DNA from: an uncultured Microbacterium sp.
Lineage (GTDB): Bacteria > Actinomycetota > Actinomycetes > Actinomycetales > Microbacteriaceae
Assembly (NCBI GenBank): GCA_913774665.1
Contig: CAJYHN010000010.1
Coordinates: forward strand, 434,001-498,000
DNA: 64,000 bases
Direction of reading: 5' to 3'
Shown: in pieces, positions 1 through 64,000 of the stretch
Layout: each line of letters opens with the position of its first letter
How positions within the stretch are numbered: position 1 is the first letter of the stretch
Translations under genes and position numbers: made by a program
The notes under the pieces: model-generated
What the model saw: only the letters and a program-made list of their open reading frames with translations
What the model was told of the DNA's origin: nothing
The model's database searches: none

Positions 1-1189
1 CGCCGCCGTCGGTGACGAGCTCGTCGTCGTACGACGCGCCGTTCTCGGTGACGTAGAGCGCCACGCCCGCGTCGGCGGAGTACTCCTCGCTCACCCGCTC
101 GAGCAGGCGGGTGAGCCCCTCGGGCTGCACCTCCCAGTGCATGTTCGTGCGGGCGAGACCGCGGTCGTGCCAGTAGAGGTTCTCGTGGGCCGGGAAGGGC
201 TTGCCGACCGCGCGCGGGGTCGGCGCGTCGCCCGCGGGCGGGTCCACCTCGGGAGCCGTGCCCCCGACGAACTCGCCGTGGTAGTAGTTCACGCCGAGCG
301 AGTCGATGGGAGTCGAGATGACGTCGAGATCTCCGGGCTGCACGGCCTCCTGCCAGCGCGCCACCGCCTCGGCATCCGTCTTGCGGAAATCCTTGATGAT
401 GTCGGCCGGGTACTCCCCGCGGAACACCGGGTCGAGGAACCACCGGTTGAACTGCCCGTCGACGCGGCGCGCAGCGTCGAGGTCGGCGGGGTTGGTCGGG
501 TCGACGGCATCCGCCACGGTGAGATTCAGCGTGAGTCCGAGGTTGAGCGACGAGTCACGGGAGCGCAGTTCGCGCACAGTCTGCCCGTGACCCAGCAGCA
601 GATGGTGGGCGGCGAGCATGCCCTCGGCCTGGGAGTAGTGACCCGGAGCGTGGATGCCCGCGGTGTAGCTGAGGAACGACGAGCACCACGGCTCGTTCAG
701 GGTGGTCCACACGTCGACGCGGTCGCCGAGGGCGTCGTGCATGTCGAGCGCGTACTCCGTGAAGCGGTCGCTCGTCTCCCGGACGGTCCACCCGCCCTTG
801 TCCTGCAGCGCCTGCGGAAGGTCCCAGTGATAGAGGGTGAGCCAGGGCAGGATGCCGGCATCCAGCAGCTCGTCGACGAGGCGCTTGTAGAAGTCCACGC
901 CCTTCGCGTTCAGCTCTCCTCCGTCGGGGCGCACGCGCGACCACGAGGTCGAGAAGCGGTACGTCTGCAGGCCGAGCTTCTTCATCAGCTGCACGTCACC
1001 GGCGTACCGGTGGTAGTGATCGCACGCGACATCGCCGTTGTCGGCGTTGATCACGGCATCGGGCACACGGCTGAACGCGTCCCAGATGGAGGCCGTGCGG
1101 CCGTCTTCGAAGGCCGCACCCTCGATCTGGTAGGCCGCGGTGGCGGCGCCGAAGAGGAAGCCTCCGGGGAACGAACGGGAGTGGGACAT
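1..1189 (-). CDS. bglC: GH1 family beta-glucosidase (3' end cut by window)
   Basis: Glycoside hydrolase family 1 enzyme, expected to split cellobiose or other beta-glucosides in the cytoplasm after import by the upstream transporter. The protein opens MSHSRSFPGGFLFGAATAAY, the classic GH1 start. The acid/base glutamate lies in TLNEPW near residue 167 and the nucleophile glutamate in YVTENG near residue 381, so both catalytic residues are present. About 396 residues are visible; GH1 enzymes usually run 440-480, so the last part of the barrel lies off the window. It follows the permease gene by 29 bp on the same strand and closes a binding protein-permease-permease-glucosidase operon as in actinobacterial cebEFG-bglC. 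The substrate is inferred from the operators and gene order. Confidence 0.93.
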   Translation of the reverse strand, partial: MSHSRSFPGGFLFGAATAAYQIEGAAFEDGRTASIWDAFSRVPDAVINADNGDVACDHYHRYAGDVQLMKKLGLQTYRFSTSWSRVRPDGGELNAKGVDFYKRLVDELLDAGILPWLTLYHWDLPQALQDKGGWTVRETSDRFTEYALDMHDALGDRVDVWTTLNEPWCSSFLSYTAGIHAPGHYSQAEGMLAAHHLLLGHGQTVRELRSRDSSLNLGLTLNLTVADAVDPTNPADLDAARRVDGQFNRWFLDPVFRGEYPADIIKDFRKTDAEAVARWQEAVQPGDLDVISTPIDSLGVNYYHGEFVGGTAPEVDPPAGDAPTPRAVGKPFPAHENLYWHDRGLARTNMHWEVQPEGLTRLLERVSEEYSADAGVALYVTENGASYDDELVTDGG

Positions 1190-1218
1190 GGATCGGGTTC
1201 CTTCCGTGGGCGCGAGGG

Positions 1219-2124
1219 TCATCCCTTGACCGCCCCTTGCATGATGCCACTGACCAGCTGTTTGCCCGCGAAGACGAACAGCACCAGCAGCGGGACCGTC
1301 GACAGCAGCACGCCCGCGAGGACCTTCGAGTAGTCGACGAAGTAGTTGGACTGCAGGAGCGACAGGGCCACCGGCAGCGTCGGGTTCTGGCGATCGAGCA
1401 CGATGAACGGCCAGAAGAAGTTGTTCCACGCGCTCACGAACGTGAACAGTCCGAGCATCGCGGCGGCCGGGCGCGCGGCGGGCACGCCCACCGTGAGGAA
1501 CGTGCGGAACGAGGTCGCGCCATCGACGCGTGCGGCCTCGATGAGCTCGTCGGGGACGGCCTGGCGCAGGTACTGCGTCATCCAGAACACCCCGAATGCG
1601 CTCGTGAGCGCCGGAACGATGATGGCCCCGAGCTGACCTGTCCACCCGAGCTCGCTGAAGAGGATGTACAGCGGCACCACGCCGAGCTGCATGGGCACTG
1701 CCATCGTGCCGACCACGAAGAGCAGCAGCCAGGGGCCGCCGCGGAACCGCAGCTTCGCGAACGCCCACCCCGCCAGCGTCGAGAAGAAGACGACGGATGC
1801 CGCGATGATCCCGGAACTGATCACCGAGTTCATCAGCGCGGGCCAGAAGTTGACCGCCGGGTCGCCCATGACGGCCGCGGCGTTGGCGAGGAAGTTCCCA
1901 CCCGGGATCCACGACATGTTCGGGTCGCGGACGGTGGAGGCGTCGCCCGACCCGATCAGCAGCGACCAGTAGAACGGGAACACGCTGGCCAGCAGCACGG
2001 CGCCGAGGGAGGCGTAGACGAACCAGCCGGGGCGCGATCCGCGCACGGCGCGCGGACGACGCCGCCCGCGGGCGGGCAGGTCGCGATCGATCACGGGCAC
2101 GGGGGCCGGGGTGACGGCGGTCAT
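1219..2124 (-). CDS. cebG: ABC sugar transporter permease, MalG/CebG type
   Basis: Inner-membrane permease of a binding-protein-dependent carbohydrate importer, 301 residues. An N-terminal basic stretch is followed by six hydrophobic segments, and the MalG-family EAA loop is visible as ELIEAARVDGATSFRTF near residue 200. The start ATG at 2124 overlaps the TGA of the preceding permease (ATGA), showing translational coupling. Like most such operons there is no dedicated ATPase; a shared MsiK/MalK-type ATPase elsewhere probably energises it. That the sugar is cellobiose or a related oligosaccharide is inferred from the GH1 gene and the CebR-like operators. Confidence 0.9.
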   Translation of the reverse strand: MTAVTPAPVPVIDRDLPARGRRRPRAVRGSRPGWFVYASLGAVLLASVFPFYWSLLIGSGDASTVRDPNMSWIPGGNFLANAAAVMGDPAVNFWPALMNSVISSGIIAASVVFFSTLAGWAFAKLRFRGGPWLLLFVVGTMAVPMQLGVVPLYILFSELGWTGQLGAIIVPALTSAFGVFWMTQYLRQAVPDELIEAARVDGATSFRTFLTVGVPAARPAAAMLGLFTFVSAWNNFFWPFIVLDRQNPTLPVALSLLQSNYFVDYSKVLAGVLLSTVPLLVLFVFAGKQLVSGIMQGAVKG

Positions 2125-3206
2125 CGACGCGCCTCCTTCGTGGGGGTGGACAGGCGGGCGGCGTCCGCCTTGAGACGTTGCGTGGCGGCGCGCGCCTGTG
2201 CGCGCCGCTCGCGACGTGACCGCTGATCGCGGCCGCCTTCGTCGCGGACGAGCGAGCGGGTGACGAGCATGTTGATCGCACCGATGACGAGGATGATCAG
2301 GAAGAGGATCCAGGCGAGCGCGGCGGCGCGACCGAAGTTCCACTCGCCCCACCCGACGTTGTAGAGCCACAGCGTCACCGTGAGCCACTGATTGTCGGCG
2401 CCACCCGTGCCGTTCTGGTCGTACATGCGCGGCTCGTCGAAGATCTGCAGGCCGCCGATGGTGGAGGTGATGATCACGAAGATGAGCGTCGGCTTGAGGC
2501 TGGGCAGGGTGATCGAGAAGAACTGCCGCACCTTGCCGGCGCCGTCGACGGTGGCCGCCTCGTAGAACTCCCGGGGAATGGCCTGCATCGCGGCGAGGAG
2601 GATCAGGGTGTTGTACCCGGTCCAGCGGAAGTTCACCATCGTCGCGATCGCGACGTGGCTCGCGAGGGCGTCGGAGTGCCAGGGCACCGCGGGAAGACCG
2701 AGGTTCTGCAGGGTCGTGTTCACGACGCCGTACTGATCGCCGAACATGTTGCTGAAGATGAGGGCGACGGCGACAGGGGCCATCACATAGGGGATGAGCA
2801 CGCTCATGCGCCAGAACGTCTTGGCGCGGATGTTCTGATCGAGCATCGCCGCGATGAAGATCGCGAGGATCAGCTGCGGGACGCTCGAGAGCAGGAAGAT
2901 GCTGAAGGTGTTGCGCAGGGCGACCCAGAATTTCGGCTGCGAGAGCACCCACGCGTACTGGTCGAAGCCGATGAAGTGGCCGGAGTTGCGGACGAGGTCC
3001 CAGTCCATGAACGAGATCACGGCCGTGTACGCGATGGGGAAGAGGCCCGTGATCGCGAACAGGATGAAGAACGGCGAGATGTAGAGGTACGGCGAGAACT
3101 TCAGGTCCCACGTACTGCGGCGCTGACCGAGACCGATGCGTCGCGGCTGCCGCGCACCGGCGGGCGCCGGCGCCGACCGGGTGGGCCGTTCGAGTGTGCT
3201 TGTCAC
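2121..3206 (-). CDS. cebF: ABC sugar transporter permease, MalF/CebF type
   Basis: Partner permease of the importer, 361 residues. After a charged N-terminal tail of about 35 residues come six hydrophobic segments, with the cytoplasmic EAA loop visible as EFYEAATVDGAGKVRQF. The C-terminus is an unusually basic tail (about 45 residues rich in Arg and Ala) that does not look like membrane or coupling sequence. The gene starts 75 bp after the binding-protein stop, a space filled by a strong hairpin, and overlaps the next permease by 4 bp. Confidence 0.9.
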   Translation of the reverse strand: MTSTLERPTRSAPAPAGARQPRRIGLGQRRSTWDLKFSPYLYISPFFILFAITGLFPIAYTAVISFMDWDLVRNSGHFIGFDQYAWVLSQPKFWVALRNTFSIFLLSSVPQLILAIFIAAMLDQNIRAKTFWRMSVLIPYVMAPVAVALIFSNMFGDQYGVVNTTLQNLGLPAVPWHSDALASHVAIATMVNFRWTGYNTLILLAAMQAIPREFYEAATVDGAGKVRQFFSITLPSLKPTLIFVIITSTIGGLQIFDEPRMYDQNGTGGADNQWLTVTLWLYNVGWGEWNFGRAAALAWILFLIILVIGAINMLVTRSLVRDEGGRDQRSRRERRAQARAATQRLKADAARLSTPTKEARR

Positions 3207-3230
3207 GGTGGTGTCTCCTCTCGAGACGAG

Positions 3231-3274
3231 GGGCGGATGCCGGGGGCCGGTGCGGCGACCCCCGGCATCCGCCC
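3231..3274 (-). terminator. Intercistronic hairpin between binding-protein and permease genes
   Basis: A perfect 16-bp inverted repeat (3231-3246 against 3259-3274) with a 12-nt loop fills the space between cebE and cebF. There is no T-run, so it is more likely an attenuator or a 3' stabiliser that raises the level of binding-protein mRNA over the permease part than a full terminator. That role is inferred. Confidence 0.6.
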
Positions 3275-3281
3275 GCGTCGG

Positions 3282-4556
3282 TCACTTCAGGGCGTCGACC
3301 TCGGTCGCCCACTGCTGCCACGAGGTGGCGGCATCCTGGGTTCCGTCTTCCACTCGCGTGAGCGCCTTCTGCATGGCGTCGTTGATCTGGAAGTAGGACT
3401 TCCCCTTGTACGGCGAGACCTTCACGGCCTCGGCGCGATCAGTGAGGATCTGACCGACCGGGGCGTTGTCGAAGTAGGCGTTGGTGTTGCCCAGCAGCGT
3501 CTCGTTCTTGAGCGCGTCGGTCTGGCTGGGGAAGGTCCCCGCGTTCTCGAACGCCTTGATCTGGGTGTCGGGGCTGGTCAGCCAGTCCGCGAGTTCCTGC
3601 GCCGCGGCGACGTTCTTGCCGTTGGAGGGGACGGTCAGGTACGAGCCGCCCCAGTTGCCGCCGCCGCCGGGGAAGACGTTGGCGATGTCCCAGCCCTTGA
3701 CCTGGGGCGCGTTGCCCTCGATGACGCCGAGCATCCAGCCCGGGCAGAGCATGGTCGCGAAGGCGCCGTTGGAGAGCCCCGCCATCCAGTCGTCGGACCA
3801 CTGGCCGAGGTGCGCCGACTGCGTCGCGCTGGCCTTGAGAACCTGGTCGTAGATCTTCTTGACCTCGGGGTTCTTGGTGGCGATGATCTCGCCGGTGTCG
3901 GGGTTCTCGTAGGCGTCCTCGACCTGGTTGATCGCACCCTGGTAGGTGCCTCCGGCCGAGTCGAAGAACGGCTTGCCCGTGGCGGCGACGTACTTGTCGC
4001 CCGCGGCGAAGTAGGTCGACCAGTCGCCCTGGAGCATCTTGGCGACCTCTTCGCGGTCGGTGGGCAGGCCCGCGGCGGCGAACAGGTCGGAGCGGTAGCA
4101 GACACCCTCGGGGCCGATGTCGGTGCCGTAGCCGATGAGCTTGCCGTCGGGGCTCGTCGCGGCCTTCACCTTGTAGTCGAGCCAGCGGCTCTTGAGGTCG
4201 TCGGGGACGGGAGCGAGCAGGTCGGCGTACTCCATGACCTCGGGGAGCCAGTCGACCTCGATGGCCTCGATATCGGCGAGGCCGGTCTTCCCGAGCTTCT
4301 GGAAGTAGTTGGCACGGGCGTCGTTGCTCGTCGCGGCCTTGTTGTGCACGATCTTCACGTTCGGGTGCGCGTCCATGTACTCCTTGAGGAGCGCGTCGGT
4401 GTACCCGAAGTCGTTGAAGGTGGCGACGGTGAGCGTCACCGGTCCGTCGCCGCCCGAGGCGGAGCCCCCGCCGCCGGAACAACCGGCGAGCACGAGGGCG
4501 GAGGTGGAGGCGACGGCGGCGACGAGGGCCACACGACGCAGGGCGCGGTTCTTCAC
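3282..4556 (-). CDS. cebE: Extracellular solute-binding lipoprotein (CebE-like)
   Basis: Family 1 extracellular sugar-binding protein, 424 residues, expected to be anchored by lipid outside the membrane and to deliver sugar to the two permeases. The signal peptide has a basic start (MKNRALRR), a hydrophobic core and the lipobox LAGC at about residues 23-26, followed by a Gly/Ser linker. The mature part begins VTLTVATFNDFGYTD, typical of the family. It is the first gene of the operon, 60-106 bp downstream of two CebR-type operators. Cellobiose or cello-oligosaccharides are the likeliest ligand, by context only. Confidence 0.9.
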   Translation of the reverse strand: MKNRALRRVALVAAVASTSALVLAGCSGGGGSASGGDGPVTLTVATFNDFGYTDALLKEYMDAHPNVKIVHNKAATSNDARANYFQKLGKTGLADIEAIEVDWLPEVMEYADLLAPVPDDLKSRWLDYKVKAATSPDGKLIGYGTDIGPEGVCYRSDLFAAAGLPTDREEVAKMLQGDWSTYFAAGDKYVAATGKPFFDSAGGTYQGAINQVEDAYENPDTGEIIATKNPEVKKIYDQVLKASATQSAHLGQWSDDWMAGLSNGAFATMLCPGWMLGVIEGNAPQVKGWDIANVFPGGGGNWGGSYLTVPSNGKNVAAAQELADWLTSPDTQIKAFENAGTFPSQTDALKNETLLGNTNAYFDNAPVGQILTDRAEAVKVSPYKGKSYFQINDAMQKALTRVEDGTQDAATSWQQWATEVDALK

Positions 4557-4615
4557 GGATCACTCCTTTGTGGTGGGTGCTGACCGGCGCTGCGCAGAGC
4601 TTCCCCAGCATGCCG

Positions 4616-4629
4616 TGGGAGCGCTCTCA
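4616..4629. promoter_or_regulatory. CebR/LacI-type operator 1
   Basis: TGGGAGCGCTCTCA is one base off the 14-bp palindrome TGGGAGCGCTCCCA known as the CebR operator in Streptomyces. It lies 60 bp before the cebE start codon. The regulator gene is not in the window. Confidence 0.8.
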
Positions 4630-4648
4630 CCGATCGGGGTAGACGCTA

Positions 4649-4662
4649 TGGGATCGCTCCCA
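4649..4662. promoter_or_regulatory. CebR/LacI-type operator 2
   Basis: TGGGATCGCTCCCA is a second near-perfect copy of the CebR palindrome, its centre 33 bp from the first. Two close operators suggest cooperative repression of cebEFG-bglC, relieved by cellobiose in the known systems. Confidence 0.8.
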
Positions 4663-4798
4663 CGAGGTCAAGCAAAAGCATCCGGATCGTTATCGCACTT
4701 CACCCGGGGCCTCGCTCGGGAGCCGACATCGAGGCGGAGACGAAGGCGGGCCTCCCGTAGACTGGCCTTCACCACGCCACCCGACTCCTGGAGCTGCA

Positions 4799-5047
4799 AT
4801 GCCCACCATCGTCGTCGACGTCATGCCCAAGGCCGAGCTCCTCGACCCCCAGGGAAAGGCCGTGGCCGGCGCCCTCTCGCGCCTGGGTGAGCACCGCTTC
4901 TCCGACGTGCGCATCGGCAAGCGCTTCGAGCTCACCGTCGAGGGCGAGGTCGACGAGGCGACTCTCGCCCGCGCCCGCGAGCTCGCCGACGAGATGCTCT
5001 CGAACGCCGTCATCGAGGACGTCGTCAACATCGAGGTCGTCGAGTGA
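4799..5047 (+). CDS. purS: Phosphoribosylformylglycinamidine synthase subunit PurS
   Basis: Small structural subunit (82 residues) of the three-part FGAM synthase of de novo purine synthesis; it bridges PurQ and PurL. It begins [20 protein letters not shown] and ends in VVNIEVVE, both typical of PurS, and the length matches the family. The ATG at 4799 is preceded by TGGAG and, further up, by a TAGACT -10 hexamer at 4758-4763. Its stop overlaps the purQ GTG start by 4 bp. purL, often the next gene, is not here. Confidence 0.95.
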
Positions 5048-5751
5048 CCGCTCGCATCGGGGTCATCACCTTCCCCGGCTCGCTCGACGACCGCGACGCC
5101 CAGCGCGCCATCCGCCTGGCCGGCGGCGAGCCCGTCGCGCTCTGGCACGGAGAGCACGACCTGAAGGGCGTCGACGCCCTGGTCCTGCCCGGCGGCTTCA
5201 GCTACGGGGATTACCTGCGCGCCGGCGCCATCGCGGCCTTCGCGCCGATCATGGCCGAGGTCAAGGACGCCGCGGGCAAGGGCATGCCGGTCCTCGGCAT
5301 CTGCAACGGCTTCCAGATGCTCGTCGAGGCGCACCTGCTGCCCGGCGGCCTCATCCGCAATGCCCACCAGCAGTTCATCCGCCGCGATCAGCGCCTGCGC
5401 GTCGAGAACGCCTCGACCGCGTGGACGAGCGACTTCGCCGAGGGCGACGAGATCGTCATCCCCCTCAAGAACGCCGACGGCGGCTACATCGCGGATGCCG
5501 AGACCCTGGCGCGCGTGAACGGCGAAGGCCTGGTCGCGTTCCGGTACGTCGGCGTCAACCCCAACGGATCACTCGACGACATCGCCGGCCTCACCAACGA
5601 GCGCGGGAACGTCGTGGGTCTCATGCCGCACCCCGAGCACGCGGTCGAGCCGGGCTTCGGCCCGGGAACAACCGCGGCCATGCGTTCGGGTGTCGACGGC
5701 CTGGGCTTCTTCACCTCGGCGATCGCCGCCGTGGTGGGCGCCGCGGCCTGA
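5044..5751 (+). CDS. purQ: Phosphoribosylformylglycinamidine synthase glutaminase PurQ
   Basis: Class I glutamine amidotransferase subunit, 235 residues, that feeds ammonia to PurL in de novo purine synthesis. The nucleophile cysteine is in [10 protein letters not shown] near residue 86, with the oxyanion-loop motif [15 protein letters not shown] before it and the catalytic His-Glu pair in MPHPEHAVE near residue 197. The GTG start overlaps the purS stop (GTGA). A GC-rich hairpin (5769-5784, arms CCCCC/GGGGG) follows the gene. Confidence 0.95.
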
Positions 5752-5874
5752 CGTCACCCGCGACCTCGCCCCCCGCACGGGGGCCGGGGATCGTCGCCGG
5801 AGGACGGCGCCCCCTCGGACTCCCGCGACGCGCGGGGAGTGATGGACACGGGGTCGATCAGGGAGGATGAGTCC

Positions 5875-6579
5875 GTGCGCGTACCCGATCCCGACCCGAT
5901 CATCGAGGGCATCCTGGCCCTGTGGAGCAGCGAGGGAGCGCCCCTCCCCTCCGAACCGCGTCTCGCCGAGATGCTCGGGGCGAGCCGCAACTCTGTGCGC
6001 GAGGCGCTGATCCGACTCGAGGAGCGGGGTTACGTCCACCGCACCCAGGGGGCGCGGACCACGTCGAACCGTCGACTCGCGGGCGTCGGCCGCCGCATCG
6101 ACCAGCAGTTCGATCATTCGCTCTCGATCCGATCCGCGGGGTACGAGGCGTCCCTCGACCTCGTCTCGTCCGAGCGCCTCGACCTCGCCCCGGGTGCGCA
6201 CCGCTTCGACGATCTCCCCGACGGCACCCGCGTACTGCGGACGGTGAAGATGTGGCGCGCGGACGGCGCCCCCTACGCCCTGGCGGAAGATCTCGTCCCC
6301 GTGGCACGTGACGCCGCGCTCGACCCTCATCGCCCGGTCTTCGATCTCGCCGAGGCGGCGAACGGCGTCCGCGTGGCCTGGGAGACGCTGTGGATGGAGG
6401 CGGTCGGATTGGACGCCGAGAGGGCGGGGATCCTGTCGAGCGCACCCGGTACGCCCGTGATCGAGATGACCTACTGCGGGTACGGCGCCGACGACGCGAT
6501 CGGGTACTGGTCGCGCGAGGTGCAGCTGGCCGCCCCGACGGGCCTGCGCAACGCGCTGATCCGTCGGGTGCGATCGTGA
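5875..6579 (+). CDS. GntR family transcriptional regulator with UTRA domain
   Basis: GntR-type regulator of the HutC/UTRA branch, about 234 residues. The N-terminal winged helix shows LPSEPRLAEMLGASRNSVRE and LEERGYVHRTQGA (residues 20-60). The C-terminal part (RVLRTVKMWRADGAPYALAE, then VIEMTYCGYGADDAIGYWSRE) is the UTRA ligand-binding fold. GTG 5875 is chosen as start because GGGAGGA sits 7 nt before it; in-frame GTG 5839 and ATG 5842 would add 11-12 residues but lack a spaced Shine-Dalgarno. It lies 100 bp before the ureidoglycolate lyase-like gene and is the natural candidate to bind the operators between them, by neighbourhood only. Confidence 0.88.
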   Translation: MRVPDPDPIIEGILALWSSEGAPLPSEPRLAEMLGASRNSVREALIRLEERGYVHRTQGARTTSNRRLAGVGRRIDQQFDHSLSIRSAGYEASLDLVSSERLDLAPGAHRFDDLPDGTRVLRTVKMWRADGAPYALAEDLVPVARDAALDPHRPVFDLAEAANGVRVAWETLWMEAVGLDAERAGILSSAPGTPVIEMTYCGYGADDAIGYWSREVQLAAPTGLRNALIRRVRS

Positions 6580-6581
6580 GC

Positions 6582-6597
6582 GTTTCCCCCGCGTAAC
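6582..6597 (-). promoter_or_regulatory. GlnR-type box upstream of ureidoglycolate lyase-like gene
   Basis: On the minus strand this reads GTTAC-n6-GAAAC, a perfect match to the GlnR consensus GTnAC-n6-GAAAC. It starts 3 nt after the gntR stop and lies 50 bp before the TACGGT -10 hexamer (6648-6653) of the next gene. Here the box faces away from that gene, unlike most others in the window, so a direct role is less sure. Confidence 0.6.
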
Positions 6598-6609
6598 AGC
6601 GTGGTGAAC

Positions 6610-6620
6610 ATGTCGGACAA
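6610..6620. promoter_or_regulatory. Palindromic operator, TTGTCnGACAA type, copy 1
   Basis: ATGTCGGACAA is one base off the palindrome TTGTC-N-GACAA, a form that fits GntR/FadR-type sites (TNGTNNNACNA). The same motif recurs at 6634 and, far away, at 22080 in front of another GlnR-box promoter. Confidence 0.6.
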
Positions 6621-6633
6621 GTGGCATCACGCC

Positions 6634-6653
6634 TTGTTGGACAAGCGTACGGT
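6634..6653 (+). promoter_or_regulatory. Operator copy 2 and -10 element of the allA-like promoter
   Basis: TTGTTGGACAA (6634-6644) lies directly before the -10 hexamer TACGGT (6648-6653), so a bound protein would block RNA polymerase. Its centre is 24 bp from copy 1. The transcript would start near 6660, about 20 nt before the GTG. Confidence 0.6.
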
Positions 6654-6680
6654 CGAGGGAGCCGACGAAAGCGAGCTCCC

Positions 6681-7175
6681 GTGTCCGACACCCTCACCGT
6701 CCACCGCCTCACCGCCGAAACCGTCACCCCCGCGACCTTCGACCCCTTCGGGGTCATCCTGACCCCCATGGAGGACGGCACCCCGTTCACGGCCGAAGAG
6801 GCCGTACTCGACGTGTCGAACGGCATCCCCCGCTTCTACCTCATGCACCTCGACGACAAGGCCCCCGAGTTCGTGCGCGTGACGCGCCACCTCGAGACCA
6901 CCCAGACCCTCATGGCGGTCGGCGACGTCGAGTGGACCATCGCCGTGGCCGCCCCGGGCATCGACACCCCCGCTCTCGACGACCTGCGCGCGTTCCGCAT
7001 CCCGCCGCGCACCGCCATCACGATGCGCAAGGGCACGTGGCACGCCGGTCCCTTCTTCGCCGAGCCGAGCATGGACTTCGTCAACCTCGAGCTCGACGAC
7101 ACCAACGTCACCGACCACCACAACCACCGCTTCGACGACACCCTCGGCGTCCGCGTCGTGGTCGACGGGGAATGA
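6681..7175 (+). CDS. allA: Ureidoglycolate lyase family protein
   Basis: Cupin-like ureidoglycolate lyase family (AllA), 164 residues, expected to split ureidoglycolate to glyoxylate and urea. The protein starts VSDTLTVHRL, then shows TPATFDPFGVIL (the family's usual Phe-x-Pro-[Phe/Tyr]-Gly start) and KGTWHAGPFF near residue 118, the conserved histidine region. The GTG at 6681 is preceded by AAGCGAG; an upstream in-frame start would cross the promoter. Its TGA overlaps the next ATG by 4 bp. Sequence supports the family; that the substrate is ureidoglycolate follows from the allantoin genes elsewhere in the window. Confidence 0.85.
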   Translation: MSDTLTVHRLTAETVTPATFDPFGVILTPMEDGTPFTAEEAVLDVSNGIPRFYLMHLDDKAPEFVRVTRHLETTQTLMAVGDVEWTIAVAAPGIDTPALDDLRAFRIPPRTAITMRKGTWHAGPFFAEPSMDFVNLELDDTNVTDHHNHRFDDTLGVRVVVDGE

Positions 7176-8650
7176 CCGTGCTGACCCCGCTCCCCGACGC
7201 GGCGGCCCGACTCGCCGCGCTCGAACGGGAGGCCGCGCACCAGAGCGCCCTCAGCGCCGGCGACGGACGCTCGTGGGTCGGCCAGCGAGACGGCATCCGT
7301 CCCGTGGTCATCGTCGGGGCCGGTCAGGCCGGACTCGTCCTGGCGCGCGGACTGCGTCGGCGCGGGATCGACGACGTCGTGGTGATCGACGCCGCGCCCG
7401 CCGATGCGACCGGCCCCTGGAGCACCTACGCGCGCATGCACACGCTGCGCACACCCAAGGACATCGCCTGGCCGACCTGGGGAACGCCCGCGGTGAGCCC
7501 GCGCGCCTGGTTCGAGGCCGTCCACGGAACCGACGCGTGGGACGCGATCGAGTACTTCCCCACCGTCGCCTGGCAGGGCTTCCTGCGGTGGTACCGCGAG
7601 GTGTCGGCCCTCACGGTCGTCCCCTCCACGCGCGTGCGGTCGCTCACCCCGACCGGAGGGGACGGGCCGATCGAGGTGCACCTCGAGGGCCCGGACGGTG
7701 AATGGATGCTGCCCGCTCGGCACGTCGTCCTCGCCACCGGGATCGAGGGAGCCGGGGGGCGGCATGTCCCCGCCCTTCTGCAGGGGCTCCCCGCCGGCCG
7801 CGTGCACCACACGCACGACGACATCGACTTCTCCTCCCTCGCGGGTCTGCGCATCGGCGTGCTGGGCGCGGGGACGGGGGCGTTCGACAACGCCGCCACC
7901 GCGCTCGAGCACGGCGCCGCGAGCGTCGAGGTGCACATGCGGCGCCCCGCCATGCCCCAGGTCAGCCCCTACCGCTGGATGGAGTTCGCCGGTCTCATCG
8001 AGAACTACGGCGCCTTCAGCGACACGCAGAAGTGGGCCTTCAACGTGCACCTGTCGGCGGTCGACCAGCCCGCCACGCAGAACGCCCTCTGGCGCGCCCA
8101 CGCGTTCGACGCCTTCCGCTTCTTCACGTCGTCGCCGTGGCAGCACGTGCAGTGGACGGGCAGCGACATCGCGGTGACCACGCCGCACGGCATCCATCAC
8201 TACGACGTCGTCCTGTCGGCGACCGGGATCGTGGCCGACCTGGAGCGGAGGCCGGAGCTGTCGGCCATCGCCGCGGATGCCACGCTGTGGAGCGACCGCC
8301 TCACTCCGGAGGCCGCGGCGCAGAACCCCAGGCTCGCCGCGTTCCCCTATCTCGACGACGACTTCGGTCTCGTCAGCCGGAGCGCTCCCGACGCCTCGGC
8401 GCTGTCGCGGATCCACATGTTCAACCACGGCGCGCGCCTCAGCCAGGGGATGCTGAGCCACCAGATCCCCGGGCTCGTCGGCGGAGCGACCAAGCTGGCC
8501 GCCGCCCTCTCTCGGCGACTGTTCGAGCACGGTTCCGACGAACTGATGCGGGAGTACCTCGCCTACGACGTGCCCGTCGGGGTGCACATCGGGCGCCGCC
8601 CGCAACCTCCGCAGCCCGCCGAGGCGACCGGAGTAGCGTCTCTCCGGTGA
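7172..8650 (+). CDS. FAD/NAD(P)-binding oxidoreductase (flavin monooxygenase-like)
   Basis: Two-dinucleotide-binding flavoprotein, 492 residues. The FAD-binding motif is VVIVGAGQAG at residues 45-54 after a 44-residue N-terminal extension, and a second Rossmann motif IGVLGAGTGAFDNAA lies near residue 229. Between them are ATGIEG and a region rich in aromatic residues, as in flavin monooxygenases and the related putative K+-transport flavoproteins. The exact reaction cannot be read from sequence. It is translationally coupled to the lyase-like gene before it (ATGA) and to the dehydrogenase after it (GTGA), so it probably acts on a compound in the same pathway. Confidence 0.8.
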   Translation: MTVLTPLPDAAARLAALEREAAHQSALSAGDGRSWVGQRDGIRPVVIVGAGQAGLVLARGLRRRGIDDVVVIDAAPADATGPWSTYARMHTLRTPKDIAWPTWGTPAVSPRAWFEAVHGTDAWDAIEYFPTVAWQGFLRWYREVSALTVVPSTRVRSLTPTGGDGPIEVHLEGPDGEWMLPARHVVLATGIEGAGGRHVPALLQGLPAGRVHHTHDDIDFSSLAGLRIGVLGAGTGAFDNAATALEHGAASVEVHMRRPAMPQVSPYRWMEFAGLIENYGAFSDTQKWAFNVHLSAVDQPATQNALWRAHAFDAFRFFTSSPWQHVQWTGSDIAVTTPHGIHHYDVVLSATGIVADLERRPELSAIAADATLWSDRLTPEAAAQNPRLAAFPYLDDDFGLVSRSAPDASALSRIHMFNHGARLSQGMLSHQIPGLVGGATKLAAALSRRLFEHGSDELMREYLAYDVPVGVHIGRRPQPPQPAEATGVASLR

Positions 8651-9576
8651 CCACCCCGACCCCCCTCATCGTGTCCGTGCCCACCGACGAACTCCGTGAC
8701 GACCTCGGCGATCTGCCCGAGGGCGTCGAGGTGGTCGTCTGGGATATGACGGGACCGGCCCCGCGCGACAGGTTCGACATGATCGTCCCGCCGTACATGT
8801 CGATGAACGACGTCATCGGGCGCCTCTCCGAGATCGAGGTCGGCCTCGTGCAGGGCCAGTCGATCGGCTACGACAACGTCGAGGGGCGCCTGCCCGAGGG
8901 GATCGTTTTCTCCAACGCCTCGAGCGTCCACGAGACCGCCACCTCGGAGCTCGCCGTGGCCCTGGCCCTCGCGGCGCAGCGGCACCTGCCGGACTTCGTC
9001 CGCGCGCAGGATCGCGGCGAGTGGACGGGCGGCATGACCCCCGGGCTCGCCGACGCCCGCGTGACCCTTCTCGGTTTCGGCGGCGTCGGCCGCGCGATCG
9101 CCGCCCGCCTCGCGCCGTTCGAGGTGACGCTGCGCGCCGTCGCCTCGCACGGACGACTGCAGGACGACGTGGAGGTGTTCCCCCTCGGCAAGCTCGAGGA
9201 GGTGCTCGCCGACACCGACATCCTGATCGCGTCCCTTCCCGGCGGCGACGCAACCCGCCACCTCATCGATGACCGCGCGCTCTCGGCGCTCCCCGACGGC
9301 GCGCTCGTCGTGAACGTCGGCCGGGGTCCGCTCATCGACACCGACGCCCTCGTCGATCACGTGCGCCGTGGCCGCATCCGCGCGGCCCTCGACGTCACCG
9401 ACCCCGAGCCCCTCCCCGCGGACCACCCGCTGTGGGCTCTCGACGGGGTGCTCATCGCTCCGCACGTGGGAGGGGCGACGGATGCCATGCGCCCGCGCAT
9501 CGCCCGACTCGTGCGGCGGCAGATCGAGCGCGTGCACCGCGGCGAGGAGCCGCTGAACGTGGTGCTGGGCGGCTGA
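8647..9576 (+). CDS. D-isomer specific 2-hydroxyacid dehydrogenase (glyoxylate/hydroxypyruvate reductase-like)
   Basis: NAD(P)-dependent D-2-hydroxyacid dehydrogenase, 309 residues. The nucleotide-binding glycines are in LLGFGGVGRAIA near residue 143. The substrate-binding arginine is in VNVGRGPLID, the catalytic acid pair partner in DVTDPEPLP, and the catalytic histidine in IAPHVGGAT near residue 276. Start GTG 8647 overlaps the previous stop. Next to a glyoxylate-forming lyase, reduction of glyoxylate to glycolate is a reasonable role, but hydroxypyruvate or another 2-oxoacid is equally possible. Confidence 0.87.
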   Translation: MTTPTPLIVSVPTDELRDDLGDLPEGVEVVVWDMTGPAPRDRFDMIVPPYMSMNDVIGRLSEIEVGLVQGQSIGYDNVEGRLPEGIVFSNASSVHETATSELAVALALAAQRHLPDFVRAQDRGEWTGGMTPGLADARVTLLGFGGVGRAIAARLAPFEVTLRAVASHGRLQDDVEVFPLGKLEEVLADTDILIASLPGGDATRHLIDDRALSALPDGALVVNVGRGPLIDTDALVDHVRRGRIRAALDVTDPEPLPADHPLWALDGVLIAPHVGGATDAMRPRIARLVRRQIERVHRGEEPLNVVLGG

Positions 9577-9613
9577 TCGCCCCCGCTTTCCGCCCGCGCG
9601 CCGCGACCCGACG

Positions 9614-10399
9614 TCAGCCGGCGAGGCGCGCGTAGGCGTTCGCGGTGGCGGCGACGTCGTCGACGTAGCTGTCGAGGTGGTTGTACGAGAAGACGGCCCG
9701 CCGCCACCCCGCGGGGCTCGTCATCTCGCCCGCGGCGCACAGGTAGCGACCGGCCGCGAGGGCCGCGTCGTCGATCTGGTTCGGATCGGCGATTCCGTCG
9801 CCGTTCGCGTCGGCACCCCATCGTTCCCAGGTCGCCGGGATGAACTGCAGCGGTCCGACGGCCCGGTCCCAGGTCGCGTCGCCGTCGAAACGGCCGCCGT
9901 CGGTGTCGGGGATCACCGCGCTCTGCGATCCGTCGAGCGCGATCCCGCGGATCGGGGGATCCGGGTAGCCCTCCGCATCCAGAGTCCCGCCGGAATGGGT
10001 GCCGTGGCCCGACTCGATCGCCCCGAGCCCGGCGAGGGTGTTCCAGCCCAGACCGCACGAGGGCTGCTCACGCTGGACGGTGAGGGCCGCCGACGCGTAC
10101 GCCCGCAGAGCCCGTTCCGGGATGCCGATGCGCCCCGCGACCGTGATGCTCCACTGCGCGTCGACCGCGACCGCGGTCGGCGTCCGTCGCTCGGTCTGCG
10201 CAGGAACCGCCGGAGCCGCGTCGGCCTCGCTCGACGAGAGGGACGCGGGAGCCGGCCACGGTGCGGCCACGCCGCCGCGCTCTGCGTCGCGCGCCATCGC
10301 CTGCGCCTGAGTGAACAGGACGCCGACGGCCACCAGCGCCACGAGCAGGGCGAGCACCCACGGCCAGAACGGCCGGCGCGGAGCCTGATCGAGGTCCAC
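9614..10399 (-). CDS. Membrane-anchored lytic transglycosylase (MltB-like)
   Basis: Peptidoglycan lytic transglycosylase, 261 residues. One N-terminal hydrophobic segment (FWPWVLALLVALVAVGVLF, residues 11-29) anchors it, followed by a Pro/Ala/Ser-rich linker and the enzyme domain from about residue 85. The catalytic glutamate is in GLGAIESGHGTHSGG near residue 134; later AVGPLQFIPATWERWG and SYNHLDSYVDDV are conserved in the MltB/SLT family. The second GTG (10399) is chosen because GGGAGG lies 5 nt before it; GTG 10405 overlaps that ribosome site. It stands alone, converging with the dehydrogenase gene 37 bp away. Confidence 0.85.
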   Translation of the reverse strand: MDLDQAPRRPFWPWVLALLVALVAVGVLFTQAQAMARDAERGGVAAPWPAPASLSSSEADAAPAVPAQTERRTPTAVAVDAQWSITVAGRIGIPERALRAYASAALTVQREQPSCGLGWNTLAGLGAIESGHGTHSGGTLDAEGYPDPPIRGIALDGSQSAVIPDTDGGRFDGDATWDRAVGPLQFIPATWERWGADANGDGIADPNQIDDAALAAGRYLCAAGEMTSPAGWRRAVFSYNHLDSYVDDVAATANAYARLAG

Positions 10400-10499
10400 G
10401 GACACCTCCCGACGCCCGTCGGGTCGAGCGCACCCCGCGACGGTAGACGCGCGCGGCGACGTCGCGGTGAACGGGCGGGATACGACGCGGGGCGCCGCG

Positions 10500-11711
10500 T
10501 CAGCCGCGGAAGCCGGCCGGGTTCGACAGCAGATCGGCGAAAGCGAGCTCGGCGGGCCCGACGAGCATGAGGCGTGAACGGAGGTGCGCGCGCTCGAGAC
10601 GGATGGTCCGCCCCTCGGCGCCGAGCGGGTGCACGCGCACCGCATCGGCCAGGCGCTCGCGACTCACCGACAGCAGGGCGCCGAGATAGCCCGAGAGCAC
10701 CACGGTCTCGGGCGCGAACGCGTTGACGAAGTTGGTCAGCGCCAGCGAGAGCATCTCGACCTGGCGGGTCACCTCGGTCATCACCCGCGGGTTGCGCGCG
10801 ACGCCGAGCTCGACGTCGAGTTCGTCCTCGTCGAGTTTGCGCCGCCCCAGCAGCGGCTCGAGGATGTCGAGGCTGACCTCGGCCTCGAGGCAGCCGCGCC
10901 GACCGCACACGCACGCCCTGCCCCGCGGGTCCACGACCGTGTGGCCGAGTTCGCCGGCGTAGCCCGAGGTCCCGCGCAGCAGCGTCCCGTCGATGATCAG
11001 GCCCCCGCCGATGCTTCGCATCGCCCCGCCCAGGTACAGCAGGTTGCCGACGCCCACCCCGACGCCGAAACGGGACTCGGCGAGGGCGCCGATGCTGGCG
11101 TCGTTGCCCGCGGTCACCGGCATCCCGAGTTCGTCGCTCAGGCGGGCCGATACGGGGTCGCGCTTCCAGCCGAGGGTCGGCGACACAAGCACCGAGCCGT
11201 TCGCGTTGACCAGCCCCGGAACCGCCAGACCCGCCCCGACCACCCGGTAATGCCGGTCGATGTCGGCGCGCATCGCCTCGACCGACGACGCCACGATCTG
11301 CACGAAGCGCCGCGGAGAAGGGGCGCTCGCGGTGTCGTGCCGCAGCCGCGCGTGCACCACTCCGCCGAGGCCCACCAGGGCGACGGTGACCGCGTGCGGC
11401 TCGGCGCGCACGCTCAGCGCGGCCACGTGGTCCTCGGGCTCGAGGTCGAGGGTGGGGCGTCCGACCTTGCCGGTGCGCTCCCCGCCGGGGGCCTCGCGGA
11501 CGAGGCCAAGCTCGGTGAGCTCCATGATCAGGCCGGTGACCGTCGAGCGGTTCAGGCCCGTCGTCGCGCCGAGTTGAGCGCGTGAGAGCGCTCCCCGGGA
11601 GTGGAGCAGCGACAGGACGGACGCGAGGTTCTGCTGACGGATCAGGTCGTTCGTCGTACGGCCAGCCGGCGGCGCGAGCGGGGCTGCGGGCTCGAACACG
11701 GCAGGGGTCAT
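10500..11711 (-). CDS. ROK family transcriptional regulator (XylR/NagC type)
   Basis: ROK repressor, 403 residues. The N-terminal winged helix reads RQQNLASVLSLLH, LSRAQLGATTGLNRSTVTGL (residues 24-62). The C-terminal sugar-kinase-like half has the ROK glycine loop GNLLYLGGAMRSIGGGLIIDG and the zinc site as GRACVCGRRGCLE near residue 265. In place of the usual kinase catalytic DxGG, GNDASIGALAES fits the regulator class. It follows the XylFGH-type importer on the same strand after a hairpin, so it most likely controls that importer in response to its sugar, probably xylose or a related pentose. Confidence 0.88.
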   Translation of the reverse strand: MTPAVFEPAAPLAPPAGRTTNDLIRQQNLASVLSLLHSRGALSRAQLGATTGLNRSTVTGLIMELTELGLVREAPGGERTGKVGRPTLDLEPEDHVAALSVRAEPHAVTVALVGLGGVVHARLRHDTASAPSPRRFVQIVASSVEAMRADIDRHYRVVGAGLAVPGLVNANGSVLVSPTLGWKRDPVSARLSDELGMPVTAGNDASIGALAESRFGVGVGVGNLLYLGGAMRSIGGGLIIDGTLLRGTSGYAGELGHTVVDPRGRACVCGRRGCLEAEVSLDILEPLLGRRKLDEDELDVELGVARNPRVMTEVTRQVEMLSLALTNFVNAFAPETVVLSGYLGALLSVSRERLADAVRVHPLGAEGRTIRLERAHLRSRLMLVGPAELAFADLLSNPAGFRG

Positions 11712-11770
11712 GAGGGAGGCACCTCCCCTATCATCGCATCGCGATACGCCGGGACGGTAAACCGCGGGAG

Positions 11771-11809
11771 CGGATGGGGAGCGGGCCCCGGGGCCGCGCT
11801 CCCCATCCG
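11771..11809 (-). terminator. Hairpin after the sugar permease gene
   Basis: A perfect 13-bp stem (11771-11783 with 11797-11809) encloses a loop that is itself the palindrome GGCCCCGGGGCC. It lies directly after the permease stop and before the ROK gene. There is no T-tract, so it may terminate only partly. Confidence 0.6.
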
Positions 11810-11810
11810 A

Positions 11811-13031
11811 TCACGCACCGCCGTTGCGCCGCTTGTTGAAGATGTCGAACGCCACGGCCAGCAGCAGCACGATGCCCTTGATGGCCATCTGCCAGGCCGC
11901 GTCGACGCTGAGGATCGACAGGCCCATGTTGAGCACGCCCATGACCAGACCGCCGACGACCGCGCCGACGACGGTTCCGATACCGCCCTGCACCGCCGCA
12001 CCGCCGATGAACACCGCCGCAATGGCATCCAGCTCGTAGTTCTGACCGGCCGAGGCCACCGCGCCGCCGGCGCGCGCCGTGCTGACCACGGCGGCGAGAC
12101 CCGCGAGGGCGCCCATGTTGACGAAGATGAAGAAGTTGACCCACTTCGTCTTCACGCCGCTCATCACGGCCGCGAACAGGTTGCCGCCCATGGCGTAGAT
12201 GTGGCGACCGAACGTCGTGCGGTTCAAGACGAACGTGTAGGCCAGCACGAGCACGGCCAGGATGATCAGCACGATCGGAGTGCCGTTGTACGCGGCGATC
12301 GTGAACGCGGTGGCCATGATCGCGACGACCGCGACGAGGTTCTTGGCCCAGAACGACCAGGCGACCTCGCGCGGCAGCTCGAGGCGCCGCAGCGTCGCGC
12401 GGGTGCGCAGCTGCTGCACGACCAGCAGCACGCTCGCGATGGCACCCAGTGCCAGGGTCAGAGCGTCCCAGTTGCCGAGGTAGCCGAGGAACGGCGGCAG
12501 CCAGCCCGCGCCGATCGCGGTGAACCCGTCGGGCAGACCGCTGATCGTGCCCCCGGTGAGCAGCACGAGGGTCAGACCACGGAAGAGCAGCATGCCCGCC
12601 AAGGTCACGATGAACGCCGGTATGCCGACGAAGGCGACCCAGAAGCCCTGCCAGGCGCCGACGACGGCGCCGACGACGAGCGACATGAGCACGGCCACGT
12701 ACCAGGGCAGACCCCATTGGTTCATGGCGATCGCCGCGATCGCGCCCACCATCGCCACCACCGAACCGACCGAGAGGTCGATATGCCCGGCGATGATGAC
12801 CATCACCATGCCGATCGCGAGGATCAGCACGTACGCGTTCTGCTGGATGAGGTTGTTGACGTTTCCGGGCATCAGCAGGCGACCGCCGGTGAGCACCTGG
12901 AACAGCACGATGATGATGACCAGGGCGGCGAGGATGCCGAACTGCCGGAAGTTGATGCGCGACAGGATGCCGCGACGCCGCGGCCCCGGCTGGGTCGGCG
13001 CCTCGACCGTCTGAGTGGATGCGGTGGCCAT
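11811..13031 (-). CDS. xylH: ABC sugar transporter permease, XylH/MmsB type
   Basis: Membrane permease of a monosaccharide importer (BPD_transp_2 family), 406 residues, with about ten hydrophobic segments. The conserved MVIIAGHIDLSVGSVVAMVG stretch is near residue 84, and the cytoplasmic coupling region reads AMGGNLFAAVMSGVKTKWVN. The length matches XylH-type permeases, which are longer than RbsC. It follows the ATPase gene by 5 bp. Pentose or galactose-type sugars are the usual cargo; xylose is the best guess from the binding protein. Confidence 0.88.
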   Translation of the reverse strand: MATASTQTVEAPTQPGPRRRGILSRINFRQFGILAALVIIIVLFQVLTGGRLLMPGNVNNLIQQNAYVLILAIGMVMVIIAGHIDLSVGSVVAMVGAIAAIAMNQWGLPWYVAVLMSLVVGAVVGAWQGFWVAFVGIPAFIVTLAGMLLFRGLTLVLLTGGTISGLPDGFTAIGAGWLPPFLGYLGNWDALTLALGAIASVLLVVQQLRTRATLRRLELPREVAWSFWAKNLVAVVAIMATAFTIAAYNGTPIVLIILAVLVLAYTFVLNRTTFGRHIYAMGGNLFAAVMSGVKTKWVNFFIFVNMGALAGLAAVVSTARAGGAVASAGQNYELDAIAAVFIGGAAVQGGIGTVVGAVVGGLVMGVLNMGLSILSVDAAWQMAIKGIVLLLAVAFDIFNKRRNGGA

Positions 13032-13036
13032 TGCTG

Positions 13037-14566
13037 TCAGTTCCTTCCGGCGGTCATGTGCCGCATGAGGTTCTCCTGCGTGGCGTCGTCGCGGCTGACC
13101 TCGGCCGTGATGCGTCCCTCGGAGATCGTGTAGATGCGGTCGGAGAGGCCGATGACCTCGGGCAGCTCCGACGAGATGACGATGACGGCCTTACCCTGGG
13201 CCGCGAGCTCGTTGATGATTCCGTAGATCTCGTACTTCGCGCCCACGTCGATGCCGCGGGTCGGCTCGTCGAGGATCAGAACATCGGGCCCGGTGAACAT
13301 CCACTTCGACAGCACGACCTTCTGCTGGTTGCCGCCGGAGAGCCGCCCGGTGATCGCGGCGACGCTGGGCGCCTTGATGTTCATCTTGTAGCGGTACGAG
13401 TCCGCGACCTTGTACTCGCGGTAGCGGTCGACCACGCCGAGGCGGGCCAGGCGCGCGAGGGCCGACGCCGAGACGTTGACCTGGATGTCGCCGATGAGGT
13501 TCAGCCCGTACTTCTTGCGATCCTCGGTGGCGTAGGCGATGCCGTGCTTGATGGCCGCGTCGACGGTGCGGACGTCGATCTGCTGTCCGTTCTTGTAGAC
13601 CTCGCCCGAGATGCCGGTGCCGTACATGCGACCGAAGATGCTCATCGCGAGCTCGGTGCGACCGGCGCCCATGAGGCCCGCGAAGCCGACGATCTCGCCG
13701 GCGCGCACCATGAAGGAGGCGTCGTCGATGACCACGCGCTCCGTGTCGACGGGGTGATGCACGGTCCAGTTCTCGACGCGGAAGAGCTCCTCGCCGATGT
13801 CGGGTTCGCGCGGGGGGAAGAGGCTGTTCAGATCGCGACCGACCATCGCGCGGATGATGCGCCCCTCATCGGTGTCGGCGTCCGAGCGGTGCATCGTCTC
13901 GATCGTGCGACCGTCGCGGATGATCGTGATGCGATCCGAGATGCGCAGCACCTCTTTGAGCTTGTGACTGATGATGATGCAGGTGATGCCCTGGGTCCGG
14001 AGCTGGTCGATGAGATCCAGCAGGTGGGCGGAGTCGTCGTCGTTCAGCGCGGCGGTGGGCTCGTCGAGGATGAGGAGCTTGACCTCTTTCGCGAGGGCCT
14101 TGGCGATCTCGACGAGCTGCTGCTTGCCGACGCCGAGCTCGAAGATCTTCGTCGCGGGGTTCTCGCGCAGCCCCACGCGCTTGAGCAGCTCGGCCGCCGC
14201 GGTGTTGGTGGCGTTCCAGTCGATGACGCCGCGTTTGGACTTCTCGTTGCCGAGGAAGATGTTCTCGGCGATCGAGAGGTACGGGCTCAGCGCCAGCTCC
14301 TGGTGGATGATGACGATGCCGGCGGCCTCGCTGTCGTTGATCGAGCGGAACGCCATCTGCTCGCCCTCGAGGGTGATGCCGCCCTCGAAGCTCCCGGCGG
14401 GATAGACGCCGCTGAGGACCTTCATCAAGGTCGACTTGCCGGCGCCGTTCTCGCCGCAGATCGCGTGGACCTCGCCGCGGTAGACGTCGATCGACACGTC
14501 AGCCAGAGCGGGAACCCCGTTGAACGACTTCGAGATCCCCGACATGCGCAGGATCGGTTCGGTCAT
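13037..14566 (-). CDS. xylG: ABC sugar transporter ATPase, XylG/MmsA type (two ATPase domains)
   Basis: Cytoplasmic ATPase with two nucleotide-binding domains, 509 residues. Domain 1 has Walker [13 protein letters not shown] near residue 37, [15 protein letters not shown], and Walker [12 protein letters not shown]. Domain 2 has an incomplete Walker A ([16 protein letters not shown]), normal in this family, then [14 protein letters not shown] and [17 protein letters not shown] 14566 is preferred over an ATG 33 bp further up that would lie within the intercistronic hairpin region. It belongs to the same operon as the binding protein before it and the permease after it. Confidence 0.9.
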
Positions 14567-14603
14567 GAGTGCTTGTCCCTCCGCCGCCCGAGGCGGCACG
14601 TGG

Positions 14604-14635
14604 AGCGGCGGGGCGGGCGAACCCGCCCCGCCGCT
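14604..14635 (-). terminator. Intercistronic hairpin between xylF- and xylG-like genes
   Basis: A perfect 14-bp GC stem (14604-14617 with 14622-14635) closed by the tetraloop CGAA follows the binding-protein stop within 8 bp. As in many sugar operons, it probably stabilises or attenuates the message so that more binding protein than ATPase is made. Confidence 0.65.
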
Positions 14636-14642
14636 GTGCGGA

Positions 14643-15764
14643 TCAGAGTCCGACGTCGGACGCCTTGAGGAAGCCCGAGTCGATGAGCTTCGACTGCACG
14701 TCGGCCTTGGTGACCACCTCGGGGGTCAGCAGGTACGAGGGGACGACCTTCTTGCCGTTGTCGTAGGTCTTGGTGTCGTTCACCTCGACGTCCTTGCCGT
14801 CCTTGATCTCCTGGATCATCGTGAAGACGCGGTCACCGAGGGCACGGGTGTCCTTCCAGACCGTCATCGCCTGCGCACCGTCGAGGATCGCCTTGACGTT
14901 GGCCTTGTCGGCGTCCTGACCCGTGATGATCGGGTAGTCGGCGCCGGGGGTGTAGCCGGCCGACTTCAGCGACGCCTCGATGCCGATGGCGAGGCTGTCG
15001 TTGGGCGAGAGCACCACGTTGACCTTCTTGCCGTCGCCGTAGAACGACGAGAGGCGGTTGTCCATCTCGGACTGCGCCTTGTCGGACGCCCAGCCCTGGA
15101 TGCCGATCGACGCCCAGGCGTCGTCGTTGGCCGGCGACTTGCCGCTGGGGACGACCAGCTTGCCGCTGTCGACGTAGGGCTTGAGCACGTCCCAGGCGCC
15201 GGCGAAGAAGAACTTCGCGTTGTTGTCGTCGGGGCTGCCGGCGAAGGGCTCGAGGTTGTAGGGGCCCTTGCCGTCCTTCAGGCCGAGCTGCGTCTCGATG
15301 TACTGCCCCTGCAGGGTGCCGACCTTGTAGTTGTCGAACGTGGCGTAGTAGTCGACGTTCTCACTGCCGTTGATGAGGCGGTCGTAGGCGATGACCTTGG
15401 CGTTCTGCGCCTTGGCCTCCTGCAGCACCGGGCCGAGGGTCGAGCCGTCGATCGCGGCGATGACGAGGATCTTCGCGCCCCCCGAGATCTGGTTCTGGAT
15501 CTGGCTGATCTGCTGGTCGGTCTTGTTGTCGGCGTACTGCAGGTCGACGGTGCACCCGGCATCCTGGAGCTTCTTCTGCAGCTGCTCGCCGTCGTTGATC
15601 CAGCGCTCGAGGCTGCGGGTGGGCATCGCGATGCCGACGTTGCACTCGGTCGAGCCGCCGCCCGCGGCGTCGCCACCGCCGTCTGCCGGACGCGTGGAGC
15701 TGCACGCCCCGAGACCGACGGCGAGTGCGGCGATGGCCGCACCGGTCAGGATTTTCTTCAGCAT
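14643..15764 (-). CDS. xylF: Sugar ABC transporter substrate-binding lipoprotein, XylF/ChvE type
   Basis: Periplasmic-binding-protein-fold lipoprotein, 373 residues. Signal peptide [17 protein letters not shown] ends in lipobox LGAC (cysteine near residue 21). The mature protein shows [20 protein letters not shown], the typical XylF/ChvE opening, then [10 protein letters not shown] and a [10 protein letters not shown] stretch. ATG 15764 is used rather than the far upstream start, which would have no signal peptide. First gene of the importer operon. Ligand xylose or a related aldose is inferred. Confidence 0.9.
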
Positions 15765-16091
15765 GTGATCTGCGTTCCTCTCTGAACAGCAGGGATCCTC
15801 GGATCCGTACCCGCGCCCTCCCCGGCGTCGGATCGGGTACGTCTTCGTTCCCGGCACTCTGGTCCGTCGAATTATGACGGCTCCGAAAAAATATCCATCG
15901 AAGGGGGTTTTGTCTATAGCCACGTCAAAATGGCGCGAACCGTGACCGGAGCGTGATTTTCGACCCCTGGCGCACGAGGACGGCCGAGCCCCGGGGACGC
16001 CCCGCGGTTCCGTCGATGAGACGACGATCGTGCACGCGGGCGCCCGCGCCTCCCCGCCGACCCGGCCCTTCGCCGCCCGACCCGGGTCGCG
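15765..16091. other. Gene-free stretch with the xylF promoter region
   Basis: 327 bp between the importer operon and the MobA-like gene. It is locally AT-richer near 15865-15930 and holds an inverted repeat CCGTC-n7-GACGG at 15864-15880, a plausible ROK operator, and a TATAGA stretch on the minus strand near 15912-15918 that could be a -10. The rest (15960-16090) is GC-rich and shows nothing recognisable. Confidence 0.4.
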
Positions 16092-16661
16092 TCAGCGCGT
16101 GTCGCGATCGGCTCCCGACCACAGGTCCCCGCACTCGACGAGGTCGGCCTCTCGGGCGATGAGGTACGGGCGGGCCCCGAGGTCGCCCGTCACCGCCGCC
16201 GAGATGCCCGGCCAGTGCGCGCGGCCGAGCAGCACCGGGTGACCGGGCGCGCCCTCGTAGGTGGCCTGCGCGAGGGCGCCGGGTTCGGCTCGGCGCGCGA
16301 GTCGCGCGACGGCGGTCGCCGGAACGTCGGGGGTGTCGACGGGCAGGACCACGACGGCGTCGGAGGAACCGGATGCCGCGACCTCGAGCCCCGCGCGCAG
16401 CGACGCGGCCACGCCGGTGGCCCACTCGTCGACGCGCACGATCGCGGCACCCGCCGGGACGAGAACCGCGGCCTCGTCGAAGCCGGCACCGAGCGCGACG
16501 ACGACGTCTCGGCATCCCCCCTCCCGCAGCGCCCGAACGGCGAGGGCGAGCCACGGCGTGCCGGCCGCGGTGCGCGCGAGGGCCTTGGGCCCCCCGAAAC
16601 GACGCCCCGCGCCGGCGGCCAGCACGAGTCCCGACACGGTTCCGGGAAGGGCGGCGGGCAT
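16092..16661 (-). CDS. MobA-like NTP transferase / molybdenum cofactor nucleotidyltransferase
   Basis: Nucleotidyltransferase of the MobA/MocA family, 189 residues. The N-terminal signature is GLVLAAGAGRRFGGPKALA, and the metal-binding segment VVVLPVDTPDVPATAV lies near residue 96. HPVLLGRAHW further on is also typical. Such proteins attach CMP or GMP to the molybdenum cofactor for xanthine-dehydrogenase-type enzymes. It is divergent from the xdhC-like gene, 51 bp apart, and both should serve the xanthine dehydrogenase encoded at 45-49 kb. ATG 16661 is the start, with GGGAAGG upstream. Confidence 0.85.
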   Translation of the reverse strand: MPAALPGTVSGLVLAAGAGRRFGGPKALARTAAGTPWLALAVRALREGGCRDVVVALGAGFDEAAVLVPAGAAIVRVDEWATGVAASLRAGLEVAASGSSDAVVVLPVDTPDVPATAVARLARRAEPGALAQATYEGAPGHPVLLGRAHWPGISAAVTGDLGARPYLIAREADLVECGDLWSGADRDTR

Positions 16662-16673
16662 GGTCACGACAGC

Positions 16674-16705
16674 GTAGCGTGCGCGAAACACGCCCCGATT
16701 ACGGT
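16674..16705 (+). promoter_or_regulatory. GlnR-type box and leaderless promoter of the xdhC operon
   Basis: GTAGC-n6-GAAAC (16674-16689; one mismatch to GTnAC) is followed after exactly 10 bp by the -10 hexamer TACGGT (16700-16705). The ATG at 16713 is 7 nt after the -10, so the transcript is probably leaderless. Confidence 0.65.
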
Positions 16706-16712
16706 CGCATCC

Positions 16713-17678
16713 ATGCTCGAACTGGCCCCCGACCTGGTGCCGCTGCTGGACGCGGGCGTCCCCGTGGCGGCCGTCACGGTCACGGCGGTCGTGCGCAGTG
16801 CCCCCCGCGGCGTGGGCGCGACCCTCGCCGTCACGAGGGATGCGCGGGTGATCGGATCGATCTCGGGCGGCTGCGTCGAGAGCGACGCGGTCATGCTCGG
16901 TCTCGACGCGCTGCGCACGGGCACCGTGCGCCGAGCGCGCTTCGGTTTCGGCGACGATGACGCGATCGCGCCGATCGCCGCCGGGCTCGCGTGCGGCGGG
17001 GCCGTCGACGTCGTCGCCTACCGGGTCGACCCCGCGCACCGCGATGCGCTCGTCGCGGCGCGAGACGGTCGCGAGGCGTCGCTTCGCCTCGAGCTCGACG
17101 GCGAGCCGCTGGTGCTCCACCGGCCCGCTCCCCCGCGGCTGGTCATCCTCGGCGCGGGGGAGCACGCGGCCGCCCTCTGCCGGCTGGGAGCCGCCGCCGG
17201 TTTCGCGGTGACCGTCTGCGACGACTGGGCGCTCCTGGTGACCCGCGACCGCTTCCCCGACGCGGCCGAGCTGGTCGTCGGCACACCCCACGAGGTCCTC
17301 GAGGCCCTCCCCTCCCCCGACGCCCGCACGGCCGTGTGCGTGCTCACCCATGACGAGCGTCTCGACGTCCCCGCGATCCGCGCGGCCCTGCGGCTCCCGG
17401 TGGGCTTCGTCGGCGCGATGGGAGCGCGCGCCACGGTCTCGCGCCGCGCGGCCCTGCTCCGCTCCGCCGGAGTGACGGATGCCGAGCTCTCGCGCCTGCA
17501 CTCCCCTCTGGGTCTCGACCTCGGGGGCCGCTCCCCCGAGGAGACGGCTCTGTCGGTGATCGCCGAGATCGTGGCATCCCGGAACGCCGCCGACGCTCGA
17601 CCGCTGCGCGAGGCCGCCGGACCCCGCCTGCACGCGATCACGAGTGGCGGAGACTCCTGCGCGGTGAGGAGCGCATGA
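16713..17678 (+). CDS. xdhC: XdhC/CoxI family protein, molybdenum hydroxylase maturation
   Basis: XdhC-like protein, 321 residues, which in other bacteria binds molybdenum cofactor and inserts it, after sulfuration, into xanthine dehydrogenase. The N-terminal domain has SAPRGVGATLAVT and GSISGGCVESDAV near residue 55; the C-terminal Rossmann-like part has RLVILGAGEHAAAL near residue 145 and GFVGAMGARATVSRR. No Shine-Dalgarno is visible; a -10 element 7 nt before the ATG suggests a leaderless message. The stop overlaps the next ATG by 4 bp. Confidence 0.88.
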   Translation: MLELAPDLVPLLDAGVPVAAVTVTAVVRSAPRGVGATLAVTRDARVIGSISGGCVESDAVMLGLDALRTGTVRRARFGFGDDDAIAPIAAGLACGGAVDVVAYRVDPAHRDALVAARDGREASLRLELDGEPLVLHRPAPPRLVILGAGEHAAALCRLGAAAGFAVTVCDDWALLVTRDRFPDAAELVVGTPHEVLEALPSPDARTAVCVLTHDERLDVPAIRAALRLPVGFVGAMGARATVSRRAALLRSAGVTDAELSRLHSPLGLDLGGRSPEETALSVIAEIVASRNAADARPLREAAGPRLHAITSGGDSCAVRSA

Positions 17679-18973
17679 GCGTCACCATCGTCCGCGGCGC
17701 GATCGCGGTGGTCGACGGCTCCGGACGCATCCACGCGGGAGACGTCACGATCGCCGACGGGGTCGTCGTCGAGAGCGCGGACACCACGGACGCCGAGATC
17801 ATCGACGCCACCGGCTGCGTCGTCACGCCCGGATTGGTCAATGCCCACCACCACCTGCTGCAGACCGCCTTCCGCACGCTGCCGGGCACGCGCGGCATCC
17901 CGATGCGCGAATGGCTTCCCGCCATGGCGGCGGCCTACACCGAGGCGGGGGTCGACCCTGAACTGACCGGTCTCGCCGCCCGGGCGGGTCTCGCCGAAGC
18001 GCTGCTGTGCGGGGTGACCACCGTCGCCGACCACCACCTGACCTGGCCGGCCGACGCCGACACCGTCGGGATGGCCCGCGCGGCGGCGACCGCCGCGGCC
18101 GATCTCGGCGCGCGACTCGTCTTCGTGCGCGGCGCGGCGCGCGACGACCCGCAGACCGCGGCGGCGTCGGCCGCGGCCATCGTCTCGGCCCTCGTCCCGG
18201 ATCGCGCGGGCGGTGTCTCGGTCGACGGAATGCTGCAGGTCGCCGTGGGACCGGCCGGCGTGCACAGCGACCCGCGCGAGACGTTCGCCCTGCTCGGAGA
18301 GGTGGCCCAGCGCCACAGCCTGCGCCGACGCACGCAGGCCAACGAGGTGGTGGACGTCGAGATCGCGCTCGAGCGGTACGGCAGGCGCCCCCTCGATCTG
18401 CTCGAGGACTGGGGGTGGCTCGCCCCCGACGTGACCCTCGCCCACCTGTGCGACGTGTCCGACGACGAGATCGCGCGCGTCGCGGCATCCGGGGCCACCG
18501 CCACCCATGCTCCCGGGTGCGACGTGCCCATGGGCTGGGGTGTCGCGCCGGTGCGGCGCCTGCTCGACGCGGGTATCGCCGTCGGCCTCGGTACCAGCGG
18601 CGGGGGCAGCAACGACGCGGGGCACCTGCTCGCGGACGCGCGCCTCGCCCTGCAGGTGTCGGCGCTGGCCGGGCCGCAGCTGCCGGCATCCGAGGTTCTG
18701 ACGATGGCGACCGCCGGATCCGCCGACGGGCTCGGGCGCCCCGAGCTCGGACGACTGACCCCCGGGTCGGCGGCGGACCTCTGCCTGTGGGACGTCTCCG
18801 GTGTTGCCGACGCCGGCGTGGCCGACCCCGTGGCGGGGCTGCTGTGGGCCGCACCCGGCCGACGTCCGCGGACCGTCCTCGTGGCCGGACACGTCGTCGT
18901 CGACCAGGGCCGGCTGATCCGCGCCGACGAACGCGAGGTCGTCGCCCGATTGTTCGAGAGGGTGAAACGATGA
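17675..18973 (+). CDS. Amidohydrolase, purine/8-oxoguanine deaminase-like
   Basis: Metal-dependent deaminase of the amidohydrolase superfamily, subtype III, 432 residues. The metal site starts with LVNAHHHLLQTAF near residue 58; further ligands are in TQANEVVDVEIALE region, THAPGCDVPMGWG and LGTSGGGSNDAGHLL near residue 308. The NAHHHLLQ and late SND pattern resembles 8-oxoguanine deaminases and related s-triazine and purine deaminases. Notably the residue pattern around the second metal ligand (RTQANEV rather than H-x-E) deviates from the family, so activity should be tested. In an operon with xdhC it probably deaminates a purine base. Confidence 0.8.
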   Translation: MSVTIVRGAIAVVDGSGRIHAGDVTIADGVVVESADTTDAEIIDATGCVVTPGLVNAHHHLLQTAFRTLPGTRGIPMREWLPAMAAAYTEAGVDPELTGLAARAGLAEALLCGVTTVADHHLTWPADADTVGMARAAATAAADLGARLVFVRGAARDDPQTAAASAAAIVSALVPDRAGGVSVDGMLQVAVGPAGVHSDPRETFALLGEVAQRHSLRRRTQANEVVDVEIALERYGRRPLDLLEDWGWLAPDVTLAHLCDVSDDEIARVAASGATATHAPGCDVPMGWGVAPVRRLLDAGIAVGLGTSGGGSNDAGHLLADARLALQVSALAGPQLPASEVLTMATAGSADGLGRPELGRLTPGSAADLCLWDVSGVADAGVADPVAGLLWAAPGRRPRTVLVAGHVVVDQGRLIRADEREVVARLFERVKR

Positions 18974-19596
18974 CCACCATGGCCCCCGTGATGGATACCC
19001 CCAGCAGCGACGAACGCTTGGGCGCGCACCTGCGGGGGCTGCGCAAGGCGCGCGGGCTGACCCTCACCCAACTCGCCGAGGCCGCCACCCTGTCGCACCC
19101 CTTCCTCAGCCAATTGGAGCGTGGTCTCGCGCGCCCGAGCATGGCGAGCCTGGAACGCCTCGCCCGGGCGCTGGGCACCAGCCGTGTCGAGCTGCTCGCG
19201 GGGTCGGAGCCGCCGCGCGCCGACCACGACGCCGAGCCCTCGTTCGTGGCCGCCGGCGAGGGGGTCATCGGCCCCTACGCCGAGGGAACCGCCCGGCTGC
19301 TGGCCGAGGGCCTGCGGCGGTTCGAGCCCCTCGAGTTCACGGGGTCGAATGCGACCCCTGGCGATCACTACGTCCACGACGAGGACGAGTTCCTGACGGT
19401 CCTCGAGGGCACGATCGTCATCTCCTTCGGCGGCTTCGGCGAGCGCACCCTGCGGGTCGGCGACTCGGTGTACTGCCGGTCGGGCACACCGCACCGCTGG
19501 CACTCGCCCGACGGCTCCGTGTACCGGTTGCTCATCGTGAAAGAGCTCGTGCGCGGCGGCGGCGCCGACGACGCGGTCGAACAGGAGGACACGTGA
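18970..19596 (+). CDS. XRE-family regulator with C-terminal cupin
   Basis: Regulator of 208 residues. Residues 18-72 form the helix-turn-helix (LRGLRKARGLTLTQLAEAAT, LSHPFLSQLERG), and residues 125-195 form a cupin with HDEDEFLTVLEGTIVI and VGDSVYCRSGTPHRWHSP. This class usually senses small acids or amines and controls its neighbouring genes. It overlaps the deaminase before it and the reductase after it (ATGA and GTGA), so it is co-transcribed with what it presumably controls. Confidence 0.85.
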   Translation: MTTMAPVMDTPSSDERLGAHLRGLRKARGLTLTQLAEAATLSHPFLSQLERGLARPSMASLERLARALGTSRVELLAGSEPPRADHDAEPSFVAAGEGVIGPYAEGTARLLAEGLRRFEPLEFTGSNATPGDHYVHDEDEFLTVLEGTIVISFGGFGERTLRVGDSVYCRSGTPHRWHSPDGSVYRLLIVKELVRGGGADDAVEQEDT

Positions 19597-20540
19597 GTGC
19601 GGGAATGACATTCAACGCGGTTGTCCGAGAGCGACGGGATGCCGCGGACGGCGTCGTCGTGCTCGAGCTCGAGCGGGCGACCGGGACCCTGCCGCACTGG
19701 TCGCCCGGAGCGCACATCGACGTCGTCCTGCCCGGCGGGATCGAACGGCAGTACTCGCTCTGCGGCTCGCCGACCGAACGCGGGACCTGGCGCATCGGCG
19801 TCCTGCGCGAGCGCGAGGGATCGGTCTGGCTGCACGAGAACGCCCACGTCGGGTCGACTCTGCGCGTGCGCGGCCCCGCGAACCACTTCCTGTTCGCGCC
19901 CACCGCGGGACGGTCGTACGTGTTCGTCGCCGGGGGGATCGGCATCACGCCGATCGTGCCGATGATCGAGGCCGCCGAGGCCGCGGGCTCCGAGTGGACC
20001 CTGCTCTACGTCGGGCGGTCGCGCTCCACCATGGCCTTCGTCGACGAGCTCGAGGCGCAGTACGGCTCCCGCGTCGAGGTGTTCGCGGCCGACGAGGGGC
20101 GGCGGCTCGATCTGTCCGCCCGCCTCGGCACACCGGTGGCTCGCACGGTCGTCTACGCGTGCGGACCCGCCCGTCTTCTCGAGGCCCTGGATGCCACGAT
20201 GTCGGTCTGGCCGCGCGGAAGCCTGCACGTCGAGCGGTTCGAGGCGAAAGTGCTCGGCCCGCCCGTCTGGACCGAGCCGTTCGAGGTCGACCTCATGATG
20301 TCGGGGCTGACGGTGACGGTGCCGCCCGAGCGATCGGTGCTCGACGTCATCGAGGAACACGGGATCGTCGTTCCCTCGAGCTGCCGCGTGGGCACGTGCG
20401 GCACCTGCGAGGTCTCCGTGATCGACGGCGACATCGAGCACCGGGATTCGGTGCTCTCCCCCGAGGAGCAGGATGCCAACCGCTCGATGATGCCGTGCGT
20501 CTCGCGCGCCGCCTGCCCGCGGATCACGCTCGAGCTGTGA
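19593..20540 (+). CDS. PDR/VanB-type oxygenase reductase (FMN, NADH, 2Fe-2S)
   Basis: Electron-transfer protein of the phthalate dioxygenase reductase family, 315 residues. Flavin-binding RQYSLCGSP near residue 50, nucleotide-binding FVAGGIGITPIVPMI near residue 110, and a C-terminal plant-type 2Fe-2S ferredoxin domain with CRVGTCGTCEV near residue 266 and a fourth cysteine in MMPCVSRA. Start GTG 19593 has AGGAGGA upstream. Such reductases normally feed a Rieske oxygenase, but none is encoded here, so its partner is elsewhere or it serves a different acceptor in purine breakdown. Confidence 0.88.
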   Translation: MSAGMTFNAVVRERRDAADGVVVLELERATGTLPHWSPGAHIDVVLPGGIERQYSLCGSPTERGTWRIGVLREREGSVWLHENAHVGSTLRVRGPANHFLFAPTAGRSYVFVAGGIGITPIVPMIEAAEAAGSEWTLLYVGRSRSTMAFVDELEAQYGSRVEVFAADEGRRLDLSARLGTPVARTVVYACGPARLLEALDATMSVWPRGSLHVERFEAKVLGPPVWTEPFEVDLMMSGLTVTVPPERSVLDVIEEHGIVVPSSCRVGTCGTCEVSVIDGDIEHRDSVLSPEEQDANRSMMPCVSRAACPRITLEL

Positions 20541-20644
20541 TCGCTTCGCGAACGAGTGCGTTCTGCACCGTTCGCACACGGGGAACTCCGCGGTCGTCGT
20601 CGTCCATGCCGGTCATCGCCGAGAAGTCGACGAGGGGAGCGTGC

Positions 20645-21973
20645 TCAGCATCCGCCCGCCTCGTTCTCGTCGCCTGAGGTCCGCCCCGCGGAGGCCGCGA
20701 CCGGAGGAGCCCAGACGGCCGCGACCAGGAGCGGGACGGCGAGCAGCAGCCAGGCCGCGGCCGGGACCGCGGCCCAACCGAGCAGCGCGCCGACCGCGAC
20801 GTTGCCCATGAGCACGGCTACGCCGCCGCACGTCGAGAGCAGACCGAAGAACGATCCGGTCGGCAGCATCGAGGCGAACCGCGGGACGAGTCCCTGCGCC
20901 GTGGGGTTGGTCGTCAGGTGGCCGACGACGACGAGCCCCGCGGCGACGAACACGGCCACCACGCGCCCCGAGGCCTCGAGCGGAACGACGACGCTCGCGG
21001 CGACCACGACGAATCCGGCAGACGAGAGCCCGTACCCCGCCCGCAAGGCCCGGGCTGCGCCCACACGGTGGCACCAGCGCGACACCGGCAGCTGCAGCAC
21101 GAGCGTGAGCGCCGAGACCCACGCGAACATCGCCGCGACCACGCCCGGGCCCGCGTCGGCGCGCGCGAGCTGAAGGGGAAGCGCGAGGTAGAGCTGATTG
21201 AAGGCCAGCAGGTCCGCGGCGTGCAGGGCCGAGAAGGCCACGAACCGCCGGTCGCGGAGCGACCACCAGCGTCCGTGGACTCCCCGCGCCGTCGCCGCGG
21301 GCGTCCGACGCGGCAGAGCGACGGCGAGGAACACGGCGATCAGCACGAAGAGGGCGGCCCCGGCCAGAGCCACCACGACGAACCCCCACCCGAGCAGAGC
21401 GGCACCGAGCAGCGGGCCGAGCACCGCGCCGAACTCGCCCGCGACGCTCAACCACGCGAACAGCGAGGCGCGGGACCTCGCACCCGCGGGGGCACGGCGC
21501 TGCTCGGCATCCGCCACGAGGATGTTGACCCCCGGCGAGAAGAGGGCGCCGCCGAGACCGGTGAGCACGGTCCCCCCGATGAAGAGGGCGAGCTGCGGGG
21601 TCGGCGCGAGCAGCGACAGGGCGAGCGTGGCGAAGCCGAGCACGCGCACCGCGCACCCCGCGAGGATCGTCCGCCGTGCGCCGAAGCGGTCGGCGAGCAC
21701 CCCGCCGACCAGGAACATGCCCTGCTGAGCGAAGGTGCGCACCCCCAGGATCAGACCGATCGCGGCGGCGGCCAGCCCGAAGTCATCGGTGAGCACCAGC
21801 GCGAGGAACGGGACGACGGCGAAGAAGCCCACGTTGAACAGCAGCTGGGTCCCCAGCAGCACCGGCGTGCGGGCCGGACGGGGCGGGGTGGGAATGACGG
21901 GCACGGCGATCTCCGGGGGTGGGGGCGGTGACCGCCCGGACGATCCTGTCACTTCCGCGGGCGCGCTCGTCAC
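20645..21973 (-). CDS. MFS transporter
   Basis: Major facilitator protein, 442 residues, with twelve hydrophobic segments. The first half shows the loop 2-3 motif as GGVLADRFGARRTILAG near residue 88. The N-terminal 35 residues are Pro-rich and probably disordered. It resembles drug-efflux-type MFS proteins, but the cargo cannot be read. It is transcribed away from the deaminase gene, and its 5' region holds a perfect 10-bp inverted repeat that may be its operator. Confidence 0.8.
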   Translation of the reverse strand: MTSAPAEVTGSSGRSPPPPPEIAVPVIPTPPRPARTPVLLGTQLLFNVGFFAVVPFLALVLTDDFGLAAAAIGLILGVRTFAQQGMFLVGGVLADRFGARRTILAGCAVRVLGFATLALSLLAPTPQLALFIGGTVLTGLGGALFSPGVNILVADAEQRRAPAGARSRASLFAWLSVAGEFGAVLGPLLGAALLGWGFVVVALAGAALFVLIAVFLAVALPRRTPAATARGVHGRWWSLRDRRFVAFSALHAADLLAFNQLYLALPLQLARADAGPGVVAAMFAWVSALTLVLQLPVSRWCHRVGAARALRAGYGLSSAGFVVVAASVVVPLEASGRVVAVFVAAGLVVVGHLTTNPTAQGLVPRFASMLPTGSFFGLLSTCGGVAVLMGNVAVGALLGWAAVPAAAWLLLAVPLLVAAVWAPPVAASAGRTSGDENEAGGC

Positions 21974-22034
21974 GCGGGGCGGCGGTGGTCGCGGTGCGGG
22001 AACGGCGGCGACGCGAACAGGAGAGGCGACGAGA

Positions 22035-22063
22035 ACAGGCTGATCGGGCGAAAATCAGCCTGT
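22035..22063. promoter_or_regulatory. Inverted repeat in the divergent region before the MFS gene
   Basis: ACAGGCTGAT (22035-22044) and ATCAGCCTGT (22054-22063) form a perfect 10-bp palindrome with a 9-bp spacer, 62 bp before the MFS start codon. It looks like an operator for a dimeric repressor, regulator unknown. Confidence 0.5.
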
Positions 22064-22079
22064 CGACGGATGCCACCGC

Positions 22080-22090
22080 CTGTCCGACAA
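22080..22090. promoter_or_regulatory. Palindromic operator, TTGTCnGACAA type, copy 3
   Basis: CTGTCCGACAA matches the palindrome found twice before the allA-like gene, and it lies 14 bp before the GlnR-type box of the deaminase promoter. The same regulator may act on both loci. Confidence 0.55.
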
Positions 22091-22103
22091 CTTTGTCGAG
22101 AGG

Positions 22104-22146
22104 GTCACGCGGGGGAAATACAGCGGAAACGCGCGATTCCTAGCAT
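22104..22146 (+). promoter_or_regulatory. Three-part GlnR-type box and -10 of the deaminase-ABC operon
   Basis: GTCAC-n6-GAAAT-n6-GAAAC (22104-22130) keeps the 11-bp half-site period of GlnR sites. Ten base pairs after the last half is the -10 hexamer TAGCAT (22141-22146). A 7-bp hairpin (22162-22178) lies in the roughly 110-nt leader before the GTG. Confidence 0.7.
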
Positions 22147-22262
22147 CGGACCATCGCCGGATGTTGGTCACACCAACACTGACGCCGCCGCCACAAGCGG
22201 CTCGGCCCCGCTGATGTGGCTTCCGTCTCGCGCTTGTCTTCCCGACTTCTCCGGAGGCCCTC

Positions 22263-23513
22263 GTGTCTGCCGCTCCACCCGTCTCGATCGCCGCTCTCCG
22301 CGGCGTGCGCCTGGCCTCGGGCGCCCTGGTCGACATCGCGATCGACGGCGACGAGGTGCTCGCCGTGGTGCCGGCCGGCAGCCCCCTCCCCGAGACCGAC
22401 GGGGAGGTCCTCGACCTCGACGGGTACGTCGTCACGGCAGCGGGAGCGGAACCGCACGCGCACCTCGACAAGTCCCAGTCCTGGGATGCCATCGACCCCC
22501 CGTTCGGCGACCTCGAGCGCGCGATCGAGAGCTGGCACGCCTTCGCCCTGACCCTCGACGAGGACGACACCCTCGAGCGGGCGCGCGCCACGGCAGTGCG
22601 GATGCTGGCATCCGGCATCACCGCGATCCGAACGCACGTCGATCTGCTGCGCGGAGAAGACGCGCTGACCGGGGTGCGCGCCCTCGTCCGCCTGCGGGCC
22701 GAGCTCGACGGGATCATGGATCTCGAACTCGTCGCCCTCGGCGGGCCGAACATCCCGGATGCCGTCTTCGAGGCGGCCCTCGACGCGGGGATCGACCTGG
22801 TGGGAGGCGCACCCCACCTCGCGGACGACCCGCTCGCCGACCTGGAGCGCCTGATCGCCCTCGCCCGGCGTCGCGACGTGGGCCTCGACCTGCACACCGA
22901 CGAGAGCCTCGCCGGAGCCGACACCCTCGCCGCTTACGCGAGCGCGGTCACCGGGTGGCATCGCCCTCGCACCGCGGGACACTGCGTGCGTCTGAGCATG
23001 ATGCCCGCGACCGCTTTCGAGAGTCTCGCGGCCGAGGTGCGCGCCGCCGACATCGGCGTCATCGCCCTCCCTCTCACCAACCTGTACCTGCAGGGATGGG
23101 GAACCGATCACGCCGTCCCGCGCGGGATCGCGCCGATCGGCCGGCTCAAAGACGCCGGCGTTCGCGTCGCGGCGGGGGCCGACAACGTGCGCGATCCGTT
23201 CAATCCCGTCGGACGATGCGACCACCTCGAGACCGCCTCCCTGCTGGTCAGCGCCGGTCACCTCGCCCCCGCGGACGCCCTCGACGCCGTGACCGTCGGC
23301 GCCCGAGACGTGATGAACCTTCCCTCCGCCGGGCCCGTCGCCGGTGCCCGTGCCGACCTCGTCGCGGTGAAGGCCGACTCGCTCGGCGACACCGTGGCCT
23401 TCGCCAGCGCCGACCGCGTGGTGCTGCACCGGGGTCGGCTCGTGAGCCGCACCACCGTATCCACCCGAACCGCCGTCCCCACCCCGACCGCCGCGCCCGC
23501 GACGGCCTCCTGA
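22263..23513 (+). CDS. Cytosine/creatinine deaminase-like amidohydrolase
   Basis: Amidohydrolase of the CodA branch, 416 residues. The first metal ligands appear as EPHAHLDKS near residue 62 (AHxD rather than HxH), then IRTHVDLLRGED, DLHTDESL near residue 203, GHCVRLS near residue 240 and the catalytic aspartate in AGADNVRDPFNP near residue 306, as in cytosine deaminase. CodA-type enzymes also deaminate creatinine, and a creatininase-family gene lies 4.5 kb downstream in the same direction, so the substrate could be cytosine, creatinine or another cyclic urea-like compound. Start GTG 22263 has CCGGAGG upstream. Confidence 0.82.
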   Translation: MSAAPPVSIAALRGVRLASGALVDIAIDGDEVLAVVPAGSPLPETDGEVLDLDGYVVTAAGAEPHAHLDKSQSWDAIDPPFGDLERAIESWHAFALTLDEDDTLERARATAVRMLASGITAIRTHVDLLRGEDALTGVRALVRLRAELDGIMDLELVALGGPNIPDAVFEAALDAGIDLVGGAPHLADDPLADLERLIALARRRDVGLDLHTDESLAGADTLAAYASAVTGWHRPRTAGHCVRLSMMPATAFESLAAEVRAADIGVIALPLTNLYLQGWGTDHAVPRGIAPIGRLKDAGVRVAAGADNVRDPFNPVGRCDHLETASLLVSAGHLAPADALDAVTVGARDVMNLPSAGPVAGARADLVAVKADSLGDTVAFASADRVVLHRGRLVSRTTVSTRTAVPTPTAAPATAS

Positions 23514-23540
23514 CCACCCGAACGGAAAGCGAGCGCCCCC

Positions 23541-24317
23541 GTGACCTTGGCCTCCCCCGCTCCCGCAGACGTCGCGGCATCCACCGCCCCTCTGCTGGAC
23601 TTCCGCAACGTCGCCATGACGTTCCCCAACGGCACCACCGCCCTCTCCGGCGTCGACCTCACCGTCCAGCGCGGCGAGTTCGTCAGCGTCGTCGGTCCAT
23701 CCGGCTGCGGCAAGTCGACCCTGCTGCGCATCGCCTCCGGCCTCGAGACGGCGAGCGAGGGAACCGCCACCGTCGCCACCGATCGCATCGGCTACGTCTT
23801 CCAGGACGCGACCCTGCTGCCGTGGCGCGATGTGCGCTCCAACGTCGAGCTGCTCGCCGAGCTCAATTGGCAGCCCAAGCGGGTCCGCGCGCCGAAAGCA
23901 CAGTGGGCGATCGACCTGGTCGGGCTCAACGGCTTCGAGAAGCACCTGCCCAAGCAGATGTCGGGCGGCATGAAGATGCGCACCTCGCTCGCCCGCTCCC
24001 TGACGCTCGACCCCGAACTGTTCCTCTTCGACGAGCCGTTCGGCGCGCTCGACGAGATCACCCGCGAACGCCTGAACGACGAGCTGCTGAAGATCTTCGT
24101 CGCGCAGAAGTTCGGGGGGCTGTTCATCACCCACTCGGTCTCCGAGGCCGTCTACCTCTCCACCAAGGTCGTCGTGATGTCGGGCCGCCCCGGTCACCTC
24201 GTCGACACTTTCGAGGTCCCCTTCGACATGCCCCGCGATCCGGAGATCCGCTACACCGGCGAATTCGCGAAGCTCGTCGGCGAGGTCTCCCACGCCCTCC
24301 GGGAAGGACACTCATGA
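23541..24317 (+). CDS. ABC transporter ATPase, SsuB/TauB/ThiZ family
   Basis: ATPase of a nitrate/sulfonate/pyrimidine-type importer, 258 residues. Walker A VVGPSGCGKSTLL near residue 53, Q-loop FQDATLLPWRDV, signature MSGGMKMRTSLARSL and Walker B LFLFDEPFGALDEITRE near residue 160, then the switch His in FITHSVSEAVYL. It lies 27 bp after the deaminase and overlaps the permease start by 4 bp. The family imports small planar compounds such as taurine, HMP, formylaminopyrimidine, cytosine-like bases or riboflavin, consistent with the deaminase next door. Confidence 0.9.
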   Translation: MTLASPAPADVAASTAPLLDFRNVAMTFPNGTTALSGVDLTVQRGEFVSVVGPSGCGKSTLLRIASGLETASEGTATVATDRIGYVFQDATLLPWRDVRSNVELLAELNWQPKRVRAPKAQWAIDLVGLNGFEKHLPKQMSGGMKMRTSLARSLTLDPELFLFDEPFGALDEITRERLNDELLKIFVAQKFGGLFITHSVSEAVYLSTKVVVMSGRPGHLVDTFEVPFDMPRDPEIRYTGEFAKLVGEVSHALREGHS

Positions 24318-25204
24318 GCACCACCTCCGCAGAGCCCGTCGTCATCGACACGGCCGAGTCCTCGGCATCCGTTCCCCCCGTCGAGCCGCCCCGCCCGCGG
24401 GCGGCGAAGACCCGACGCGGGTTCGGGGCCCGGGCCGCGCTGCTGGGCCCGCCTCTCGGCGTCCTCGTCGTGCTGCTGGGCATCTGGTACGCGATCTCGC
24501 TGTCCCTCAGCGCCTCGGGCAAGGGCTTCCTCATGCCCATGCCGCACGAGATGTTCACCTCGGGCTTCTTCGACCCGCAGGTGAGCAGCGACATCTGGGT
24601 CGCCCTGTTCCGCACGACGGGTGTCGCCCTCGCCGGCCTCGCGATCGCGATGGTCATCGGCATCGGATGGGCCATCGCGATGTCCCTCGCCCGGTGGGTC
24701 GAGCGCTCCACGTACGCCTACGCGGTGGTGCTCCAGTGCATCCCCATCCTCGCGCTCGTGCCCCTCGTGGGCTTCTGGTTCGGCTACGAGTTCCTCGCCC
24801 GCGTGATCGTCTGCGTCCTGATCGCCCTGTTCCCGATGGTGTCGAACACGCTCTTCGGTCTGCAGTCGGTCGACAAGTCGCAGCGCGAACTCTTCCGCCT
24901 GCAGAAGGCCGACAAGTGGACGGTGCTCACCAAGCTCACTCTCCCGGCCGCGCTCCCCTCGATCTTCGTCGGCATGCGCACCTCTGCGGGCCTGTCGGTC
25001 ATCGGCGCGATCGTCGGCGACTACTTCTTCCGTCGCGGCGAACCGGGCATCGGCTCGCTCATCGCCAACTACCAGTCACGCCTGCAGAGCGCCGAACTGT
25101 TCGCGGCGATCTTGGCCGCCTGCCTGCTGGGCGTTGCGATCTTCGCCTTCTTCGGGTGGTTGTCGAAGGTGGCCGTCGGCCGCTGGTACGACAGCACCCT
25201 CTGA
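24314..25204 (+). CDS. ABC transporter permease, SsuC/ThiX family
   Basis: Membrane permease, 296 residues, with six hydrophobic segments after a 40-residue Pro/Arg-rich N-terminus. The EAA coupling region reads FRLQKADKWTVLTKLTLPAALP near residue 200, followed by SAGLSVIGAIVGDYF, typical for this family. It overlaps the ATPase gene by 4 bp (ATGA). Confidence 0.88.
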   Translation: MSTTSAEPVVIDTAESSASVPPVEPPRPRAAKTRRGFGARAALLGPPLGVLVVLLGIWYAISLSLSASGKGFLMPMPHEMFTSGFFDPQVSSDIWVALFRTTGVALAGLAIAMVIGIGWAIAMSLARWVERSTYAYAVVLQCIPILALVPLVGFWFGYEFLARVIVCVLIALFPMVSNTLFGLQSVDKSQRELFRLQKADKWTVLTKLTLPAALPSIFVGMRTSAGLSVIGAIVGDYFFRRGEPGIGSLIANYQSRLQSAELFAAILAACLLGVAIFAFFGWLSKVAVGRWYDSTL

Positions 25205-25324
25205 CCCGGCCCACCGACCTCCGGATGCCACGCCCTCCGCTCGCGCCACAGCGCGGGTGGCGGTGTCCGGCGTACCCGAAAACCCCGCACCCGAGAGCTC
25301 CACCGTCACAGAAAGCGAATCAGC

Positions 25325-26500
25325 ATGCAGCGCTCCACCCTCCTTCGCGGCACCGCCGTCACCGGCGCCGTCGCGATCGCCCTCACCCTCAGCTCCTGCG
25401 CCGGCAGCGCGGCGGAGACCGCTCCCTCGGCCGACCTGAAGATCGGTTCCGTCGACCTCTCGGCCGACTGCCCCTCGACGGTCGTCATCCAGACGGATTG
25501 GAACCCCGAGGCCGAGCACGGTCACCTCTACGAGATGATCAAGGACGACTACACGGTCGACGCCAACACCAAGTCCGTGACCGGCCCGCTCATGTCGGAC
25601 GGCGAGTACACGGGCGTCAACCTCGAGATCCGCGCCGGTGGGCCCGCTATCGGCTTCCAGACGGTCTCGGCCCAGATGTACCAGGACGACAAGATCACCC
25701 TCGGCTACGTCAGCACCGACGAGGCGATCCAGCTCTCGAGCACCACCCCGACCAAGGCCGTGTTCGCCCCGCTCGACATCAGCCCGACGATGGTCATGTG
25801 GGACCCGGCCACCTACCCCGACGTCCAGAAGATCCAGGACATCAAACCCGCACTCGAGAAGAACAAGGGCGTGTGGCGCTACTTCGACGGGTCGGCCTAC
25901 ATCGAGTACCTCAAGAGCGCCGGTCTCGCCTCGTCGGACGTCCTCGACGGGTCGTACGACGGCACGCCGTCGAACTTCGTCGCTGCCGGCGGTAAGGACA
26001 TGCAGCAGGGCTTCGCCTCGGCCGAGCCGTACGTCTACCAGAACGAGGTCTCGGCCTGGGGCAAGCCGGTGAAGTTCGCCCTCATCCACGATGCGGGATG
26101 GCAGACCTACCAGTCGTCGGTGTCGGTCAAGGCCGACAAGTTCGACGAGCTCTCGCCGTGCCTGTCGAAGCTCGTCCCGGTGCTGCAGAAGGCGGGCGTC
26201 GCGTACTACAAGGACCCGAAGGCGGCGAACGACCTGATCCTCAAGCTCGTCGACGAGTACGCCACCGGCTGGACCTACACGCAGGGCGTCGCGGACTACT
26301 CCGTCAAGACGCAGAAGGAGCTCGGCCTGGTCGGCGACGGCCCCGACTCGACCTATGGCAACTTCGACGACAGCCGCTTCGCGGACTTCTTCACCAAGGC
26401 GAGCAAGGTCTACACCGACCTGGGCACCCCGCCCGCGTCGGGCTACACCGCGTCCGATCTCTACACGAACCAGTTCATCGACAAGAGCATCTCGTTCTGA
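25325..26500 (+). CDS. NMT1/THI5-like ABC substrate-binding lipoprotein
   Basis: Substrate-binding protein, 391 residues. Signal peptide with lipobox LSSC (cysteine near residue 25), then a mature protein with VVIQTDWNPEAEHGHLYEMI, the W-x-PEAEH-G motif of NMT1/THI5-like proteins that bind pyrimidines and related rings. It completes the ATPase-permease pair upstream, 120 bp away. An aromatic nitrogen heterocycle is the likely ligand. A GC hairpin follows the stop. Confidence 0.88.
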   Translation: MQRSTLLRGTAVTGAVAIALTLSSCAGSAAETAPSADLKIGSVDLSADCPSTVVIQTDWNPEAEHGHLYEMIKDDYTVDANTKSVTGPLMSDGEYTGVNLEIRAGGPAIGFQTVSAQMYQDDKITLGYVSTDEAIQLSSTTPTKAVFAPLDISPTMVMWDPATYPDVQKIQDIKPALEKNKGVWRYFDGSAYIEYLKSAGLASSDVLDGSYDGTPSNFVAAGGKDMQQGFASAEPYVYQNEVSAWGKPVKFALIHDAGWQTYQSSVSVKADKFDELSPCLSKLVPVLQKAGVAYYKDPKAANDLILKLVDEYATGWTYTQGVADYSVKTQKELGLVGDGPDSTYGNFDDSRFADFFTKASKVYTDLGTPPASGYTASDLYTNQFIDKSISF

Positions 26501-26506
26501 CCGACC

Positions 26507-26535
26507 GGCCCGGTCCGCCTCGTGCGGGCCGGGCC
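26507..26535 (+). terminator. GC-rich hairpin after the binding-protein gene
   Basis: An 11-bp stem with one wobble pair (26507-26517 with 26525-26535) starts 7 bp after the stop codon. It has no T-run. It may separate expression of the importer from the two enzymes that follow. Confidence 0.55.
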
Positions 26536-26738
26536 GCTCCCCGGCTCTTCGGCGGGGTCCGCGGCCGGTCTCCTGATCGGTCCCTCTCGCGAGACGGCAT
26601 CTCGCCGACGACTCGGTGGCAGCCCGCTGCAGAGAAGTCAGACAGGTGCAGCGTCGACCTCGGCCACCCGCCCGCCGGGCCTCCTTCCCCACGCCGCACC
26701 CCGGCATCCGCCCCACCGTTCCACCCGGAGAAACACCC

Positions 26739-28070
26739 ATGAGCGACACCGCCACCCGCGTCCTCTCCCTCGAGGACGAACTGCTCGACCTGCTCGGCCC
26801 CGCCGCCGTCAGCACCGAACCGCGTGTGCGCGAACGCGCCAGCGTCGACGGCTCGCCGATGTCGCCGATCATCGCCGCGAAGCTTCCGCTGGGTCTGGCC
26901 GACCTCGTCGTCTTCGCCGCGGACGCCGAACAGATCGCCATCGCCGTCGCCGCGGCATCCCGTCACGGTGTTCCGATCACCGTCCGCGGCAAGGGCACCG
27001 GCAACTACGGACAGGGCATTCCGATGCAGGGCGGCCTCGTCATCGACACCACGCGGGCGAAGGCCATCGTCGAGGTCGGCGACGGCGTCATCACGGCCGA
27101 GGCCGGCACCCCCATGGTCATGCTCGAGCAGGCCGCGTGGGCGAGCGGCCAGGCGCTGTGGATGTACCCCTCGACCGCGCAGTCGACGATCGGCGGCTTC
27201 CTCTCCGGCGGGTCCGGCGGCACCGGGTCGATCGAGCACGGTTCGAACGACCGCGGCTTCGTCGCCGCCCTCGACGTCGTGCACGCCGACGGCAGCGCCG
27301 ACATCCTCCACGTCGAGGGCGACGAAGCCCAGAAGTACGTGCACAACTACGGCACGGCGGGCGTCATCGTGCGCGCGACCGTGCGCCTCGAGCCCCTGCG
27401 CGAGTGGCGGGGCCTGTGGGCGAGCTTCCCCGACTTCGCCGGGACGCTGTCGGTGGTGCAGACGATCGGGAACCTCGACCCCTCGCCACGGCTGGTGTCG
27501 GGCGACGGGCCCGAGATCTCGGCATCCCTCCCCGCCGACGAGGCGATCCCGGAGGGCCGGTCCAGTCTGCGGGTCATTCTGGACGCCGGGCAGATCGACG
27601 CCGTGACCGGGATCATCGAGGGCGCGGGCGGCCGCGTCGAGGCGGTGCGCGAAGGGCCCCAGGCGAGCATCCGCCTGTCGATGCTCAGCTACAACCACCC
27701 GATCGAGTGGTACCAGAAGAGCCAGCCGCACGAGGTGTTCCACCTCGAGGTCGCGGGCGCTCCGCTGGCCGACGACATCGCGGCGGTCGAGGCCGTCTTC
27801 CCGGGCGCGCACCTGCACATCGAGTCGACGAAGGCGTTCCCCATCGGCATGCTCGCGGCGCCGTACGTCAGCGAGGAGGACGTGTACCGCGGCATCGCCG
27901 AGCTCAACGCGATCGGCGTGGGCGTGCACAACCCGCACCAGTGGAACGTCGACTTCAACGTCGAGCAGACCGTCGAGACCGCGCGCTCGACCGACCCGAG
28001 CGGACTGCTGAACCCCGGCAAGCTCGACCCCGACTACGCCGGAGCGCGAAAGGGAGCGATCATCTCATGA
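26739..28070 (+). CDS. FAD-binding oxidoreductase (PCMH/GlcD type)
   Basis: Flavoprotein of the vanillyl-alcohol-oxidase-like superfamily, 443 residues. The PCMH FAD domain covers about residues 45-220, with TVRGKGTGNYGQG and MQGGLVIDTTR near residue 88 and STIGGFLSGGSGGTGS near residue 150. The C-terminus ends GLLNPGKLDPDY, the usual end of GlcD-like FAD oxidases. ATG 26739 has CCGGAG upstream. Its stop overlaps the creatininase start, so the two enzymes probably act in sequence. The substrate is not known. Confidence 0.83.
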   Translation: MSDTATRVLSLEDELLDLLGPAAVSTEPRVRERASVDGSPMSPIIAAKLPLGLADLVVFAADAEQIAIAVAAASRHGVPITVRGKGTGNYGQGIPMQGGLVIDTTRAKAIVEVGDGVITAEAGTPMVMLEQAAWASGQALWMYPSTAQSTIGGFLSGGSGGTGSIEHGSNDRGFVAALDVVHADGSADILHVEGDEAQKYVHNYGTAGVIVRATVRLEPLREWRGLWASFPDFAGTLSVVQTIGNLDPSPRLVSGDGPEISASLPADEAIPEGRSSLRVILDAGQIDAVTGIIEGAGGRVEAVREGPQASIRLSMLSYNHPIEWYQKSQPHEVFHLEVAGAPLADDIAAVEAVFPGAHLHIESTKAFPIGMLAAPYVSEEDVYRGIAELNAIGVGVHNPHQWNVDFNVEQTVETARSTDPSGLLNPGKLDPDYAGARKGAIIS

Positions 28071-28846
28071 CCCGTCTGCTGGCAGAGCTGAGCGGTCCCG
28101 CGGCCGCCGAGGCCCTCACCTCGACGTCGATCGTCGTGCTGCCCACCGGCGCGATCGAGCACCACGGTCCGCACCTGCCCCTGGCGACGGATGCTATCGT
28201 CGCCGAGGCGTCGGCGACGGCCGCCATCGCGCGGGCGGCCGCGCAGGGCCTGGACGTCTGGCAGCTGCCGACCCTGTCGATCACGAAGTCGGATGAGCAC
28301 TCGTGGGCTCCCGGGACGCTGTGGCTCACGCCCGAGACGATGATGCAGACGATCGTCGACATCGGCCGATCGCTGCTGACCACCCGCGCCCGCACGCTGG
28401 TCTTCCTCAACGGCCACGGCGGCAACGTCGCCCTGCTCAACGTCGCCAACCGCGAGCTGCGCCGCCGCTTCGGCCTGCGCACCTTCTTCATGCCCGCCGC
28501 CCGCGTTCCCTCGTTCGATGGCACCGACGGCGGCCCGGACGAGCACGGCACCGGCATCCACGCCGGGCACGGCGAGACGAGCATGATCATGCACCTGCGG
28601 CCCGAGCTGGTCGACGCGACGCAGTTCGAGGCCACGGTGCCCGCGCACATCGGCGACTTCCGGCACATCGGCTTCAACGGCAAGCCCGTGACCTTCGGGT
28701 GGCTCTCGAACGACTTCGGTCCCACCGGGGTACTCGGCGACCCGACCGGCGCGAACGCCGCGCACGGAGCGCAGCTGTTCGAGGACAGCGTGTCGTTCAT
28801 CGTCGAGGCGCTCGAAGAGATCAGCCGATTCGACTACACCGCGTGA
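28067..28846 (+). CDS. Creatininase family amidohydrolase
   Basis: Metal-dependent cyclic amidohydrolase of the creatininase/ArfB/MftE family, 259 residues. Metal ligands are visible as LPTGAIEHHGPHLPLATD (residues 24-41), NGHGGNVALL near residue 119 and HAGHGETSMIM near residue 166. Family members open cyclic amides (creatinine) or deformylate pyrimidines. Coupled to the FAD oxidase by a 4-bp overlap and in a run with a CodA-like deaminase and a heterocycle importer, it most likely opens the ring of an imported nitrogen compound. Confidence 0.87.
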   Translation: MTRLLAELSGPAAAEALTSTSIVVLPTGAIEHHGPHLPLATDAIVAEASATAAIARAAAQGLDVWQLPTLSITKSDEHSWAPGTLWLTPETMMQTIVDIGRSLLTTRARTLVFLNGHGGNVALLNVANRELRRRFGLRTFFMPAARVPSFDGTDGGPDEHGTGIHAGHGETSMIMHLRPELVDATQFEATVPAHIGDFRHIGFNGKPVTFGWLSNDFGPTGVLGDPTGANAAHGAQLFEDSVSFIVEALEEISRFDYTA

Positions 28847-28860
28847 GGGGCTCGGGGCGG

Positions 28861-28931
28861 GCACAACTCCTGCAGATCCGGCCGGCGGGCGTCGGAACGG
28901 CTTCGCGGCGCGCATTCTGCAGGAGTTGTGC
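28861..28931. repeat. Inverted-repeat element, family A, copy 1 (71 bp)
   Basis: Begins GCACAACTCCTGCA and ends with its exact complement TGCAGGAGTTGTGC, 14-bp perfect arms around a 43-bp core. It starts 14 bp after the creatininase stop. First 19 bases of the element are nearly shared with the copy inside the xanthine dehydrogenase gene. Confidence 0.85.
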
Positions 28932-29024
28932 AGCCGCGGGGCGCGAGCCCGCCGCCCGGGGCGCGGCGGCTGGCAGGCGCGAGCCCGCCGCCCGGCGCGC
29001 AGCGGCTGGCCTCGGCCCCGTGCG
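28932..29024. repeat. GC-rich spacer repeat between family A elements
   Basis: Contains two adjacent copies of a roughly 40-bp Gly/Ala/Arg-coding-like unit (gcgagcccgccgcccgg...). A third copy fills 29098-29150. No gene is supported in 28847-29276 as a whole. Confidence 0.6.
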
Positions 29025-29096
29025 GCACAACTCCTGCATAAGCCGGCCGGGGGCGCGTCGGACCGCCGCGAAACCCGGATACTGCAGGAGTTGTGC
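29025..29096. repeat. Inverted-repeat element, family A, copy 2 (72 bp)
   Basis: Same 14-bp perfect arms as copy 1, with a core about 75% alike to copy 3. Copies 2 and 3 are the closest pair. Confidence 0.85.
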
Positions 29097-29153
29097 AGCC
29101 GGCAGGCGCGAGCCCGCCGCCCGGCGCGCGGCGGCTGGCCTCGGCCCCGCGCG

Positions 29154-29225
29154 GCACAACTCCTGCACGAGCCCGTCGAGGGCGCGTCGGACCCCCGCGA
29201 AACCCGGATACTGCAGGAGTTGTGC
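29154..29225. repeat. Inverted-repeat element, family A, copy 3 (72 bp)
   Basis: Same 14-bp perfect arms; ends 51 bp before the MFS start. The three copies could fold into one long RNA structure at the end of the creatininase message. Confidence 0.85.
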
Positions 29226-29276
29226 AGCCGTCGACGTGGGACAGGTGCCGGATGCCCCTGGTCGGGCGGCGCGCGA

Positions 29277-30503
29277 GTGAGCGTGTCCGCCGAACCGGCG
29301 CAGGGAGTGCGCGCCTACGGGCAGGTGCTGCGCCTGCCGGGAGCCCGCAGCTTCGTCGCCGCGGGCATCCTCGCGCGTTTCCCCCGCGCGACGCTGTCTC
29401 TCGGCATCATCCTGCTCGTGTCGGCCGCGACCGGGAGCTTCGCCTCGGCCGGGCTCGTGGTGGCCCCGCTGGTCGGAGGGATGGCTCTTGCCGCGCCGCT
29501 GTGGTCGTCGCGCATGGACCGCCACGGCCAGGCCCGCGTGATCCTCGTGTCTCTCGGATGCCTCGTGCTCGCGGCATCCGGATTCCTCGTCCTGGTGCGG
29601 GCGGGGGCGCCGTTCTGGACGTGGCTCGTGGCCGCGTTCGTCACGGGCGCGGCGACGCCCGATTTGACGTCGGCCGTGCGGGCGCGGTGGACAGCGCTCG
29701 CCCCGCCGGCGCAACGGACGCCCGCGCTGGCCCTCGAGACGATCGCCGACCAGATGGTGTTCATCTCGGGCCCGCCGGCCATCACCGCGGTGGCCGCAGC
29801 GATCGACCCCGCCGTGGCGATGCTCGGCTCGCTCGGGCTCGGCGTGATCGGCGGGGTGTGGCTCGCCGCGCAGCGCGGCACGCAACCGGCACCGACGCCG
29901 CGGGGCCCCCGTCGCGGGCTGGTGCTCCCGCCCGCGGGGGTGATCCCCATCGCGGTGGCGTGCGTCGCGCTCGGCGGGGTGTTCGGTTCGTTCGACGTCA
30001 GCCTGGTCGGCTGGGCGGAGCTGAGCGAGCGACCGTGGCTCGCGGGCCCCGCCTTCAGCGCGCTGGCGGTGGCGATCGCGATCGGCTCGGTCGTCACGGG
30101 GGCGCGCGCGTGGAAGCTCTCGCCCGCCACCCGCTACATCGGCTTCGCGACGCTGGCCGCGGTGGTAGCCGTGGGGCTCCCCTTCGCGCAGGGGTCGGCT
30201 CCGGTGCTGTTCGGGGTGATCCTGCTCCTCGGGCTCGCGGTGTCGCCGGTGATGGTGTCGGGCATCCTCGTGGCATCCGCCCGCGCCCCCGAGGGCCGCG
30301 TGACCGAGACCCTCGCCTACCCGACCGCGGCGATGTCGCTGGGCGTGCCGATCGGCGGAGTGATCGCCGGAGCGGCGCTGGATGCCACGGGCCCGGCCAC
30401 GGCGCTGATCACGATCGCGGTGTCGCTGGCTCTGGCGGCGACGATCGCGGCGGTCGGCGAGGCGCTGGTGCGCGCCGCGAGCGCGCGAGCTGCGCGGGCG
30501 TGA
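29277..30503 (+). CDS. MFS transporter
   Basis: Membrane transporter of the major facilitator superfamily, 408 residues, with about twelve hydrophobic segments and a shortened loop 2-3 motif (LWSSRMDRHGQAR). The start is uncertain: GTG 29277 and GTG 29283 are in frame after the last repeat, with only a weak ribosome site. Upstream in-frame codons run through the repeat elements and are not believed. The cargo is unknown; it follows the heterocycle operon, so export or import of a related compound is possible. Confidence 0.75.
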   Translation: MSVSAEPAQGVRAYGQVLRLPGARSFVAAGILARFPRATLSLGIILLVSAATGSFASAGLVVAPLVGGMALAAPLWSSRMDRHGQARVILVSLGCLVLAASGFLVLVRAGAPFWTWLVAAFVTGAATPDLTSAVRARWTALAPPAQRTPALALETIADQMVFISGPPAITAVAAAIDPAVAMLGSLGLGVIGGVWLAAQRGTQPAPTPRGPRRGLVLPPAGVIPIAVACVALGGVFGSFDVSLVGWAELSERPWLAGPAFSALAVAIAIGSVVTGARAWKLSPATRYIGFATLAAVVAVGLPFAQGSAPVLFGVILLLGLAVSPVMVSGILVASARAPEGRVTETLAYPTAAMSLGVPIGGVIAGAALDATGPATALITIAVSLALAATIAAVGEALVRAASARAARA

Positions 30504-30612
30504 GGGGCGGGCGACCCCGGGTCGGGGCGCCGCGCGGGTCGTGAGACGGCATCGCGCTGACGAGTCGGTGTCAGTGTGTCGCCGAGCGGTCAGCGGAGTG
30601 CTGTCTCGCGGC

Positions 30613-31413
30613 TCAGACCACCCGCGCGAGGGCGGCGCGCAGGTGGCGCAGCACAGAGACGTGCCCGTCGTCGGGGTGCAGCTCGAGGGTCGCCCGCGGC
30701 AGGAGAGCGGCGAGGGCCCGAGCGTGTGCGGGCGGGATCACCCGGTCGCGCTCCCCCTGGACGAGCAGAACGGATGCCGCCACCTCCGCCGCCGCGAACC
30801 CCCACGGCCGGGTGAACGCGAGGTCGTCGTCGACGAGGCCATCCGGCCCCTCGGCATCGGCCGCCCCGGCATCGACTCCGAGCGACGCCCACTCCCCCTG
30901 CAGCGCGGCATAGTCGGCATCCACGAATTGGGCCGGATCGAACTCTTCAGTCGCGGCGAAGCGTCGCCTCTCGTCCTCGCCCACCGCGGCGGCGCGGAGT
31001 CCCCCGGGCGCCTGCATGCCGGCGAACCACCACGACTCGTCGGCGAACGGCGCGGGTGAGGCAAGAGTCACCACCGCGCGGACGAGCTCCGGCGTGACCG
31101 CCGCGCACGCGAGCGCGTGCGGTCCGCCGCCCGAGGCTCCCACGGAGACGACGGATGCCACCCCCAACCCCTCGAGCACCGGGTGAAGCCCCCGCGCGAC
31201 GTCGACGACACGGCGCCCGGGTATTCGCGGCGATCCGGCGTAGGCCGGACGCGCCACCGAGACGACCGCGAGCCCGTACTCCTCGGCCGCCGCGCGGACG
31301 GGCTCCAGGATGGCACCGGTCTGGGGCGACCCGTGGTGCCACAGCAGCACCTCGCGCCCAGCGACGTCGTCATTTGAGGTGTGGACGTCGAGCCCGGCGA
31401 TGGTCGTGCGCAT
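30613..31413 (-). CDS. Alpha/beta hydrolase
   Basis: Serine hydrolase of the alpha/beta fold, 266 residues. The oxyanion strand is VLLWHHGSPQTG near residue 23, the nucleophile serine is in VSVGASGGGPHAL near residue 94, the acid is probably in LLVQGERDRVIPP near residue 216, and the histidine in HPDDGHVSVL near residue 247. No substrate can be assigned. It stands alone between an MFS gene and a repeat region. Confidence 0.83.
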   Translation of the reverse strand: MRTTIAGLDVHTSNDDVAGREVLLWHHGSPQTGAILEPVRAAAEEYGLAVVSVARPAYAGSPRIPGRRVVDVARGLHPVLEGLGVASVVSVGASGGGPHALACAAVTPELVRAVVTLASPAPFADESWWFAGMQAPGGLRAAAVGEDERRRFAATEEFDPAQFVDADYAALQGEWASLGVDAGAADAEGPDGLVDDDLAFTRPWGFAAAEVAASVLLVQGERDRVIPPAHARALAALLPRATLELHPDDGHVSVLRHLRAALARVV

Positions 31414-31436
31414 GCGGCCAGGCTCGCACAGCCGGG

Positions 31437-31625
31437 GCGGCGGCGCGAGGTGTGCGCCGGCGGGCGGGGACGGCGGCGGGCGGGGGCGGCGGCGCGAGGT
31501 GTTCGCCGGTGGGCGGGGCGGCGGCGCGAGGTGTTAGCCGGCGCGAGGGCGGCGGCGCCCGCGAGGTGTGCGCCCGCGGGCGAGGGCGGCGGCGCGAGGT
31601 GTTCGCCCGCGCCCGCGACCGCGCT
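31437..31625. repeat. GC-rich tandem repeat, 5 imperfect copies of a GCGAGGTGT-containing unit
   Basis: Five units built on ggcggcgcgaggtgttcgcc follow each other between the hydrolase start and the next gene. The gene-free gap is 31414-31789; the last 160 bp of it show nothing recognisable. Confidence 0.7.
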
Positions 31626-31789
31626 CCGGCACCCTTCGCCCGGTGTCCCCGCCCCCGGACGCCCGCACGGAGCCCGCGGCATCCGATGTTGACGACACCG
31701 GGCGCGATGGCCACCTCGTCCGCGTGTTGGGGACACTCGATCGATCGTGGGGGGCGAGAGCCGGGCGGGGCGGGGGCGCGCGCGAACCG

Positions 31790-33166
31790 CTACAGGATGA
31801 CGCCGAACTCCTCCGCCAGCGCCGGCAGCTGAGAGTGCAGCACCGCCGACGCCTCGACGGCGAGCGGATTCGTCGAGACGCCGTTCTCGTTCACCAGTTT
31901 GCCGCCGACGTACACCCGCTGCAGGTTGCGCAGACCGCAGGCGAGCACGTAGCTGCGTACGGGGTTCCACAGGGGTCCGACGTCGGGCGTGCGCGGGTCG
32001 ACGACGACGAAGTCGGCGAACTTGCCCACCTCGAGGCTGCCGACGCGGTCGTCGACGCCCATGATCTCTGCTCCCCCGAGGGTGTGCAGGCGCAGGACCC
32101 GTTCGGGCATCATCGACAGCGGGTCGTGGGTGCGGGCACGCTGCATGAACATGCCCATGCGCATGTTCTGCCATGGGTCGGCGACGTCGGTGCAGGCCTG
32201 GTCGTCGAGGCCCATGCCGACCTTCATGCCCTGCTCGAGCATCTCGGGCACGTGGGCGATCCCGGACGCCAGACGCCCGTTCGACGCGGGCTGCCACGAC
32301 ATGCTGGCGCCGCCGGCAGCGGCATCCGCGATGATCTCCGGCGTCGTCTGGATGAAGTGGCCGAACATCATGCCGGGGCGCAGGGCTCCGGCGTTCTTGT
32401 AGAGCTGGAACTTCGTCTGCTGGTGCTCGATCGCCTCGTAGGTCTCGAGGAAGTGCGCCTGGTTGGTCACACCGAAGCGGTCCATGACCGCGACCTCGAT
32501 CTCGGCGGCATCCGGCCGGGTCGACCACTGGACCTGGCCCATGATCGAAGCGCCGAGGGCGATGTCGGGGTCCATCGCGAGCACGTGATCGAGGGATGCC
32601 TCGAACCGCGCGAAGATCTCTTCGTCGGTGCCGACGGTGGCATCCAGGGCGATCGAGTCGACGAAACGGAGCCCGGCGTCGTGGCATCCGTCGGCCTGTC
32701 GGGTGTGCCAGGCGTGATCGCGCAGGATGCCGCCGCCGTCGGCACGCTTGCCCTCGACCATCGGTTCCCAGGGCAGGAGCGGGTCGGTGAAGTTGTACGC
32801 GGTGGTCACGCCGTTGGCGAGGAAGTCGAGCGAGCCGTGCAGCGTCGCCCAGTAGATCTGGTCGGGCGAGGCGTTGTTGAGCACGCTGAACATCGAGGTG
32901 CACCAACCGTAGAGCGTCTGGTCGACGCCGAGTCCGCGCGAACCGCTCGTGAAGAGGTGGCTGTGGCTCGACACGAAGCCGGGCGCCACGAACTTGCCGT
33001 CGACGTCGAGGATCTCGTCGGCGGTGACGCCCGGACCGGGGTCGCCGGCGCCGATCGCGGCGATGCGGCCGTCGCGCACGAGCATGTACCCGCGTTCGAT
33101 GTAGCCGGGGTCGTCGGTGCCCGCGGGGACGGTGATGAGACGTGCGTTCGTGACCAGGAGCGACAT
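31790..33166 (-). CDS. Amidohydrolase, AtzA/TrzN/SAH-deaminase-like
   Basis: Metal-dependent deaminase or chlorohydrolase-like amidohydrolase, 458 residues. Metal ligands: VSSHSHLFTSG near residue 70, NQAHFLETYEAIEHQ near residue 248, FGHFIQTTPEII near residue 279 and the aspartate in GMGLDDQACTDVAD near residue 332. The C-terminal LEVGKFADFVVVDPRT closes the small beta domain. ATG 33166 lies 7 nt after a TACCGT -10 element and lacks a Shine-Dalgarno, so the message is probably leaderless. With a GlnR-type box in front, it likely releases ammonia from a nitrogen heterocycle. Confidence 0.85.
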   Translation of the reverse strand: MSLLVTNARLITVPAGTDDPGYIERGYMLVRDGRIAAIGAGDPGPGVTADEILDVDGKFVAPGFVSSHSHLFTSGSRGLGVDQTLYGWCTSMFSVLNNASPDQIYWATLHGSLDFLANGVTTAYNFTDPLLPWEPMVEGKRADGGGILRDHAWHTRQADGCHDAGLRFVDSIALDATVGTDEEIFARFEASLDHVLAMDPDIALGASIMGQVQWSTRPDAAEIEVAVMDRFGVTNQAHFLETYEAIEHQQTKFQLYKNAGALRPGMMFGHFIQTTPEIIADAAAGGASMSWQPASNGRLASGIAHVPEMLEQGMKVGMGLDDQACTDVADPWQNMRMGMFMQRARTHDPLSMMPERVLRLHTLGGAEIMGVDDRVGSLEVGKFADFVVVDPRTPDVGPLWNPVRSYVLACGLRNLQRVYVGGKLVNENGVSTNPLAVEASAVLHSQLPALAEEFGVIL

Positions 33167-33173
33167 GTTGATG

Positions 33174-33205
33174 ACGGTAACAATGGCGTGTTTCCGCGGT
33201 GTTCC
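33174..33205 (-). promoter_or_regulatory. GlnR-type box and leaderless promoter of the amidohydrolase
   Basis: On the minus strand: GGAAC-n6-GAAAC (33205-33190; one mismatch to GTnAC), exactly 10 bp, TACCGT (-10), 7 bp, ATG. Confidence 0.65.
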
Positions 33206-33224
33206 GGGCGTGGGGCGGGGGTTT

Positions 33225-33300
33225 TGCGGAGGGGGTGGGGTGGGGGTTGTGGGGGTGGGGGTTGTGGGGGTGGGGGCTGTGGGGGTGGTGGCTGTGCCGG
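33225..33300. repeat. G-rich microsatellite-like repeat
   Basis: Four to five copies of GGGGGTGGGGGTTGTG-like units on the plus strand, able in principle to form G-quadruplexes. A C-rich counterpart lies at 33540-33620, so the two flank the family C elements. Confidence 0.6.
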
Positions 33301-33305
33301 TGGTT

Positions 33306-33375
33306 GTCCCACTTCTGGCGGTGCATGTCCCAGAAATGGCCGGTGAAGCGCCGCCCGACCCACCACAAGTGGGAC
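33306..33375. repeat. Inverted-repeat element, family C, copy 1 (70 bp)
   Basis: Perfect 9-bp ends GTCCCACTT / AAGTGGGAC; core contains TTCTGGCGGTGCATGTCCCA. About 90% identical to the other three copies. Confidence 0.85.
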
Positions 33376-33421
33376 GAGGGGGCACGCGAGCCGCGCGCGA
33401 GCGACGCCCCAGCAAGGCATC

Positions 33422-33491
33422 GTCCCCCCTCTGGCGGTGCATGTCCCACAAATGGCCGGTGAAGCGCCGCACAACCCACCACAAGTGGGAC
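33422..33491. repeat. Inverted-repeat element, family C, copy 2 (70 bp)
   Basis: Same length and core as copy 1, with a degenerate left arm (GTCCCCCCT). Begins 116 bp after copy 1. With copy 1 and the C-rich stretch it fills the gene-free gap 33167-33674. Confidence 0.85.
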
Positions 33492-33627
33492 GAGGGGGCA
33501 CGGGCAGAGCCCCAGCCCAGCCGCAGCGCCACCGCAGCACAATCTCCCCCACCCCGCATCGCGCAGACCCCGCCCCGCATCGCGCAGACCCACCCCCGCA
33601 CCCGCCAGACCCACCCCCGCACGCCGA

Positions 33628-33660
33628 ACGCCGCGCCCGCCCGAGGGCGAGACGCGGCGT
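33628..33660 (-). terminator. Hairpin after the tetrose-locus SDR gene
   Basis: Stem ACGCCGCG / CGCGGCGT (33628-33635 with 33653-33660) with inner pairing, 15 bp past the SDR stop on the minus strand. No T-tract. Confidence 0.45.
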
Positions 33661-33674
33661 CCGGGGGAAGCGGA

Positions 33675-34433
33675 TCAGGAGATGTGCGAGCCGCCGTTGA
33701 TGTCGTAGGTCGCGCCGGTGATGTAGGCCGACCGGTCGCTCATCAGGAACTCGAAAAGGTTCGCGATGTCTTCGGCCGTCGCCTGGCGCCCGAGCGGCAC
33801 GTCGGCGGCGAGCTTCGCCTCGAGCTCGTCGTTCGTCGCGCCGGCGCGGATGTCGGTGGCGACGACGCCGGGGGTGACGGCGTTGACCGTGACGCCCGAC
33901 GGTCCGAGCTCGCGCGCGACGGCGCGGGTGAAGCCGAGGATCGCGGCCTTGGCGGCCGAGTAGGGGACGCCGCCGAAGACACCGCCACCGCGGATGGCCG
34001 ACACCGACGACATGTTCACGATGCGGCCGTATCCGCGCTCGACCATGCCCGCCGCGATCCGCTTGGTCACGATGTACGTGCCCGTGGCGTTGATCGACAT
34101 GACGCGGTTCCACTCGGCGAGCGTCGTCTGCAGGAAGCGGGTGGGCGAAGTGATCCCGGCGATGTTGGCGAGGGATGCCACGGGCGGCAGGTCGCTCTCG
34201 ATGCGCGCGACCACGGCGTCGACCGCGGCCTCGTCGGTGACGTCGGCGCCGTAGCCGAAGGCCTCGACCCCGAACTCGTCGCGGAGTTCGGCGGCGACGG
34301 CCTCGGCGGCGGCGGCATCCAGGTCGATGACGGCGACGGGAGCGCCGGTCGCGGCGAGCGCGCGGGCGGTGGCGCGGCCGATGCCGCGGGGGGAGCCGGC
34401 GCCGGTGACGACGGCGGTGGTGGGCTGGGACAT
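33675..34433 (-). CDS. SDR family oxidoreductase, threitol/polyol dehydrogenase-like
   Basis: Classical short-chain dehydrogenase, 252 residues. Cofactor loop TGAGSPRGIGRATA near residue 10, NIAGI near residue 90, the catalytic serine in NMSSVSAIRGG and the YSAAKAA catalytic pair near residue 157, and the end DINGGSHIS. Together with the DhaK-type kinase and RpiB-type isomerase nearby, it fits the role of a D-threitol dehydrogenase giving D-erythrulose, as known from Mycobacterium smegmatis. Substrate by context only. Confidence 0.82.
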   Translation of the reverse strand: MSQPTTAVVTGAGSPRGIGRATARALAATGAPVAVIDLDAAAAEAVAAELRDEFGVEAFGYGADVTDEAAVDAVVARIESDLPPVASLANIAGITSPTRFLQTTLAEWNRVMSINATGTYIVTKRIAAGMVERGYGRIVNMSSVSAIRGGGVFGGVPYSAAKAAILGFTRAVARELGPSGVTVNAVTPGVVATDIRAGATNDELEAKLAADVPLGRQATAEDIANLFEFLMSDRSAYITGATYDINGGSHIS

Positions 34434-34465
34434 GGGGTGCTCTCCTTCGAAACGGATGGTGGGTG

Positions 34466-35314
34466 TCACGCGGGGACGGCGGCGGCGGCGAGCAGGCCGC
34501 TGAGATACTCCGCGGCGGCGCGGGCGGCATCCGCCCGATCGGCGTCGGCGGTGTCGCGGGTCTCGAGCTCGAGGGCGAGGTCGCCGGTGTAGCCGACCTC
34601 GGCGAGCGCCGCGGCGAGATCGGCGAAATCCACCCGCCCGCGGCCGATCGAGTGGTTGATGTAGCCGGGCTCGGCATCCCTCAGGTGCACGTGACGCGTG
34701 CGCGCGGCGTGCGCGGAGAGGAAGTCGCGAGGGTCTCCCCCACCGGCGACGATGTGGCTGGTGTCGAGCACGACGCCGATCTCGGCCGGCAGGCGCGACA
34801 GCAGCGCCCCCGCGCGGTCGAGGTCGTACGCGAGGCGGAAGAAGTGCGGAGCCTCGACCCACAGCTCGATGCCGCGGGCACGGGCGGCCGCGGAGATCTC
34901 GACGAGCCGCGCCGCGACGAGGTCGAAGTCGGTGTCGAGGTCGACGACGGGGGCGTGCTCCTGCGCGCCGTTGGGCAGCACGAGGGCTTCTGATCCGATC
35001 GCGACGCACAGATCGAGCAGGCGGTCGACGTGCTCGGCACGGCGTGCGGCCGAGCCCTCGGAGTCGGGGCGGTTGAGATCGCCCACGTCGGCGTTCACCG
35101 AGCGGACGCGGAGCCCGGATGCCACGACGGTGGCGGCCACGGCGGTCACGGCCGCGTGGTCGAGGTCGTAGGGAACGTGGTCGCAGACGCCGGGAAGGGC
35201 ACCGAGGTCGATGCCCTCGAAGCCGCGCGCGCGGATCTCGTCGAGCGCCTCGGCGAGCGGCAGGTGGCGCAGCGTGATGGTCGAGCACGTGATGCGGGGG
35301 GCGGTGGCGGCCAC
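34466..35314 (-). CDS. Sugar phosphate isomerase/epimerase, xylose-isomerase-like TIM barrel
   Basis: TIM-barrel isomerase/epimerase, 282 residues. Typical AP endonuclease 2-fold motifs: RGFEGIDLGALPG near residue 27, metal-site glutamate in IELWVEAPHFF near residue 147, GVVLDTSHIV near residue 179, HVHLRDAEPG near residue 208 and LALELETRD near residue 250. Start GTG 35314 has GAGGAG 5 nt before it. In the tetrose locus it may convert L-erythrulose 1-phosphate to D-erythrulose 4-phosphate or epimerise the ketose. It is divergent from the kinase gene; the FCD-type operator lies between them. Confidence 0.8.
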   Translation of the reverse strand: MAATAPRITCSTITLRHLPLAEALDEIRARGFEGIDLGALPGVCDHVPYDLDHAAVTAVAATVVASGLRVRSVNADVGDLNRPDSEGSAARRAEHVDRLLDLCVAIGSEALVLPNGAQEHAPVVDLDTDFDLVAARLVEISAAARARGIELWVEAPHFFRLAYDLDRAGALLSRLPAEIGVVLDTSHIVAGGGDPRDFLSAHAARTRHVHLRDAEPGYINHSIGRGRVDFADLAAALAEVGYTGDLALELETRDTADADRADAARAAAEYLSGLLAAAAVPA

Positions 35315-35372
35315 GGTTCTCCTCCTCGAGTGTGACGGCCCGTTCGGGCTTGACGGTGAGACTATCTGTTCT

Positions 35373-35384
35373 ATTGTTAACATT
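35373..35384. promoter_or_regulatory. FCD/GntR-type operator between isomerase and kinase genes
   Basis: ATTGTTAACATT, one base from the palindrome ATTGTTAACAAT that is found perfect before the MHS transporter gene. Its position between the divergent genes suits control of both. Confidence 0.65.
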
Positions 35385-35428
35385 CAAACACTGAACGTGT
35401 TCCACCCGCTCCTCACCGGAGGTCGACG

Positions 35429-37192
35429 ATGACCCGACTGTTCAATGACCCGGCCGATTTCCCCTCCGAGATGCTCGAGGGATTCGCCGCCGCCTACCCC
35501 GACATGGTCGCCCCCGTCCCGGGCGGGGTCGTGCGCAGCACGTCCTACGACAGCGTCGCCGTGCTGGCGGGCGGGGGCTCCGGCCACTACCCCGCGTTCT
35601 GCGGCCTCGTTGGGACCGGCCTCGCGCACGGCGCCGTCGTGGGCAACATCTTCTCGTCGCCCTCGGCGTCGCAGGCGGTGTCGGTCGGCCGCGCCGCGGA
35701 CCGCGGCCAGGGCATCGTCTTCACCTTCGGCAACTACGCCGGCGACGTCCTGCACTTCGGCGAAGCCGCCACCCGCCTCGCGGACGAGGGCATCGACGCG
35801 CGCATCGTCCTCGTCACCGACGACGTCGCCAGCGCTCCGCGCGACCAGATCGACAAGCGCCGCGGCATCGCCGGCGATCTCATCGTCTTTAAGGTGCTCG
35901 GCGCCGCCGCCGACGAAGGACTCCCCCTCGACGAGGTCGTCGCCGCCGGGCGCCACGCGAACGACCGCACCCGGACCTTCGGTGTCGCCTTCGACGGCTG
36001 CACGCTGCCCGGCGCCGATGCGCCGCTCTTCCGCGTCCCCGAGGGGATGATGTCGCTGGGTCTCGGCATCCACGGCGAACCGGGCGTGAAGGACGTGCCG
36101 ATCGCCTCGGCCGACGACCTCGCCGCGATGCTCGTCGATCGGCTTCTCGACGAGCTCCCCGACGGCGTGGATCAGGCTCGCGGCCAGCGCGTCACCGCGC
36201 TGCTGAACGGTCTCGGCACGGTCAAGTACGAAGAGCTCTTCGTCGTGTGGCGCCGGGTCTCGCAGCTCCTGGATGCCGCGGGCGTCACCGTCGTGAGCCC
36301 CGACATCGGCGAGCTGTGCACGAGCCTGGACATGGCGGGCATCTCGCTCACGCTCGTCTGGCTCGACGACGAACTCGAGCGCCGGTGGACCTCGCCCAGC
36401 CTCACGCCCGGCTACCGCAAGGGCAGCGCGCAGCCCGCCGCGCAGCTGGACGCCGACGCACGCGACGAGCTGCGCCGACGCGCCGTCGTCTCGGGCGCGG
36501 AGATCGAGCCCGGGACCCCCGCGTCCCAGAACCAGGCCGCGGGGGTGCTGCGCGCGCTCGAGACGCTGCACTCCACGATGGTCACCCATGCCGCGGAGCT
36601 CGGCCGGATCGACGCGGTCGCCGGAGACGGCGATCACGGGATCGGCATGGAGCGCGGCACCCGCGCAGCGCTCGACGCCGCGCGAGCCGCCGCCGAGCGC
36701 GGAGCCGGGGCCGGAACCCTGCTCTCGCGCGCCGGCACCGCCTGGTCGGACGTCGCCGGCGGTACGTCGGGAGCCCTGTGGGGGGGAGCCCTGCGTGCCG
36801 TCGGCGCGTCTCTCGGCGACAGCGAGTCCGCCGACACCGCGCGCCTCGTCACCGCCCTCCTCGCCGGGCGCGACGCCATCACCGGAACCGGCGGCGCGAC
36901 CCTCGGCGACAAGACCATGGTCGACGTGCTGCTGCCCTGGTCCGACGCCCTCACGGACGGACCCGCGGATGCCGCGACCCTCCGTTCCGCCCGCACCGTC
37001 GCGATCGCGGCGGCCGGCGCCACCGCCGCCCTCACCCCGCGCCTCGGGCGCGCGCGCCCCCTCGCCGAGCGCAGCGTCGGCACCCCCGACGCCGGCGCCG
37101 TCTCCCTCGCCCTGGCAATCGCCGCCCTCACCGACCTCGCGCTGGAGGACTCCACCCCGGCGCTCCCGCTCATCCTGGAAGGACGCTCATGA
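35429..37192 (+). CDS. Dihydroxyacetone/tetrulose kinase, DhaK-DhaL fusion
   Basis: ATP-dependent ketose kinase, 587 residues. The DhaK half (1-330) has the glycine loop [11 protein letters not shown] near residue 47 and the histidine that binds the ketose covalently in GLGIHGEPG near residue 215. The DhaL half (380-587) has the nucleotide/magnesium motif [13 protein letters not shown] near residue 400 and [17 protein letters not shown] near the end. This fused form occurs in erythrulose kinases (DerK/LerK) as well as DHA kinases. With an RpiB isomerase directly after (4-bp overlap), phosphorylation of D-erythrulose at C4 is the best guess. Confidence 0.87.
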
Positions 37193-37665
37193 CCGCGCTC
37201 GAACCCCTCCGCCTCGTCATCGGCTGCGACGACGCCGGCTACGACTACAAAGAGGTCCTCAAGGCCGACCTCGCGGCATCCGATCTCGTCGTCGACGTCG
37301 TCGACGTGGGAGTGGATGCCGACGGCCACACCGCGTATCCGCACATCGCGGTGGACGCGGCCCGCATGGTCGCCGACGGCCGCGCCGACCGCGCGCTGCT
37401 CATCTGCGGCACGGGCCTGGGCGTCGCGATCGCGGCGAACAAGGTGCCCGGCATCCGGGCCGTCACCGCGCACGACTCGTTCTCGGTCGAGCGTGCCGTG
37501 CTCTCGAACGACGCGCAGGTGCTGTGCATGGGACAGCGCGTGATCGGGCTCGAGCTCGCACGACGCCTCGTGCGCGAGTGGCTCACGTACCGCTTCGACC
37601 CGGCCTCGGCCTCGGCCGAGAAGGTCGCGGCGATCTGCGGGTACGAGACGCCCGGGGCCGCGTGA
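37189..37665 (+). CDS. RpiB/LacAB family sugar-phosphate isomerase
   Basis: Isomerase of the RpiB/LacA/LacB family, 158 residues. It opens with [13 protein letters not shown], where family members have a conserved aspartate-x-ala-gly, and shows [20 protein letters not shown] (the active-site cysteine loop) near residue 70 and [16 protein letters not shown]. In tetrose catabolism such proteins interconvert erythrulose 4-phosphate and erythrose 4-phosphate; ribose 5-phosphate isomerase activity is the alternative. It overlaps the kinase stop by 4 bp. Confidence 0.87.
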
Positions 37666-37747
37666 CGAGCCGCGTGCCGCGGTCTCGGCCGCGCGCGGCG
37701 GGCGCCCCGTGACGCCCGTCAGCGCAGCGGCGACTAGGTTGGTCTCC

Positions 37748-38425
37748 ATGCCGACCTCCCCCTCGAGCGCTCTGCGCGGTCTCGGCAGTGTGAGTCGCAA
37801 CACGCTGCGCGAGCAGATCCTCACGCGGCTGCGCGACGCGGTGTCATCGGGCGAGCTGGCCCCCGGCACGCACCTGGGCGAGATCGAGCTGGCCGACTCG
37901 CTGGGGGTGTCGCGCGGCACGCTGCGCGAGGCCCTGCGCCATCTGCAGCAGGAGGGCCTGCTCGCCGCCGACTCTCGCGGACGCCTGTCGGTGCGGGTGG
38001 TGTCGGCCGCCGACATCCGCGAGATCTTCGACGTGCGGTACGCGCTCGAGTCGCTCGCGTGCGAGGAGATCTGTGCGTTCGCCGACCGCTCCGACGCGGT
38101 TGTCGTGCTGCGCGAGCGCCTCGACGCACTGAACGCCGCCGAGGAGTTCGCCGCGCGCGTGCGCGCCGACCTCGCCTTCCACGAGACCCTGTGCGAGCTC
38201 AGCGGCAACACCACGCTGCTGCAGTCCTGGCAGCGGGTCGCGGGACTCGCCCGCGCGGCGTTGACCAGCGGCGGACTGGACGTGGCGGTGGCGAACATGT
38301 CGATCGACCGGCACATGCCCCTCGTCGACATCCTCACCGAGGGCGACCCCGACGCCGCGCGACGATTCCTGCGCGAACACATGGATGCCGCCGTCGAGCG
38401 CCTGCTCGACCGCGTCGAGGCCTGA
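37748..38425 (+). CDS. GntR family regulator with FCD domain
   Basis: FadR-type regulator, 225 residues. Winged helix at residues 15-80 (LREQILTRLRDAVSSGELAP, then LGVSRGTLREALRHLQQEGL), followed by the FCD helical domain from about residue 90 with the metal-ligand aspartate in EIFDVRYALE and histidine in DLAFHETLCELSGN near residue 145. ATG 37748 is used; a GTG at 37709 would add 13 residues. Follows the isomerase by 82 bp. It most likely binds the ATTGTTAACAAT sites at 35373 and 38850 and controls the whole tetrose locus. Confidence 0.87.
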   Translation: MPTSPSSALRGLGSVSRNTLREQILTRLRDAVSSGELAPGTHLGEIELADSLGVSRGTLREALRHLQQEGLLAADSRGRLSVRVVSAADIREIFDVRYALESLACEEICAFADRSDAVVVLRERLDALNAAEEFAARVRADLAFHETLCELSGNTTLLQSWQRVAGLARAALTSGGLDVAVANMSIDRHMPLVDILTEGDPDAARRFLREHMDAAVERLLDRVEA

Positions 38426-38434
38426 ACCCCTTGC

Positions 38435-38460
38435 GCTGACCCGACGGCCGCCCGGTCAGC
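38435..38460 (+). terminator. Hairpin after the FCD regulator gene
   Basis: GCTGACC / GGTCAGC (7 bp, 12-nt GC loop) starts 9 bp after the stop codon. Weak and without T-run. Confidence 0.4.
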
Positions 38461-38480
38461 CGATCGTCCCGGGCGCGCGC

Positions 38481-38584
38481 TCTTCGGGTGAGCGCTCTAC
38501 GGGTGAGCGCTCTACGAACGAGCGCCCCTCGGGCGAGTGCTCTACGGGTGAGCGCTCCTCGGGCGAGCGCCCCTCGGGCGGCGG
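38481..38584. repeat. 15-bp tandem repeat (about 7 copies)
   Basis: Imperfect repeats of GGGTGAGCGCTCTAC, with GGGCGAGCGCCCCTC variants; each unit holds the palindrome GAGCGCTC or AGCGC. It lies in the gene-free gap 38426-38936. The stretch 38590-38820 shows nothing recognisable. Confidence 0.75.
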
Positions 38585-38849
38585 CGGGTGAGGCCGGCGC
38601 GGTCGTCGAGACGCCCTGCGAAGTGCGCCGCGTGCGACGTATGCCGGAGCGGGCACCGTCGAGCGGCGCCCCGCCGGAAGATCGCCCGGCAGAGTGCGCG
38701 GCGACACGTCGCGAGAGGCCACTCGAATCGGGGGGCGTCGACAGTGAACCCTGCACCCAGGCACGCGACGGTGGGTGTGCGGCGACCGCGCCCCGGCGGC
38801 ATCCGGAAAAAAGTGCACGGAGGTGTTGCGCTTACGGTCCTATTGTTGC

Positions 38850-38861
38850 ATTGTTAACAAT
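38850..38861. promoter_or_regulatory. FCD/GntR-type operator before the MHS transporter
   Basis: ATTGTTAACAAT is a perfect 12-bp palindrome; an extra half ATTGTT lies directly before it (38842-38847). It stands 76 bp before the ATG. Confidence 0.7.
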
Positions 38862-38936
38862 CGAACCCAGAGCGTTCAGCCCGCCGGTCTCCATCGATGG
38901 AGCACGCGGAGGCTATCGAAGAAGATAGGAAGACCC

Positions 38937-40271
38937 ATGGCACAGGCCACGACGTCGACCCCGGTGCTCGGCACTCCCCACCGCTGGCGAGTCGCCGCCG
39001 GCAGCACCGTCGGCACGACCATCGAGAACTACGACTTCATCGGCTACGGCACCGCCGCAGCCCTGTACTTCGGGACGGCGTTCTTCCCCGACGCCGACCC
39101 GCTCACCGGCACCCTGCTGTCGTTCGCCACTCTCGGTGTGGGCTTCGCCGCTCGTCCGATCGGCGGCATCATCGGCGGCTACCTGGGCGACAAGATCGGC
39201 CGCAAGCCGGTGCTCATCGCCTCGCTGCTCATCATGGGTCTCGCGACGTTCGCGATCGGCATCCTGCCCACCTACGCGACGGTGGGCGTCGCCGCGCCCA
39301 TCCTGCTCGTGGTGACCCGCATCGTCCAGGGCCTCGCGTTCGGCGCCGAGTGGGGCGGCGCGATTCTCATGACCTACGAGCACGCTCCGTGGCGCCGCAA
39401 GGGCGCATTCGGCGCACTGCCGCAGGCGGGCTTCCCGCTGGGTCTGCTGCTGGCCAACCTGGCGTTCTTCGCCAGCTCGAGCCTGCCCGACGACTGGAAG
39501 TGGCGCATGCCCTTCCTGCTCTCCGCCCTGCTGGTCTTCGCCGGCCTCTACATCCGCCTGAAGGTGGAGGAGTCGCCCGAGTTCGAAGAGATCAAAGAGG
39601 AGGGCAAGATCGAGAAGAACCCCCTCCTCAGCGTTCTGCGCTCCGACTGGCGGAACCTGCTGCGCGCCTTCTGCATGCGCATCGCCGAGACCGCGGGGTA
39701 CGCCATCGCCATCACGTACATGTCGTCGTACCTAAAGAGCAACCAGCTCGCCGACCCGTCGCAGACCATCCTCGCGATCGTCATCGCCGCCCTCGTCGGC
39801 TTCCCCGCGACCCTGTTCTGGGGCTGGCTCACCGACCGCATCGGCCGCAAGCCCGTGTACGTCTTCGGGACGGCGATGATCCTGCTGTCGGGCATCCCGC
39901 TCTTCGTCGTCGCCAACACCGGGATGTTCCCGCTGATCGTCGCCGTGTTCGTCTTCAGCTTCGCGATCTGCCAGAACTCCCTCGCCGGAACGCAGGCGTC
40001 GTGGTTCCCCGAGCTGTTCAACACCGGAACCCGCTCCTCGGGAGCCTCGCTGGCGTACCAGCTCTCCGCGGTCGTTTCGGGCTTCACCGCCTTCTGGGCC
40101 GTGAGCTTGTTCCAGGCCTTCGGCTGGATGGGCCCGGCGGTGCTGTTCAGCTTCTACGGCCTCGTCGGCCTCATCGCCGCCGTGCTCACGCCCGAGACCA
40201 ACGACCGTCGCCGTCGCGAGGCCGACGACGTCGCCGAGACCGAAGCCAAGCGCGAGCTCGTCGGAGCCTGA
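38937..40271 (+). CDS. MHS-family MFS metabolite:H+ symporter
   Basis: Metabolite:proton symporter of the major facilitator superfamily, 444 residues, twelve hydrophobic segments. Family markers: STVGTTIENYDFIGYGTAAA at residues 22-41, RPIGGIIGGYLGDKIGRKPV near residue 75 (loop 2-3), VQGLAFGAEWGGAILM near residue 130 and WGWLTDRIGRKPVYV in the second half. ATG 38937 has ATAGGAAG upstream. Expression next to the FCD operator suggests it imports the substrate of the tetrose locus, though this family more often carries organic acids. Confidence 0.87.
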   Translation: MAQATTSTPVLGTPHRWRVAAGSTVGTTIENYDFIGYGTAAALYFGTAFFPDADPLTGTLLSFATLGVGFAARPIGGIIGGYLGDKIGRKPVLIASLLIMGLATFAIGILPTYATVGVAAPILLVVTRIVQGLAFGAEWGGAILMTYEHAPWRRKGAFGALPQAGFPLGLLLANLAFFASSSLPDDWKWRMPFLLSALLVFAGLYIRLKVEESPEFEEIKEEGKIEKNPLLSVLRSDWRNLLRAFCMRIAETAGYAIAITYMSSYLKSNQLADPSQTILAIVIAALVGFPATLFWGWLTDRIGRKPVYVFGTAMILLSGIPLFVVANTGMFPLIVAVFVFSFAICQNSLAGTQASWFPELFNTGTRSSGASLAYQLSAVVSGFTAFWAVSLFQAFGWMGPAVLFSFYGLVGLIAAVLTPETNDRRRREADDVAETEAKRELVGA

Positions 40272-40279
40272 CCCCGTCA

Positions 40280-40325
40280 GACACCGGATGCCACGGACCC
40301 CACCGGGTTCGTGGCATCCGGTGTC
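40280..40325. terminator. Strong hairpin after the MHS transporter gene
   Basis: A perfect 16-bp stem (40280-40295 with 40310-40325) with a 14-nt loop, 8 bp past the stop. It carries the locally frequent ggatgcc/ggcatcc pair. Likely the transcription end of the unit. Confidence 0.65.
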
Positions 40326-40419
40326 TCCGCCGTTCGGAGCGACGGAACAGCGCGGTCGCCCCACCGGTGGGCGCACCACCGCGACGGGGTGACGTTGCCC
40401 GACGCGACAGGGCCGCCTC

Positions 40420-40489
40420 GTCCCCCTTCTGGCGGTGGATGTCCCACAAATGGCCGGTGCAGCGCCGCCCAACCCACCACAAGTGGGAC
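40420..40489. repeat. Inverted-repeat element, family C, copy 3 (70 bp)
   Basis: GTCCCCCTT ... AAGTGGGAC, same length and core as copies at 33.3 kb. Confidence 0.85.
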
Positions 40490-40545
40490 AAGGGTGCTCC
40501 GCCCAGCGCGACGGCCGCGCAACCACAGCCCCACCACAGAGCCTC

Positions 40546-40615
40546 GTCCCCCTTCTGGCGGTGCATGTCCCACAAATGGCCGGTCCAGCGTCCGCCCACC
40601 CACCACAAGTGGGAC
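40546..40615. repeat. Inverted-repeat element, family C, copy 4 (70 bp)
   Basis: Begins 126 bp after copy 3, same ends. Copies 3 and 4 fill most of the gene-free gap 40272-40651. Confidence 0.85.
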
Positions 40616-40651
40616 GAGGGTGCACCGGCCGGCACGACAGCGGCGCCGGAC

Positions 40652-41767
40652 TCAGGCGAACGCCGCCCGCACCGCCGGCGCGACCTGCGCGAGCACCTCG
40701 TCGCGCGCGGGCGTCGACGGGAACACCAAGAACAGGTGCGGCACCCCCGCCCTCCGCACGAACGTAACGGGGACCCCGGATGCCGCGAGGCGATCGGCGT
40801 ACTCCTCCGCTTCGTCCGACAGCGGGTCGACCTCGGCCGCGACGATCACGGCCGGCGCCGCGGCGTCGAGAGCGACGGCGCGCAACGGTGCCGCTTCGAC
40901 GAGCGCCGCTTCAGCCGGCGCCGCGGCGTCGAGAGCGGCGGCGCGCAACGGTGCCGCTTCGACGAGCGCCACGTCGACCGGCGCCGAGGCGTCGACGGCG
41001 ACAGCGCGCAACGGTGCCGCGTCGACGAGCGCCGGGCCACCGGCATCCGGCCCCGCCGCAGCATCGGCGCCCGGAGCAGCATCCGCGGCGTCGCCGAGGT
41101 ACAGCCCCCAGTACCACTCCATTCCGCGCGCGGTCAGCGGCAGGTCGTCGGTGTGCGCGCGATAGCTGGGGCGCGCCGGATCGGGAACGTCGAGCACCGG
41201 ACACAGCAGCACCTGCACCCGGATGCCGGGAGCCCGCCCCTCCCGCGCGCGCAGGGCGAGCGCGGCGGCGAGGTTGCCGCCCGCGCTGTGACCGGCGACG
41301 CCGAGCCGGGCGGGGTCGATGAGTCCGTCGGCACCCGAGGCGGCGAAGCGCAGCGCGCGGTCGAGGTCGTCGAGACCCGCCGGGAAAGGGTGCTCGGGCG
41401 CGAGGCGGTAGTCGACGCTGAGCACCTGGGTGCCGGTGGCGAGAGCGAGGGCGCGGCACAGGGCGTCGTTGTTGTCGAGGTTCCCGGCGACCCACCCGCC
41501 GCCGTGGGCGAACACGAGGGTTCCCCGGTGCCCGTCGCGCGGACGGTATAGACGCAGGGCGAGGCCCGCGGCGTCCAGGTCGATCGACTCGAGGGTCTCG
41601 TCGTCGGGCATCCGGACCCAGGACGGGTTCGCGCGCAGCTCGGCGATCCGTGCGGCGTCGTCGCCGTCGGCATCCGTCGCCCCCGAGGGGATCGTGCCGG
41701 CCCGCGCGGCGAGTCGTTCGAGGTGCGCGCGCACGTGCGGGTCGGTGATGGCGGGGTGAACGGGCAC
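40652..41767 (-). CDS. Alpha/beta hydrolase, hormone-sensitive-lipase-type esterase, with internal triplicated segment
   Basis: Carboxylesterase of the HSL family, 371 residues. The oxyanion motif is FAHGGGWVAGN near residue 86, the nucleophile serine is in VAGHSAGGNLA near residue 158, the acid is in VAAEVDPLSDEAE near residue 307 and the histidine in GVPHLFLVF near residue 338. Residues about 243-305 hold three copies of a 21-residue Ala-rich unit where relatives have one short stretch, so the protein is some 40 residues longer there. Start GTG 41767 has CAGGAGAG upstream; a TACGCT -10 lies at 41807-41802. Confidence 0.85.
   Translation of the reverse strand: MPVHPAITDPHVRAHLERLAARAGTIPSGATDADGDDAARIAELRANPSWVRMPDDETLESIDLDAAGLALRLYRPRDGHRGTLVFAHGGGWVAGNLDNNDALCRALALATGTQVLSVDYRLAPEHPFPAGLDDLDRALRFAASGADGLIDPARLGVAGHSAGGNLAAALALRAREGRAPGIRVQVLLCPVLDVPDPARPSYRAHTDDLPLTARGMEWYWGLYLGDAADAAPGADAAAGPDAGGPALVDAAPLRAVAVDASAPVDVALVEAAPLRAAALDAAAPAEAALVEAAPLRAVALDAAAPAVIVAAEVDPLSDEAEEYADRLAASGVPVTFVRRAGVPHLFLVFPSTPARDEVLAQVAPAVRAAFA
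40852..41040. repeat. 63-bp in-frame tandem triplication inside the esterase gene
   Basis: Three copies begin at 40852, 40915 and 40978 with nearly identical sequence (CCGGCGCCG[A/C]GGCGTCGA...). Each encodes a unit like ALVEAAPLRAVALDAAAPAE. Confidence 0.85.
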
Positions 41768-41846
41768 GTCTCTCCTGGGGCTGCGGGCGGGTGATGAGCC
41801 GAGCGTACGACTCCGGATGCCGACGACCCGGCGCGACCGCAGAAGC

Positions 41847-41862
41847 GTTACGCCGCGGAAAC
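41847..41862 (+). promoter_or_regulatory. GlnR-type box between esterase and PPOX-like genes
   Basis: GTTAC-n6-GAAAC, a perfect consensus match, oriented toward the PPOX-like gene 34 bp away. No clear -10 follows on that side; on the other side the esterase -10 TACGCT is 39 bp off. Confidence 0.6.
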
Positions 41863-41895
41863 ACGGGCGTCTCGCGGCCCTCGCACCATGGCGGC

Positions 41896-42402
41896 ATGCC
41901 CTCACCGGAACAGCGCGCGGCCGCGATCCTCGCGGCCCACCGTTACGTCGTCCTCGGAACCGCCGACGCGGACGGACCATGGACGGCCGCGGCTCACTAC
42001 CGCCTGCTGCCGCACGGGATGTACATCGAGTCCGACCTCGAGTCCCGGCACGCCCGCGCGATCAGGGCCTCGGGCTCGGCATCCGGGGTGGTGTTCGACG
42101 CGACAGCGGCCCTGTCCGACGCCGACGGCGTGCAGCTCGCATTCCGCGCTCAAGAGGTGGATGCCGACGAATCGACGGTGCGCGAGGTGCTGGACGCGCG
42201 ACTCGCGCGCGACGCCGCGACCGGCTCCGCGCCCGAAGAAGAGGTGGCCGGGATCATCGCCGTCCCGCGCAAGCGGCTGTACGTGTTGCACGCGGAGCGG
42301 GCGTACGTGTTCGACCGGGACGCGTGGCGCTCGCGGGGAACCGATGCCCGACTCGAGGTCGACGTCGCAGCGGTGTGGGCGAGCCTCGCGGGCGAGGGGT
42401 GA
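41896..42402 (+). CDS. Flavin/F420-binding split-barrel protein (PPOX-like)
   Basis: Pyridoxamine-phosphate-oxidase-like split barrel, 168 residues. It begins MPSPEQRAAAILAAHRYVVLGTADADGPWTAA-type sequence, in which VVLGTADADG and HYRLLPHGMYIESD are the usual first strands of the fold, and the C-terminus has RKRLYVLHAERAYVFD. Such proteins bind FMN, F420 or heme; the cofactor cannot be told from sequence. The preceding GlnR-type box suggests nitrogen control. Confidence 0.75.
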   Translation: MPSPEQRAAAILAAHRYVVLGTADADGPWTAAAHYRLLPHGMYIESDLESRHARAIRASGSASGVVFDATAALSDADGVQLAFRAQEVDADESTVREVLDARLARDAATGSAPEEEVAGIIAVPRKRLYVLHAERAYVFDRDAWRSRGTDARLEVDVAAVWASLAGEG

Positions 42403-42447
42403 CGCGGGTGAGCCTCAAGGCGTTGCGAGGCTAAAGACCGCATGGCC

Positions 42448-42501
42448 GTTACTCCGCCGAAACAGCGCCGTCGCCGCCGCGTTCAACGCCGGGCGTACGG
42501 T
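42448..42501 (+). promoter_or_regulatory. GlnR-type box and -10 of the SDR gene
   Basis: Perfect GTTAC-n6-GAAAC at 42448-42463, then 32 bp, then TACGGT (42496-42501). The 32-bp spacing is two helical turns more than the 10 bp seen at other sites. Confidence 0.6.
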
Positions 42502-42540
42502 GCCGCCGAGGGCGACCCGACGCCCCGCGGAAGGAGCCTC

Positions 42541-43248
42541 ATGTCTCAGCGCGTGATCGTCACGGGCGGGTCCGGCGGCATCGGCGCCGCCATCGTCGAG
42601 CGGTTCGTCTCGGACGGCGCCCGGGTCGCGGTGCTCGATCGTCGTGCTCCCGCCGGGGACACGGCATCCCTGTTCTTCTCCGTCGACCTTCGCGACCCGG
42701 TAGATACGCGCCACGCGGTCGGGGAGGCGATCGAAGCGATCGGCGGGATCGACGTGCTCGTGAACTGCGCGGGGGTGTTCCAACACGTCTCGCTGCTCGA
42801 CATCACGGTCGACGACTGGGATCTCGTGCTCGACATCAACGCACGAGCGACGCTCGTGACGATGCAGGCCGTCGCCCCGGTCATGCTCGAGGCCCGGGCC
42901 GGATCGATCATCAACATCGCCAGCATGGCCGCCAAGCAGGGAGGTGGCGGCGAAGGCCACTACGCCGCATCGAAGGCCGCTGTCGTCGCGCTCACGCGCG
43001 CGGGTGCCCAGGAATGGGGATGCCACGGTGTGCGCGTCAACGCTGTGTGCCCCGGCTACGTGCTCACCGACATGGGCGCCGACACCCGCTCCGAGGACGA
43101 CGTGCGCACCTGGAGCGCGAAGTCGCCGCTCGGGCGACTGGGCGCCCCGGAGGACGTGGCGGGGGTGACCCACTTCCTCGCCTCCCCCGCGGGCGGCTAC
43201 CTGACCGGTCAGGCGATCAACGTCACCGGCGGGATGATCATGCACTGA
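42541..43248 (+). CDS. SDR family oxidoreductase
   Basis: Short-chain dehydrogenase/reductase, 235 residues. Cofactor loop VTGGSGGIGAAIV near residue 7, NCAGVFQHV near residue 74, catalytic serine in NIASMAAKQGG near residue 125, and YAASKAA near residue 141, ending INVTGGMIMH. ATG 42541 has GGAAGGAG 5 nt upstream. Substrate unknown. It converges with the MetF-like gene; a family B repeat element lies between them. Confidence 0.82.
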   Translation: MSQRVIVTGGSGGIGAAIVERFVSDGARVAVLDRRAPAGDTASLFFSVDLRDPVDTRHAVGEAIEAIGGIDVLVNCAGVFQHVSLLDITVDDWDLVLDINARATLVTMQAVAPVMLEARAGSIINIASMAAKQGGGGEGHYAASKAAVVALTRAGAQEWGCHGVRVNAVCPGYVLTDMGADTRSEDDVRTWSAKSPLGRLGAPEDVAGVTHFLASPAGGYLTGQAINVTGGMIMH

Positions 43249-43280
43249 GGCGGGCACGGTGAGCGGCCCGGGCCGGGCGA

Positions 43281-43365
43281 AACTCCTGAGAAACCGGCGG
43301 CCGGTCCGGCCCGAGCCACGGGGATGGGCGTGCCGAGGCACCCGAGCGGGGAAATCTCAGGAGTT
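43281..43365. repeat. Inverted-repeat element, family B, copy 1 (85 bp)
   Basis: AACTCCTGAG ... CTCAGGAGTT, 10-bp perfect arms, located between the convergent SDR and MetF-like genes. Confidence 0.8.
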
Positions 43366-43400
43366 CGGCCGCCCGAGGCCCGAGCCCCGCGGCCGGGCCG

Positions 43401-44423
43401 TCAGCGCAACCGCCGCGCCACCTCGGCGAGCGCCTCGGCGTAGGACCCCTCGGCGCCCTCGCGACCGCCCGACAGGTTGACGCCGACGACGCCCGGCACG
43501 GCGAGCATCTCCCGCGCCATCTCCACCGCGAGCGAGATCCCCTCCGCCCGTGGATCACGCGCCCCGCGCACACGCTCGAGGAACCCCGTGGGCAGCACGA
43601 GCGTCGTGAACGACTCCAGCAGGTCGGCCGACGCGTGGTCGACGACCACCGGCACGCACGGGATGAACCGGATGCCGTCCCCCGCCTCCTCGATGAACCG
43701 GCGGACGGGTGCCGCCCCGCCGGCGTGGTTGACGAAGCACACGTCCGCTCCGGCCCGGCTCTTCTCGCGCAGCCGCGCCGCGCGTCGGTCCACCGGCGGG
43801 GCCGCCGGTGAGGCCGCCACCGACACCACGTGCCCGACGGCGCGGGCCAGGGCGGCGGCCTCCGTCGAGTCCAGGTCGAACACCGGCGCGGCATCCGGTC
43901 GGTGTCCCGTGCGGGTGTGGTCGCCGGTCACGCAGTGCACTCCCGCGACCCCCTCGACCGCGAGGGCCGCGAGCTCGCCCTCGATCGCGACTCGGTTGCG
44001 GTCGCGCATGTTCAGGCCCGTCCACACGCGCAGGCCCCGTCGCTGCAGCAGGTGCGCGCGGTACGCGGGAGGGAACTGGACCCGCGCGCTTCCCGCGTCG
44101 CCGGCGAGGACGGCATCCACTTCTCCGGCGAGAATCTCCGCGCACGTGTCGATCGACGAGACGCTGAGGGCGCGCGCGGGCAGGTCCGCCACCACCCAGG
44201 GCCGGGTGTCGAGGGCCGCGAGAGTCCGCGCTGCCGCGGCCGTCCGCGGCGACGGTGGCGGAACCGCCGCTCGGTCGACCCCCGTCCACGGCACGGTCGG
44301 TCGGTGCAGGAACGCGCAGCGGTGCGTCGCGTCGATCTCGCACGACCCGTCGAAGCCGACCCCGCCGCACGGTCCGTACTCCATCCGTTTGGGGCAGACG
44401 TCGATCAGCGGCAGCCGGGTCAT
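43401..44423 (-). CDS. Methylenetetrahydrofolate reductase-like protein with N-terminal MTHFR_C-type cysteine motif
   Basis: 340 residues. The first 40 residues carry CPKRMEYGPCGGVGFDGSCE, the cysteine motif of the MTHFR_C domain, which normally follows the barrel; here it precedes it. The rest resembles the MetF barrel: WTGLNMRDRNR near residue 132, CVTGDHTRTG near residue 158 and FVNHAGGAAPVRRF near residue 227. These pieces suggest a folate-linked one-carbon reductase or a methyltransferase partner. ATG 44423 lies 6 nt after a TACACT -10 element, so translation is probably leaderless. Confidence 0.75.
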   Translation of the reverse strand: MTRLPLIDVCPKRMEYGPCGGVGFDGSCEIDATHRCAFLHRPTVPWTGVDRAAVPPPSPRTAAAARTLAALDTRPWVVADLPARALSVSSIDTCAEILAGEVDAVLAGDAGSARVQFPPAYRAHLLQRRGLRVWTGLNMRDRNRVAIEGELAALAVEGVAGVHCVTGDHTRTGHRPDAAPVFDLDSTEAAALARAVGHVVSVAASPAAPPVDRRAARLREKSRAGADVCFVNHAGGAAPVRRFIEEAGDGIRFIPCVPVVVDHASADLLESFTTLVLPTGFLERVRGARDPRAEGISLAVEMAREMLAVPGVVGVNLSGGREGAEGSYAEALAEVARRLR

Positions 44424-44429
44424 GACCGG

Positions 44430-44499
44430 AGTGTAGGGAGCGCGTGTTTCGGCGAATGTTCATGGCGGCAACATCGCCGAAACGCGCCGTCCCTACGCT
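44430..44499. promoter_or_regulatory. Bidirectional promoter with mirror GlnR-type boxes
   Basis: A perfect 10-bp inverted repeat GTTTCGGCGA (44446-44455) / TCGCCGAAAC (44474-44483) presents a GAAAC half outward on both sides. Each is followed after exactly 10 bp by a -10 hexamer: TACACT on the minus strand (44435-44430) and TACGCT on the plus strand (44494-44499). Confidence 0.7.
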
Positions 44500-44532
44500 C
44501 GGCCCTACCCGCTGCAGCCCCCGGAGGTGGCC

Positions 44533-45147
44533 ATGATCACGGCCGGCACCACGTTCGGTTCCGACGTCGCCGACATCGACGCGCTCGTCGACGACCCGCT
44601 CGAGCTGATGCAACGGTGGCTCCCTCCCCACGACGGCGAACTGCGGCCCCTCGGGGCCCTGTCGACCATCGGGCTGGACGGCATCCCCTCGCTCCGTCAC
44701 GTGCTCGTCAGCGACAGGGATGCCGCCGGTCTCACCTTCCACACCGATTCGGCCAGCGCGAAGGTCGCCGAGATCGCCGCGAACCCGGTCGCCGCGATGG
44801 CGGTGGCGTGGCCCGAGATCGGTCGGCAGCTCGTCGTGCGCGGGATCGTCGAGCGGGTCGGCGCGGCGGAGGCCGCCGCGGTGTATCGCCAGCGGTCCCG
44901 GTACCTGCAGATGCTCGCGTGGATCAACACGCATGAGAACGCCCACCTGCCCGTCGAGGCGCGGCACCACCTCTGGGCGGAGTTCGGCGACGCCCACCCC
45001 GAGCTGGAACCGCCGGAGCGGTGGGCGGGGTTCCGCCTGCGCCCCCTCACCCTGACGTTCTGGCGCGGTGACCCGATCGGGCAGAGCACGCGCCAGCACT
45101 ACACGCTCGCCGACGGCCGTTGGTCGGGCCGGATCCTGGCGGGCTGA
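44533..45147 (+). CDS. Pyridoxamine 5'-phosphate oxidase-like flavin protein
   Basis: PdxH-like split barrel, 204 residues. ALSTIGLDGIPSLRHVLVSD (residues 39-58), HTDSASAKVAEIAANP near residue 70, and the C-terminal FRLRPLTLTFWRGDP are all PdxH family positions. The final part lacks the exact R-L-x-P end of true PdxH, so it could be a general FMN reductase. ATG 44533 has GGAGG 5 nt upstream. It starts the xanthine dehydrogenase operon, 3 bp before the FAD-subunit gene. Confidence 0.8.
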   Translation: MITAGTTFGSDVADIDALVDDPLELMQRWLPPHDGELRPLGALSTIGLDGIPSLRHVLVSDRDAAGLTFHTDSASAKVAEIAANPVAAMAVAWPEIGRQLVVRGIVERVGAAEAAAVYRQRSRYLQMLAWINTHENAHLPVEARHHLWAEFGDAHPELEPPERWAGFRLRPLTLTFWRGDPIGQSTRQHYTLADGRWSGRILAG

Positions 45148-45150
45148 GTC

Positions 45151-45984
45151 GTGGACATCACCACCGTCACCTCGTACCGCGCGGCGCGGACGCGTTCCGA
45201 CCTGGTGCTCGCTCCCGGCGAGGTCGTCATCGCCGGCGGCACCTGGATCATGAGCGAGCCGCAGCCCGGCACCACCGGCTTCGTCGACCTGACCACGCTG
45301 GGGTGGCCCGACCTCGAGATCACCGACGAGGGCCTGCGGATCGGCGCCACCTGCACGATCGCGCGCCTGCTCGCGTGGGTCGAGACCGAGGCTCCGTCCG
45401 CGTGGACCTCGCTCGCTCTCGCCCGCCCCTCGGCCGACGCCCTGCTCGCGTCCTTCAAGATCTGGAACACCGCCACCGTCGGCGGCAACGTCTGCCAGGC
45501 CTTCGCGGCCGGTGCGATGATCGCCCTGCTGTCGACCCTGGATGCCACGGCCCTGGTGTGGACGCCCGATGGCGGCGAACGGCGCATCGCGGTCTCGGAG
45601 CTCGTCGTCGACAACGCCGCGACCTCCCTCGCGCCCGGCGAGGTCGTGCGCGCCCTCGACATCCCCGCGCGGGCGCTGGAGGCGCGGGTCGGGCTGCAGA
45701 AGATCGCCCTGGCCGAACTCGGTCGTTCCGGCGCCGTGGTCACGGCCCGGGTCGACCCCGACGGCACCGCGGTGTTCGTCGTGACGGCCGCGGTGCGTCG
45801 GCCCCGCGTGCTGCGCTTCCCGCACGTGCCCGGGGCGGGTGAGCTGCGGGATGCCGTGGCCGCCGCCAGCGACTTCTACACGGACCCGCTCGGAAGCGCC
45901 GACTGGCGCCGGGGCGTGAGCGTCGTGCTCGCGGAGCGCCTGCGCGCGCGCTTCGTCCGGGACCTGCAGGAAGGGGCCGCGTGA
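45151..45984 (+). CDS. Xanthine dehydrogenase FAD-binding subunit
   Basis: Flavin subunit of a molybdenum hydroxylase (CoxM/XdhB type), 277 residues. FAD-binding features: [13 protein letters not shown] near residue 27, [15 protein letters not shown] near residue 66 and [15 protein letters not shown] near residue 107, which is the second FAD motif. It passes electrons from the iron-sulfur centre to NAD+. It is flanked by 3-bp and 4-bp junctions with PdxH-like and molybdenum-subunit genes. Confidence 0.9.
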
Positions 45985-48893
45985 GGTTCGAGGTCAACGG
46001 CTCCCCCGTCGAGGTCGATCCCCGGCCCGGGCAGAGCGCCCGGACGCTGCTGCGCGAGGCGGGCCACGTCGAGGTGAAGAAGGGCTGCGACGCCGGCGAC
46101 TGCGGCGCGTGCTCGGTGCTGCTCGACGGCGCGCCGACGCACTCCTGCCTCATCCCCGCGATGCGCCTCGAGGGCCGCGCGATCACGACCGCCGCGGGTC
46201 TCGCCCCGGGTGACCAGCTGCACCCCGTGCAGGAGGCCCTGGCGACCGGCTTCGGCTTCCAGTGCGGCTTCTGCTCGCCCGGCATGAGCGTGACGGCCTC
46301 GACACTGACCCCCGATGACCTCGGCGACCTCGACCGGCGCATGAAGGGCAACCTCTGCCGGTGCACCGGGTACCGCCCGATCCGCGAGGCGATCCGGGCA
46401 TCGGTGCTGGGGCCCGTGCGCGAGACCGGCAAGAGCTGCGGGGTCGAGGCCGAGGCCGAGGCGCCCGCGGGCTGCGGCGGGACGTGCGCGGGGCACGACA
46501 CACCTCCTGCAGATCCGCCGCTTTCGGTCCCCTCGACACCCGCAGCCGGCGATGTGCAGGAGGTGTGCACGCCGACCGCCGCTCACGCCCGAGCCCGGGA
46601 CGGCGGGTTCGCGGCCTCCGGCCGCGTCGGCACCTCGGTCATCCCCGAGGCGGCACGCCGCATCGTCCAGGGCCGCGAGCCGTTCACCTTCGACGAGCCC
46701 GTGCCCGGCGGACCGCCGCTGATCCTGCGCGTCGTGACCTCGCCGCACGCCCACGCCCGGGTCGTCTCGATCGACACGGCCGAGGCTCTCGCGATCCCCG
46801 GGGTCGTCGCGGTGTTCACCCACGCCGACGTCCCCGCCGTGCGGTATTCCACCGGCCGCCACGAGCACCGCACCGACGACCCCGACGACACGCGCATGCT
46901 CGACGACGTCGTCCGCCACGTCGGGCAGCGGGTCGTCGCGGTCGTCGCCGAGACCGCCGAGGCGGCGGACGCCGGCTGCCGCGCGGTGCGGGTCGACTAC
47001 GAGCTGCTGCCCGCGGTCTTCGACCCCGAAGAGGCGCGCCTGCCCGGAGCGCCGCTGCTGCACCCCGACCGCACGCCCGACGAGCGCGTCATGGATGCCG
47101 GCCGCAACGTCGTGGCGGGCTTCCACACCGGCCACGGCGGCGATATCGACGCGGCCCTCGCCGCGAGCTCCACCACCGTGACGGGCGAGTGGCGCTCGTC
47201 GCGCGTGACCCACGCGGCCCTCGAGACGCACGGCGCGGTGGGCTGGCTCGACGACGACGGTCGCCTCGTGATCCGCTCGTCGACGCAGGTGCCCTTCCTC
47301 GTGCGTAACGAGCTCGCGCACGTGTTCGACCTGGAGCGCGATCGCGTACGCGTGTACGCGGCCCGCGTGGGCGGCGGCTTCGGCGGCAAGCAGGAGCTGT
47401 TCACCGAAGACCTCACCGCCCTCGCGGTGCTCAAGCTCGGACGACCCGTCGCGTACGAGTTCTCGCGCACCGACCAGTTCGTCCGGGCGTCTCTGCGGCA
47501 TCCGATGCGCGTGCGCACGACCCTGGGGGCGGATGCCGACGGCACCCTCACCGCGATGAAGCTCGACGTGCTGAGCGACACCGGCGCCTACGGCAATCAC
47601 GCCATCGGCGTGCTGTTCCACTCGTGCGCCGAGTCCACGACGCTGTATCGCGTGCCGACGAAGTGGATCGACGCCGAGGCGGTTTACACGAACAACCCGC
47701 CCTCGGGCGCGTTCCGCGGGTACGGCCTCGGCCAGGTGGTGTTCGCCGTCGAATCAGCGATGGACGCCCTCGCGCAGGAACTCGGCATCGACCCCTTCGA
47801 CCTGCGCCGTATCAATGCGGTGCGCGAGGGCGACTCCCTGCACCCCGACGACGGCGAGGAAACCCACGAAGAAGACCTGATCTGGGGCAGTTACGGCCTC
47901 GATCAGTGCCTCGATCTGGCTCAAGACGCCCTGCGCCGCGGCAACGGCGTCGACGCCCCCGCCGGCTGGCTCGTCGGCGAGGGGATGGCCGCGGCGATGA
48001 TCGCCACGATGGCGCCGCGCGGACACATCGCCCACACCAGCGCGACGCTGCGACCCGACGGCACCTACGCGCTGCGCGTCGGCACGGCCGAGTTCGGCAA
48101 CGGCACCTCGACCGTGCACCGACAGATCGCGGCGACCGTTCTCGAGGCCCCGCTCGATCGCCTGCGCCTCTGGGCCGCCGACACCGACGCGGTGCGCCAC
48201 GACACCGGGGCCTTCGCTTCCGCGGGAACCGTCGTCGCCGGCAAGGCGCTGTACGGCGCCTGCCTGTCGCTCAAGCGCCGCATGATCGCCATCGCCGCCG
48301 AGCTGTCGGGGGCGGATGCCGCGGAGGCCGAGGTCACGGCATCCGGAATCTCGTTCGCGGGCGAGACCGTGACGTGGGCGCGGATCGTCGCCGCGGGGGG
48401 CGGGGACGACCTCACCGCCGACGGGGCGGAGTTCGGCGAGGTCCGCTCGCTCGCGTTCAACGTGCACGCCGCGCGCGTGGCCGTCGACCCCGAGACGGGG
48501 ACGGTGAAGGTGCTGCAGTCGGTCCAGTCGGCCGATGCGGGCGTCGTCATCAACCCGGCCCAGTGCCGCGGCCAGATCGAGGGCGGCGCAGCCCAGGCCC
48601 TCGGCGGCGCGCTGTACGAAGAGGTGTACCTCGAGGACGGCGTCGTGCAGAACCCGGTGTTCCGCACGTACCGCGTGCCGCAGTTCGCCGACGTGCCCGA
48701 CACCGAGGTGTACTTCGCCGAGACCGACGACTCCCTCGGACCCTTCGGGGCCAAGTCGATGAGCGAATCGCCGTACAACCCGGTCGGAGCCGCGATCGGC
48801 AACGCCGTCTCGCGCGCCCTCGGCCGCCGCGGATACGAACTGCCGTTCTCGCGCGACCGCGTGTGGAGGCTCGCCGGCGGGGGTGCCGCGTAG
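45981..48893 (+). CDS. Xanthine dehydrogenase, fused 2Fe-2S and molybdenum-binding subunits
   Basis: 970 residues. Residues 1-155 are the iron-sulfur part: [18 protein letters not shown] near residue 35 and QCGFCSPGM / [11 protein letters not shown] near residues 95 and 125, binding two 2Fe-2S clusters. From about residue 205 follows the molybdopterin chain with [13 protein letters not shown] near residue 470, [12 protein letters not shown] near residue 574 and the catalytic glutamate in [13 protein letters not shown] near residue 929. Such fusions are known (E. coli XdhD-like). The linker (residues 173-196) is encoded by a family A repeat element. Start overlaps the FAD subunit by 4 bp. Expected to oxidise hypoxanthine/xanthine to urate. 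Confidence 0.9.
46498..46568. repeat. Inverted-repeat element, family A, copy 4, in frame inside the xanthine dehydrogenase gene
   Basis: 71 bp with arms ACACACCTCCTGCA and TGCAGGAGGTGTGC (13 of 14 pairs). It is exactly as long as copy 1 at 28.9 kb and shares its CTCCTGCAGATCCG start. It encodes the linker between the iron-sulfur and molybdenum domains. Confidence 0.8.
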
Positions 48894-48903
48894 GCTGACC
48901 GCC

Positions 48904-49260
48904 GTGTACGGGATCACCGCGGGCGAGACGTTCGATTTCTTCGAGGGACGGCGCCTGGATGCCGTGACCTTCGGCCGCTACAAGGTATCGCTGTTCTTCG
49001 ACGAGGGCGTGGGTCTCGACGTCGAGGGGGTGCTCGCCGTGACCGTCCCGGGCAGCGATGAGCGGTCCGCCGACGATGCCCGCGCTCTCGCCGCGCCGCT
49101 GCTCGACCTGCTCTCGCTGACCGTGACGGCGGTGCGCGTGGACGCGCCCTCGAGCCTCGCGTTGGAGTTCGAGAACGGCACGATCGTGCGCGCGATCGAC
49201 GACCTCGGCCCGTATGAGTGCTTCGACGTGCACCACGGCGAGCACATCTGGATCATGTGA
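48904..49260 (+). CDS. Small conserved protein, DUF6188-like
   Basis: 118 residues, no signal peptide or membrane segment. Beginning VYGITAGETFDFFEGRRLDA and ending HHGEHIWIM, with ALEFENGTIVRAIDD in the middle, it looks like the small actinobacterial proteins grouped as DUF6188; the domain name is from memory and unsure. GTG 48904 avoids overlap with the dehydrogenase; GTG 48883 is possible. It closes the xanthine dehydrogenase operon. Function unknown. Confidence 0.65.
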   Translation: MYGITAGETFDFFEGRRLDAVTFGRYKVSLFFDEGVGLDVEGVLAVTVPGSDERSADDARALAAPLLDLLSLTVTAVRVDAPSSLALEFENGTIVRAIDDLGPYECFDVHHGEHIWIM

Positions 49261-49332
49261 GACGCGGCCCGGGCGGCCGGGTCGCCGCTGGCACGGGCGT
49301 GGTTCAGGCGGGCGCAATCCGCGGTCGTTCGT

Positions 49333-49670
49333 GGCCCCGGGGCCACGGAACGCGCCCCGGGGCCACGAACGACGCCCCACCGTCGACCGTGCCCGCACGC
49401 ACCACGCCCCGGGGCCACGAACGACGCCCCACCGTCGACCGTGCTTGCACACACCACGCCCGGGGCCACGACCCACGCCCCACCGTCGACCGTGCCCGCA
49501 CGCACCACGCCCGGGGCCATGACCCACGCCCCGAAACCGACCACGCACCCCCGCCCACCGCGCCTCGCCGCCACGCACAGCGCCCCGGGGCCACGACCCA
49601 CGCCCCGAACCCGACCGCACCCGCACACACCAGCCCCGTGACCACGATCCACGCCCCGAACCCCGGGGCC
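49333..49670. repeat. Tandem repeat of about 53 bp built on CCCCGGGGCCACGA
   Basis: Five to six imperfect units; the first three are nearly identical (CGCCCCGGGGCCACGAACGA ... CCGTCGACCGTG). It fills the gene-free gap 49261-49691 between convergent genes. Open reading frames drawn through it on both strands are repeat artefacts. Confidence 0.8.
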
Positions 49671-49691
49671 CCCACCGGGCACCGCACCGCC

Positions 49692-50975
49692 TCAGCGCGA
49701 TTCCACCCCCAGGTGCAGCACCGCCTCGGCGAGCGCGCGCAGCCCCGCGGCCACATCCGCCCCGCTCACGGCCTCGTCGGGGTGGTGACTGATGCCGTCG
49801 GGATTGCGCAGGAACAGCATCCCCACCTCGGTGATCGCGCCGATCGACATCGCGTCATGGCCGGCGCGGCTGAAGAGAGTGGGGGCGTCGGCGCCGATGC
49901 CCGCGCGCACGACGTCCTGCAGCAGCGGGGCGCAGAACACCGCGGGCGCGCTGTGCACCTCGCGGGCGTGCCAGCGCAGGCTGCGGCGTCCCATGATCGC
50001 GTCGAGCTCGCGCGAGATCTCGTCCCACACGTGGTCGCGCGTGGCGTCGAACTCCCCGCGCAGGTCGAGCGAGAGGTGCGCCTCGCCGGGCACGACGTTG
50101 ACCGCGCCGGGGAAGGCCTCGAGCTGACCGACCGTGCCGACGATGTGGTGCTCGCCACGGCAGATGCGCTCGACCGCGAGCGCCGCCTCACTCGCCCCGA
50201 GCAGGGCGTCGCGCCGCATGTCGTAGGGCGTGCCGCCCGCGTGCCGCGCCTCGCCCTCGACGACGAGCTGGAAGCGCCGTGCCGACGCGATCGACGACAC
50301 CGCGGCGAGCGCCTGACCGCTGCGGTGCAGTTCGGGCCCCTGCTCGATGTGCGCCTCGAGGTAACCGACGAGTTGCTCGGGTCGTCGCGCGGCCTCGCCC
50401 ACGCGGCCCGGGTCGAGCCCGAACTCGCGGAACGCCTCGCGCAACGTGGTCCCGTCGGCATCCGCCAACTCCCACCAGGAGTCGTCCCACTGCCCCGCCA
50501 CGGCCGACGAGCCCAGCAGGGCCTTGCCGAACCGCGTGCCCTCTTCGTCGCTGAAGGCGATGACCTCGAGGGCGAAGGGGAAGGGACTGGATGCCGTGCC
50601 CTCATCGTCGACGAGACGGAGCAGCCGGACGACCTCGAGCGCCATCAGCACACCGACGATCCCGTCGAAGCGTCCGGCGTCGGGAACGGTGTCCAGGTGC
50701 GACCCGAGCAGCAGGGCGGGGGCGTTGGGGGCGCCCGCGGGAGCGAGTCGGCCGACCTGGTTGCCCGCGGCATCCTGCCGGGTCGTCATGCCGAGCTCGC
50801 GCATCCACTCCGCCGCGAGGCGGTTGACGCGCGCGTGCTCGGGCGAGAGGTAGACGCGGGTGATCGAGCCGGGCGTCGACGTGACGCGGGCGAGCTCCTC
50901 GCACCGCCCCATGACGCGGCGCGCCGCCGACGCGATGCGCTCCTGCGAGACCCGCAGGCGAGTGGATGCCGTCAC
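49692..50975 (-). CDS. allC: Allantoate amidohydrolase / N-carbamoyl amino acid hydrolase (M20 family)
   Basis: Zinc-dependent M20 amidohydrolase, 427 residues. Metal-binding motifs: LLGSHLDTVPDAGRFDG near residue 91, VIAFSDEEGTRF near residue 132, YLEAHIEQGPELH near residue 190 and, near the end, SRAGHDAMSIG. These match the AllC/UAH/HyuC branch. Start GTG 50975 is 40 bp after the PucG stop. Next to allantoinase and PucG, its role is allantoate to ureidoglycine with release of ammonia and CO2. Confidence 0.88.
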   Translation of the reverse strand: MTASTRLRVSQERIASAARRVMGRCEELARVTSTPGSITRVYLSPEHARVNRLAAEWMRELGMTTRQDAAGNQVGRLAPAGAPNAPALLLGSHLDTVPDAGRFDGIVGVLMALEVVRLLRLVDDEGTASSPFPFALEVIAFSDEEGTRFGKALLGSSAVAGQWDDSWWELADADGTTLREAFREFGLDPGRVGEAARRPEQLVGYLEAHIEQGPELHRSGQALAAVSSIASARRFQLVVEGEARHAGGTPYDMRRDALLGASEAALAVERICRGEHHIVGTVGQLEAFPGAVNVVPGEAHLSLDLRGEFDATRDHVWDEISRELDAIMGRRSLRWHAREVHSAPAVFCAPLLQDVVRAGIGADAPTLFSRAGHDAMSIGAITEVGMLFLRNPDGISHHPDEAVSGADVAAGLRALAEAVLHLGVESR

Positions 50976-51015
50976 GCCCGGCCCCCGCGAAGACCACCGG
51001 CCACGACGGGCTCCC

Positions 51016-52248
51016 TCACGCCCCGGCCCCCGCGTACACGCCCTGCGCCGCTTCGACCCCGCCGCCGGCCGCGACCGCCGCGCCATGGCGGCGCAGCACC
51101 GCCTCGAGAGCGGCCAGGGTGACGAGCACGGCGTCTTTCCGTGCGTTGTATCCCATCGTGCCGATGCGCCAGACGCGGCCGTGCAGCGGGCCGAAAGACG
51201 TGCCGATCTCGATGCCGAAGTCGCTCAGTAGCTCGGCGCGCACGGCGTCGCCCACGACGGCATCCGGGATCTCCACCGCCACCGCGTTCGTCATCTTGTG
51301 CGCGACGTCGCCGAACACGGTCAGGCCGAGACCCTCGACCCCCGCGAGCATCGCGTCGCCGTGCAGCCGGTGCCGCGCGATGACCTCGTCGCGCCCCTCG
51401 AGCAGCAGCACCCGCGCGCACTCGCGGGCACCGTAGAGCATGGTCGTCGCCTCGGTGTGGTGGTTGAGGCGGCGCGGCCCCCAGTAGTCGAGGATCATCG
51501 CGAGGTCGAAGTAGTTGGAGCGGATGAAATCGGATGCCGAGGCATCGCCCTCTTCGCGGATACCGGCCTCGACGCGGGCCCGCGATCGCACGACCTCGAC
51601 GGCGCGCTCCGACAGGCTGATCGGCGCCGAGCCCGACGGGCCGCCGAGGCATTTCTGGAGCCCGGCGGTCGCGGCATCCAGGCCCCAGGCGTCCATCTCG
51701 AAGGGGTTGCCGCCGAGCGAGGCGGTGGCATCGGTGTAGAACAGGGCGCCGTGGGCGCGGCAGATCTCGCCGATCTCTTCGAGGGGCTGGAGCATGGTGG
51801 TCGAGGTGTCGCCCTGGACGCACGCGACGAGGTGCGGCTTCACCCGCTCGATCGCCTCGCGGACCGTCGACACCGGGAACACCCGCCCCCACGGCACCTC
51901 GATCGTGTGCACCTCGGCGAGCGCACGCTCGGCGATCTCGGCCAGCAGATGACCGAAGCGGCCGAAGACGGGGACGAGCACGCGGTCGCCGGGGCGGATC
52001 AGCGAGACCAGCGCGGCCTCGATGCCGGCGCGGCTGGTGCCGTCGATCAACAGCGTGGCGTCGTTGAACGTGCCCCACACCTGCCGGTAGAGCTCCTGCG
52101 TCTCGGTCATGGTCGCCGTCATGAACGGGTCGTACTGGCCGACCAACGGCGCGCCCATCGCGCGTAGCACGCTCGGGTAGGCCGAGATGGGGCCGGGGCC
52201 CATCAGCAGGCGCGCGGGCGGGTCGATCGGGCCGGGGAGGTGGGGCAT
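51016..52248 (-). CDS. pucG: Ureidoglycine-glyoxylate aminotransferase, PucG-like
   Basis: PLP-dependent class V aminotransferase, 410 residues. It begins LMGPGPISAYPSVLRAMGAP, the alanine-glyoxylate aminotransferase opening, with DGTSRAGIEAAL near residue 69, YTDATASLGGNPFEMD near residue 174 and the PLP lysine in AGLQKCLGGPSG near residue 198. In Bacillus, PucG transfers the amino group of ureidoglycine to glyoxylate, giving oxalurate and glycine. ATG 52248 has GGAGG directly nearby. Its 5' end is partly copied further upstream by a 200-bp duplication. Confidence 0.87.
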   Translation of the reverse strand: MPHLPGPIDPPARLLMGPGPISAYPSVLRAMGAPLVGQYDPFMTATMTETQELYRQVWGTFNDATLLIDGTSRAGIEAALVSLIRPGDRVLVPVFGRFGHLLAEIAERALAEVHTIEVPWGRVFPVSTVREAIERVKPHLVACVQGDTSTTMLQPLEEIGEICRAHGALFYTDATASLGGNPFEMDAWGLDAATAGLQKCLGGPSGSAPISLSERAVEVVRSRARVEAGIREEGDASASDFIRSNYFDLAMILDYWGPRRLNHHTEATTMLYGARECARVLLLEGRDEVIARHRLHGDAMLAGVEGLGLTVFGDVAHKMTNAVAVEIPDAVVGDAVRAELLSDFGIEIGTSFGPLHGRVWRIGTMGYNARKDAVLVTLAALEAVLRRHGAAVAAGGGVEAAQGVYAGAGA

Positions 52249-52337
52249 CAGGACTCCGTGGGACGGGGGCGGGTGGGACGAGGGGCCGTGAGACGGGGCC
52301 GGGTGGGACGACTCGGTGGGGGCGGCGAAGCGGGCCG

Positions 52338-52411
52338 AACTCCTGAAAATTCGGCCACGAATGCCGCCAGCACCGGCGCAGCGGCCTCTTCGCCCCGAAA
52401 TCTCAGGAGTT
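52338..52411. repeat. Inverted-repeat element, family B, copy 2 (74 bp)
   Basis: AACTCCTGA ... TCAGGAGTT, followed by TCGCTCGG. Core shares GCCGCCAGCACCGGCGCAGC with copy 3. Confidence 0.85.
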
Positions 52412-52573
52412 TCGCTCGGGACTGCTACGGGCCGGGGAGGTGGGACATCAGGACTCCCTGGGACTGGGACGGGTGGGACGGGGACGGGTGGGACGGGGGC
52501 GGGTGGGACGGGGGCGGGTGGCCGTGAGACGGGGGCGGGTGGGACGACTCGGTGGGGGCGGCGAAGCGAGCCA

Positions 52574-52647
52574 AACTCCTGAAGATGCGGCTGCGGATGC
52601 CGCCAGCACCGGCGCAGCGGCCTCTTCGCCCCGGAATCTCAGGAGTT
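52574..52647. repeat. Inverted-repeat element, family B, copy 3 (74 bp)
   Basis: Same ends and length as copy 2, part of the duplicated block. Confidence 0.85.
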
Positions 52648-52748
52648 TCGCTCGGGATGGCGAGCTGTCGCGGGTCGCGGAGGCCCGCGCCCGGTCGCGG
52701 GGCCTCCCGCGCCCGGTCGCGGAGCGTCCCGCGGCCGGGGGCGGGCCG

Positions 52749-52822
52749 AACTCCTGAAGAACCGGCGACAGATGCCACCTCGGGCACGGAGATCGCCCGC
52801 GCGGGGGAGAAAGTCAGGAGTT
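52749..52822. repeat. Inverted-repeat element, family B, copy 4 (74 bp)
   Basis: Same ends and length but a different core, so it did not arise by the recent duplication. Together with copies 2-3 it fills the gene-free gap 52249-52852. Confidence 0.85.
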
Positions 52823-52852
52823 TCGCGCGGCCCGACGCCGGGACGACGCGGC

Positions 52853-54442
52853 TCATCGACCGCCCCCCGCCCCGGCGGACGCGGCGAGCCGCCGTGCCAG
52901 CCGGACGAGGGCGGTGTCCGTGCCCGCGCGGGAGACGAGACAGATCCCGACCGGGGCGCCGCCGACGGTGAGCAACGGCACCGACACCGCGGGCAGCCCC
53001 GCGATCGCCGCGGGTGCCGTCATGCGCAGGGTCGCGGCGCGCACGGCGTCGACGTCTGCCGTGCGCAGCGGCGCGGGGCCGGGCACGGTCGGGAAGATCA
53101 TCACGGCGCCGTCGACGAGTTCGGCAAGATGCGCGGCGATCGGCTCGAGGTGTTCGCGCGCCGCGGCTTCGTCGGACGCCGTGATGCGCGAGGCGATCTC
53201 GAAGCGCTCCGCCACGGCCGGGCCGACGGCGCCGGGGTGCGCCCGCAGCCACTCCCCGTCGTTGCGCCATGCCTCCGCGCCCTGCACCGTCCGGAACGCC
53301 GTGAACGCGGCATCCAGGTCTCCGCTCGACACGGCACGGAAGGGCGGCGGATCCTCGGATGCCGCGAGCGCGGCGAGCAGTCGGCTGAACGCCTCGCGGG
53401 TCGCCGGTTCGACGCAGTCGAGCACCTCCTCGGGCACGACGAAGCGCCACGGCAGGTCGTCGGCCGAGGCCCCGAACACGTTCTCGGTGGACGTCGATCC
53501 GTCGTCGCTCAGGCACCGATCCGCGACGCGCTGCAGGGTCTCGCCGTCGCGCGTGAGCCACCCGATCGTGTCGAAGGACTGCGCTAGCGGCAGCATGCCC
53601 TGCCGTGGCACGAGGTCGTGGGTCGTGCGCAGGCCCCACAGCCCCTGGTACGACGCGGGCACGCGGATGGAACCGGCGGTGTCGGTGGCGAGGCCGATGT
53701 CGGCGTGGCCGAGGGCGACGGCGGAGGCGGGGCCGCTCGACGATCCACCGGGAAGGGCCCCCACCACCGCACCGTTGGGCGGGGTGCCGTAGTGCACGTT
53801 GTCACCGGCGATCGAATAGGCGAACTCGTCGGTCCGCGCGATGCCGCGCAGCGTCGCTCCCGCGCGCAGCAGGTCGGCGACCGCCGGGGCCGTGGCGTTC
53901 TCGGGGCGCGCCTCGTCGAGGTAGGTCGGGTTTCCCGCGCCGATGCGGAACCCGGCGATCGCGAACAGGTCCTTCACGGCGACGCTGAGCCCTGCCAGCG
54001 GCCCCACCCCCGCGCCCGGCAGGAAGGGGTCGCCGACGCTGCGCCAGATGGTGCGGTCGAACGGGGGTGTGCGCGGGGCGACGTGGGCGGCGGTGATGAG
54101 CCACTGGCCGTCGATCCGCTGCCAGACCTGCGTCTGCAGGCCGCGGCCTCCGCCGTGGAAGCGCGAGACCGACATGAGCAGGGCGCTGTCGGGCCCGAGC
54201 GGTCGATAGTGGATGTCGACGATGTCGCGCGCGGGGACGCCACCGCGCACGGCGCGGAACCCGCTGATCGCCTCGTGCCCGACGAGGAGTCCCGCCGGGT
54301 CGCCGCGCAGGGTGTCGGGTCCGGGCGCGAAGAACGCGTCGAGGGCGTCGAGGTCGTTCGCGACGATCGCCCGCTCGTAGGCGTCGAACGCCGCGCGCAG
54401 GTCGGTGGGGATCTCCGGAGTCGTGGCCTCGGCATCCGTCAT
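52853..54442 (-). CDS. Amidase with N-terminal AtzH/HpxZ-like domain (HpxZ-HpxY-like fusion)
   Basis: 529 residues. Residues 1-125 form a SnoaL/DUF3225-type domain (AFDAYERAIVANDLDALDAF, TRFHGGGRGLQTQVWQR-like end) as in AtzH and HpxZ. The rest is an amidase-signature enzyme: catalytic lysine in SVAVKDLFAIAG near residue 156, GGSSSGPASAVALGHAD near residue 228 and the nucleophile serine in ATDTAGSIRVPA near residue 252. In Klebsiella hpxWXYZ and the atrazine atzEGH genes these parts are separate proteins. Next to pucG this fits oxalurate or carboxy-urea breakdown. The start overlaps a small ORF by 4 bp (ATGA). Confidence 0.83.
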   Translation of the reverse strand: MTDAEATTPEIPTDLRAAFDAYERAIVANDLDALDAFFAPGPDTLRGDPAGLLVGHEAISGFRAVRGGVPARDIVDIHYRPLGPDSALLMSVSRFHGGGRGLQTQVWQRIDGQWLITAAHVAPRTPPFDRTIWRSVGDPFLPGAGVGPLAGLSVAVKDLFAIAGFRIGAGNPTYLDEARPENATAPAVADLLRAGATLRGIARTDEFAYSIAGDNVHYGTPPNGAVVGALPGGSSSGPASAVALGHADIGLATDTAGSIRVPASYQGLWGLRTTHDLVPRQGMLPLAQSFDTIGWLTRDGETLQRVADRCLSDDGSTSTENVFGASADDLPWRFVVPEEVLDCVEPATREAFSRLLAALAASEDPPPFRAVSSGDLDAAFTAFRTVQGAEAWRNDGEWLRAHPGAVGPAVAERFEIASRITASDEAAAREHLEPIAAHLAELVDGAVMIFPTVPGPAPLRTADVDAVRAATLRMTAPAAIAGLPAVSVPLLTVGGAPVGICLVSRAGTDTALVRLARRLAASAGAGGGR

Positions 54443-54624
54443 GATCTGCGCCCCTCTCCACGCGGCGTCGAGTGTCCGAGAAACCCGGACAGCGTCGAGA
54501 ACCGCCCGGGTGTTTTGGACTCTCGACGGGGAGGGGCGGCATCGCGGGCGCACGGGGAGGCGTCGCCGGCCAGCGCGGCGTCGGCCTCCGCACGAGCCAG
54601 GGCGGCGGCGAGGACGGGGCTCAT
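54439..54624 (-). CDS. Small translationally coupled ORF (61 residues) between formamidase and amidase genes
   Basis: Its ATG (54624) overlaps the formamidase-like TGA and its TGA overlaps the amidase ATG, both as ATGA, which is strong evidence for translation. The first 28 residues (MSPVLAAALARAEADAALAG...) have normal GC3 codon use and look helical. The second half uses rare codons (AAA, ACA, TTT, AGA) and overlaps a small inverted repeat, so it may be eroding or lie over a promoter. It sits where hpxX/atzG would be, but no AtzG-like motif is seen. No function assigned. Confidence 0.45.
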   Translation of the reverse strand: MSPVLAAALARAEADAALAGDASPCARDAAPPRRESKTPGRFSTLSGFLGHSTPRGEGRRS

Positions 54625-55847
54625 GAGGCGTCTCCTCCATCGTGGGTCGCCGTGTCGACGGGTTCGGGCGTCGACACGGCCGCGGTGCCGGATGCCAGCG
54701 GCACCGGTTCCACGGCTGCGACCCCCGCGAAGTCGGCTTCGCGGATGCGGGCGTGCACCCCCGAGACGATGTCGACGACCTGCGAGATGTCGAAGTCCGT
54801 CGCGGCGGACAGGTAGGCGTACGCGAGGTGCTCGTCCATGCCCCAGCGCCCGTTCAGCAACGCCAACGACGAGCGCACGCACGCGCGCATCGCGGCGTCG
54901 AGGTCGGGATCCATGCCGGTCGGCACGAGGTAGTCGGGCGTGCGCACGAGCGGTCCGGTGACCTCGCCGAACGCCGCGCGGGCGGCATCCGCGGGGATCA
55001 CCTCGAAGCGCAGGGTCGCGCGCAGCGAGGCCTCGAGAGCGGTGAGCGCCACCTCCCCGTCGCCCTGCGCGAAGTGCGGGTCGCCGACGTACGCCAGCCC
55101 TCCCTCGACCTGCACGGGGAGGAACAGCACGGTCCCCTCGACCAGCAGATTGATGTCGATGTTGCCGCCGTGGGCGCCAGGGGGAACGGAGTGCGGACGC
55201 TCCTCCCCCGCGACCGCGATGCCCATCGTGCCGAGGAACGGCGCGAGCGGGAACGACACCACGGGATCACCGCCCTCGACCACGGGCAGAGTGCCGTGCA
55301 GGATGCCGTCGCGCTCGACCACGGCCGAGAACACGCTGACGTTGTGCTCGCCGCGGGGCAGCTCGCCGACGAGGGCGCCCTTGCCGTGCCGGTTCGAGAT
55401 GACGCCGTAGGGCACGCGAGGGGTCAGAGCCTCGACCGTGATCTGCAGCAGATCGCCGGGGCGCGCGCCGCGCACGTGCACCGGGCCGACGACGACGTGC
55501 GGACCGTCCGCGAAAGGATCTCGAGCGACGGATGCCGCGATCTCGACGGCATCGTGCAGCACGGCGTCGGCGGCGACACCGTGCGCGGCGAAGTACGCGG
55601 CGGGATCCTTGCCCTGGTCGTCGAGGATGCCCTCGTGGCTCACGGTGTCGAACGTGACGCTCTCACCCGAGGCGATCTCGAGCACGGGGGTATCGGCCGC
55701 GCACGGCAGGCGCCCCCACAGGACGGTGTCGAGGGTCGCGGCGACGTAGTGATCGCCGGGGATCGGGCCGGTGCGGGGCTGCAGGATCGGGAACGGGCGG
55801 GTGCCGATCCCTTCGATGGGCTCAGGATTCTCGAGGGGCTCGACCAT
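54621..55847 (-). CDS. Formamidase/acetamidase family protein
   Basis: FmdA/AmdA-type amidohydrolase, 408 residues. Family signatures: CADTPVLEIASGESVTFDTV-type stretch near residue 50, GPVHVRGARPGDLLQI near residue 123, PPGAHGGNIDINLLVEG near residue 218 and YVGDPHFAQGDGEV near residue 250. It releases ammonia from formamide or small amides. ATG 55847 has GGAGG 7 nt before it; GTG 55853 overlaps the allantoinase stop. In this operon it could take an amide made from oxalurate or formylated purine pieces. Confidence 0.87.
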   Translation of the reverse strand: MVEPLENPEPIEGIGTRPFPILQPRTGPIPGDHYVAATLDTVLWGRLPCAADTPVLEIASGESVTFDTVSHEGILDDQGKDPAAYFAAHGVAADAVLHDAVEIAASVARDPFADGPHVVVGPVHVRGARPGDLLQITVEALTPRVPYGVISNRHGKGALVGELPRGEHNVSVFSAVVERDGILHGTLPVVEGGDPVVSFPLAPFLGTMGIAVAGEERPHSVPPGAHGGNIDINLLVEGTVLFLPVQVEGGLAYVGDPHFAQGDGEVALTALEASLRATLRFEVIPADAARAAFGEVTGPLVRTPDYLVPTGMDPDLDAAMRACVRSSLALLNGRWGMDEHLAYAYLSAATDFDISQVVDIVSGVHARIREADFAGVAAVEPVPLASGTAAVSTPEPVDTATHDGGDAS

Positions 55848-55849
55848 GC

Positions 55850-57184
55850 TCACGCCTCCACCACCGCGGCCGCGCGCAGCAGCTCGCGGCCCTCGCGCTC
55901 GGTGACCGCGGCTCCGCGCCGGTAGACGGACTGCCCGCGGAGCCACGTCTCGCGGACGACGCCGGTGAGGGTCTGGCCGTGCCAGGGAGACACCGGATTT
56001 CGGTACTCGAGAGCCGCGGCATCCACCGTGAACTGCTCGTCAGGGGCGAAGGCCACCAGGTGTGCCGGAGCCCCCACCTCGATCACGCCGAGCCCCTCGA
56101 GCCCCGCGACGCGAGCGGGGCCGGTGGTCATCAGGGGCAGCAGCGACTCGAACGCGAGGCCCCTCTCGCGGGCCGTCGAGTGGATCGCCGAAAGACCGGT
56201 CTGCAGCCCCGCGATTCCGCCCCACGCGAGGCCGAAGTCGGGATGACCCTTCAGCTCGACGGTCGCGGGCGAGTGGTCGCTGACGATCGCATCGATCGTT
56301 CCGTCGACGACCCCGGCCCACAGCAGGTCGCGGTTGTCTCCCCCGCGGATCGGCGGGCAGCACTTGAACGCCCCCGCGCCGTCGGGCACCGCCGAGGCGT
56401 CGAGGGTCAGGTAGTGCGGGCACGTCTCGACCGTGAGGCGGACCCCCTCGGCCTTGGCCGCGCGCACCGCGTCGAGCGCTCCCCCGTCGGACACGTGGAC
56501 GATGTGCGCGCGAGCGCCCGTGCGACGGGCGGTGTCGATGACCCGTTCGATCGCGGCGCGCTCGCTCAGCGGCGGACGACTGGCCTCGAAGTCGCGGTAG
56601 CGCGGGCCGAGCGCACCGTCGGCGTGCAGATGGGCCGGGTCTTCAGCGTGCACGATGAGCAGTCCGTCGAACTCCGCTAGCTCGGCGAGACACCGCTCGA
56701 GCTGCTCGGCGTCGAGGTGGCCGAATTCGTCGATCCCGCTCGGCGACAGGAAGCACTTGAAGCCCACGACCCCGGCATCCGCCAGGGCGCGCAGTGAACC
56801 GAGGTTCTCGGGCACGGCGCCGCCCCAGTAGGCGACGTCGACAGCGAGCTTTCCCACGGCGGCCCGGCGCTTGGCATCCAGAGCCTCGACGCTGGTCGTG
56901 ACCGGGAGGCTGTTCAGGGGCATGTCGACGACCGTCGTGACGCCGCCCGCAGCCGCCGCGGCGGTGCCGGTCGCGAAGCCCTCCCACTCGGTGCGGCCGG
57001 GTTCGTCGAGGTGCACGTGCGAGTCGACGAGGCCCGGCAGCAGCACGGCGTCGGCGGGCAGGACGGTGTCGGCGGCGACGTCGAACGCCTCGATCCCCGC
57101 GATGAGTCCGTCGTCGATCACGACCGTGGCGGGGGTGAATGCGCCGTCGATGAAGACGCGGCGGGCGGCGATCCGTGTGCTCAT
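55850..57184 (-). CDS. allB: Allantoinase
   Basis: Cyclic amidohydrolase, 444 residues, that opens allantoin to allantoate. Metal site: GLVDSHVHLDEPGRTEWEGF near residue 52, carboxylated lysine in GVVGFKCFLSPSG near residue 140, HAEDPAHL near residue 178, ARAHIVHVSDG near residue 230 and the aspartate in IVSDHSPATVELK near residue 305. DEPGRTEWEGF is characteristic of allantoinase over dihydropyrimidinase. ATG 57184 is 7 nt after the -10 TAGCGT: a leaderless start is likely. Formamidase follows with overlap. Confidence 0.92.
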   Translation of the reverse strand: MSTRIAARRVFIDGAFTPATVVIDDGLIAGIEAFDVAADTVLPADAVLLPGLVDSHVHLDEPGRTEWEGFATGTAAAAAGGVTTVVDMPLNSLPVTTSVEALDAKRRAAVGKLAVDVAYWGGAVPENLGSLRALADAGVVGFKCFLSPSGIDEFGHLDAEQLERCLAELAEFDGLLIVHAEDPAHLHADGALGPRYRDFEASRPPLSERAAIERVIDTARRTGARAHIVHVSDGGALDAVRAAKAEGVRLTVETCPHYLTLDASAVPDGAGAFKCCPPIRGGDNRDLLWAGVVDGTIDAIVSDHSPATVELKGHPDFGLAWGGIAGLQTGLSAIHSTARERGLAFESLLPLMTTGPARVAGLEGLGVIEVGAPAHLVAFAPDEQFTVDAAALEYRNPVSPWHGQTLTGVVRETWLRGQSVYRRGAAVTEREGRELLRAAAVVEA

Positions 57185-57191
57185 GCGGCTC

Positions 57192-57223
57192 ACGCTAAAG
57201 GCCCCGCGTTTCGCGAATGTAAC
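57192..57223 (-). promoter_or_regulatory. GlnR-type box and leaderless promoter of the allantoinase operon
   Basis: On the minus strand: perfect GTTAC-n6-GAAAC (57223-57208), exactly 10 bp, TAGCGT (-10), 7 bp, ATG. The -10-to-ATG segment closely matches that of the OHCU decarboxylase gene. Confidence 0.75.
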
Positions 57224-57235
57224 CGTCATCAACAT

Positions 57236-58174
57236 TCATGCGAACGCCTCGGCGGGCGTCTCCGCGCGGGGCGGGGCGAGCGGCCCCGGGGCGCCGGGAG
57301 TGGCCCCGGGTCCACCGACGACCACCCGCGACGAGGGGCGATGCGCATTCGACGCCCCCAGGTCAGGAACGAGCGGGGCAGCCGAAGCGCCATGCCCGGC
57401 CAACACCCCGGGGCCATGAGCCACCAGCGATGACGAGGCACCCTGCCCGTCCTCCGCCCCGCCCCGACCCGCGACCTCCCGCGGCGGTCGCGCGTACTCG
57501 TCGCGTTTGCTCGTGCCCAGGCCCATGCGCACCATTCCGGATGCCATGCCCACCGCGGCCGCGACCCCGTCGACGACCGGCACCCCGACGCGTGCCGCGA
57601 GCTCGGCGCACAGGTCGGCCATGCCCGCGCAGCCGAGCACGATGACGTCGGCGCCCGAGGCCGCGGCATCCATGCTCAGCTCGGCGATGGTGGTGACGGC
57701 GGCGGATGCCGTGTCCTCGAGGTCCAGGACGGGAATACCCGTCGCCGCGAGCGACACGCACGCCCGCTCCATGCCGTACCGCGCGACGAGATCGTGCGCT
57801 CGCCCGAGCGTGCGGCTGAGCGTCGTGACCACCCCGAAGTGCCGTCCCGACACCACCGCCAGGTGCATCGCCGCCTCGGCGATCCCCACCACGGGTGCCT
57901 CGACCAGCTCGCGCGCCGCGTCGAGCCCCGGGTCGCCGAAGCAGGCGACGACGTATGCATCTGCCGGGTCGGGGCTGTCACGATCTGCCGCGATCAGCTC
58001 GACCACGGCCGCGGCCGCCGCGATCTCATCGAGGTGGCTCTCGATCGCGGAGGCACCGACCGAGGGGCACACGGCCGTGATCTCGACGTCGGGTCCCGCC
58101 ACCCCCCGGGCGGCGTCCGTGATCTTCGCGGTCATCGCCCGGGAGGTGTTGGGGTTGACGAGCAGGATCCTCAC
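57236..58174 (-). CDS. Asp/Glu/hydantoin racemase family, probable allantoin racemase, with extended C-terminus
   Basis: Racemase of the HyuE/HpxA family, 312 residues. MRILLVNPNTSRAMTAKI opens it; the two catalytic cysteines are in VVACFGDPGLDA near residue 77 and VLGCAGMADLC near residue 182. Relatives stop near residue 240; here about 70 Gly/Ala/Pro-rich residues follow, encoded by CCCCGGGG-rich sequence like the tandem repeats elsewhere. Overlap with the permease stop (GTGA) shows coupling. Next to allantoinase and a permease, interconversion of R- and S-allantoin is the likely job. Confidence 0.85.
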   Translation of the reverse strand: MRILLVNPNTSRAMTAKITDAARGVAGPDVEITAVCPSVGASAIESHLDEIAAAAAVVELIAADRDSPDPADAYVVACFGDPGLDAARELVEAPVVGIAEAAMHLAVVSGRHFGVVTTLSRTLGRAHDLVARYGMERACVSLAATGIPVLDLEDTASAAVTTIAELSMDAAASGADVIVLGCAGMADLCAELAARVGVPVVDGVAAAVGMASGMVRMGLGTSKRDEYARPPREVAGRGGAEDGQGASSSLVAHGPGVLAGHGASAAPLVPDLGASNAHRPSSRVVVGGPGATPGAPGPLAPPRAETPAEAFA

Positions 58175-59844
58175 GCGAGCGCCTCGCGAGCGGTCGCACC
58201 GGGGGCCGCGGCATCCGGAACCGTGTTCGCGACGACGGCGACCGGGGCCGAGACGGCGGACGGCTCGGATGCCGGAGTCGCGGCCGCCCCGTCGATCGTG
58301 CCGTCGGAGATGCCCTCGGTCTCACCCTCGAAGGTCGGCACGCGCGGGTCGAGGCGCTCGAAGAGAAGGAACAGCGCGTAGCCGAGGCCGCACCCGATGA
58401 ACCAGCTGTAGTCGCTGACCCACGAGACGTTGAACAGACCCAGGTCGGCGAAGAGCTTCGGGAAGACCGCGATGAGCACGGTCGGAACCCCCGCGGCGAC
58501 GACGGCCTTGACCGCGTTCGGGTTGAAACCGTTGCGGTACCAGTAGGGCCCGGCGGCATCCATCGTGAACATCGCATCGACCTTCACCCGCTGACGCGCG
58601 GCGGAGTAGTACCCGGCGATCAGGATGCCGAAGAGGGGCCCGATCAGCGCCCCCAGCACGCCCAGCGAGTAGTGGATGGCGTCGCTGTTGGAGTACCAGT
58701 TCCACGGCATGAGGAAGGTCGAGCCGACAGCGGCGATCATTCCGCCCGCGCGCCACGAGATCTTCTTCGGGGCGACGTTGGAGAAATCGAAGGCCGGTGA
58801 GATGAAGTTGGCGACGATGTTGATGCCGACCGTGGCGGTGACGAAGGTGAGCCCGCCCAGCAGGATCGCGAAGGGCGTGTCGATCTGCTCGACCGTCTTG
58901 ATCGGGTCGGTGATGAGCGAGCCGAAGACCGGGACGGTGGCCGACGCCGTGATGACGGTGAGCAGCGAGAAGAACACGAAGTTGACGGGCAGTCCCCAGA
59001 AGTTGCCCTTCTTCACCGCGGCGAAGCTCTTGCCGTAGCGGGCGAAGTCGCCGAAATTCAGCATCGGGCCCGAGAAGTACGACACCACGAGCGCGATCGC
59101 CGCGAACATCACGGGGATCGAGGCCCAGAAGTCGAGCTGCACCGTCGACAGGGTGAACGAGATGTTCTGGATGCCGGCCTGAGACACGAGGTACACGGCG
59201 AGCACGATCATGACGAGGTAGACGGCGGGGCCTGCCCAGTCGATGAAGCGGCGGATGACCTCCATGCCGTTCCAGAACAGCAGGAACTGCGCGGTCCACA
59301 GGATGCCGTACGAGACCCACCCGAGGGCAGAGAGCCCCGCGAACGACATGTCGAGCAGAGCAGCCGAACCCGGGATGAACTTGAGGAACACGATGTTCAG
59401 CGACTCCGCCGCGAGGAAGGTCTGCACCCCGTACCAGGCGATCGCGATGAGCCCGCGGATGATCGCGGGGATGTTCGCGCCCCGGATGCCGAAGACCACG
59501 CGGTTGATGACCGGGAAGGGCACACCCGTCTTCTGGCTGGGCTTGGCGACCATGTTGGCGAAGACCTGCACGATGACGATGCCGGCGATCAGCGCCACGA
59601 GCACCTGCCACGACTGCAGGCCCAGGGCGAAGAGCGAACCGGCGGTGACGTAGCCGCCGACCGAGTGCACGTCGCTCATCCAGAACGCGAAGATGTTGTA
59701 GCTCGACCACTTCTGCTTGCGCAGCGGGGCGAGGTCCTCGTTGGCGAGGCGGTCGTCGTATTGCGGCTTCATGTTGCCGCCCCCGTGGGGGTGGCCGGCG
59801 GCCTCCACGAGATCGTGGGGACCGGTGAGCGGGGTGGAAGTCAT
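58171..59844 (-). CDS. NCS1-family permease, probably for allantoin
   Basis: Nucleobase:cation symporter-1 protein, 557 residues, twelve hydrophobic segments. The conserved start NEDLAPLRKQKWSSYNIFAFWMSDVHSVGGY-type region is at residues 34-65, with LAPL...W and the following W-x2-D-x-HS typical of allantoin/uracil/hydantoin permeases (PucI, Mhp1). The C-terminal 60 residues are hydrophilic. ATG 59844 has GAGAGGA upstream. First gene of the permease-racemase unit, under both a GlnR-type box and the XRE-cupin operators. Confidence 0.9.
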   Translation of the reverse strand: MTSTPLTGPHDLVEAAGHPHGGGNMKPQYDDRLANEDLAPLRKQKWSSYNIFAFWMSDVHSVGGYVTAGSLFALGLQSWQVLVALIAGIVIVQVFANMVAKPSQKTGVPFPVINRVVFGIRGANIPAIIRGLIAIAWYGVQTFLAAESLNIVFLKFIPGSAALLDMSFAGLSALGWVSYGILWTAQFLLFWNGMEVIRRFIDWAGPAVYLVMIVLAVYLVSQAGIQNISFTLSTVQLDFWASIPVMFAAIALVVSYFSGPMLNFGDFARYGKSFAAVKKGNFWGLPVNFVFFSLLTVITASATVPVFGSLITDPIKTVEQIDTPFAILLGGLTFVTATVGINIVANFISPAFDFSNVAPKKISWRAGGMIAAVGSTFLMPWNWYSNSDAIHYSLGVLGALIGPLFGILIAGYYSAARQRVKVDAMFTMDAAGPYWYRNGFNPNAVKAVVAAGVPTVLIAVFPKLFADLGLFNVSWVSDYSWFIGCGLGYALFLLFERLDPRVPTFEGETEGISDGTIDGAAATPASEPSAVSAPVAVVANTVPDAAAPGATAREALA

Positions 59845-59906
59845 GTCATTCCTCTCAGGACGATGGATGCCACGACGTGGAGTCCGCGGCCGGAGTGGAG
59901 CTCTGA

Positions 59907-59926
59907 TGTGAAGTTATGGGTTCACA
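59907..59926. promoter_or_regulatory. XRE-type operator 1, over the permease -10
   Basis: TGTGAA-n8-TTCACA, a perfect 6-bp inverted repeat that covers the -10 of the permease gene. Same form as operator 2, centres 52 bp apart (five helical turns). Confidence 0.7.
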
Positions 59927-59953
59927 CACCCGCCGCCGTTTCGCTCATGTAAC
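59911..59953 (-). promoter_or_regulatory. GlnR-type box and -10 of the allantoin permease operon
   Basis: Minus strand: perfect GTTAC-n6-GAAAC (59953-59938), 21 bp, TAACTT (59916-59911). The 21-bp gap is one helical turn more than 10. The box is framed by TTCACACACC (59921-59930) and GGTGTGTGAA (59955-59964). Confidence 0.7.
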
Positions 59954-59958
59954 AGGTG

Positions 59959-59978
59959 TGTGAAGTCGCTCCTTCACA
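59959..59978. promoter_or_regulatory. XRE-type operator 2, before the XRE-cupin gene
   Basis: TGTGAA-n8-TTCACA, ending 13 bp before the -10 TAGACT (59992-59997) of the regulator gene, i.e. over its -35. Fits autoregulation. Confidence 0.7.
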
Positions 59979-60003
59979 TCGATCGCCTCCCTAGACTCGG
60001 GGA

Positions 60004-60660
60004 ATGCCGCAGCCGCCCCTCGCCGAAGACGTCCATCCGGACGACGCCGCGGTGACCGGCTCCGCGCCCGAGGGCATCGCGACGGCTGAGCCCTCGGCAT
60101 CCGTCGGCGCACGCATCCGCCACCTGCGGCAGGCGCGCGGCATCTCGGCCCGGGCGCTCGCGAAGACGCTGGGAATCTCCCCGAGCGCCGTCTCGCAGAT
60201 CGAGCGCGGCGTCATGCAGCCGAGCGTCTCGCGCTTGATCGCCATCACCGACGCCCTCGGCGTGCCGCTCGTGGCGGCTTTCGATCCGGCATCCGACCGC
60301 CCCGCTCCCGCCGTCGGCCCCTCGGGCTTCACGCTGCAGCGCGCCGGACAGTCGCCCGACATCGTCCTCGACAGCGGGGTGTCGTTCCGTCGGCTCACCC
60401 CCGGCACCTCGCCCGGCGTCGACTACTTCGAGTCGATCTACCCGCCGGGGGCTGCGGCTCACGGCGCGGACGGGCTCTTCCACCACGAGGGCTACGAGGT
60501 GGGCACGGTCGTCTCGGGAGAGCTGACCATCGATTTCGAGGCCGAGCGCGTGATCCTGCGCGCGGGAGACGCCATCAGCTACCCGTGCTCAGTCCCCCAC
60601 CGCCTGCACAACACGGGGTCGACGGATGCCGTCGCGCACTGGCTGATCGTGCACTCCTGA
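60004..60660 (+). CDS. XRE-family regulator with C-terminal cupin, probable local regulator of allantoin genes
   Basis: 218 residues. Helix-turn-helix at residues 33-90 (IRHLRQARGISARALAKTLG, ISPSAVSQIERGVMQPSVSR), cupin at 140-215 (GLFHHEGYEVGTVVSGELTI, LRAGDAISYPCSVPHRLHN). The ATG lies 6 nt after the -10 TAGACT with no ribosome site, so it is probably leaderless. Divergent from the permease gene, with two identical-form palindromes between. It most likely represses both genes and responds to a ureide. Confidence 0.88.
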   Translation: MPQPPLAEDVHPDDAAVTGSAPEGIATAEPSASVGARIRHLRQARGISARALAKTLGISPSAVSQIERGVMQPSVSRLIAITDALGVPLVAAFDPASDRPAPAVGPSGFTLQRAGQSPDIVLDSGVSFRRLTPGTSPGVDYFESIYPPGAAAHGADGLFHHEGYEVGTVVSGELTIDFEAERVILRAGDAISYPCSVPHRLHNTGSTDAVAHWLIVHS

Positions 60661-60710
60661 CGCGGGCGCCCGGCCCGCGCGCCGTCGACGCGGGGGCCGG
60701 CGTGGGCATG

Positions 60711-61105
60711 GGGCCGGTTTCGACGCCTCGGGGCCTGTTTCTCGACGCCGCGGGGGCCGGTTTCGACGCCCGGGGGGCCGGTTTCGACACCTTGGGGCCT
60801 TTCGCTCGACACCGCGGGGCACTTCCCGACGCCCCGGGGCACTTTCCGACGCCCCGGGGCCGGTTTCGACGCCCCGGCGCCGGTTTTGACACCTTGGGGC
60901 CCCTATCTCGACGCCGCGGGGCAGTTTTCGACGCCTCGGGGCCACTTCCGACGCCCCGGGGCCACTTCCGACGCCCCGGCGCCGGTTTCGACACCCTGGG
61001 GCCGGTTTCGACACCCTGGGGCCCCTACCTCGACGCCGCGGGGCAGTTCTCGACGCCCCGGGGCCACTTCCGACGCCCCGGGGCCACTTCCGACGCCCCG
61101 GAGCC
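60711..61105. repeat. GC-rich short tandem repeat, about 20 units of GACGCCCCGGGGCC(A/G)
   Basis: Units of 17-31 bp alternate between ...GGTTTCGACGCC... and ...CACTTCCGACGCC.... Larger blocks repeat too: 60890-61000 and 61015-61105 are nearly the same. The gene-free gap is 60661-61292; frames through it encode only repeats. Confidence 0.85.
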
Positions 61106-61232
61106 TCGATTGCGCCGGCGCCGGCTTCTCTCCGCACTGGGCGTCGCGAGTACAGGCGCCGACACGAGAACAGGGCGAACTCGTCGCATCCCCCGTTCTC
61201 GCGACGAATCACCGACCCGAATGTTCCCGACA

Positions 61233-61285
61233 GCAACATCGCCGACACATCGCGCCACAGCCCCGTAACGCGGTCGGCCTAGCGT
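61233..61285 (+). promoter_or_regulatory. Weak GlnR-type box and promoter of the urate-to-allantoin operon
   Basis: GCAAC-n6-GACAC (two mismatches) lies 31 bp before the -10 TAGCGT (61280-61285). The sequence from -10 to ATG, TAGCGTGAGTGGCATG, almost equals that of allantoinase. Confidence 0.5.
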
Positions 61286-61292
61286 GAGTGGC

Positions 61293-61820
61293 ATGCACCT
61301 GCACGACTTCCATGCCCTCGACGACGCGGATGCCACGGCCGTCGCCCGCGTGTGGGCCGACGTCCCCGGCTGGGTCGACGCGGTCGTCGCCGGTCGTCCC
61401 TACGCCGACATCGACGCCCTCGCCGCTTACGCGGGAGACCTCGCCTCGGCCTGGTCGCCGGACGACCTCGAGGCCGCGCTCCACGCCCACCCGCGTATCG
61501 GTGCGAAGGTCGCGGGCGACGGCGCCGAGGCCGCGGCATCCCGTCGCGAGCAGGGATCGATGGCCTCCGCCGCCGACGACGACGTGGCAGCCATCGCCGC
61601 GGGCAACGCCGCCTACGAGGAGCGGTTCGGCCGCGTCTTCCTCATTCGCGCCGCCGGCCGCACCCCCGGCGAGATGCGCGCCGAGCTCGAGCGGCGCCTG
61701 GCGAACGACCCCGACGCCGAGACGATCGAGGCCACCCGACAGCTCGCCGAGATCGCGCTGCTGCGCCTGCGCACCGCCTTCGCCGACGACTCTCCCGCCG
61801 AACCGGAGGCCGCGGAATGA
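61293..61820 (+). CDS. 2-oxo-4-hydroxy-4-carboxy-5-ureidoimidazoline (OHCU) decarboxylase
   Basis: OHCU decarboxylase, 175 residues, which turns OHCU into S-allantoin. The catalytic histidine is in ALHAHPRIGAKV near residue 66, followed by a conserved SRREQGSM-like segment, AYEERFGRVFLIRAAGRT near residue 109 and a C-terminal helix with LAEIALLRL. ATG 61293 is 7 nt after the -10 and is taken as a leaderless start; GTG 61284 would add three residues. Followed by HIU hydrolase and HpxO in one unit. Confidence 0.9.
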   Translation: MHLHDFHALDDADATAVARVWADVPGWVDAVVAGRPYADIDALAAYAGDLASAWSPDDLEAALHAHPRIGAKVAGDGAEAAASRREQGSMASAADDDVAAIAAGNAAYEERFGRVFLIRAAGRTPGEMRAELERRLANDPDAETIEATRQLAEIALLRLRTAFADDSPAEPEAAE

Positions 61821-61869
61821 CCCGGCGCCGCACCGACGCGCGCGGCACCACCGCTGCGGAGCGCACCGC

Positions 61870-62190
61870 ATGACCCACCTCACCACCCATGTCCTGGATG
61901 CCACCGCGGGCACGCCCGCGGCCGGGGTCTCCGTGACCCTCTCGCACCTCGACGGCGCGACCATCGATTCCGCCGCCACCGATGCCGACGGTCGACTCTC
62001 GCTCGGCCCCGATGTCCTCGTCGACGGCGACTACGCCCTGACGTTCGCGACGGGCGCCTACTTCCGCTCGCGCGGCATCGCGTCGTTCCACCCGATCGCG
62101 ACGATCGCCTTCACCGTCTCGGGCGAGGCGCACCTGCACGTGCCGCTGTTGCTGAGCCCCTTCGCCTATTCGACCTACCGCGGCAGCTGA
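61870..62190 (+). CDS. 5-hydroxyisourate hydrolase (transthyretin-like)
   Basis: HIU hydrolase, 106 residues. Key residues are visible: TTHVLDATAGTPAAG with the first histidine (residue 7), the arginine in ATDADGRL near residue 43, the histidine in IASFHPIATI near residue 76, and the C-terminal tetrapeptide YRGS that defines the active family. It opens 5-hydroxyisourate to OHCU, the step before the decarboxylase gene. It starts 49 bp after that gene and 8 bp before hpxO. Confidence 0.94.
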   Translation: MTHLTTHVLDATAGTPAAGVSVTLSHLDGATIDSAATDADGRLSLGPDVLVDGDYALTFATGAYFRSRGIASFHPIATIAFTVSGEAHLHVPLLLSPFAYSTYRGS

Positions 62191-62198
62191 GGAGCGAC

Positions 62199-63383
62199 AT
62201 GAAGGTCATCGTCATCGGCGCGGGAGTCGGCGGCACCTCCGCCGCCCTCGCCCTGCAGAAGCTCGGCCACGAGGTCGTCGTGTACGACCGCATGCGCGAG
62301 AACCGACCGGTCGGTGCGGCCCTGTCGCTGTGGTCCAACGGCGTCAAGGTCCTCAACTGGCTCGGCCTGGGGCCGCAGGTCGCCGCCCTTGGAGGCCGGA
62401 TGGACGACATGGCCTACTACGACGGCCACACCGGCGACGAACTCTGCCGCTTCAGCCTCGGCCCCGTCACGGAGCAGACCGGTCAGCGCCCCTACCCCGT
62501 CGCGCGGGCCGACCTGCAGCAGCTGATGATGGATGCCGTGGGCGCCGAGAACCTCCGGCTCGGGATGCCGCTGACCTCGGTGTCCGAGACCGACGGGGTG
62601 GTCACCGCCACCTTCGCCGACGGCTCCACCGACACCGCCGACCTGCTGATCGGAGCCGACGGAGCCAGGTCGATCGTGCGGGACTACGTCACCGAGCCCA
62701 CCGGCATCCGTCCCGAACGCTCCTACTCGGGATACGTGAACTTCAACGGCCTCGTCGCGGCCGACGAGCGGATCGGACCGCTGGATCATTGGACCACCTA
62801 CGTCGGCGACGGCAAGCGCTGCGCCGTCATGCCCGTCGCGGGCGACCGCTTCTACTTCTTCGTCGACGTGCCCGGGCCCTCGGGGGTGGTCGAAGACCGC
62901 ATGGCGGCGCTCGAGCACGCGTTCGGATCGTGGGGCGCTCCCGGAGTGCGGGCGCTGCTCGACAGCATCGACCCGGACGAGTCGCTCAACCGCGTGGAGA
63001 TCTGGGACATCGACCCCTTCGACACCTGGGCGCGGGGGCGCGTGGCGATCCTGGGAGATGCGGCGCACAACACGGCGCCCGACATCGGTCAGGGCGCGTG
63101 CTCGGCGCTCGAGGACAGCTTCGCGCTCGGCATCGTCTTCGCGACCTCGACCCTCGGCGTCGAGGACTCGCTGAAGCGCTACGAGCGCATCCGCACCGAG
63201 CGGGCGGGCGACCTGGTGCTGCGCGCCCGCAAGCGCGCCCATGAGACGCACGCCTTCGACGTCGCCGCGACCCAGGCCTGGTACGAGGGCCTCCGCCGCG
63301 AGGACGGCACGGGTGTGATCCGTGGGATCGTCGGCAACATCGAGGGCAGCCCGGTCGAGCTGGGTGCGAGCGTGATGCGCTGA
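62199..63383 (+). CDS. hpxO: FAD-dependent urate hydroxylase
   Basis: Flavoprotein monooxygenase, 394 residues, that oxidises urate to 5-hydroxyisourate with NADH and O2 in place of uricase. FAD motifs: VIVIGAGVGGTSAALALQKL (residues 3-22), ADLLIGADGARSIVRDYV near residue 150 and VAILGDAAHNTAPDIGQG near residue 283. Arginine in PVARADLQQLM and the YSGYVNFNGL stretch match HpxO. ATG 62199 has TGAGGAG upstream. Last gene of the three-gene urate operon. Confidence 0.9.
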   Translation: MKVIVIGAGVGGTSAALALQKLGHEVVVYDRMRENRPVGAALSLWSNGVKVLNWLGLGPQVAALGGRMDDMAYYDGHTGDELCRFSLGPVTEQTGQRPYPVARADLQQLMMDAVGAENLRLGMPLTSVSETDGVVTATFADGSTDTADLLIGADGARSIVRDYVTEPTGIRPERSYSGYVNFNGLVAADERIGPLDHWTTYVGDGKRCAVMPVAGDRFYFFVDVPGPSGVVEDRMAALEHAFGSWGAPGVRALLDSIDPDESLNRVEIWDIDPFDTWARGRVAILGDAAHNTAPDIGQGACSALEDSFALGIVFATSTLGVEDSLKRYERIRTERAGDLVLRARKRAHETHAFDVAATQAWYEGLRREDGTGVIRGIVGNIEGSPVELGASVMR

Positions 63384-63437
63384 GGCGGCGCTTCGAACCT
63401 CGTCCCGCTTCAGGCCGCCTGCGCGGGCGGCGCTGCA

Positions 63438-63604
63438 CCCTTGTCCCACTTCTGGTTGGGCTCGGGCGGCGCGGCGATGCGCCCTTGTCCCACTTCTGGT
63501 TGGCCTCGGGCGGCGCGGCGACGCGCCCTTGTCCCACTTCTGGCTGGTCCCGCGGGCGCCAGCCCGCACAATGTGGGACAGGGCCTGCACAAAGTGGGAC
63601 ATGG
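63438..63604. repeat. Inverted-repeat array of the GTCCCACTT type (family C-like)
   Basis: Three direct copies of CCCTTGTCCCACTTCTGG at about 50-bp steps are followed by two inverted arms (ATGTGGGACAGGG, AAAGTGGGACATGG). It lies in the gene-free gap 63384-63733 between hpxO and the next gene. Confidence 0.75.
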
Positions 63605-63733
63605 TCTGCGCGAACGGGGATGCGGGCGCGCCGGCAGGGCCGGGCGTGTGACCTCGCGTGACGCGGACCGGCCGGCCCCTCCGGTCGCCCGTGGCACCGT
63701 GGGACGGACACATCCACGCCGCCGGGAGGCACC

Positions 63734-64000
63734 ATGTCCGAGTACTTCGACCGCACCGCCGACAAGACCTTCACGAAGGTCTACAAGGCCGAGACGCCCG
63801 ACATCCTCGCCGCGTTCGCCGCGTTCGACCAGGCCGTGTTCGCCCCCGAGGGGCGCGCGATCCCGTTGAAGTACCGCGAGCTGATCGCCCTGGCCGTCGG
63901 CATCACCACGCAGTGCGTGTACTGCATCGACGGGCACTCGCAGAACGCCGTGAAGGCCGGCGCCACCGAAGCCGAGCTCGCCGAAGCCGCCTGGGTCGCC
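63734..64000 (+). CDS. Carboxymuconolactone decarboxylase/AhpD-like protein (3' end cut by window)
   Basis: First 89 residues of an AhpD-fold protein. The redox motif CVYC with the following histidine (QCVYCIDGHSQNAVKAGATE near residue 60) marks the AhpD/CMD alkylhydroperoxidase-like family, typically 100-150 residues. ATG 63734 has GGGAGG 6 nt before it. Role unknown; small members are often general antioxidant or stress proteins. Confidence 0.85.
   Translation, partial: MSEYFDRTADKTFTKVYKAETPDILAAFAAFDQAVFAPEGRAIPLKYRELIALAVGITTQCVYCIDGHSQNAVKAGATEAELAEAAWVA

Follow-up and report, generated by a model that had tools for sequence, protein, structure and literature searches.

The region analysed here, a 64-kb stretch of DNA from a Microbacterium (hereafter the window), is devoted to purine and ureide scavenging, and it raises the question of what switches so many promoters on together. 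The original prediction was that GlnR-type boxes held at a fixed distance from the -10 unite these genes in one nitrogen-scavenging regulon. Judged on sequence, the promoters of the purine and ureide genes are very probably GlnR promoters built from half-sites repeated every 11 bp, joined at five of them by a palindrome that would act as a second, pathway-specific operator. The regulon itself is largely expected and belongs to a known type, since GlnR is already known to control genes for purines and allantoin in Mycobacterium smegmatis, according to extracts of that study (PMC3662644). What appears to be new in this region is an additional DNA element at its promoters, overlooked in the original prediction: the conserved 19-bp palindrome ATGTT-N9-AACAT.

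Pairs of GAAAC and TANNNT lying 5 to 35 bp apart occur in the window six times at 10 bp, once at 21 bp and once at 32 bp, with no others, and these spacings fit 10 + 11k. The six GAAAC elements predicted to lie exactly 10 bp from the -10 (n10) were all verified in the sequence, at 16685, 22126, 33194(-), 44450-44446(-), 44479-44483 and 57212(-), followed in that order by TACGGT, TAGCAT, TACCGT, TACACT, TACGCT and TAGCGT. Shuffled sequence contained on average 0.027 copies of GAAAC-N10-TANNNT, and none of 300 shuffles reached six at the best of 31 spacings, so that shuffling does not reproduce the pattern. The fuller box, GTNAC-N6-GAAAC at ≤1 mismatch, is found 13 times, compared with 5.74 ± 2.40 in shuffles (13 or more in 0 of 100); three of these copies are intragenic (24193, 29377, 46290) and one (43279) lies between convergent gene ends. 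Boxes had been proposed before ten transcription units, and they are present there with mixed quality: exact at 41847, 42448, 57208(-) and 59938(-), with one mismatch at 16674, 22104, 33190(-) and 44468, with two at 61254 and with three at 44461(-).

The longer distances follow the same periodicity. Those of 21 bp at the permease and 32 bp at the SDR gene proved correct on recheck, and are explained by GlnR half-sites recurring every 11 bp. The 31 bp given for the OHCU decarboxylase had been measured from GACAC (61244) rather than GAAAC; a nearer pair, GCCAC-n6-GTAAC (61254-61269), sits at n10 from TAGCGT, so this promoter also conforms to n10, with GTAAC as its half-site. Across 15 promoters the mean half-site score was 2.48 in the 11-bp register against 0.53-1.37 at the ten other offsets, a score biased upward because the promoters were partly picked for their box. 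The L107 promoter, elsewhere in the genome, is out of register, and several promoters have weak half-sites past the nearest two.

Table 1. Promoters, palindromes and candidate regulators in the window
Feature	Position	Strand	Description
Extra exact GlnR box	6582..6597	-	absent from the original prediction; reverse orientation, just 5' of ureidoglycolate-lyase-domain ORF (6621-7175 +)
xdhC-like promoter	16663..16705	+	GTCAC-n6-GTAGC-n6-GAAAC, n10, TACGGT; ATG 16713, predicted leaderless
HTH-cupin regulator XRE1	18973..19596	+	candidate binder of ATGTT-N9-AACAT, by co-occurrence
Deaminase promoter	22104..22146	+	GTCAC-n6-GAAAT-n6-GAAAC, n10, TAGCAT
Palindrome, deaminase	22161..22179	.	1 mismatch; 3' of deaminase -10
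Palindrome, amidohydrolase	33165..33183	.	1 mismatch; overlaps -10 and start codon
Amidohydrolase promoter	33174..33205	-	GGAAC-n6-GAAAC, n10, TACCGT; ATG 33166, predicted leaderless
Small PNPOx-domain gene promoter	41847..41889	+	exact GlnR box; weak -10-like CACCAT at n21; ATG 41896
SDR promoter	42448..42501	+	GTTAC-GAAAC-GTCGC-GTTCA, 11-bp steps, n10, TACGGT; GAAAC at n32
Divergent promoter, left	44430..44461	-	weak half-site GAACA-n6-GAAAC, n10, TACACT; ATG 44423
Palindrome, divergent pair	44456..44474	.	exact; between both divergent GlnR boxes
Divergent promoter, right	44468..44499	+	GCAAC-n6-GAAAC, n10, TACGCT; precedes PNPOx-domain and xanthine-dehydrogenase-like genes
Allantoinase promoter	57192..57223	-	GTTAC-n6-GAAAC, n10, TAGCGT; ATG 57184, predicted leaderless
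Palindrome, allantoinase	57217..57235	.	1 mismatch; overlaps GTTAC half of box
Different palindrome TGTGAACCCATAACTTCACA	59907..59926	.	over permease -10
Allantoin-type permease promoter	59911..59964	-	TTCAC-GTTAC-GAAAC in 11-bp steps; GAAAC at n21 from TAACTT
Second HTH-cupin regulator	60004..60660	+	divergent from allantoin-type permease
Palindrome, OHCU	61221..61239	.	exact; 5' of OHCU decarboxylase
OHCU decarboxylase promoter	61233..61285	+	GCAAC-n6-GACAC-n5-GCCAC-n6-GTAAC, n10, TAGCGT; ATG 61293, predicted leaderless

As the original prediction presupposed, the genome encodes a GlnR-type protein (L002). Its best PDB matches by phmmer are 8hih (6.1e-76), which we take to be a GlnR chain, and 8hig (1.5e-71), while 4o1h, an entry named GlnR by its depositors, matches with an E value of 4.7e-24. 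The protein combines a GlnR-like receiver, which aligns to 4o1h and 4o1i, with an OmpR-type DNA-binding domain, and the Asp of its VDAR motif aligns to 8hih; from these best hits we infer that it is the GlnR orthologue. Exact boxes also stand upstream of amtB (C2:248274-), the only ammonium-transporter match in the genome, and of glnA (C2:286797+), one of three glutamine-synthetase matches; the -10s at n32 (TAGGGT for glnA and AACACT, which is not TANNNT, for amtB) were picked after the box was seen. A nirB-like gene has GAAAC at n10 without a good GTNAC 11 bp further 5', and GAAAC at n10 also precedes genes for an M1 peptidase and a family-3 solute-binding protein. The window makes up 1.8% of the genome and holds 5 of its 23 exact boxes. 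About five of the 18 outside it have a -10-like element in place (amtB, glnA, L100, L107 and L118), and most of the rest lie within or beside coding sequence.

Genome-wide counts show where the signal resides. The strict pattern GTNAC-N6-GAAAC-N10-TANNNT occurs once and is too narrow, because the half-sites are degenerate. The looser GAAAC-N6..14-TANNNT gives 40 matches, not far above the 31 of a reversed control, so the signal is the spacing and not the count: 13 matches fall at n10, six of them in the window, against 0 to 6 at any other spacing. Outside the window the excess is weak (7 at n10 versus 27 across eight other spacings). Of the seven outside n10 sites, at six of which the genes were scanned, three lie close to genes that have no evident connection with nitrogen (alpha-amylase family, GNAT and NUDIX). 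Two other counts were set aside, that of boxes at ≤1 mismatch (323 versus 62 in a reversed control) because the reversed pattern has a different codon bias, and that of a leaderless pattern, GNAAC...TANNNT...ATG (56 versus 24), which is not proof, as most copies have other spacings.

The arrangement is also retained in relatives. Half-site and n10 are kept at 18 of 18 deaminase loci and 24 of 28 amidohydrolase loci, down to 54-56% and 71-74% protein identity respectively, and in all ten regions retrieved for xdhC; some relatives have n11 instead. At allantoinase they are found at 27 of 80 loci (any pair at 29), the 51 loci without a pair in the frame used being explained in part by approximate start positions. 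The reverse-complement controls showed n10 too, in 3 of the 80 regions at allantoinase and in 4 of the 28 at amidohydrolase, and some of these may be genuine divergent promoters. The left divergent promoter, whose gene product has a short MTHFR-C-terminal-like match, is present in 5 of 5 relatives examined, and on the right GAAAT replaces GAAAC in two of the five. The SDR and PNPOx promoters can be traced in just 1 of the 10 regions retrieved for them, the box at 41847 having no match in the other nine.

None of the conditions set to refute the original prediction was borne out: the GlnR-type protein, a spacing not reproduced by shuffles, the box at amtB and glnA and GAAAC-n10 at the nirB-like gene leave the proposal of one GlnR regulon well supported by the sequence. 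It is incomplete, as five promoters bear a second conserved element, and GlnR is for this reason probably not their sole regulator. ATGTT-N9-AACAT lies on or near the box at these five; at ≤1 mismatch the genome has ten sites, five of them at window promoters, compared with one for the reversed control. In relatives the deaminase copy has one mismatch at 16 of 18 loci and is exact at one, the amidohydrolase copy has one mismatch at 18 of 28, and at allantoinase 26 of the 39 upstream regions examined have a copy at ≤1 mismatch; these 39 omit most of the more distant of the 80 loci. Exact palindromes in other genomes precede hpxO (2), xanthine-dehydrogenase-like genes (2) and a deaminase gene (1). 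The bare motif was ruled out as a specific purine marker, since only 9 of 30 exact loci retrieved in the genus lie beside purine genes, with 4 beside ROK genes, 1 beside a sugar-transport gene and 16 beside nothing that resembles a window gene. We read the palindrome as the putative operator of a pathway-specific regulator.

Could GlnR account for all of this alone, the palindrome being inverted GlnR half-sites as at divergent GlnR promoters? At allB, OHCU and 44456 the AACAT arm does have GTAAC or GCAAC in common with the box, and some relatives have a single palindrome between divergently oriented allB and OHCU. Yet the deaminase and amidohydrolase palindromes are conserved although they lie after or on the -10, apart from the box, and no copy at ≤1 mismatch is present at the amtB or glnA boxes, which makes this reading unlikely. 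Amidohydrolase promoters lacking the palindrome (L180-182 and L184-186) retain GTGAC-n6-GAAAC-n10-TA(G/A)CGT. OmpR-type proteins generally bind direct repeats, and the genome has 13 Trans_reg_C matches, so the 11-bp repeats might belong to PhoP or another of these proteins; the half-site GNNAC/GAAAC matches the published GlnR half-site and the box at amtB and glnA is identical, and we consider such an owner highly improbable. Chance patterning of GC-rich DNA would be consistent with the total of GAAAC...TANNNT lying near its reversed control, but it is already contradicted by conservation at orthologous loci as well as by the shuffles, and can be given almost no credence.

With GlnR promoters plus a second operator as the preferred reading, a candidate for the second regulator is XRE1, which has HTH_3/HTH_31 and Cupin_2 domains and would bind the palindrome and keep the purine genes repressed as long as no inducer is present. 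We put this forward tentatively, as somewhat doubtful. A homologue is encoded in all 12 genomes with a verified palindrome beside a purine gene, and in G043 the genes for the deaminase and the XRE1 homologue flank an exact palindrome; however, co-occurrence was rejected as proof of binding and is uninformative, because the amidohydrolase gene is present in 11 of the same 12. Moreover, 29 of 30 homologue loci lack a palindrome at ≤1 mismatch just upstream, and in close relatives the gene lies within an operon. A literature search on XRE-family cupin regulators of purine catabolism, using a demanding combination of terms, found no paper. The different palindrome over the permease -10 recurs, slightly altered, in the close relatives listed, and several distant relatives have similar ones; it is perhaps the site of the adjacent HTH-cupin gene.

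Motifs, spacing, conservation, the GlnR-type protein, the boxes common to amtB and glnA and the n10 at the nirB-like gene were obtained from the sequence; GlnR binding, the direction of control, contact with RNA polymerase and what kind of regulator the second one is are what we infer from them. Half-sites (GNNAC/GAAAC) are arranged head to tail with a period of 11 bp, and the gene-proximal one ends exactly 10 bp 5' of the -10 hexamer. During nitrogen shortage GlnR would bind across the -35 region, bringing RNA polymerase to the promoter, in at least five cases to a start predicted to be leaderless (xdhC-like, amidohydrolase, MTHFR-like, allantoinase and OHCU). At five promoters the palindrome covers part of the box, of the -10 or of the stretch just 3' of it. 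Its simplest binder would be a repressor that a purine-derived signal releases; expression would then require nitrogen shortage and substrate together. That this amounts to a two-key promoter class in the Microbacteriaceae, with a GlnR array fixed 10 bp from the -10 and an HTH-cupin repressor on the 19-bp palindrome, is a possibility we rate as rather unlikely. If true, mostly leaderless purine and ureide genes would be driven by GlnR and gated by a repressor whose operator overlaps a GlnR half-site, the -10 or the start codon, its position relative to the fixed box setting the logic of each gene.

Among the literature matches listed, no title concerned GlnR in Microbacterium, and the one match for GlnR with the Microbacteriaceae dealt with saline lakes. 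The present reading would bring purine and ureide scavenging in this genus under a known nitrogen regulator, with an exact and testable geometry in which 10 bp separate the last half-site from the -10. It also brings to light a second element at purine-catabolic promoters. The comparisons that follow draw on extracts of three papers. The operator resembles the a-b-a-b operator of Streptomyces coelicolor GlnR, in which up to four 5-bp half-sites with 6-bp spacers run head to tail, and for which, as for the GlnR-RNA polymerase complex, the extracted review gives no fixed -10 distance (PMC10704036). GlnR sites of Mycobacterium tuberculosis at -37 (glnA1) and -30 (glnA2) are near the -38 to -23 implied by n10 here; binding midpoints there fall between -75 and +10 for 18 of 28 genes, and the extracts report no single spacing (PMC4950008). 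The M. smegmatis regulon is similar in its AC-n9-AC motif and in its direct targets, which include amtB, xanthine/uracil permeases, allantoin-type permeases and a putative allantoicase, and divergent genes can come under its control there (PMC3662644). Site position in M. smegmatis is described in these extracts as uncorrelated with expression level, whereas the Microbacterium window has one recurrent exact distance to the -10 and a second palindrome (PMC3662644).

The promoters of the window appear to form a conserved regulon of the GlnR type that serves purine and ureide scavenging; within the literature searched it would be new for the genus Microbacterium, the kind of regulon itself being known. 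Six promoters had been noted to place GAAAC exactly 10 bp before a TANNNT -10 hexamer (n10), and all six spacings are exact when read in the sequence. GAAAC occurs 43 times in the window, counting both strands, and eight times it has a TANNNT 5-35 bp away, six at n10 and one each at n21 and n32. Dinucleotide shuffling, repeated 300 times, gave a mean of 0.027 at n10 and never six at any spacing. Only the OHCU distance of 31 bp needed amending, GCCAC-n6-GTAAC being found there at n10; the OHCU promoters of three relatives (L035, L039, L042) have GAAAC at n11 instead.

Features of the window, with route genes and domains placed by family scans
Feature	Position	Description
Route genes		XdhC-like and xanthine-dehydrogenase-like genes, urate hydroxylase HpxO
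Route genes, continued		hydroxyisourate hydrolase, OHCU decarboxylase, allantoinase, allantoate amidohydrolase
Further route genes		aminotransferase, AtzE/HpxZ-like amidase, Asp/Glu/hydantoin racemase
Transporter		NCS1 allantoin-type permease
Deaminase-like amidohydrolases		scores under curated cut-offs
Ureidoglycolate-lyase domain		
ORF	25325-26500	391 aa, no Pfam match at E 1e-5
Reverse-oriented exact GlnR box	6582-6597	GntR gene on one side, ureidoglycolate-lyase-domain ORF on the other
ATGTT-N9-AACAT, deaminase	22161	directly past -10
ATGTT-N9-AACAT, amidohydrolase	33165	over -10 and start codon
ATGTT-N9-AACAT, divergent pair	44456	exact; overlaps upstream GlnR half-site
ATGTT-N9-AACAT, allantoinase	57217	overlaps upstream GlnR half-site
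ATGTT-N9-AACAT, OHCU	61221	exact; overlaps upstream GlnR half-site
Permease palindrome TGTGAACCCATAACTTCACA	59907-59926	over permease -10
Permease palindrome GTGAAGGAGCGACTTCAC	59960-59977	covers upstream GlnR half-site
HTH-cupin gene XRE1	18973-19596 +	candidate binder of ATGTT-N9-AACAT
Second HTH-cupin gene	60004-60660 +	adjoins permease palindrome

Judged by these family scans, the window, within contig C10 of a 3.58-Mb genome in 14 contigs, probably encodes a purine-to-ammonia route. The closest allantoinases among the 80 matches listed (84-95% identity) come from Microbacterium, several named M. testaceum, and the genome is assigned to this genus on that basis. The reverse-oriented box was absent from the original prediction, and the 391-aa ORF has a relative in another genome (G043, L209; 52% identity), near deaminase and ABC genes.

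A GlnR-type regulator, on which the prediction depended, is encoded in the genome. Of 13 OmpR-type proteins (PF00486 search), one on contig C1 (~260.3-261.0 kb) matches 8hih (E 6.1e-76) and 8hig (1.5e-71), as well as two receiver structures, 4o1i and 4o1h, of which the second is named GlnR, and is probably the GlnR orthologue. Exact GTNAC-N6-GAAAC boxes number 23 genome-wide, five within the window, and occur upstream of the only ammonium-transporter match (amtB) and one of three glutamine-synthetase matches (glnA). At glnA the half-sites GTAAC-GAAAC-GATAT-GACAC follow one another every 11 bp, with TAGGGT 10 bp after the last, and at amtB GTAAC-GAAAC-CGAAC-GGAAC is likewise 10 bp ahead of AACACT; both -10 elements were picked after the box was seen. 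Outside the window lie 18 exact boxes, and by eye a suitably placed -10-like element is present at only about five of them (amtB, glnA, L100, L107, L118); L100 (C2:109602), before a 2OG-Fe(II) oxygenase gene, has GTGAC-GAAAC-GTGAC-n10-TAGCGT with a mirrored GTTTCCGCACCGTCGC arm adjoining. At a CN-hydrolase gene, too, the box is exact, here at n11.

Genome-wide, GAAAC-N6..14-TANNNT gave 40 matches against 31 in the control, distributed from spacing 6 to 14 as 6, 5, 5, 0, 13, 3, 1, 4 and 3. Six of the 13 at n10 are in the window; elsewhere n10 accounts for 7 of 34 matches, an excess that is weak taken alone. These seven precede a nirB-like gene (L111, C8:80825-80845; GAAAC-n10-TAGCGT, start predicted leaderless), an M1 peptidase and a family-3 solute-binding protein, or lie before or near GNAT, alpha-amylase-family and NUDIX genes and one unscanned gene.

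Conservation was counted with the half-site G[A/T]AA[C/T] over related loci, so that counts are not independent. For allantoinase, 27 of the 80 listed loci have n10 with the start codon 5-9 bp past the -10, only 29 have a half-site/-10 pair at any spacing, and n11 and n21 occur in one and eight. Amidohydrolase loci (E <= 1e-100 in 99 genomes drawn from the genus) show n10 in 24 of 28 and no other spacing, and deaminase loci n10 in 18 of 18, with n21 too in 17; reverse-complement controls gave n10 in three, four and zero regions, respectively. Distant amidohydrolases (71-74% protein identity; L180-L182, L184-L186) keep GTGAC-n6-GAAAC-n10-TAGCGT before ATG, with TAACGT in L182, and two distant deaminases (54-56%; L203, L204) retain n10. 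The xdhC block is present in 10 of 10 fetched regions. The close relatives listed retain the OHCU and permease boxes, and all five relatives examined retain the divergent 44456 promoters, two of them with GAAAT for GAAAC on one side.

Exact copies of the 19-bp palindrome ATGTT-N9-AACAT number two genome-wide, and both fall within the window; at <=1 mismatch there are ten places (reversed control, one), five of them at flagged window promoters. At <=2 mismatches the window holds 6 vs 1.95, with at least six in 1 of 100 shuffles, a modest window-only excess. In relatives, a copy at <=1 mismatch is present in 26 of the 39 upstream regions inspected for allantoinase (from 80 loci), 18 of 28 for amidohydrolase and 17 of 18 for deaminase, against 16 of 2000 random 122-bp window stretches; an Agromyces allantoinase (L064) has a GlnR box at n11 and the palindrome over its -10. 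Ten stretches around further copies comprise exact palindromes before hpxO (two), xanthine-dehydrogenase-like genes (two) and a deaminase (one), two allantoinase/OHCU copies, and three without any window purine gene nearby. Exact copies occur in 48 of the 99 genomes; 30 fetched loci have purine genes (nine), ROK genes (four) or a sugar-transport gene (one) alongside, and 16 have nothing resembling a window gene adjacent. The ROK-family genes (L124, L137, L151, L153) have their own ATGTTGTG- or ACAACAT-type palindromes, and the bare pattern is therefore unspecific.

Homologues of XRE1, a candidate binder of this palindrome, occur in 29 of the 99 genomes. All 12 genomes with a verified palindrome at a purine gene are among them, but 11 of those 12 also have the amidohydrolase; of 30 homologue loci, the one in G043 alone has the palindrome directly upstream. 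Over the permease -10 lies a different palindrome, TGTGAA-N8-TTCACA, which the close relatives listed retain with minor changes; both permease palindromes are perhaps operators for the neighbouring HTH-cupin gene. Of all these features, the conserved ATGTT-N9-AACAT element would most repay experimental study.

The GlnR consensus is described as a-b-a-b, with a structure of four head-to-tail GlnR domains (PMC10704036); the portion of PMC10936776 consulted adds nothing further on GlnR geometry. Direct targets reported in M. smegmatis include xanthine/uracil and allantoin-type permeases and a putative allantoicase, with expression uncorrelated with site position (PMC3662644). With the first T of TANNNT taken as -12, n10 would place GTNAC at -38 to -34 and GAAAC at -27 to -23, half-site positions near the -37 and -30 reported for GlnR at two glnA genes of M. 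tuberculosis (PMC4950008).
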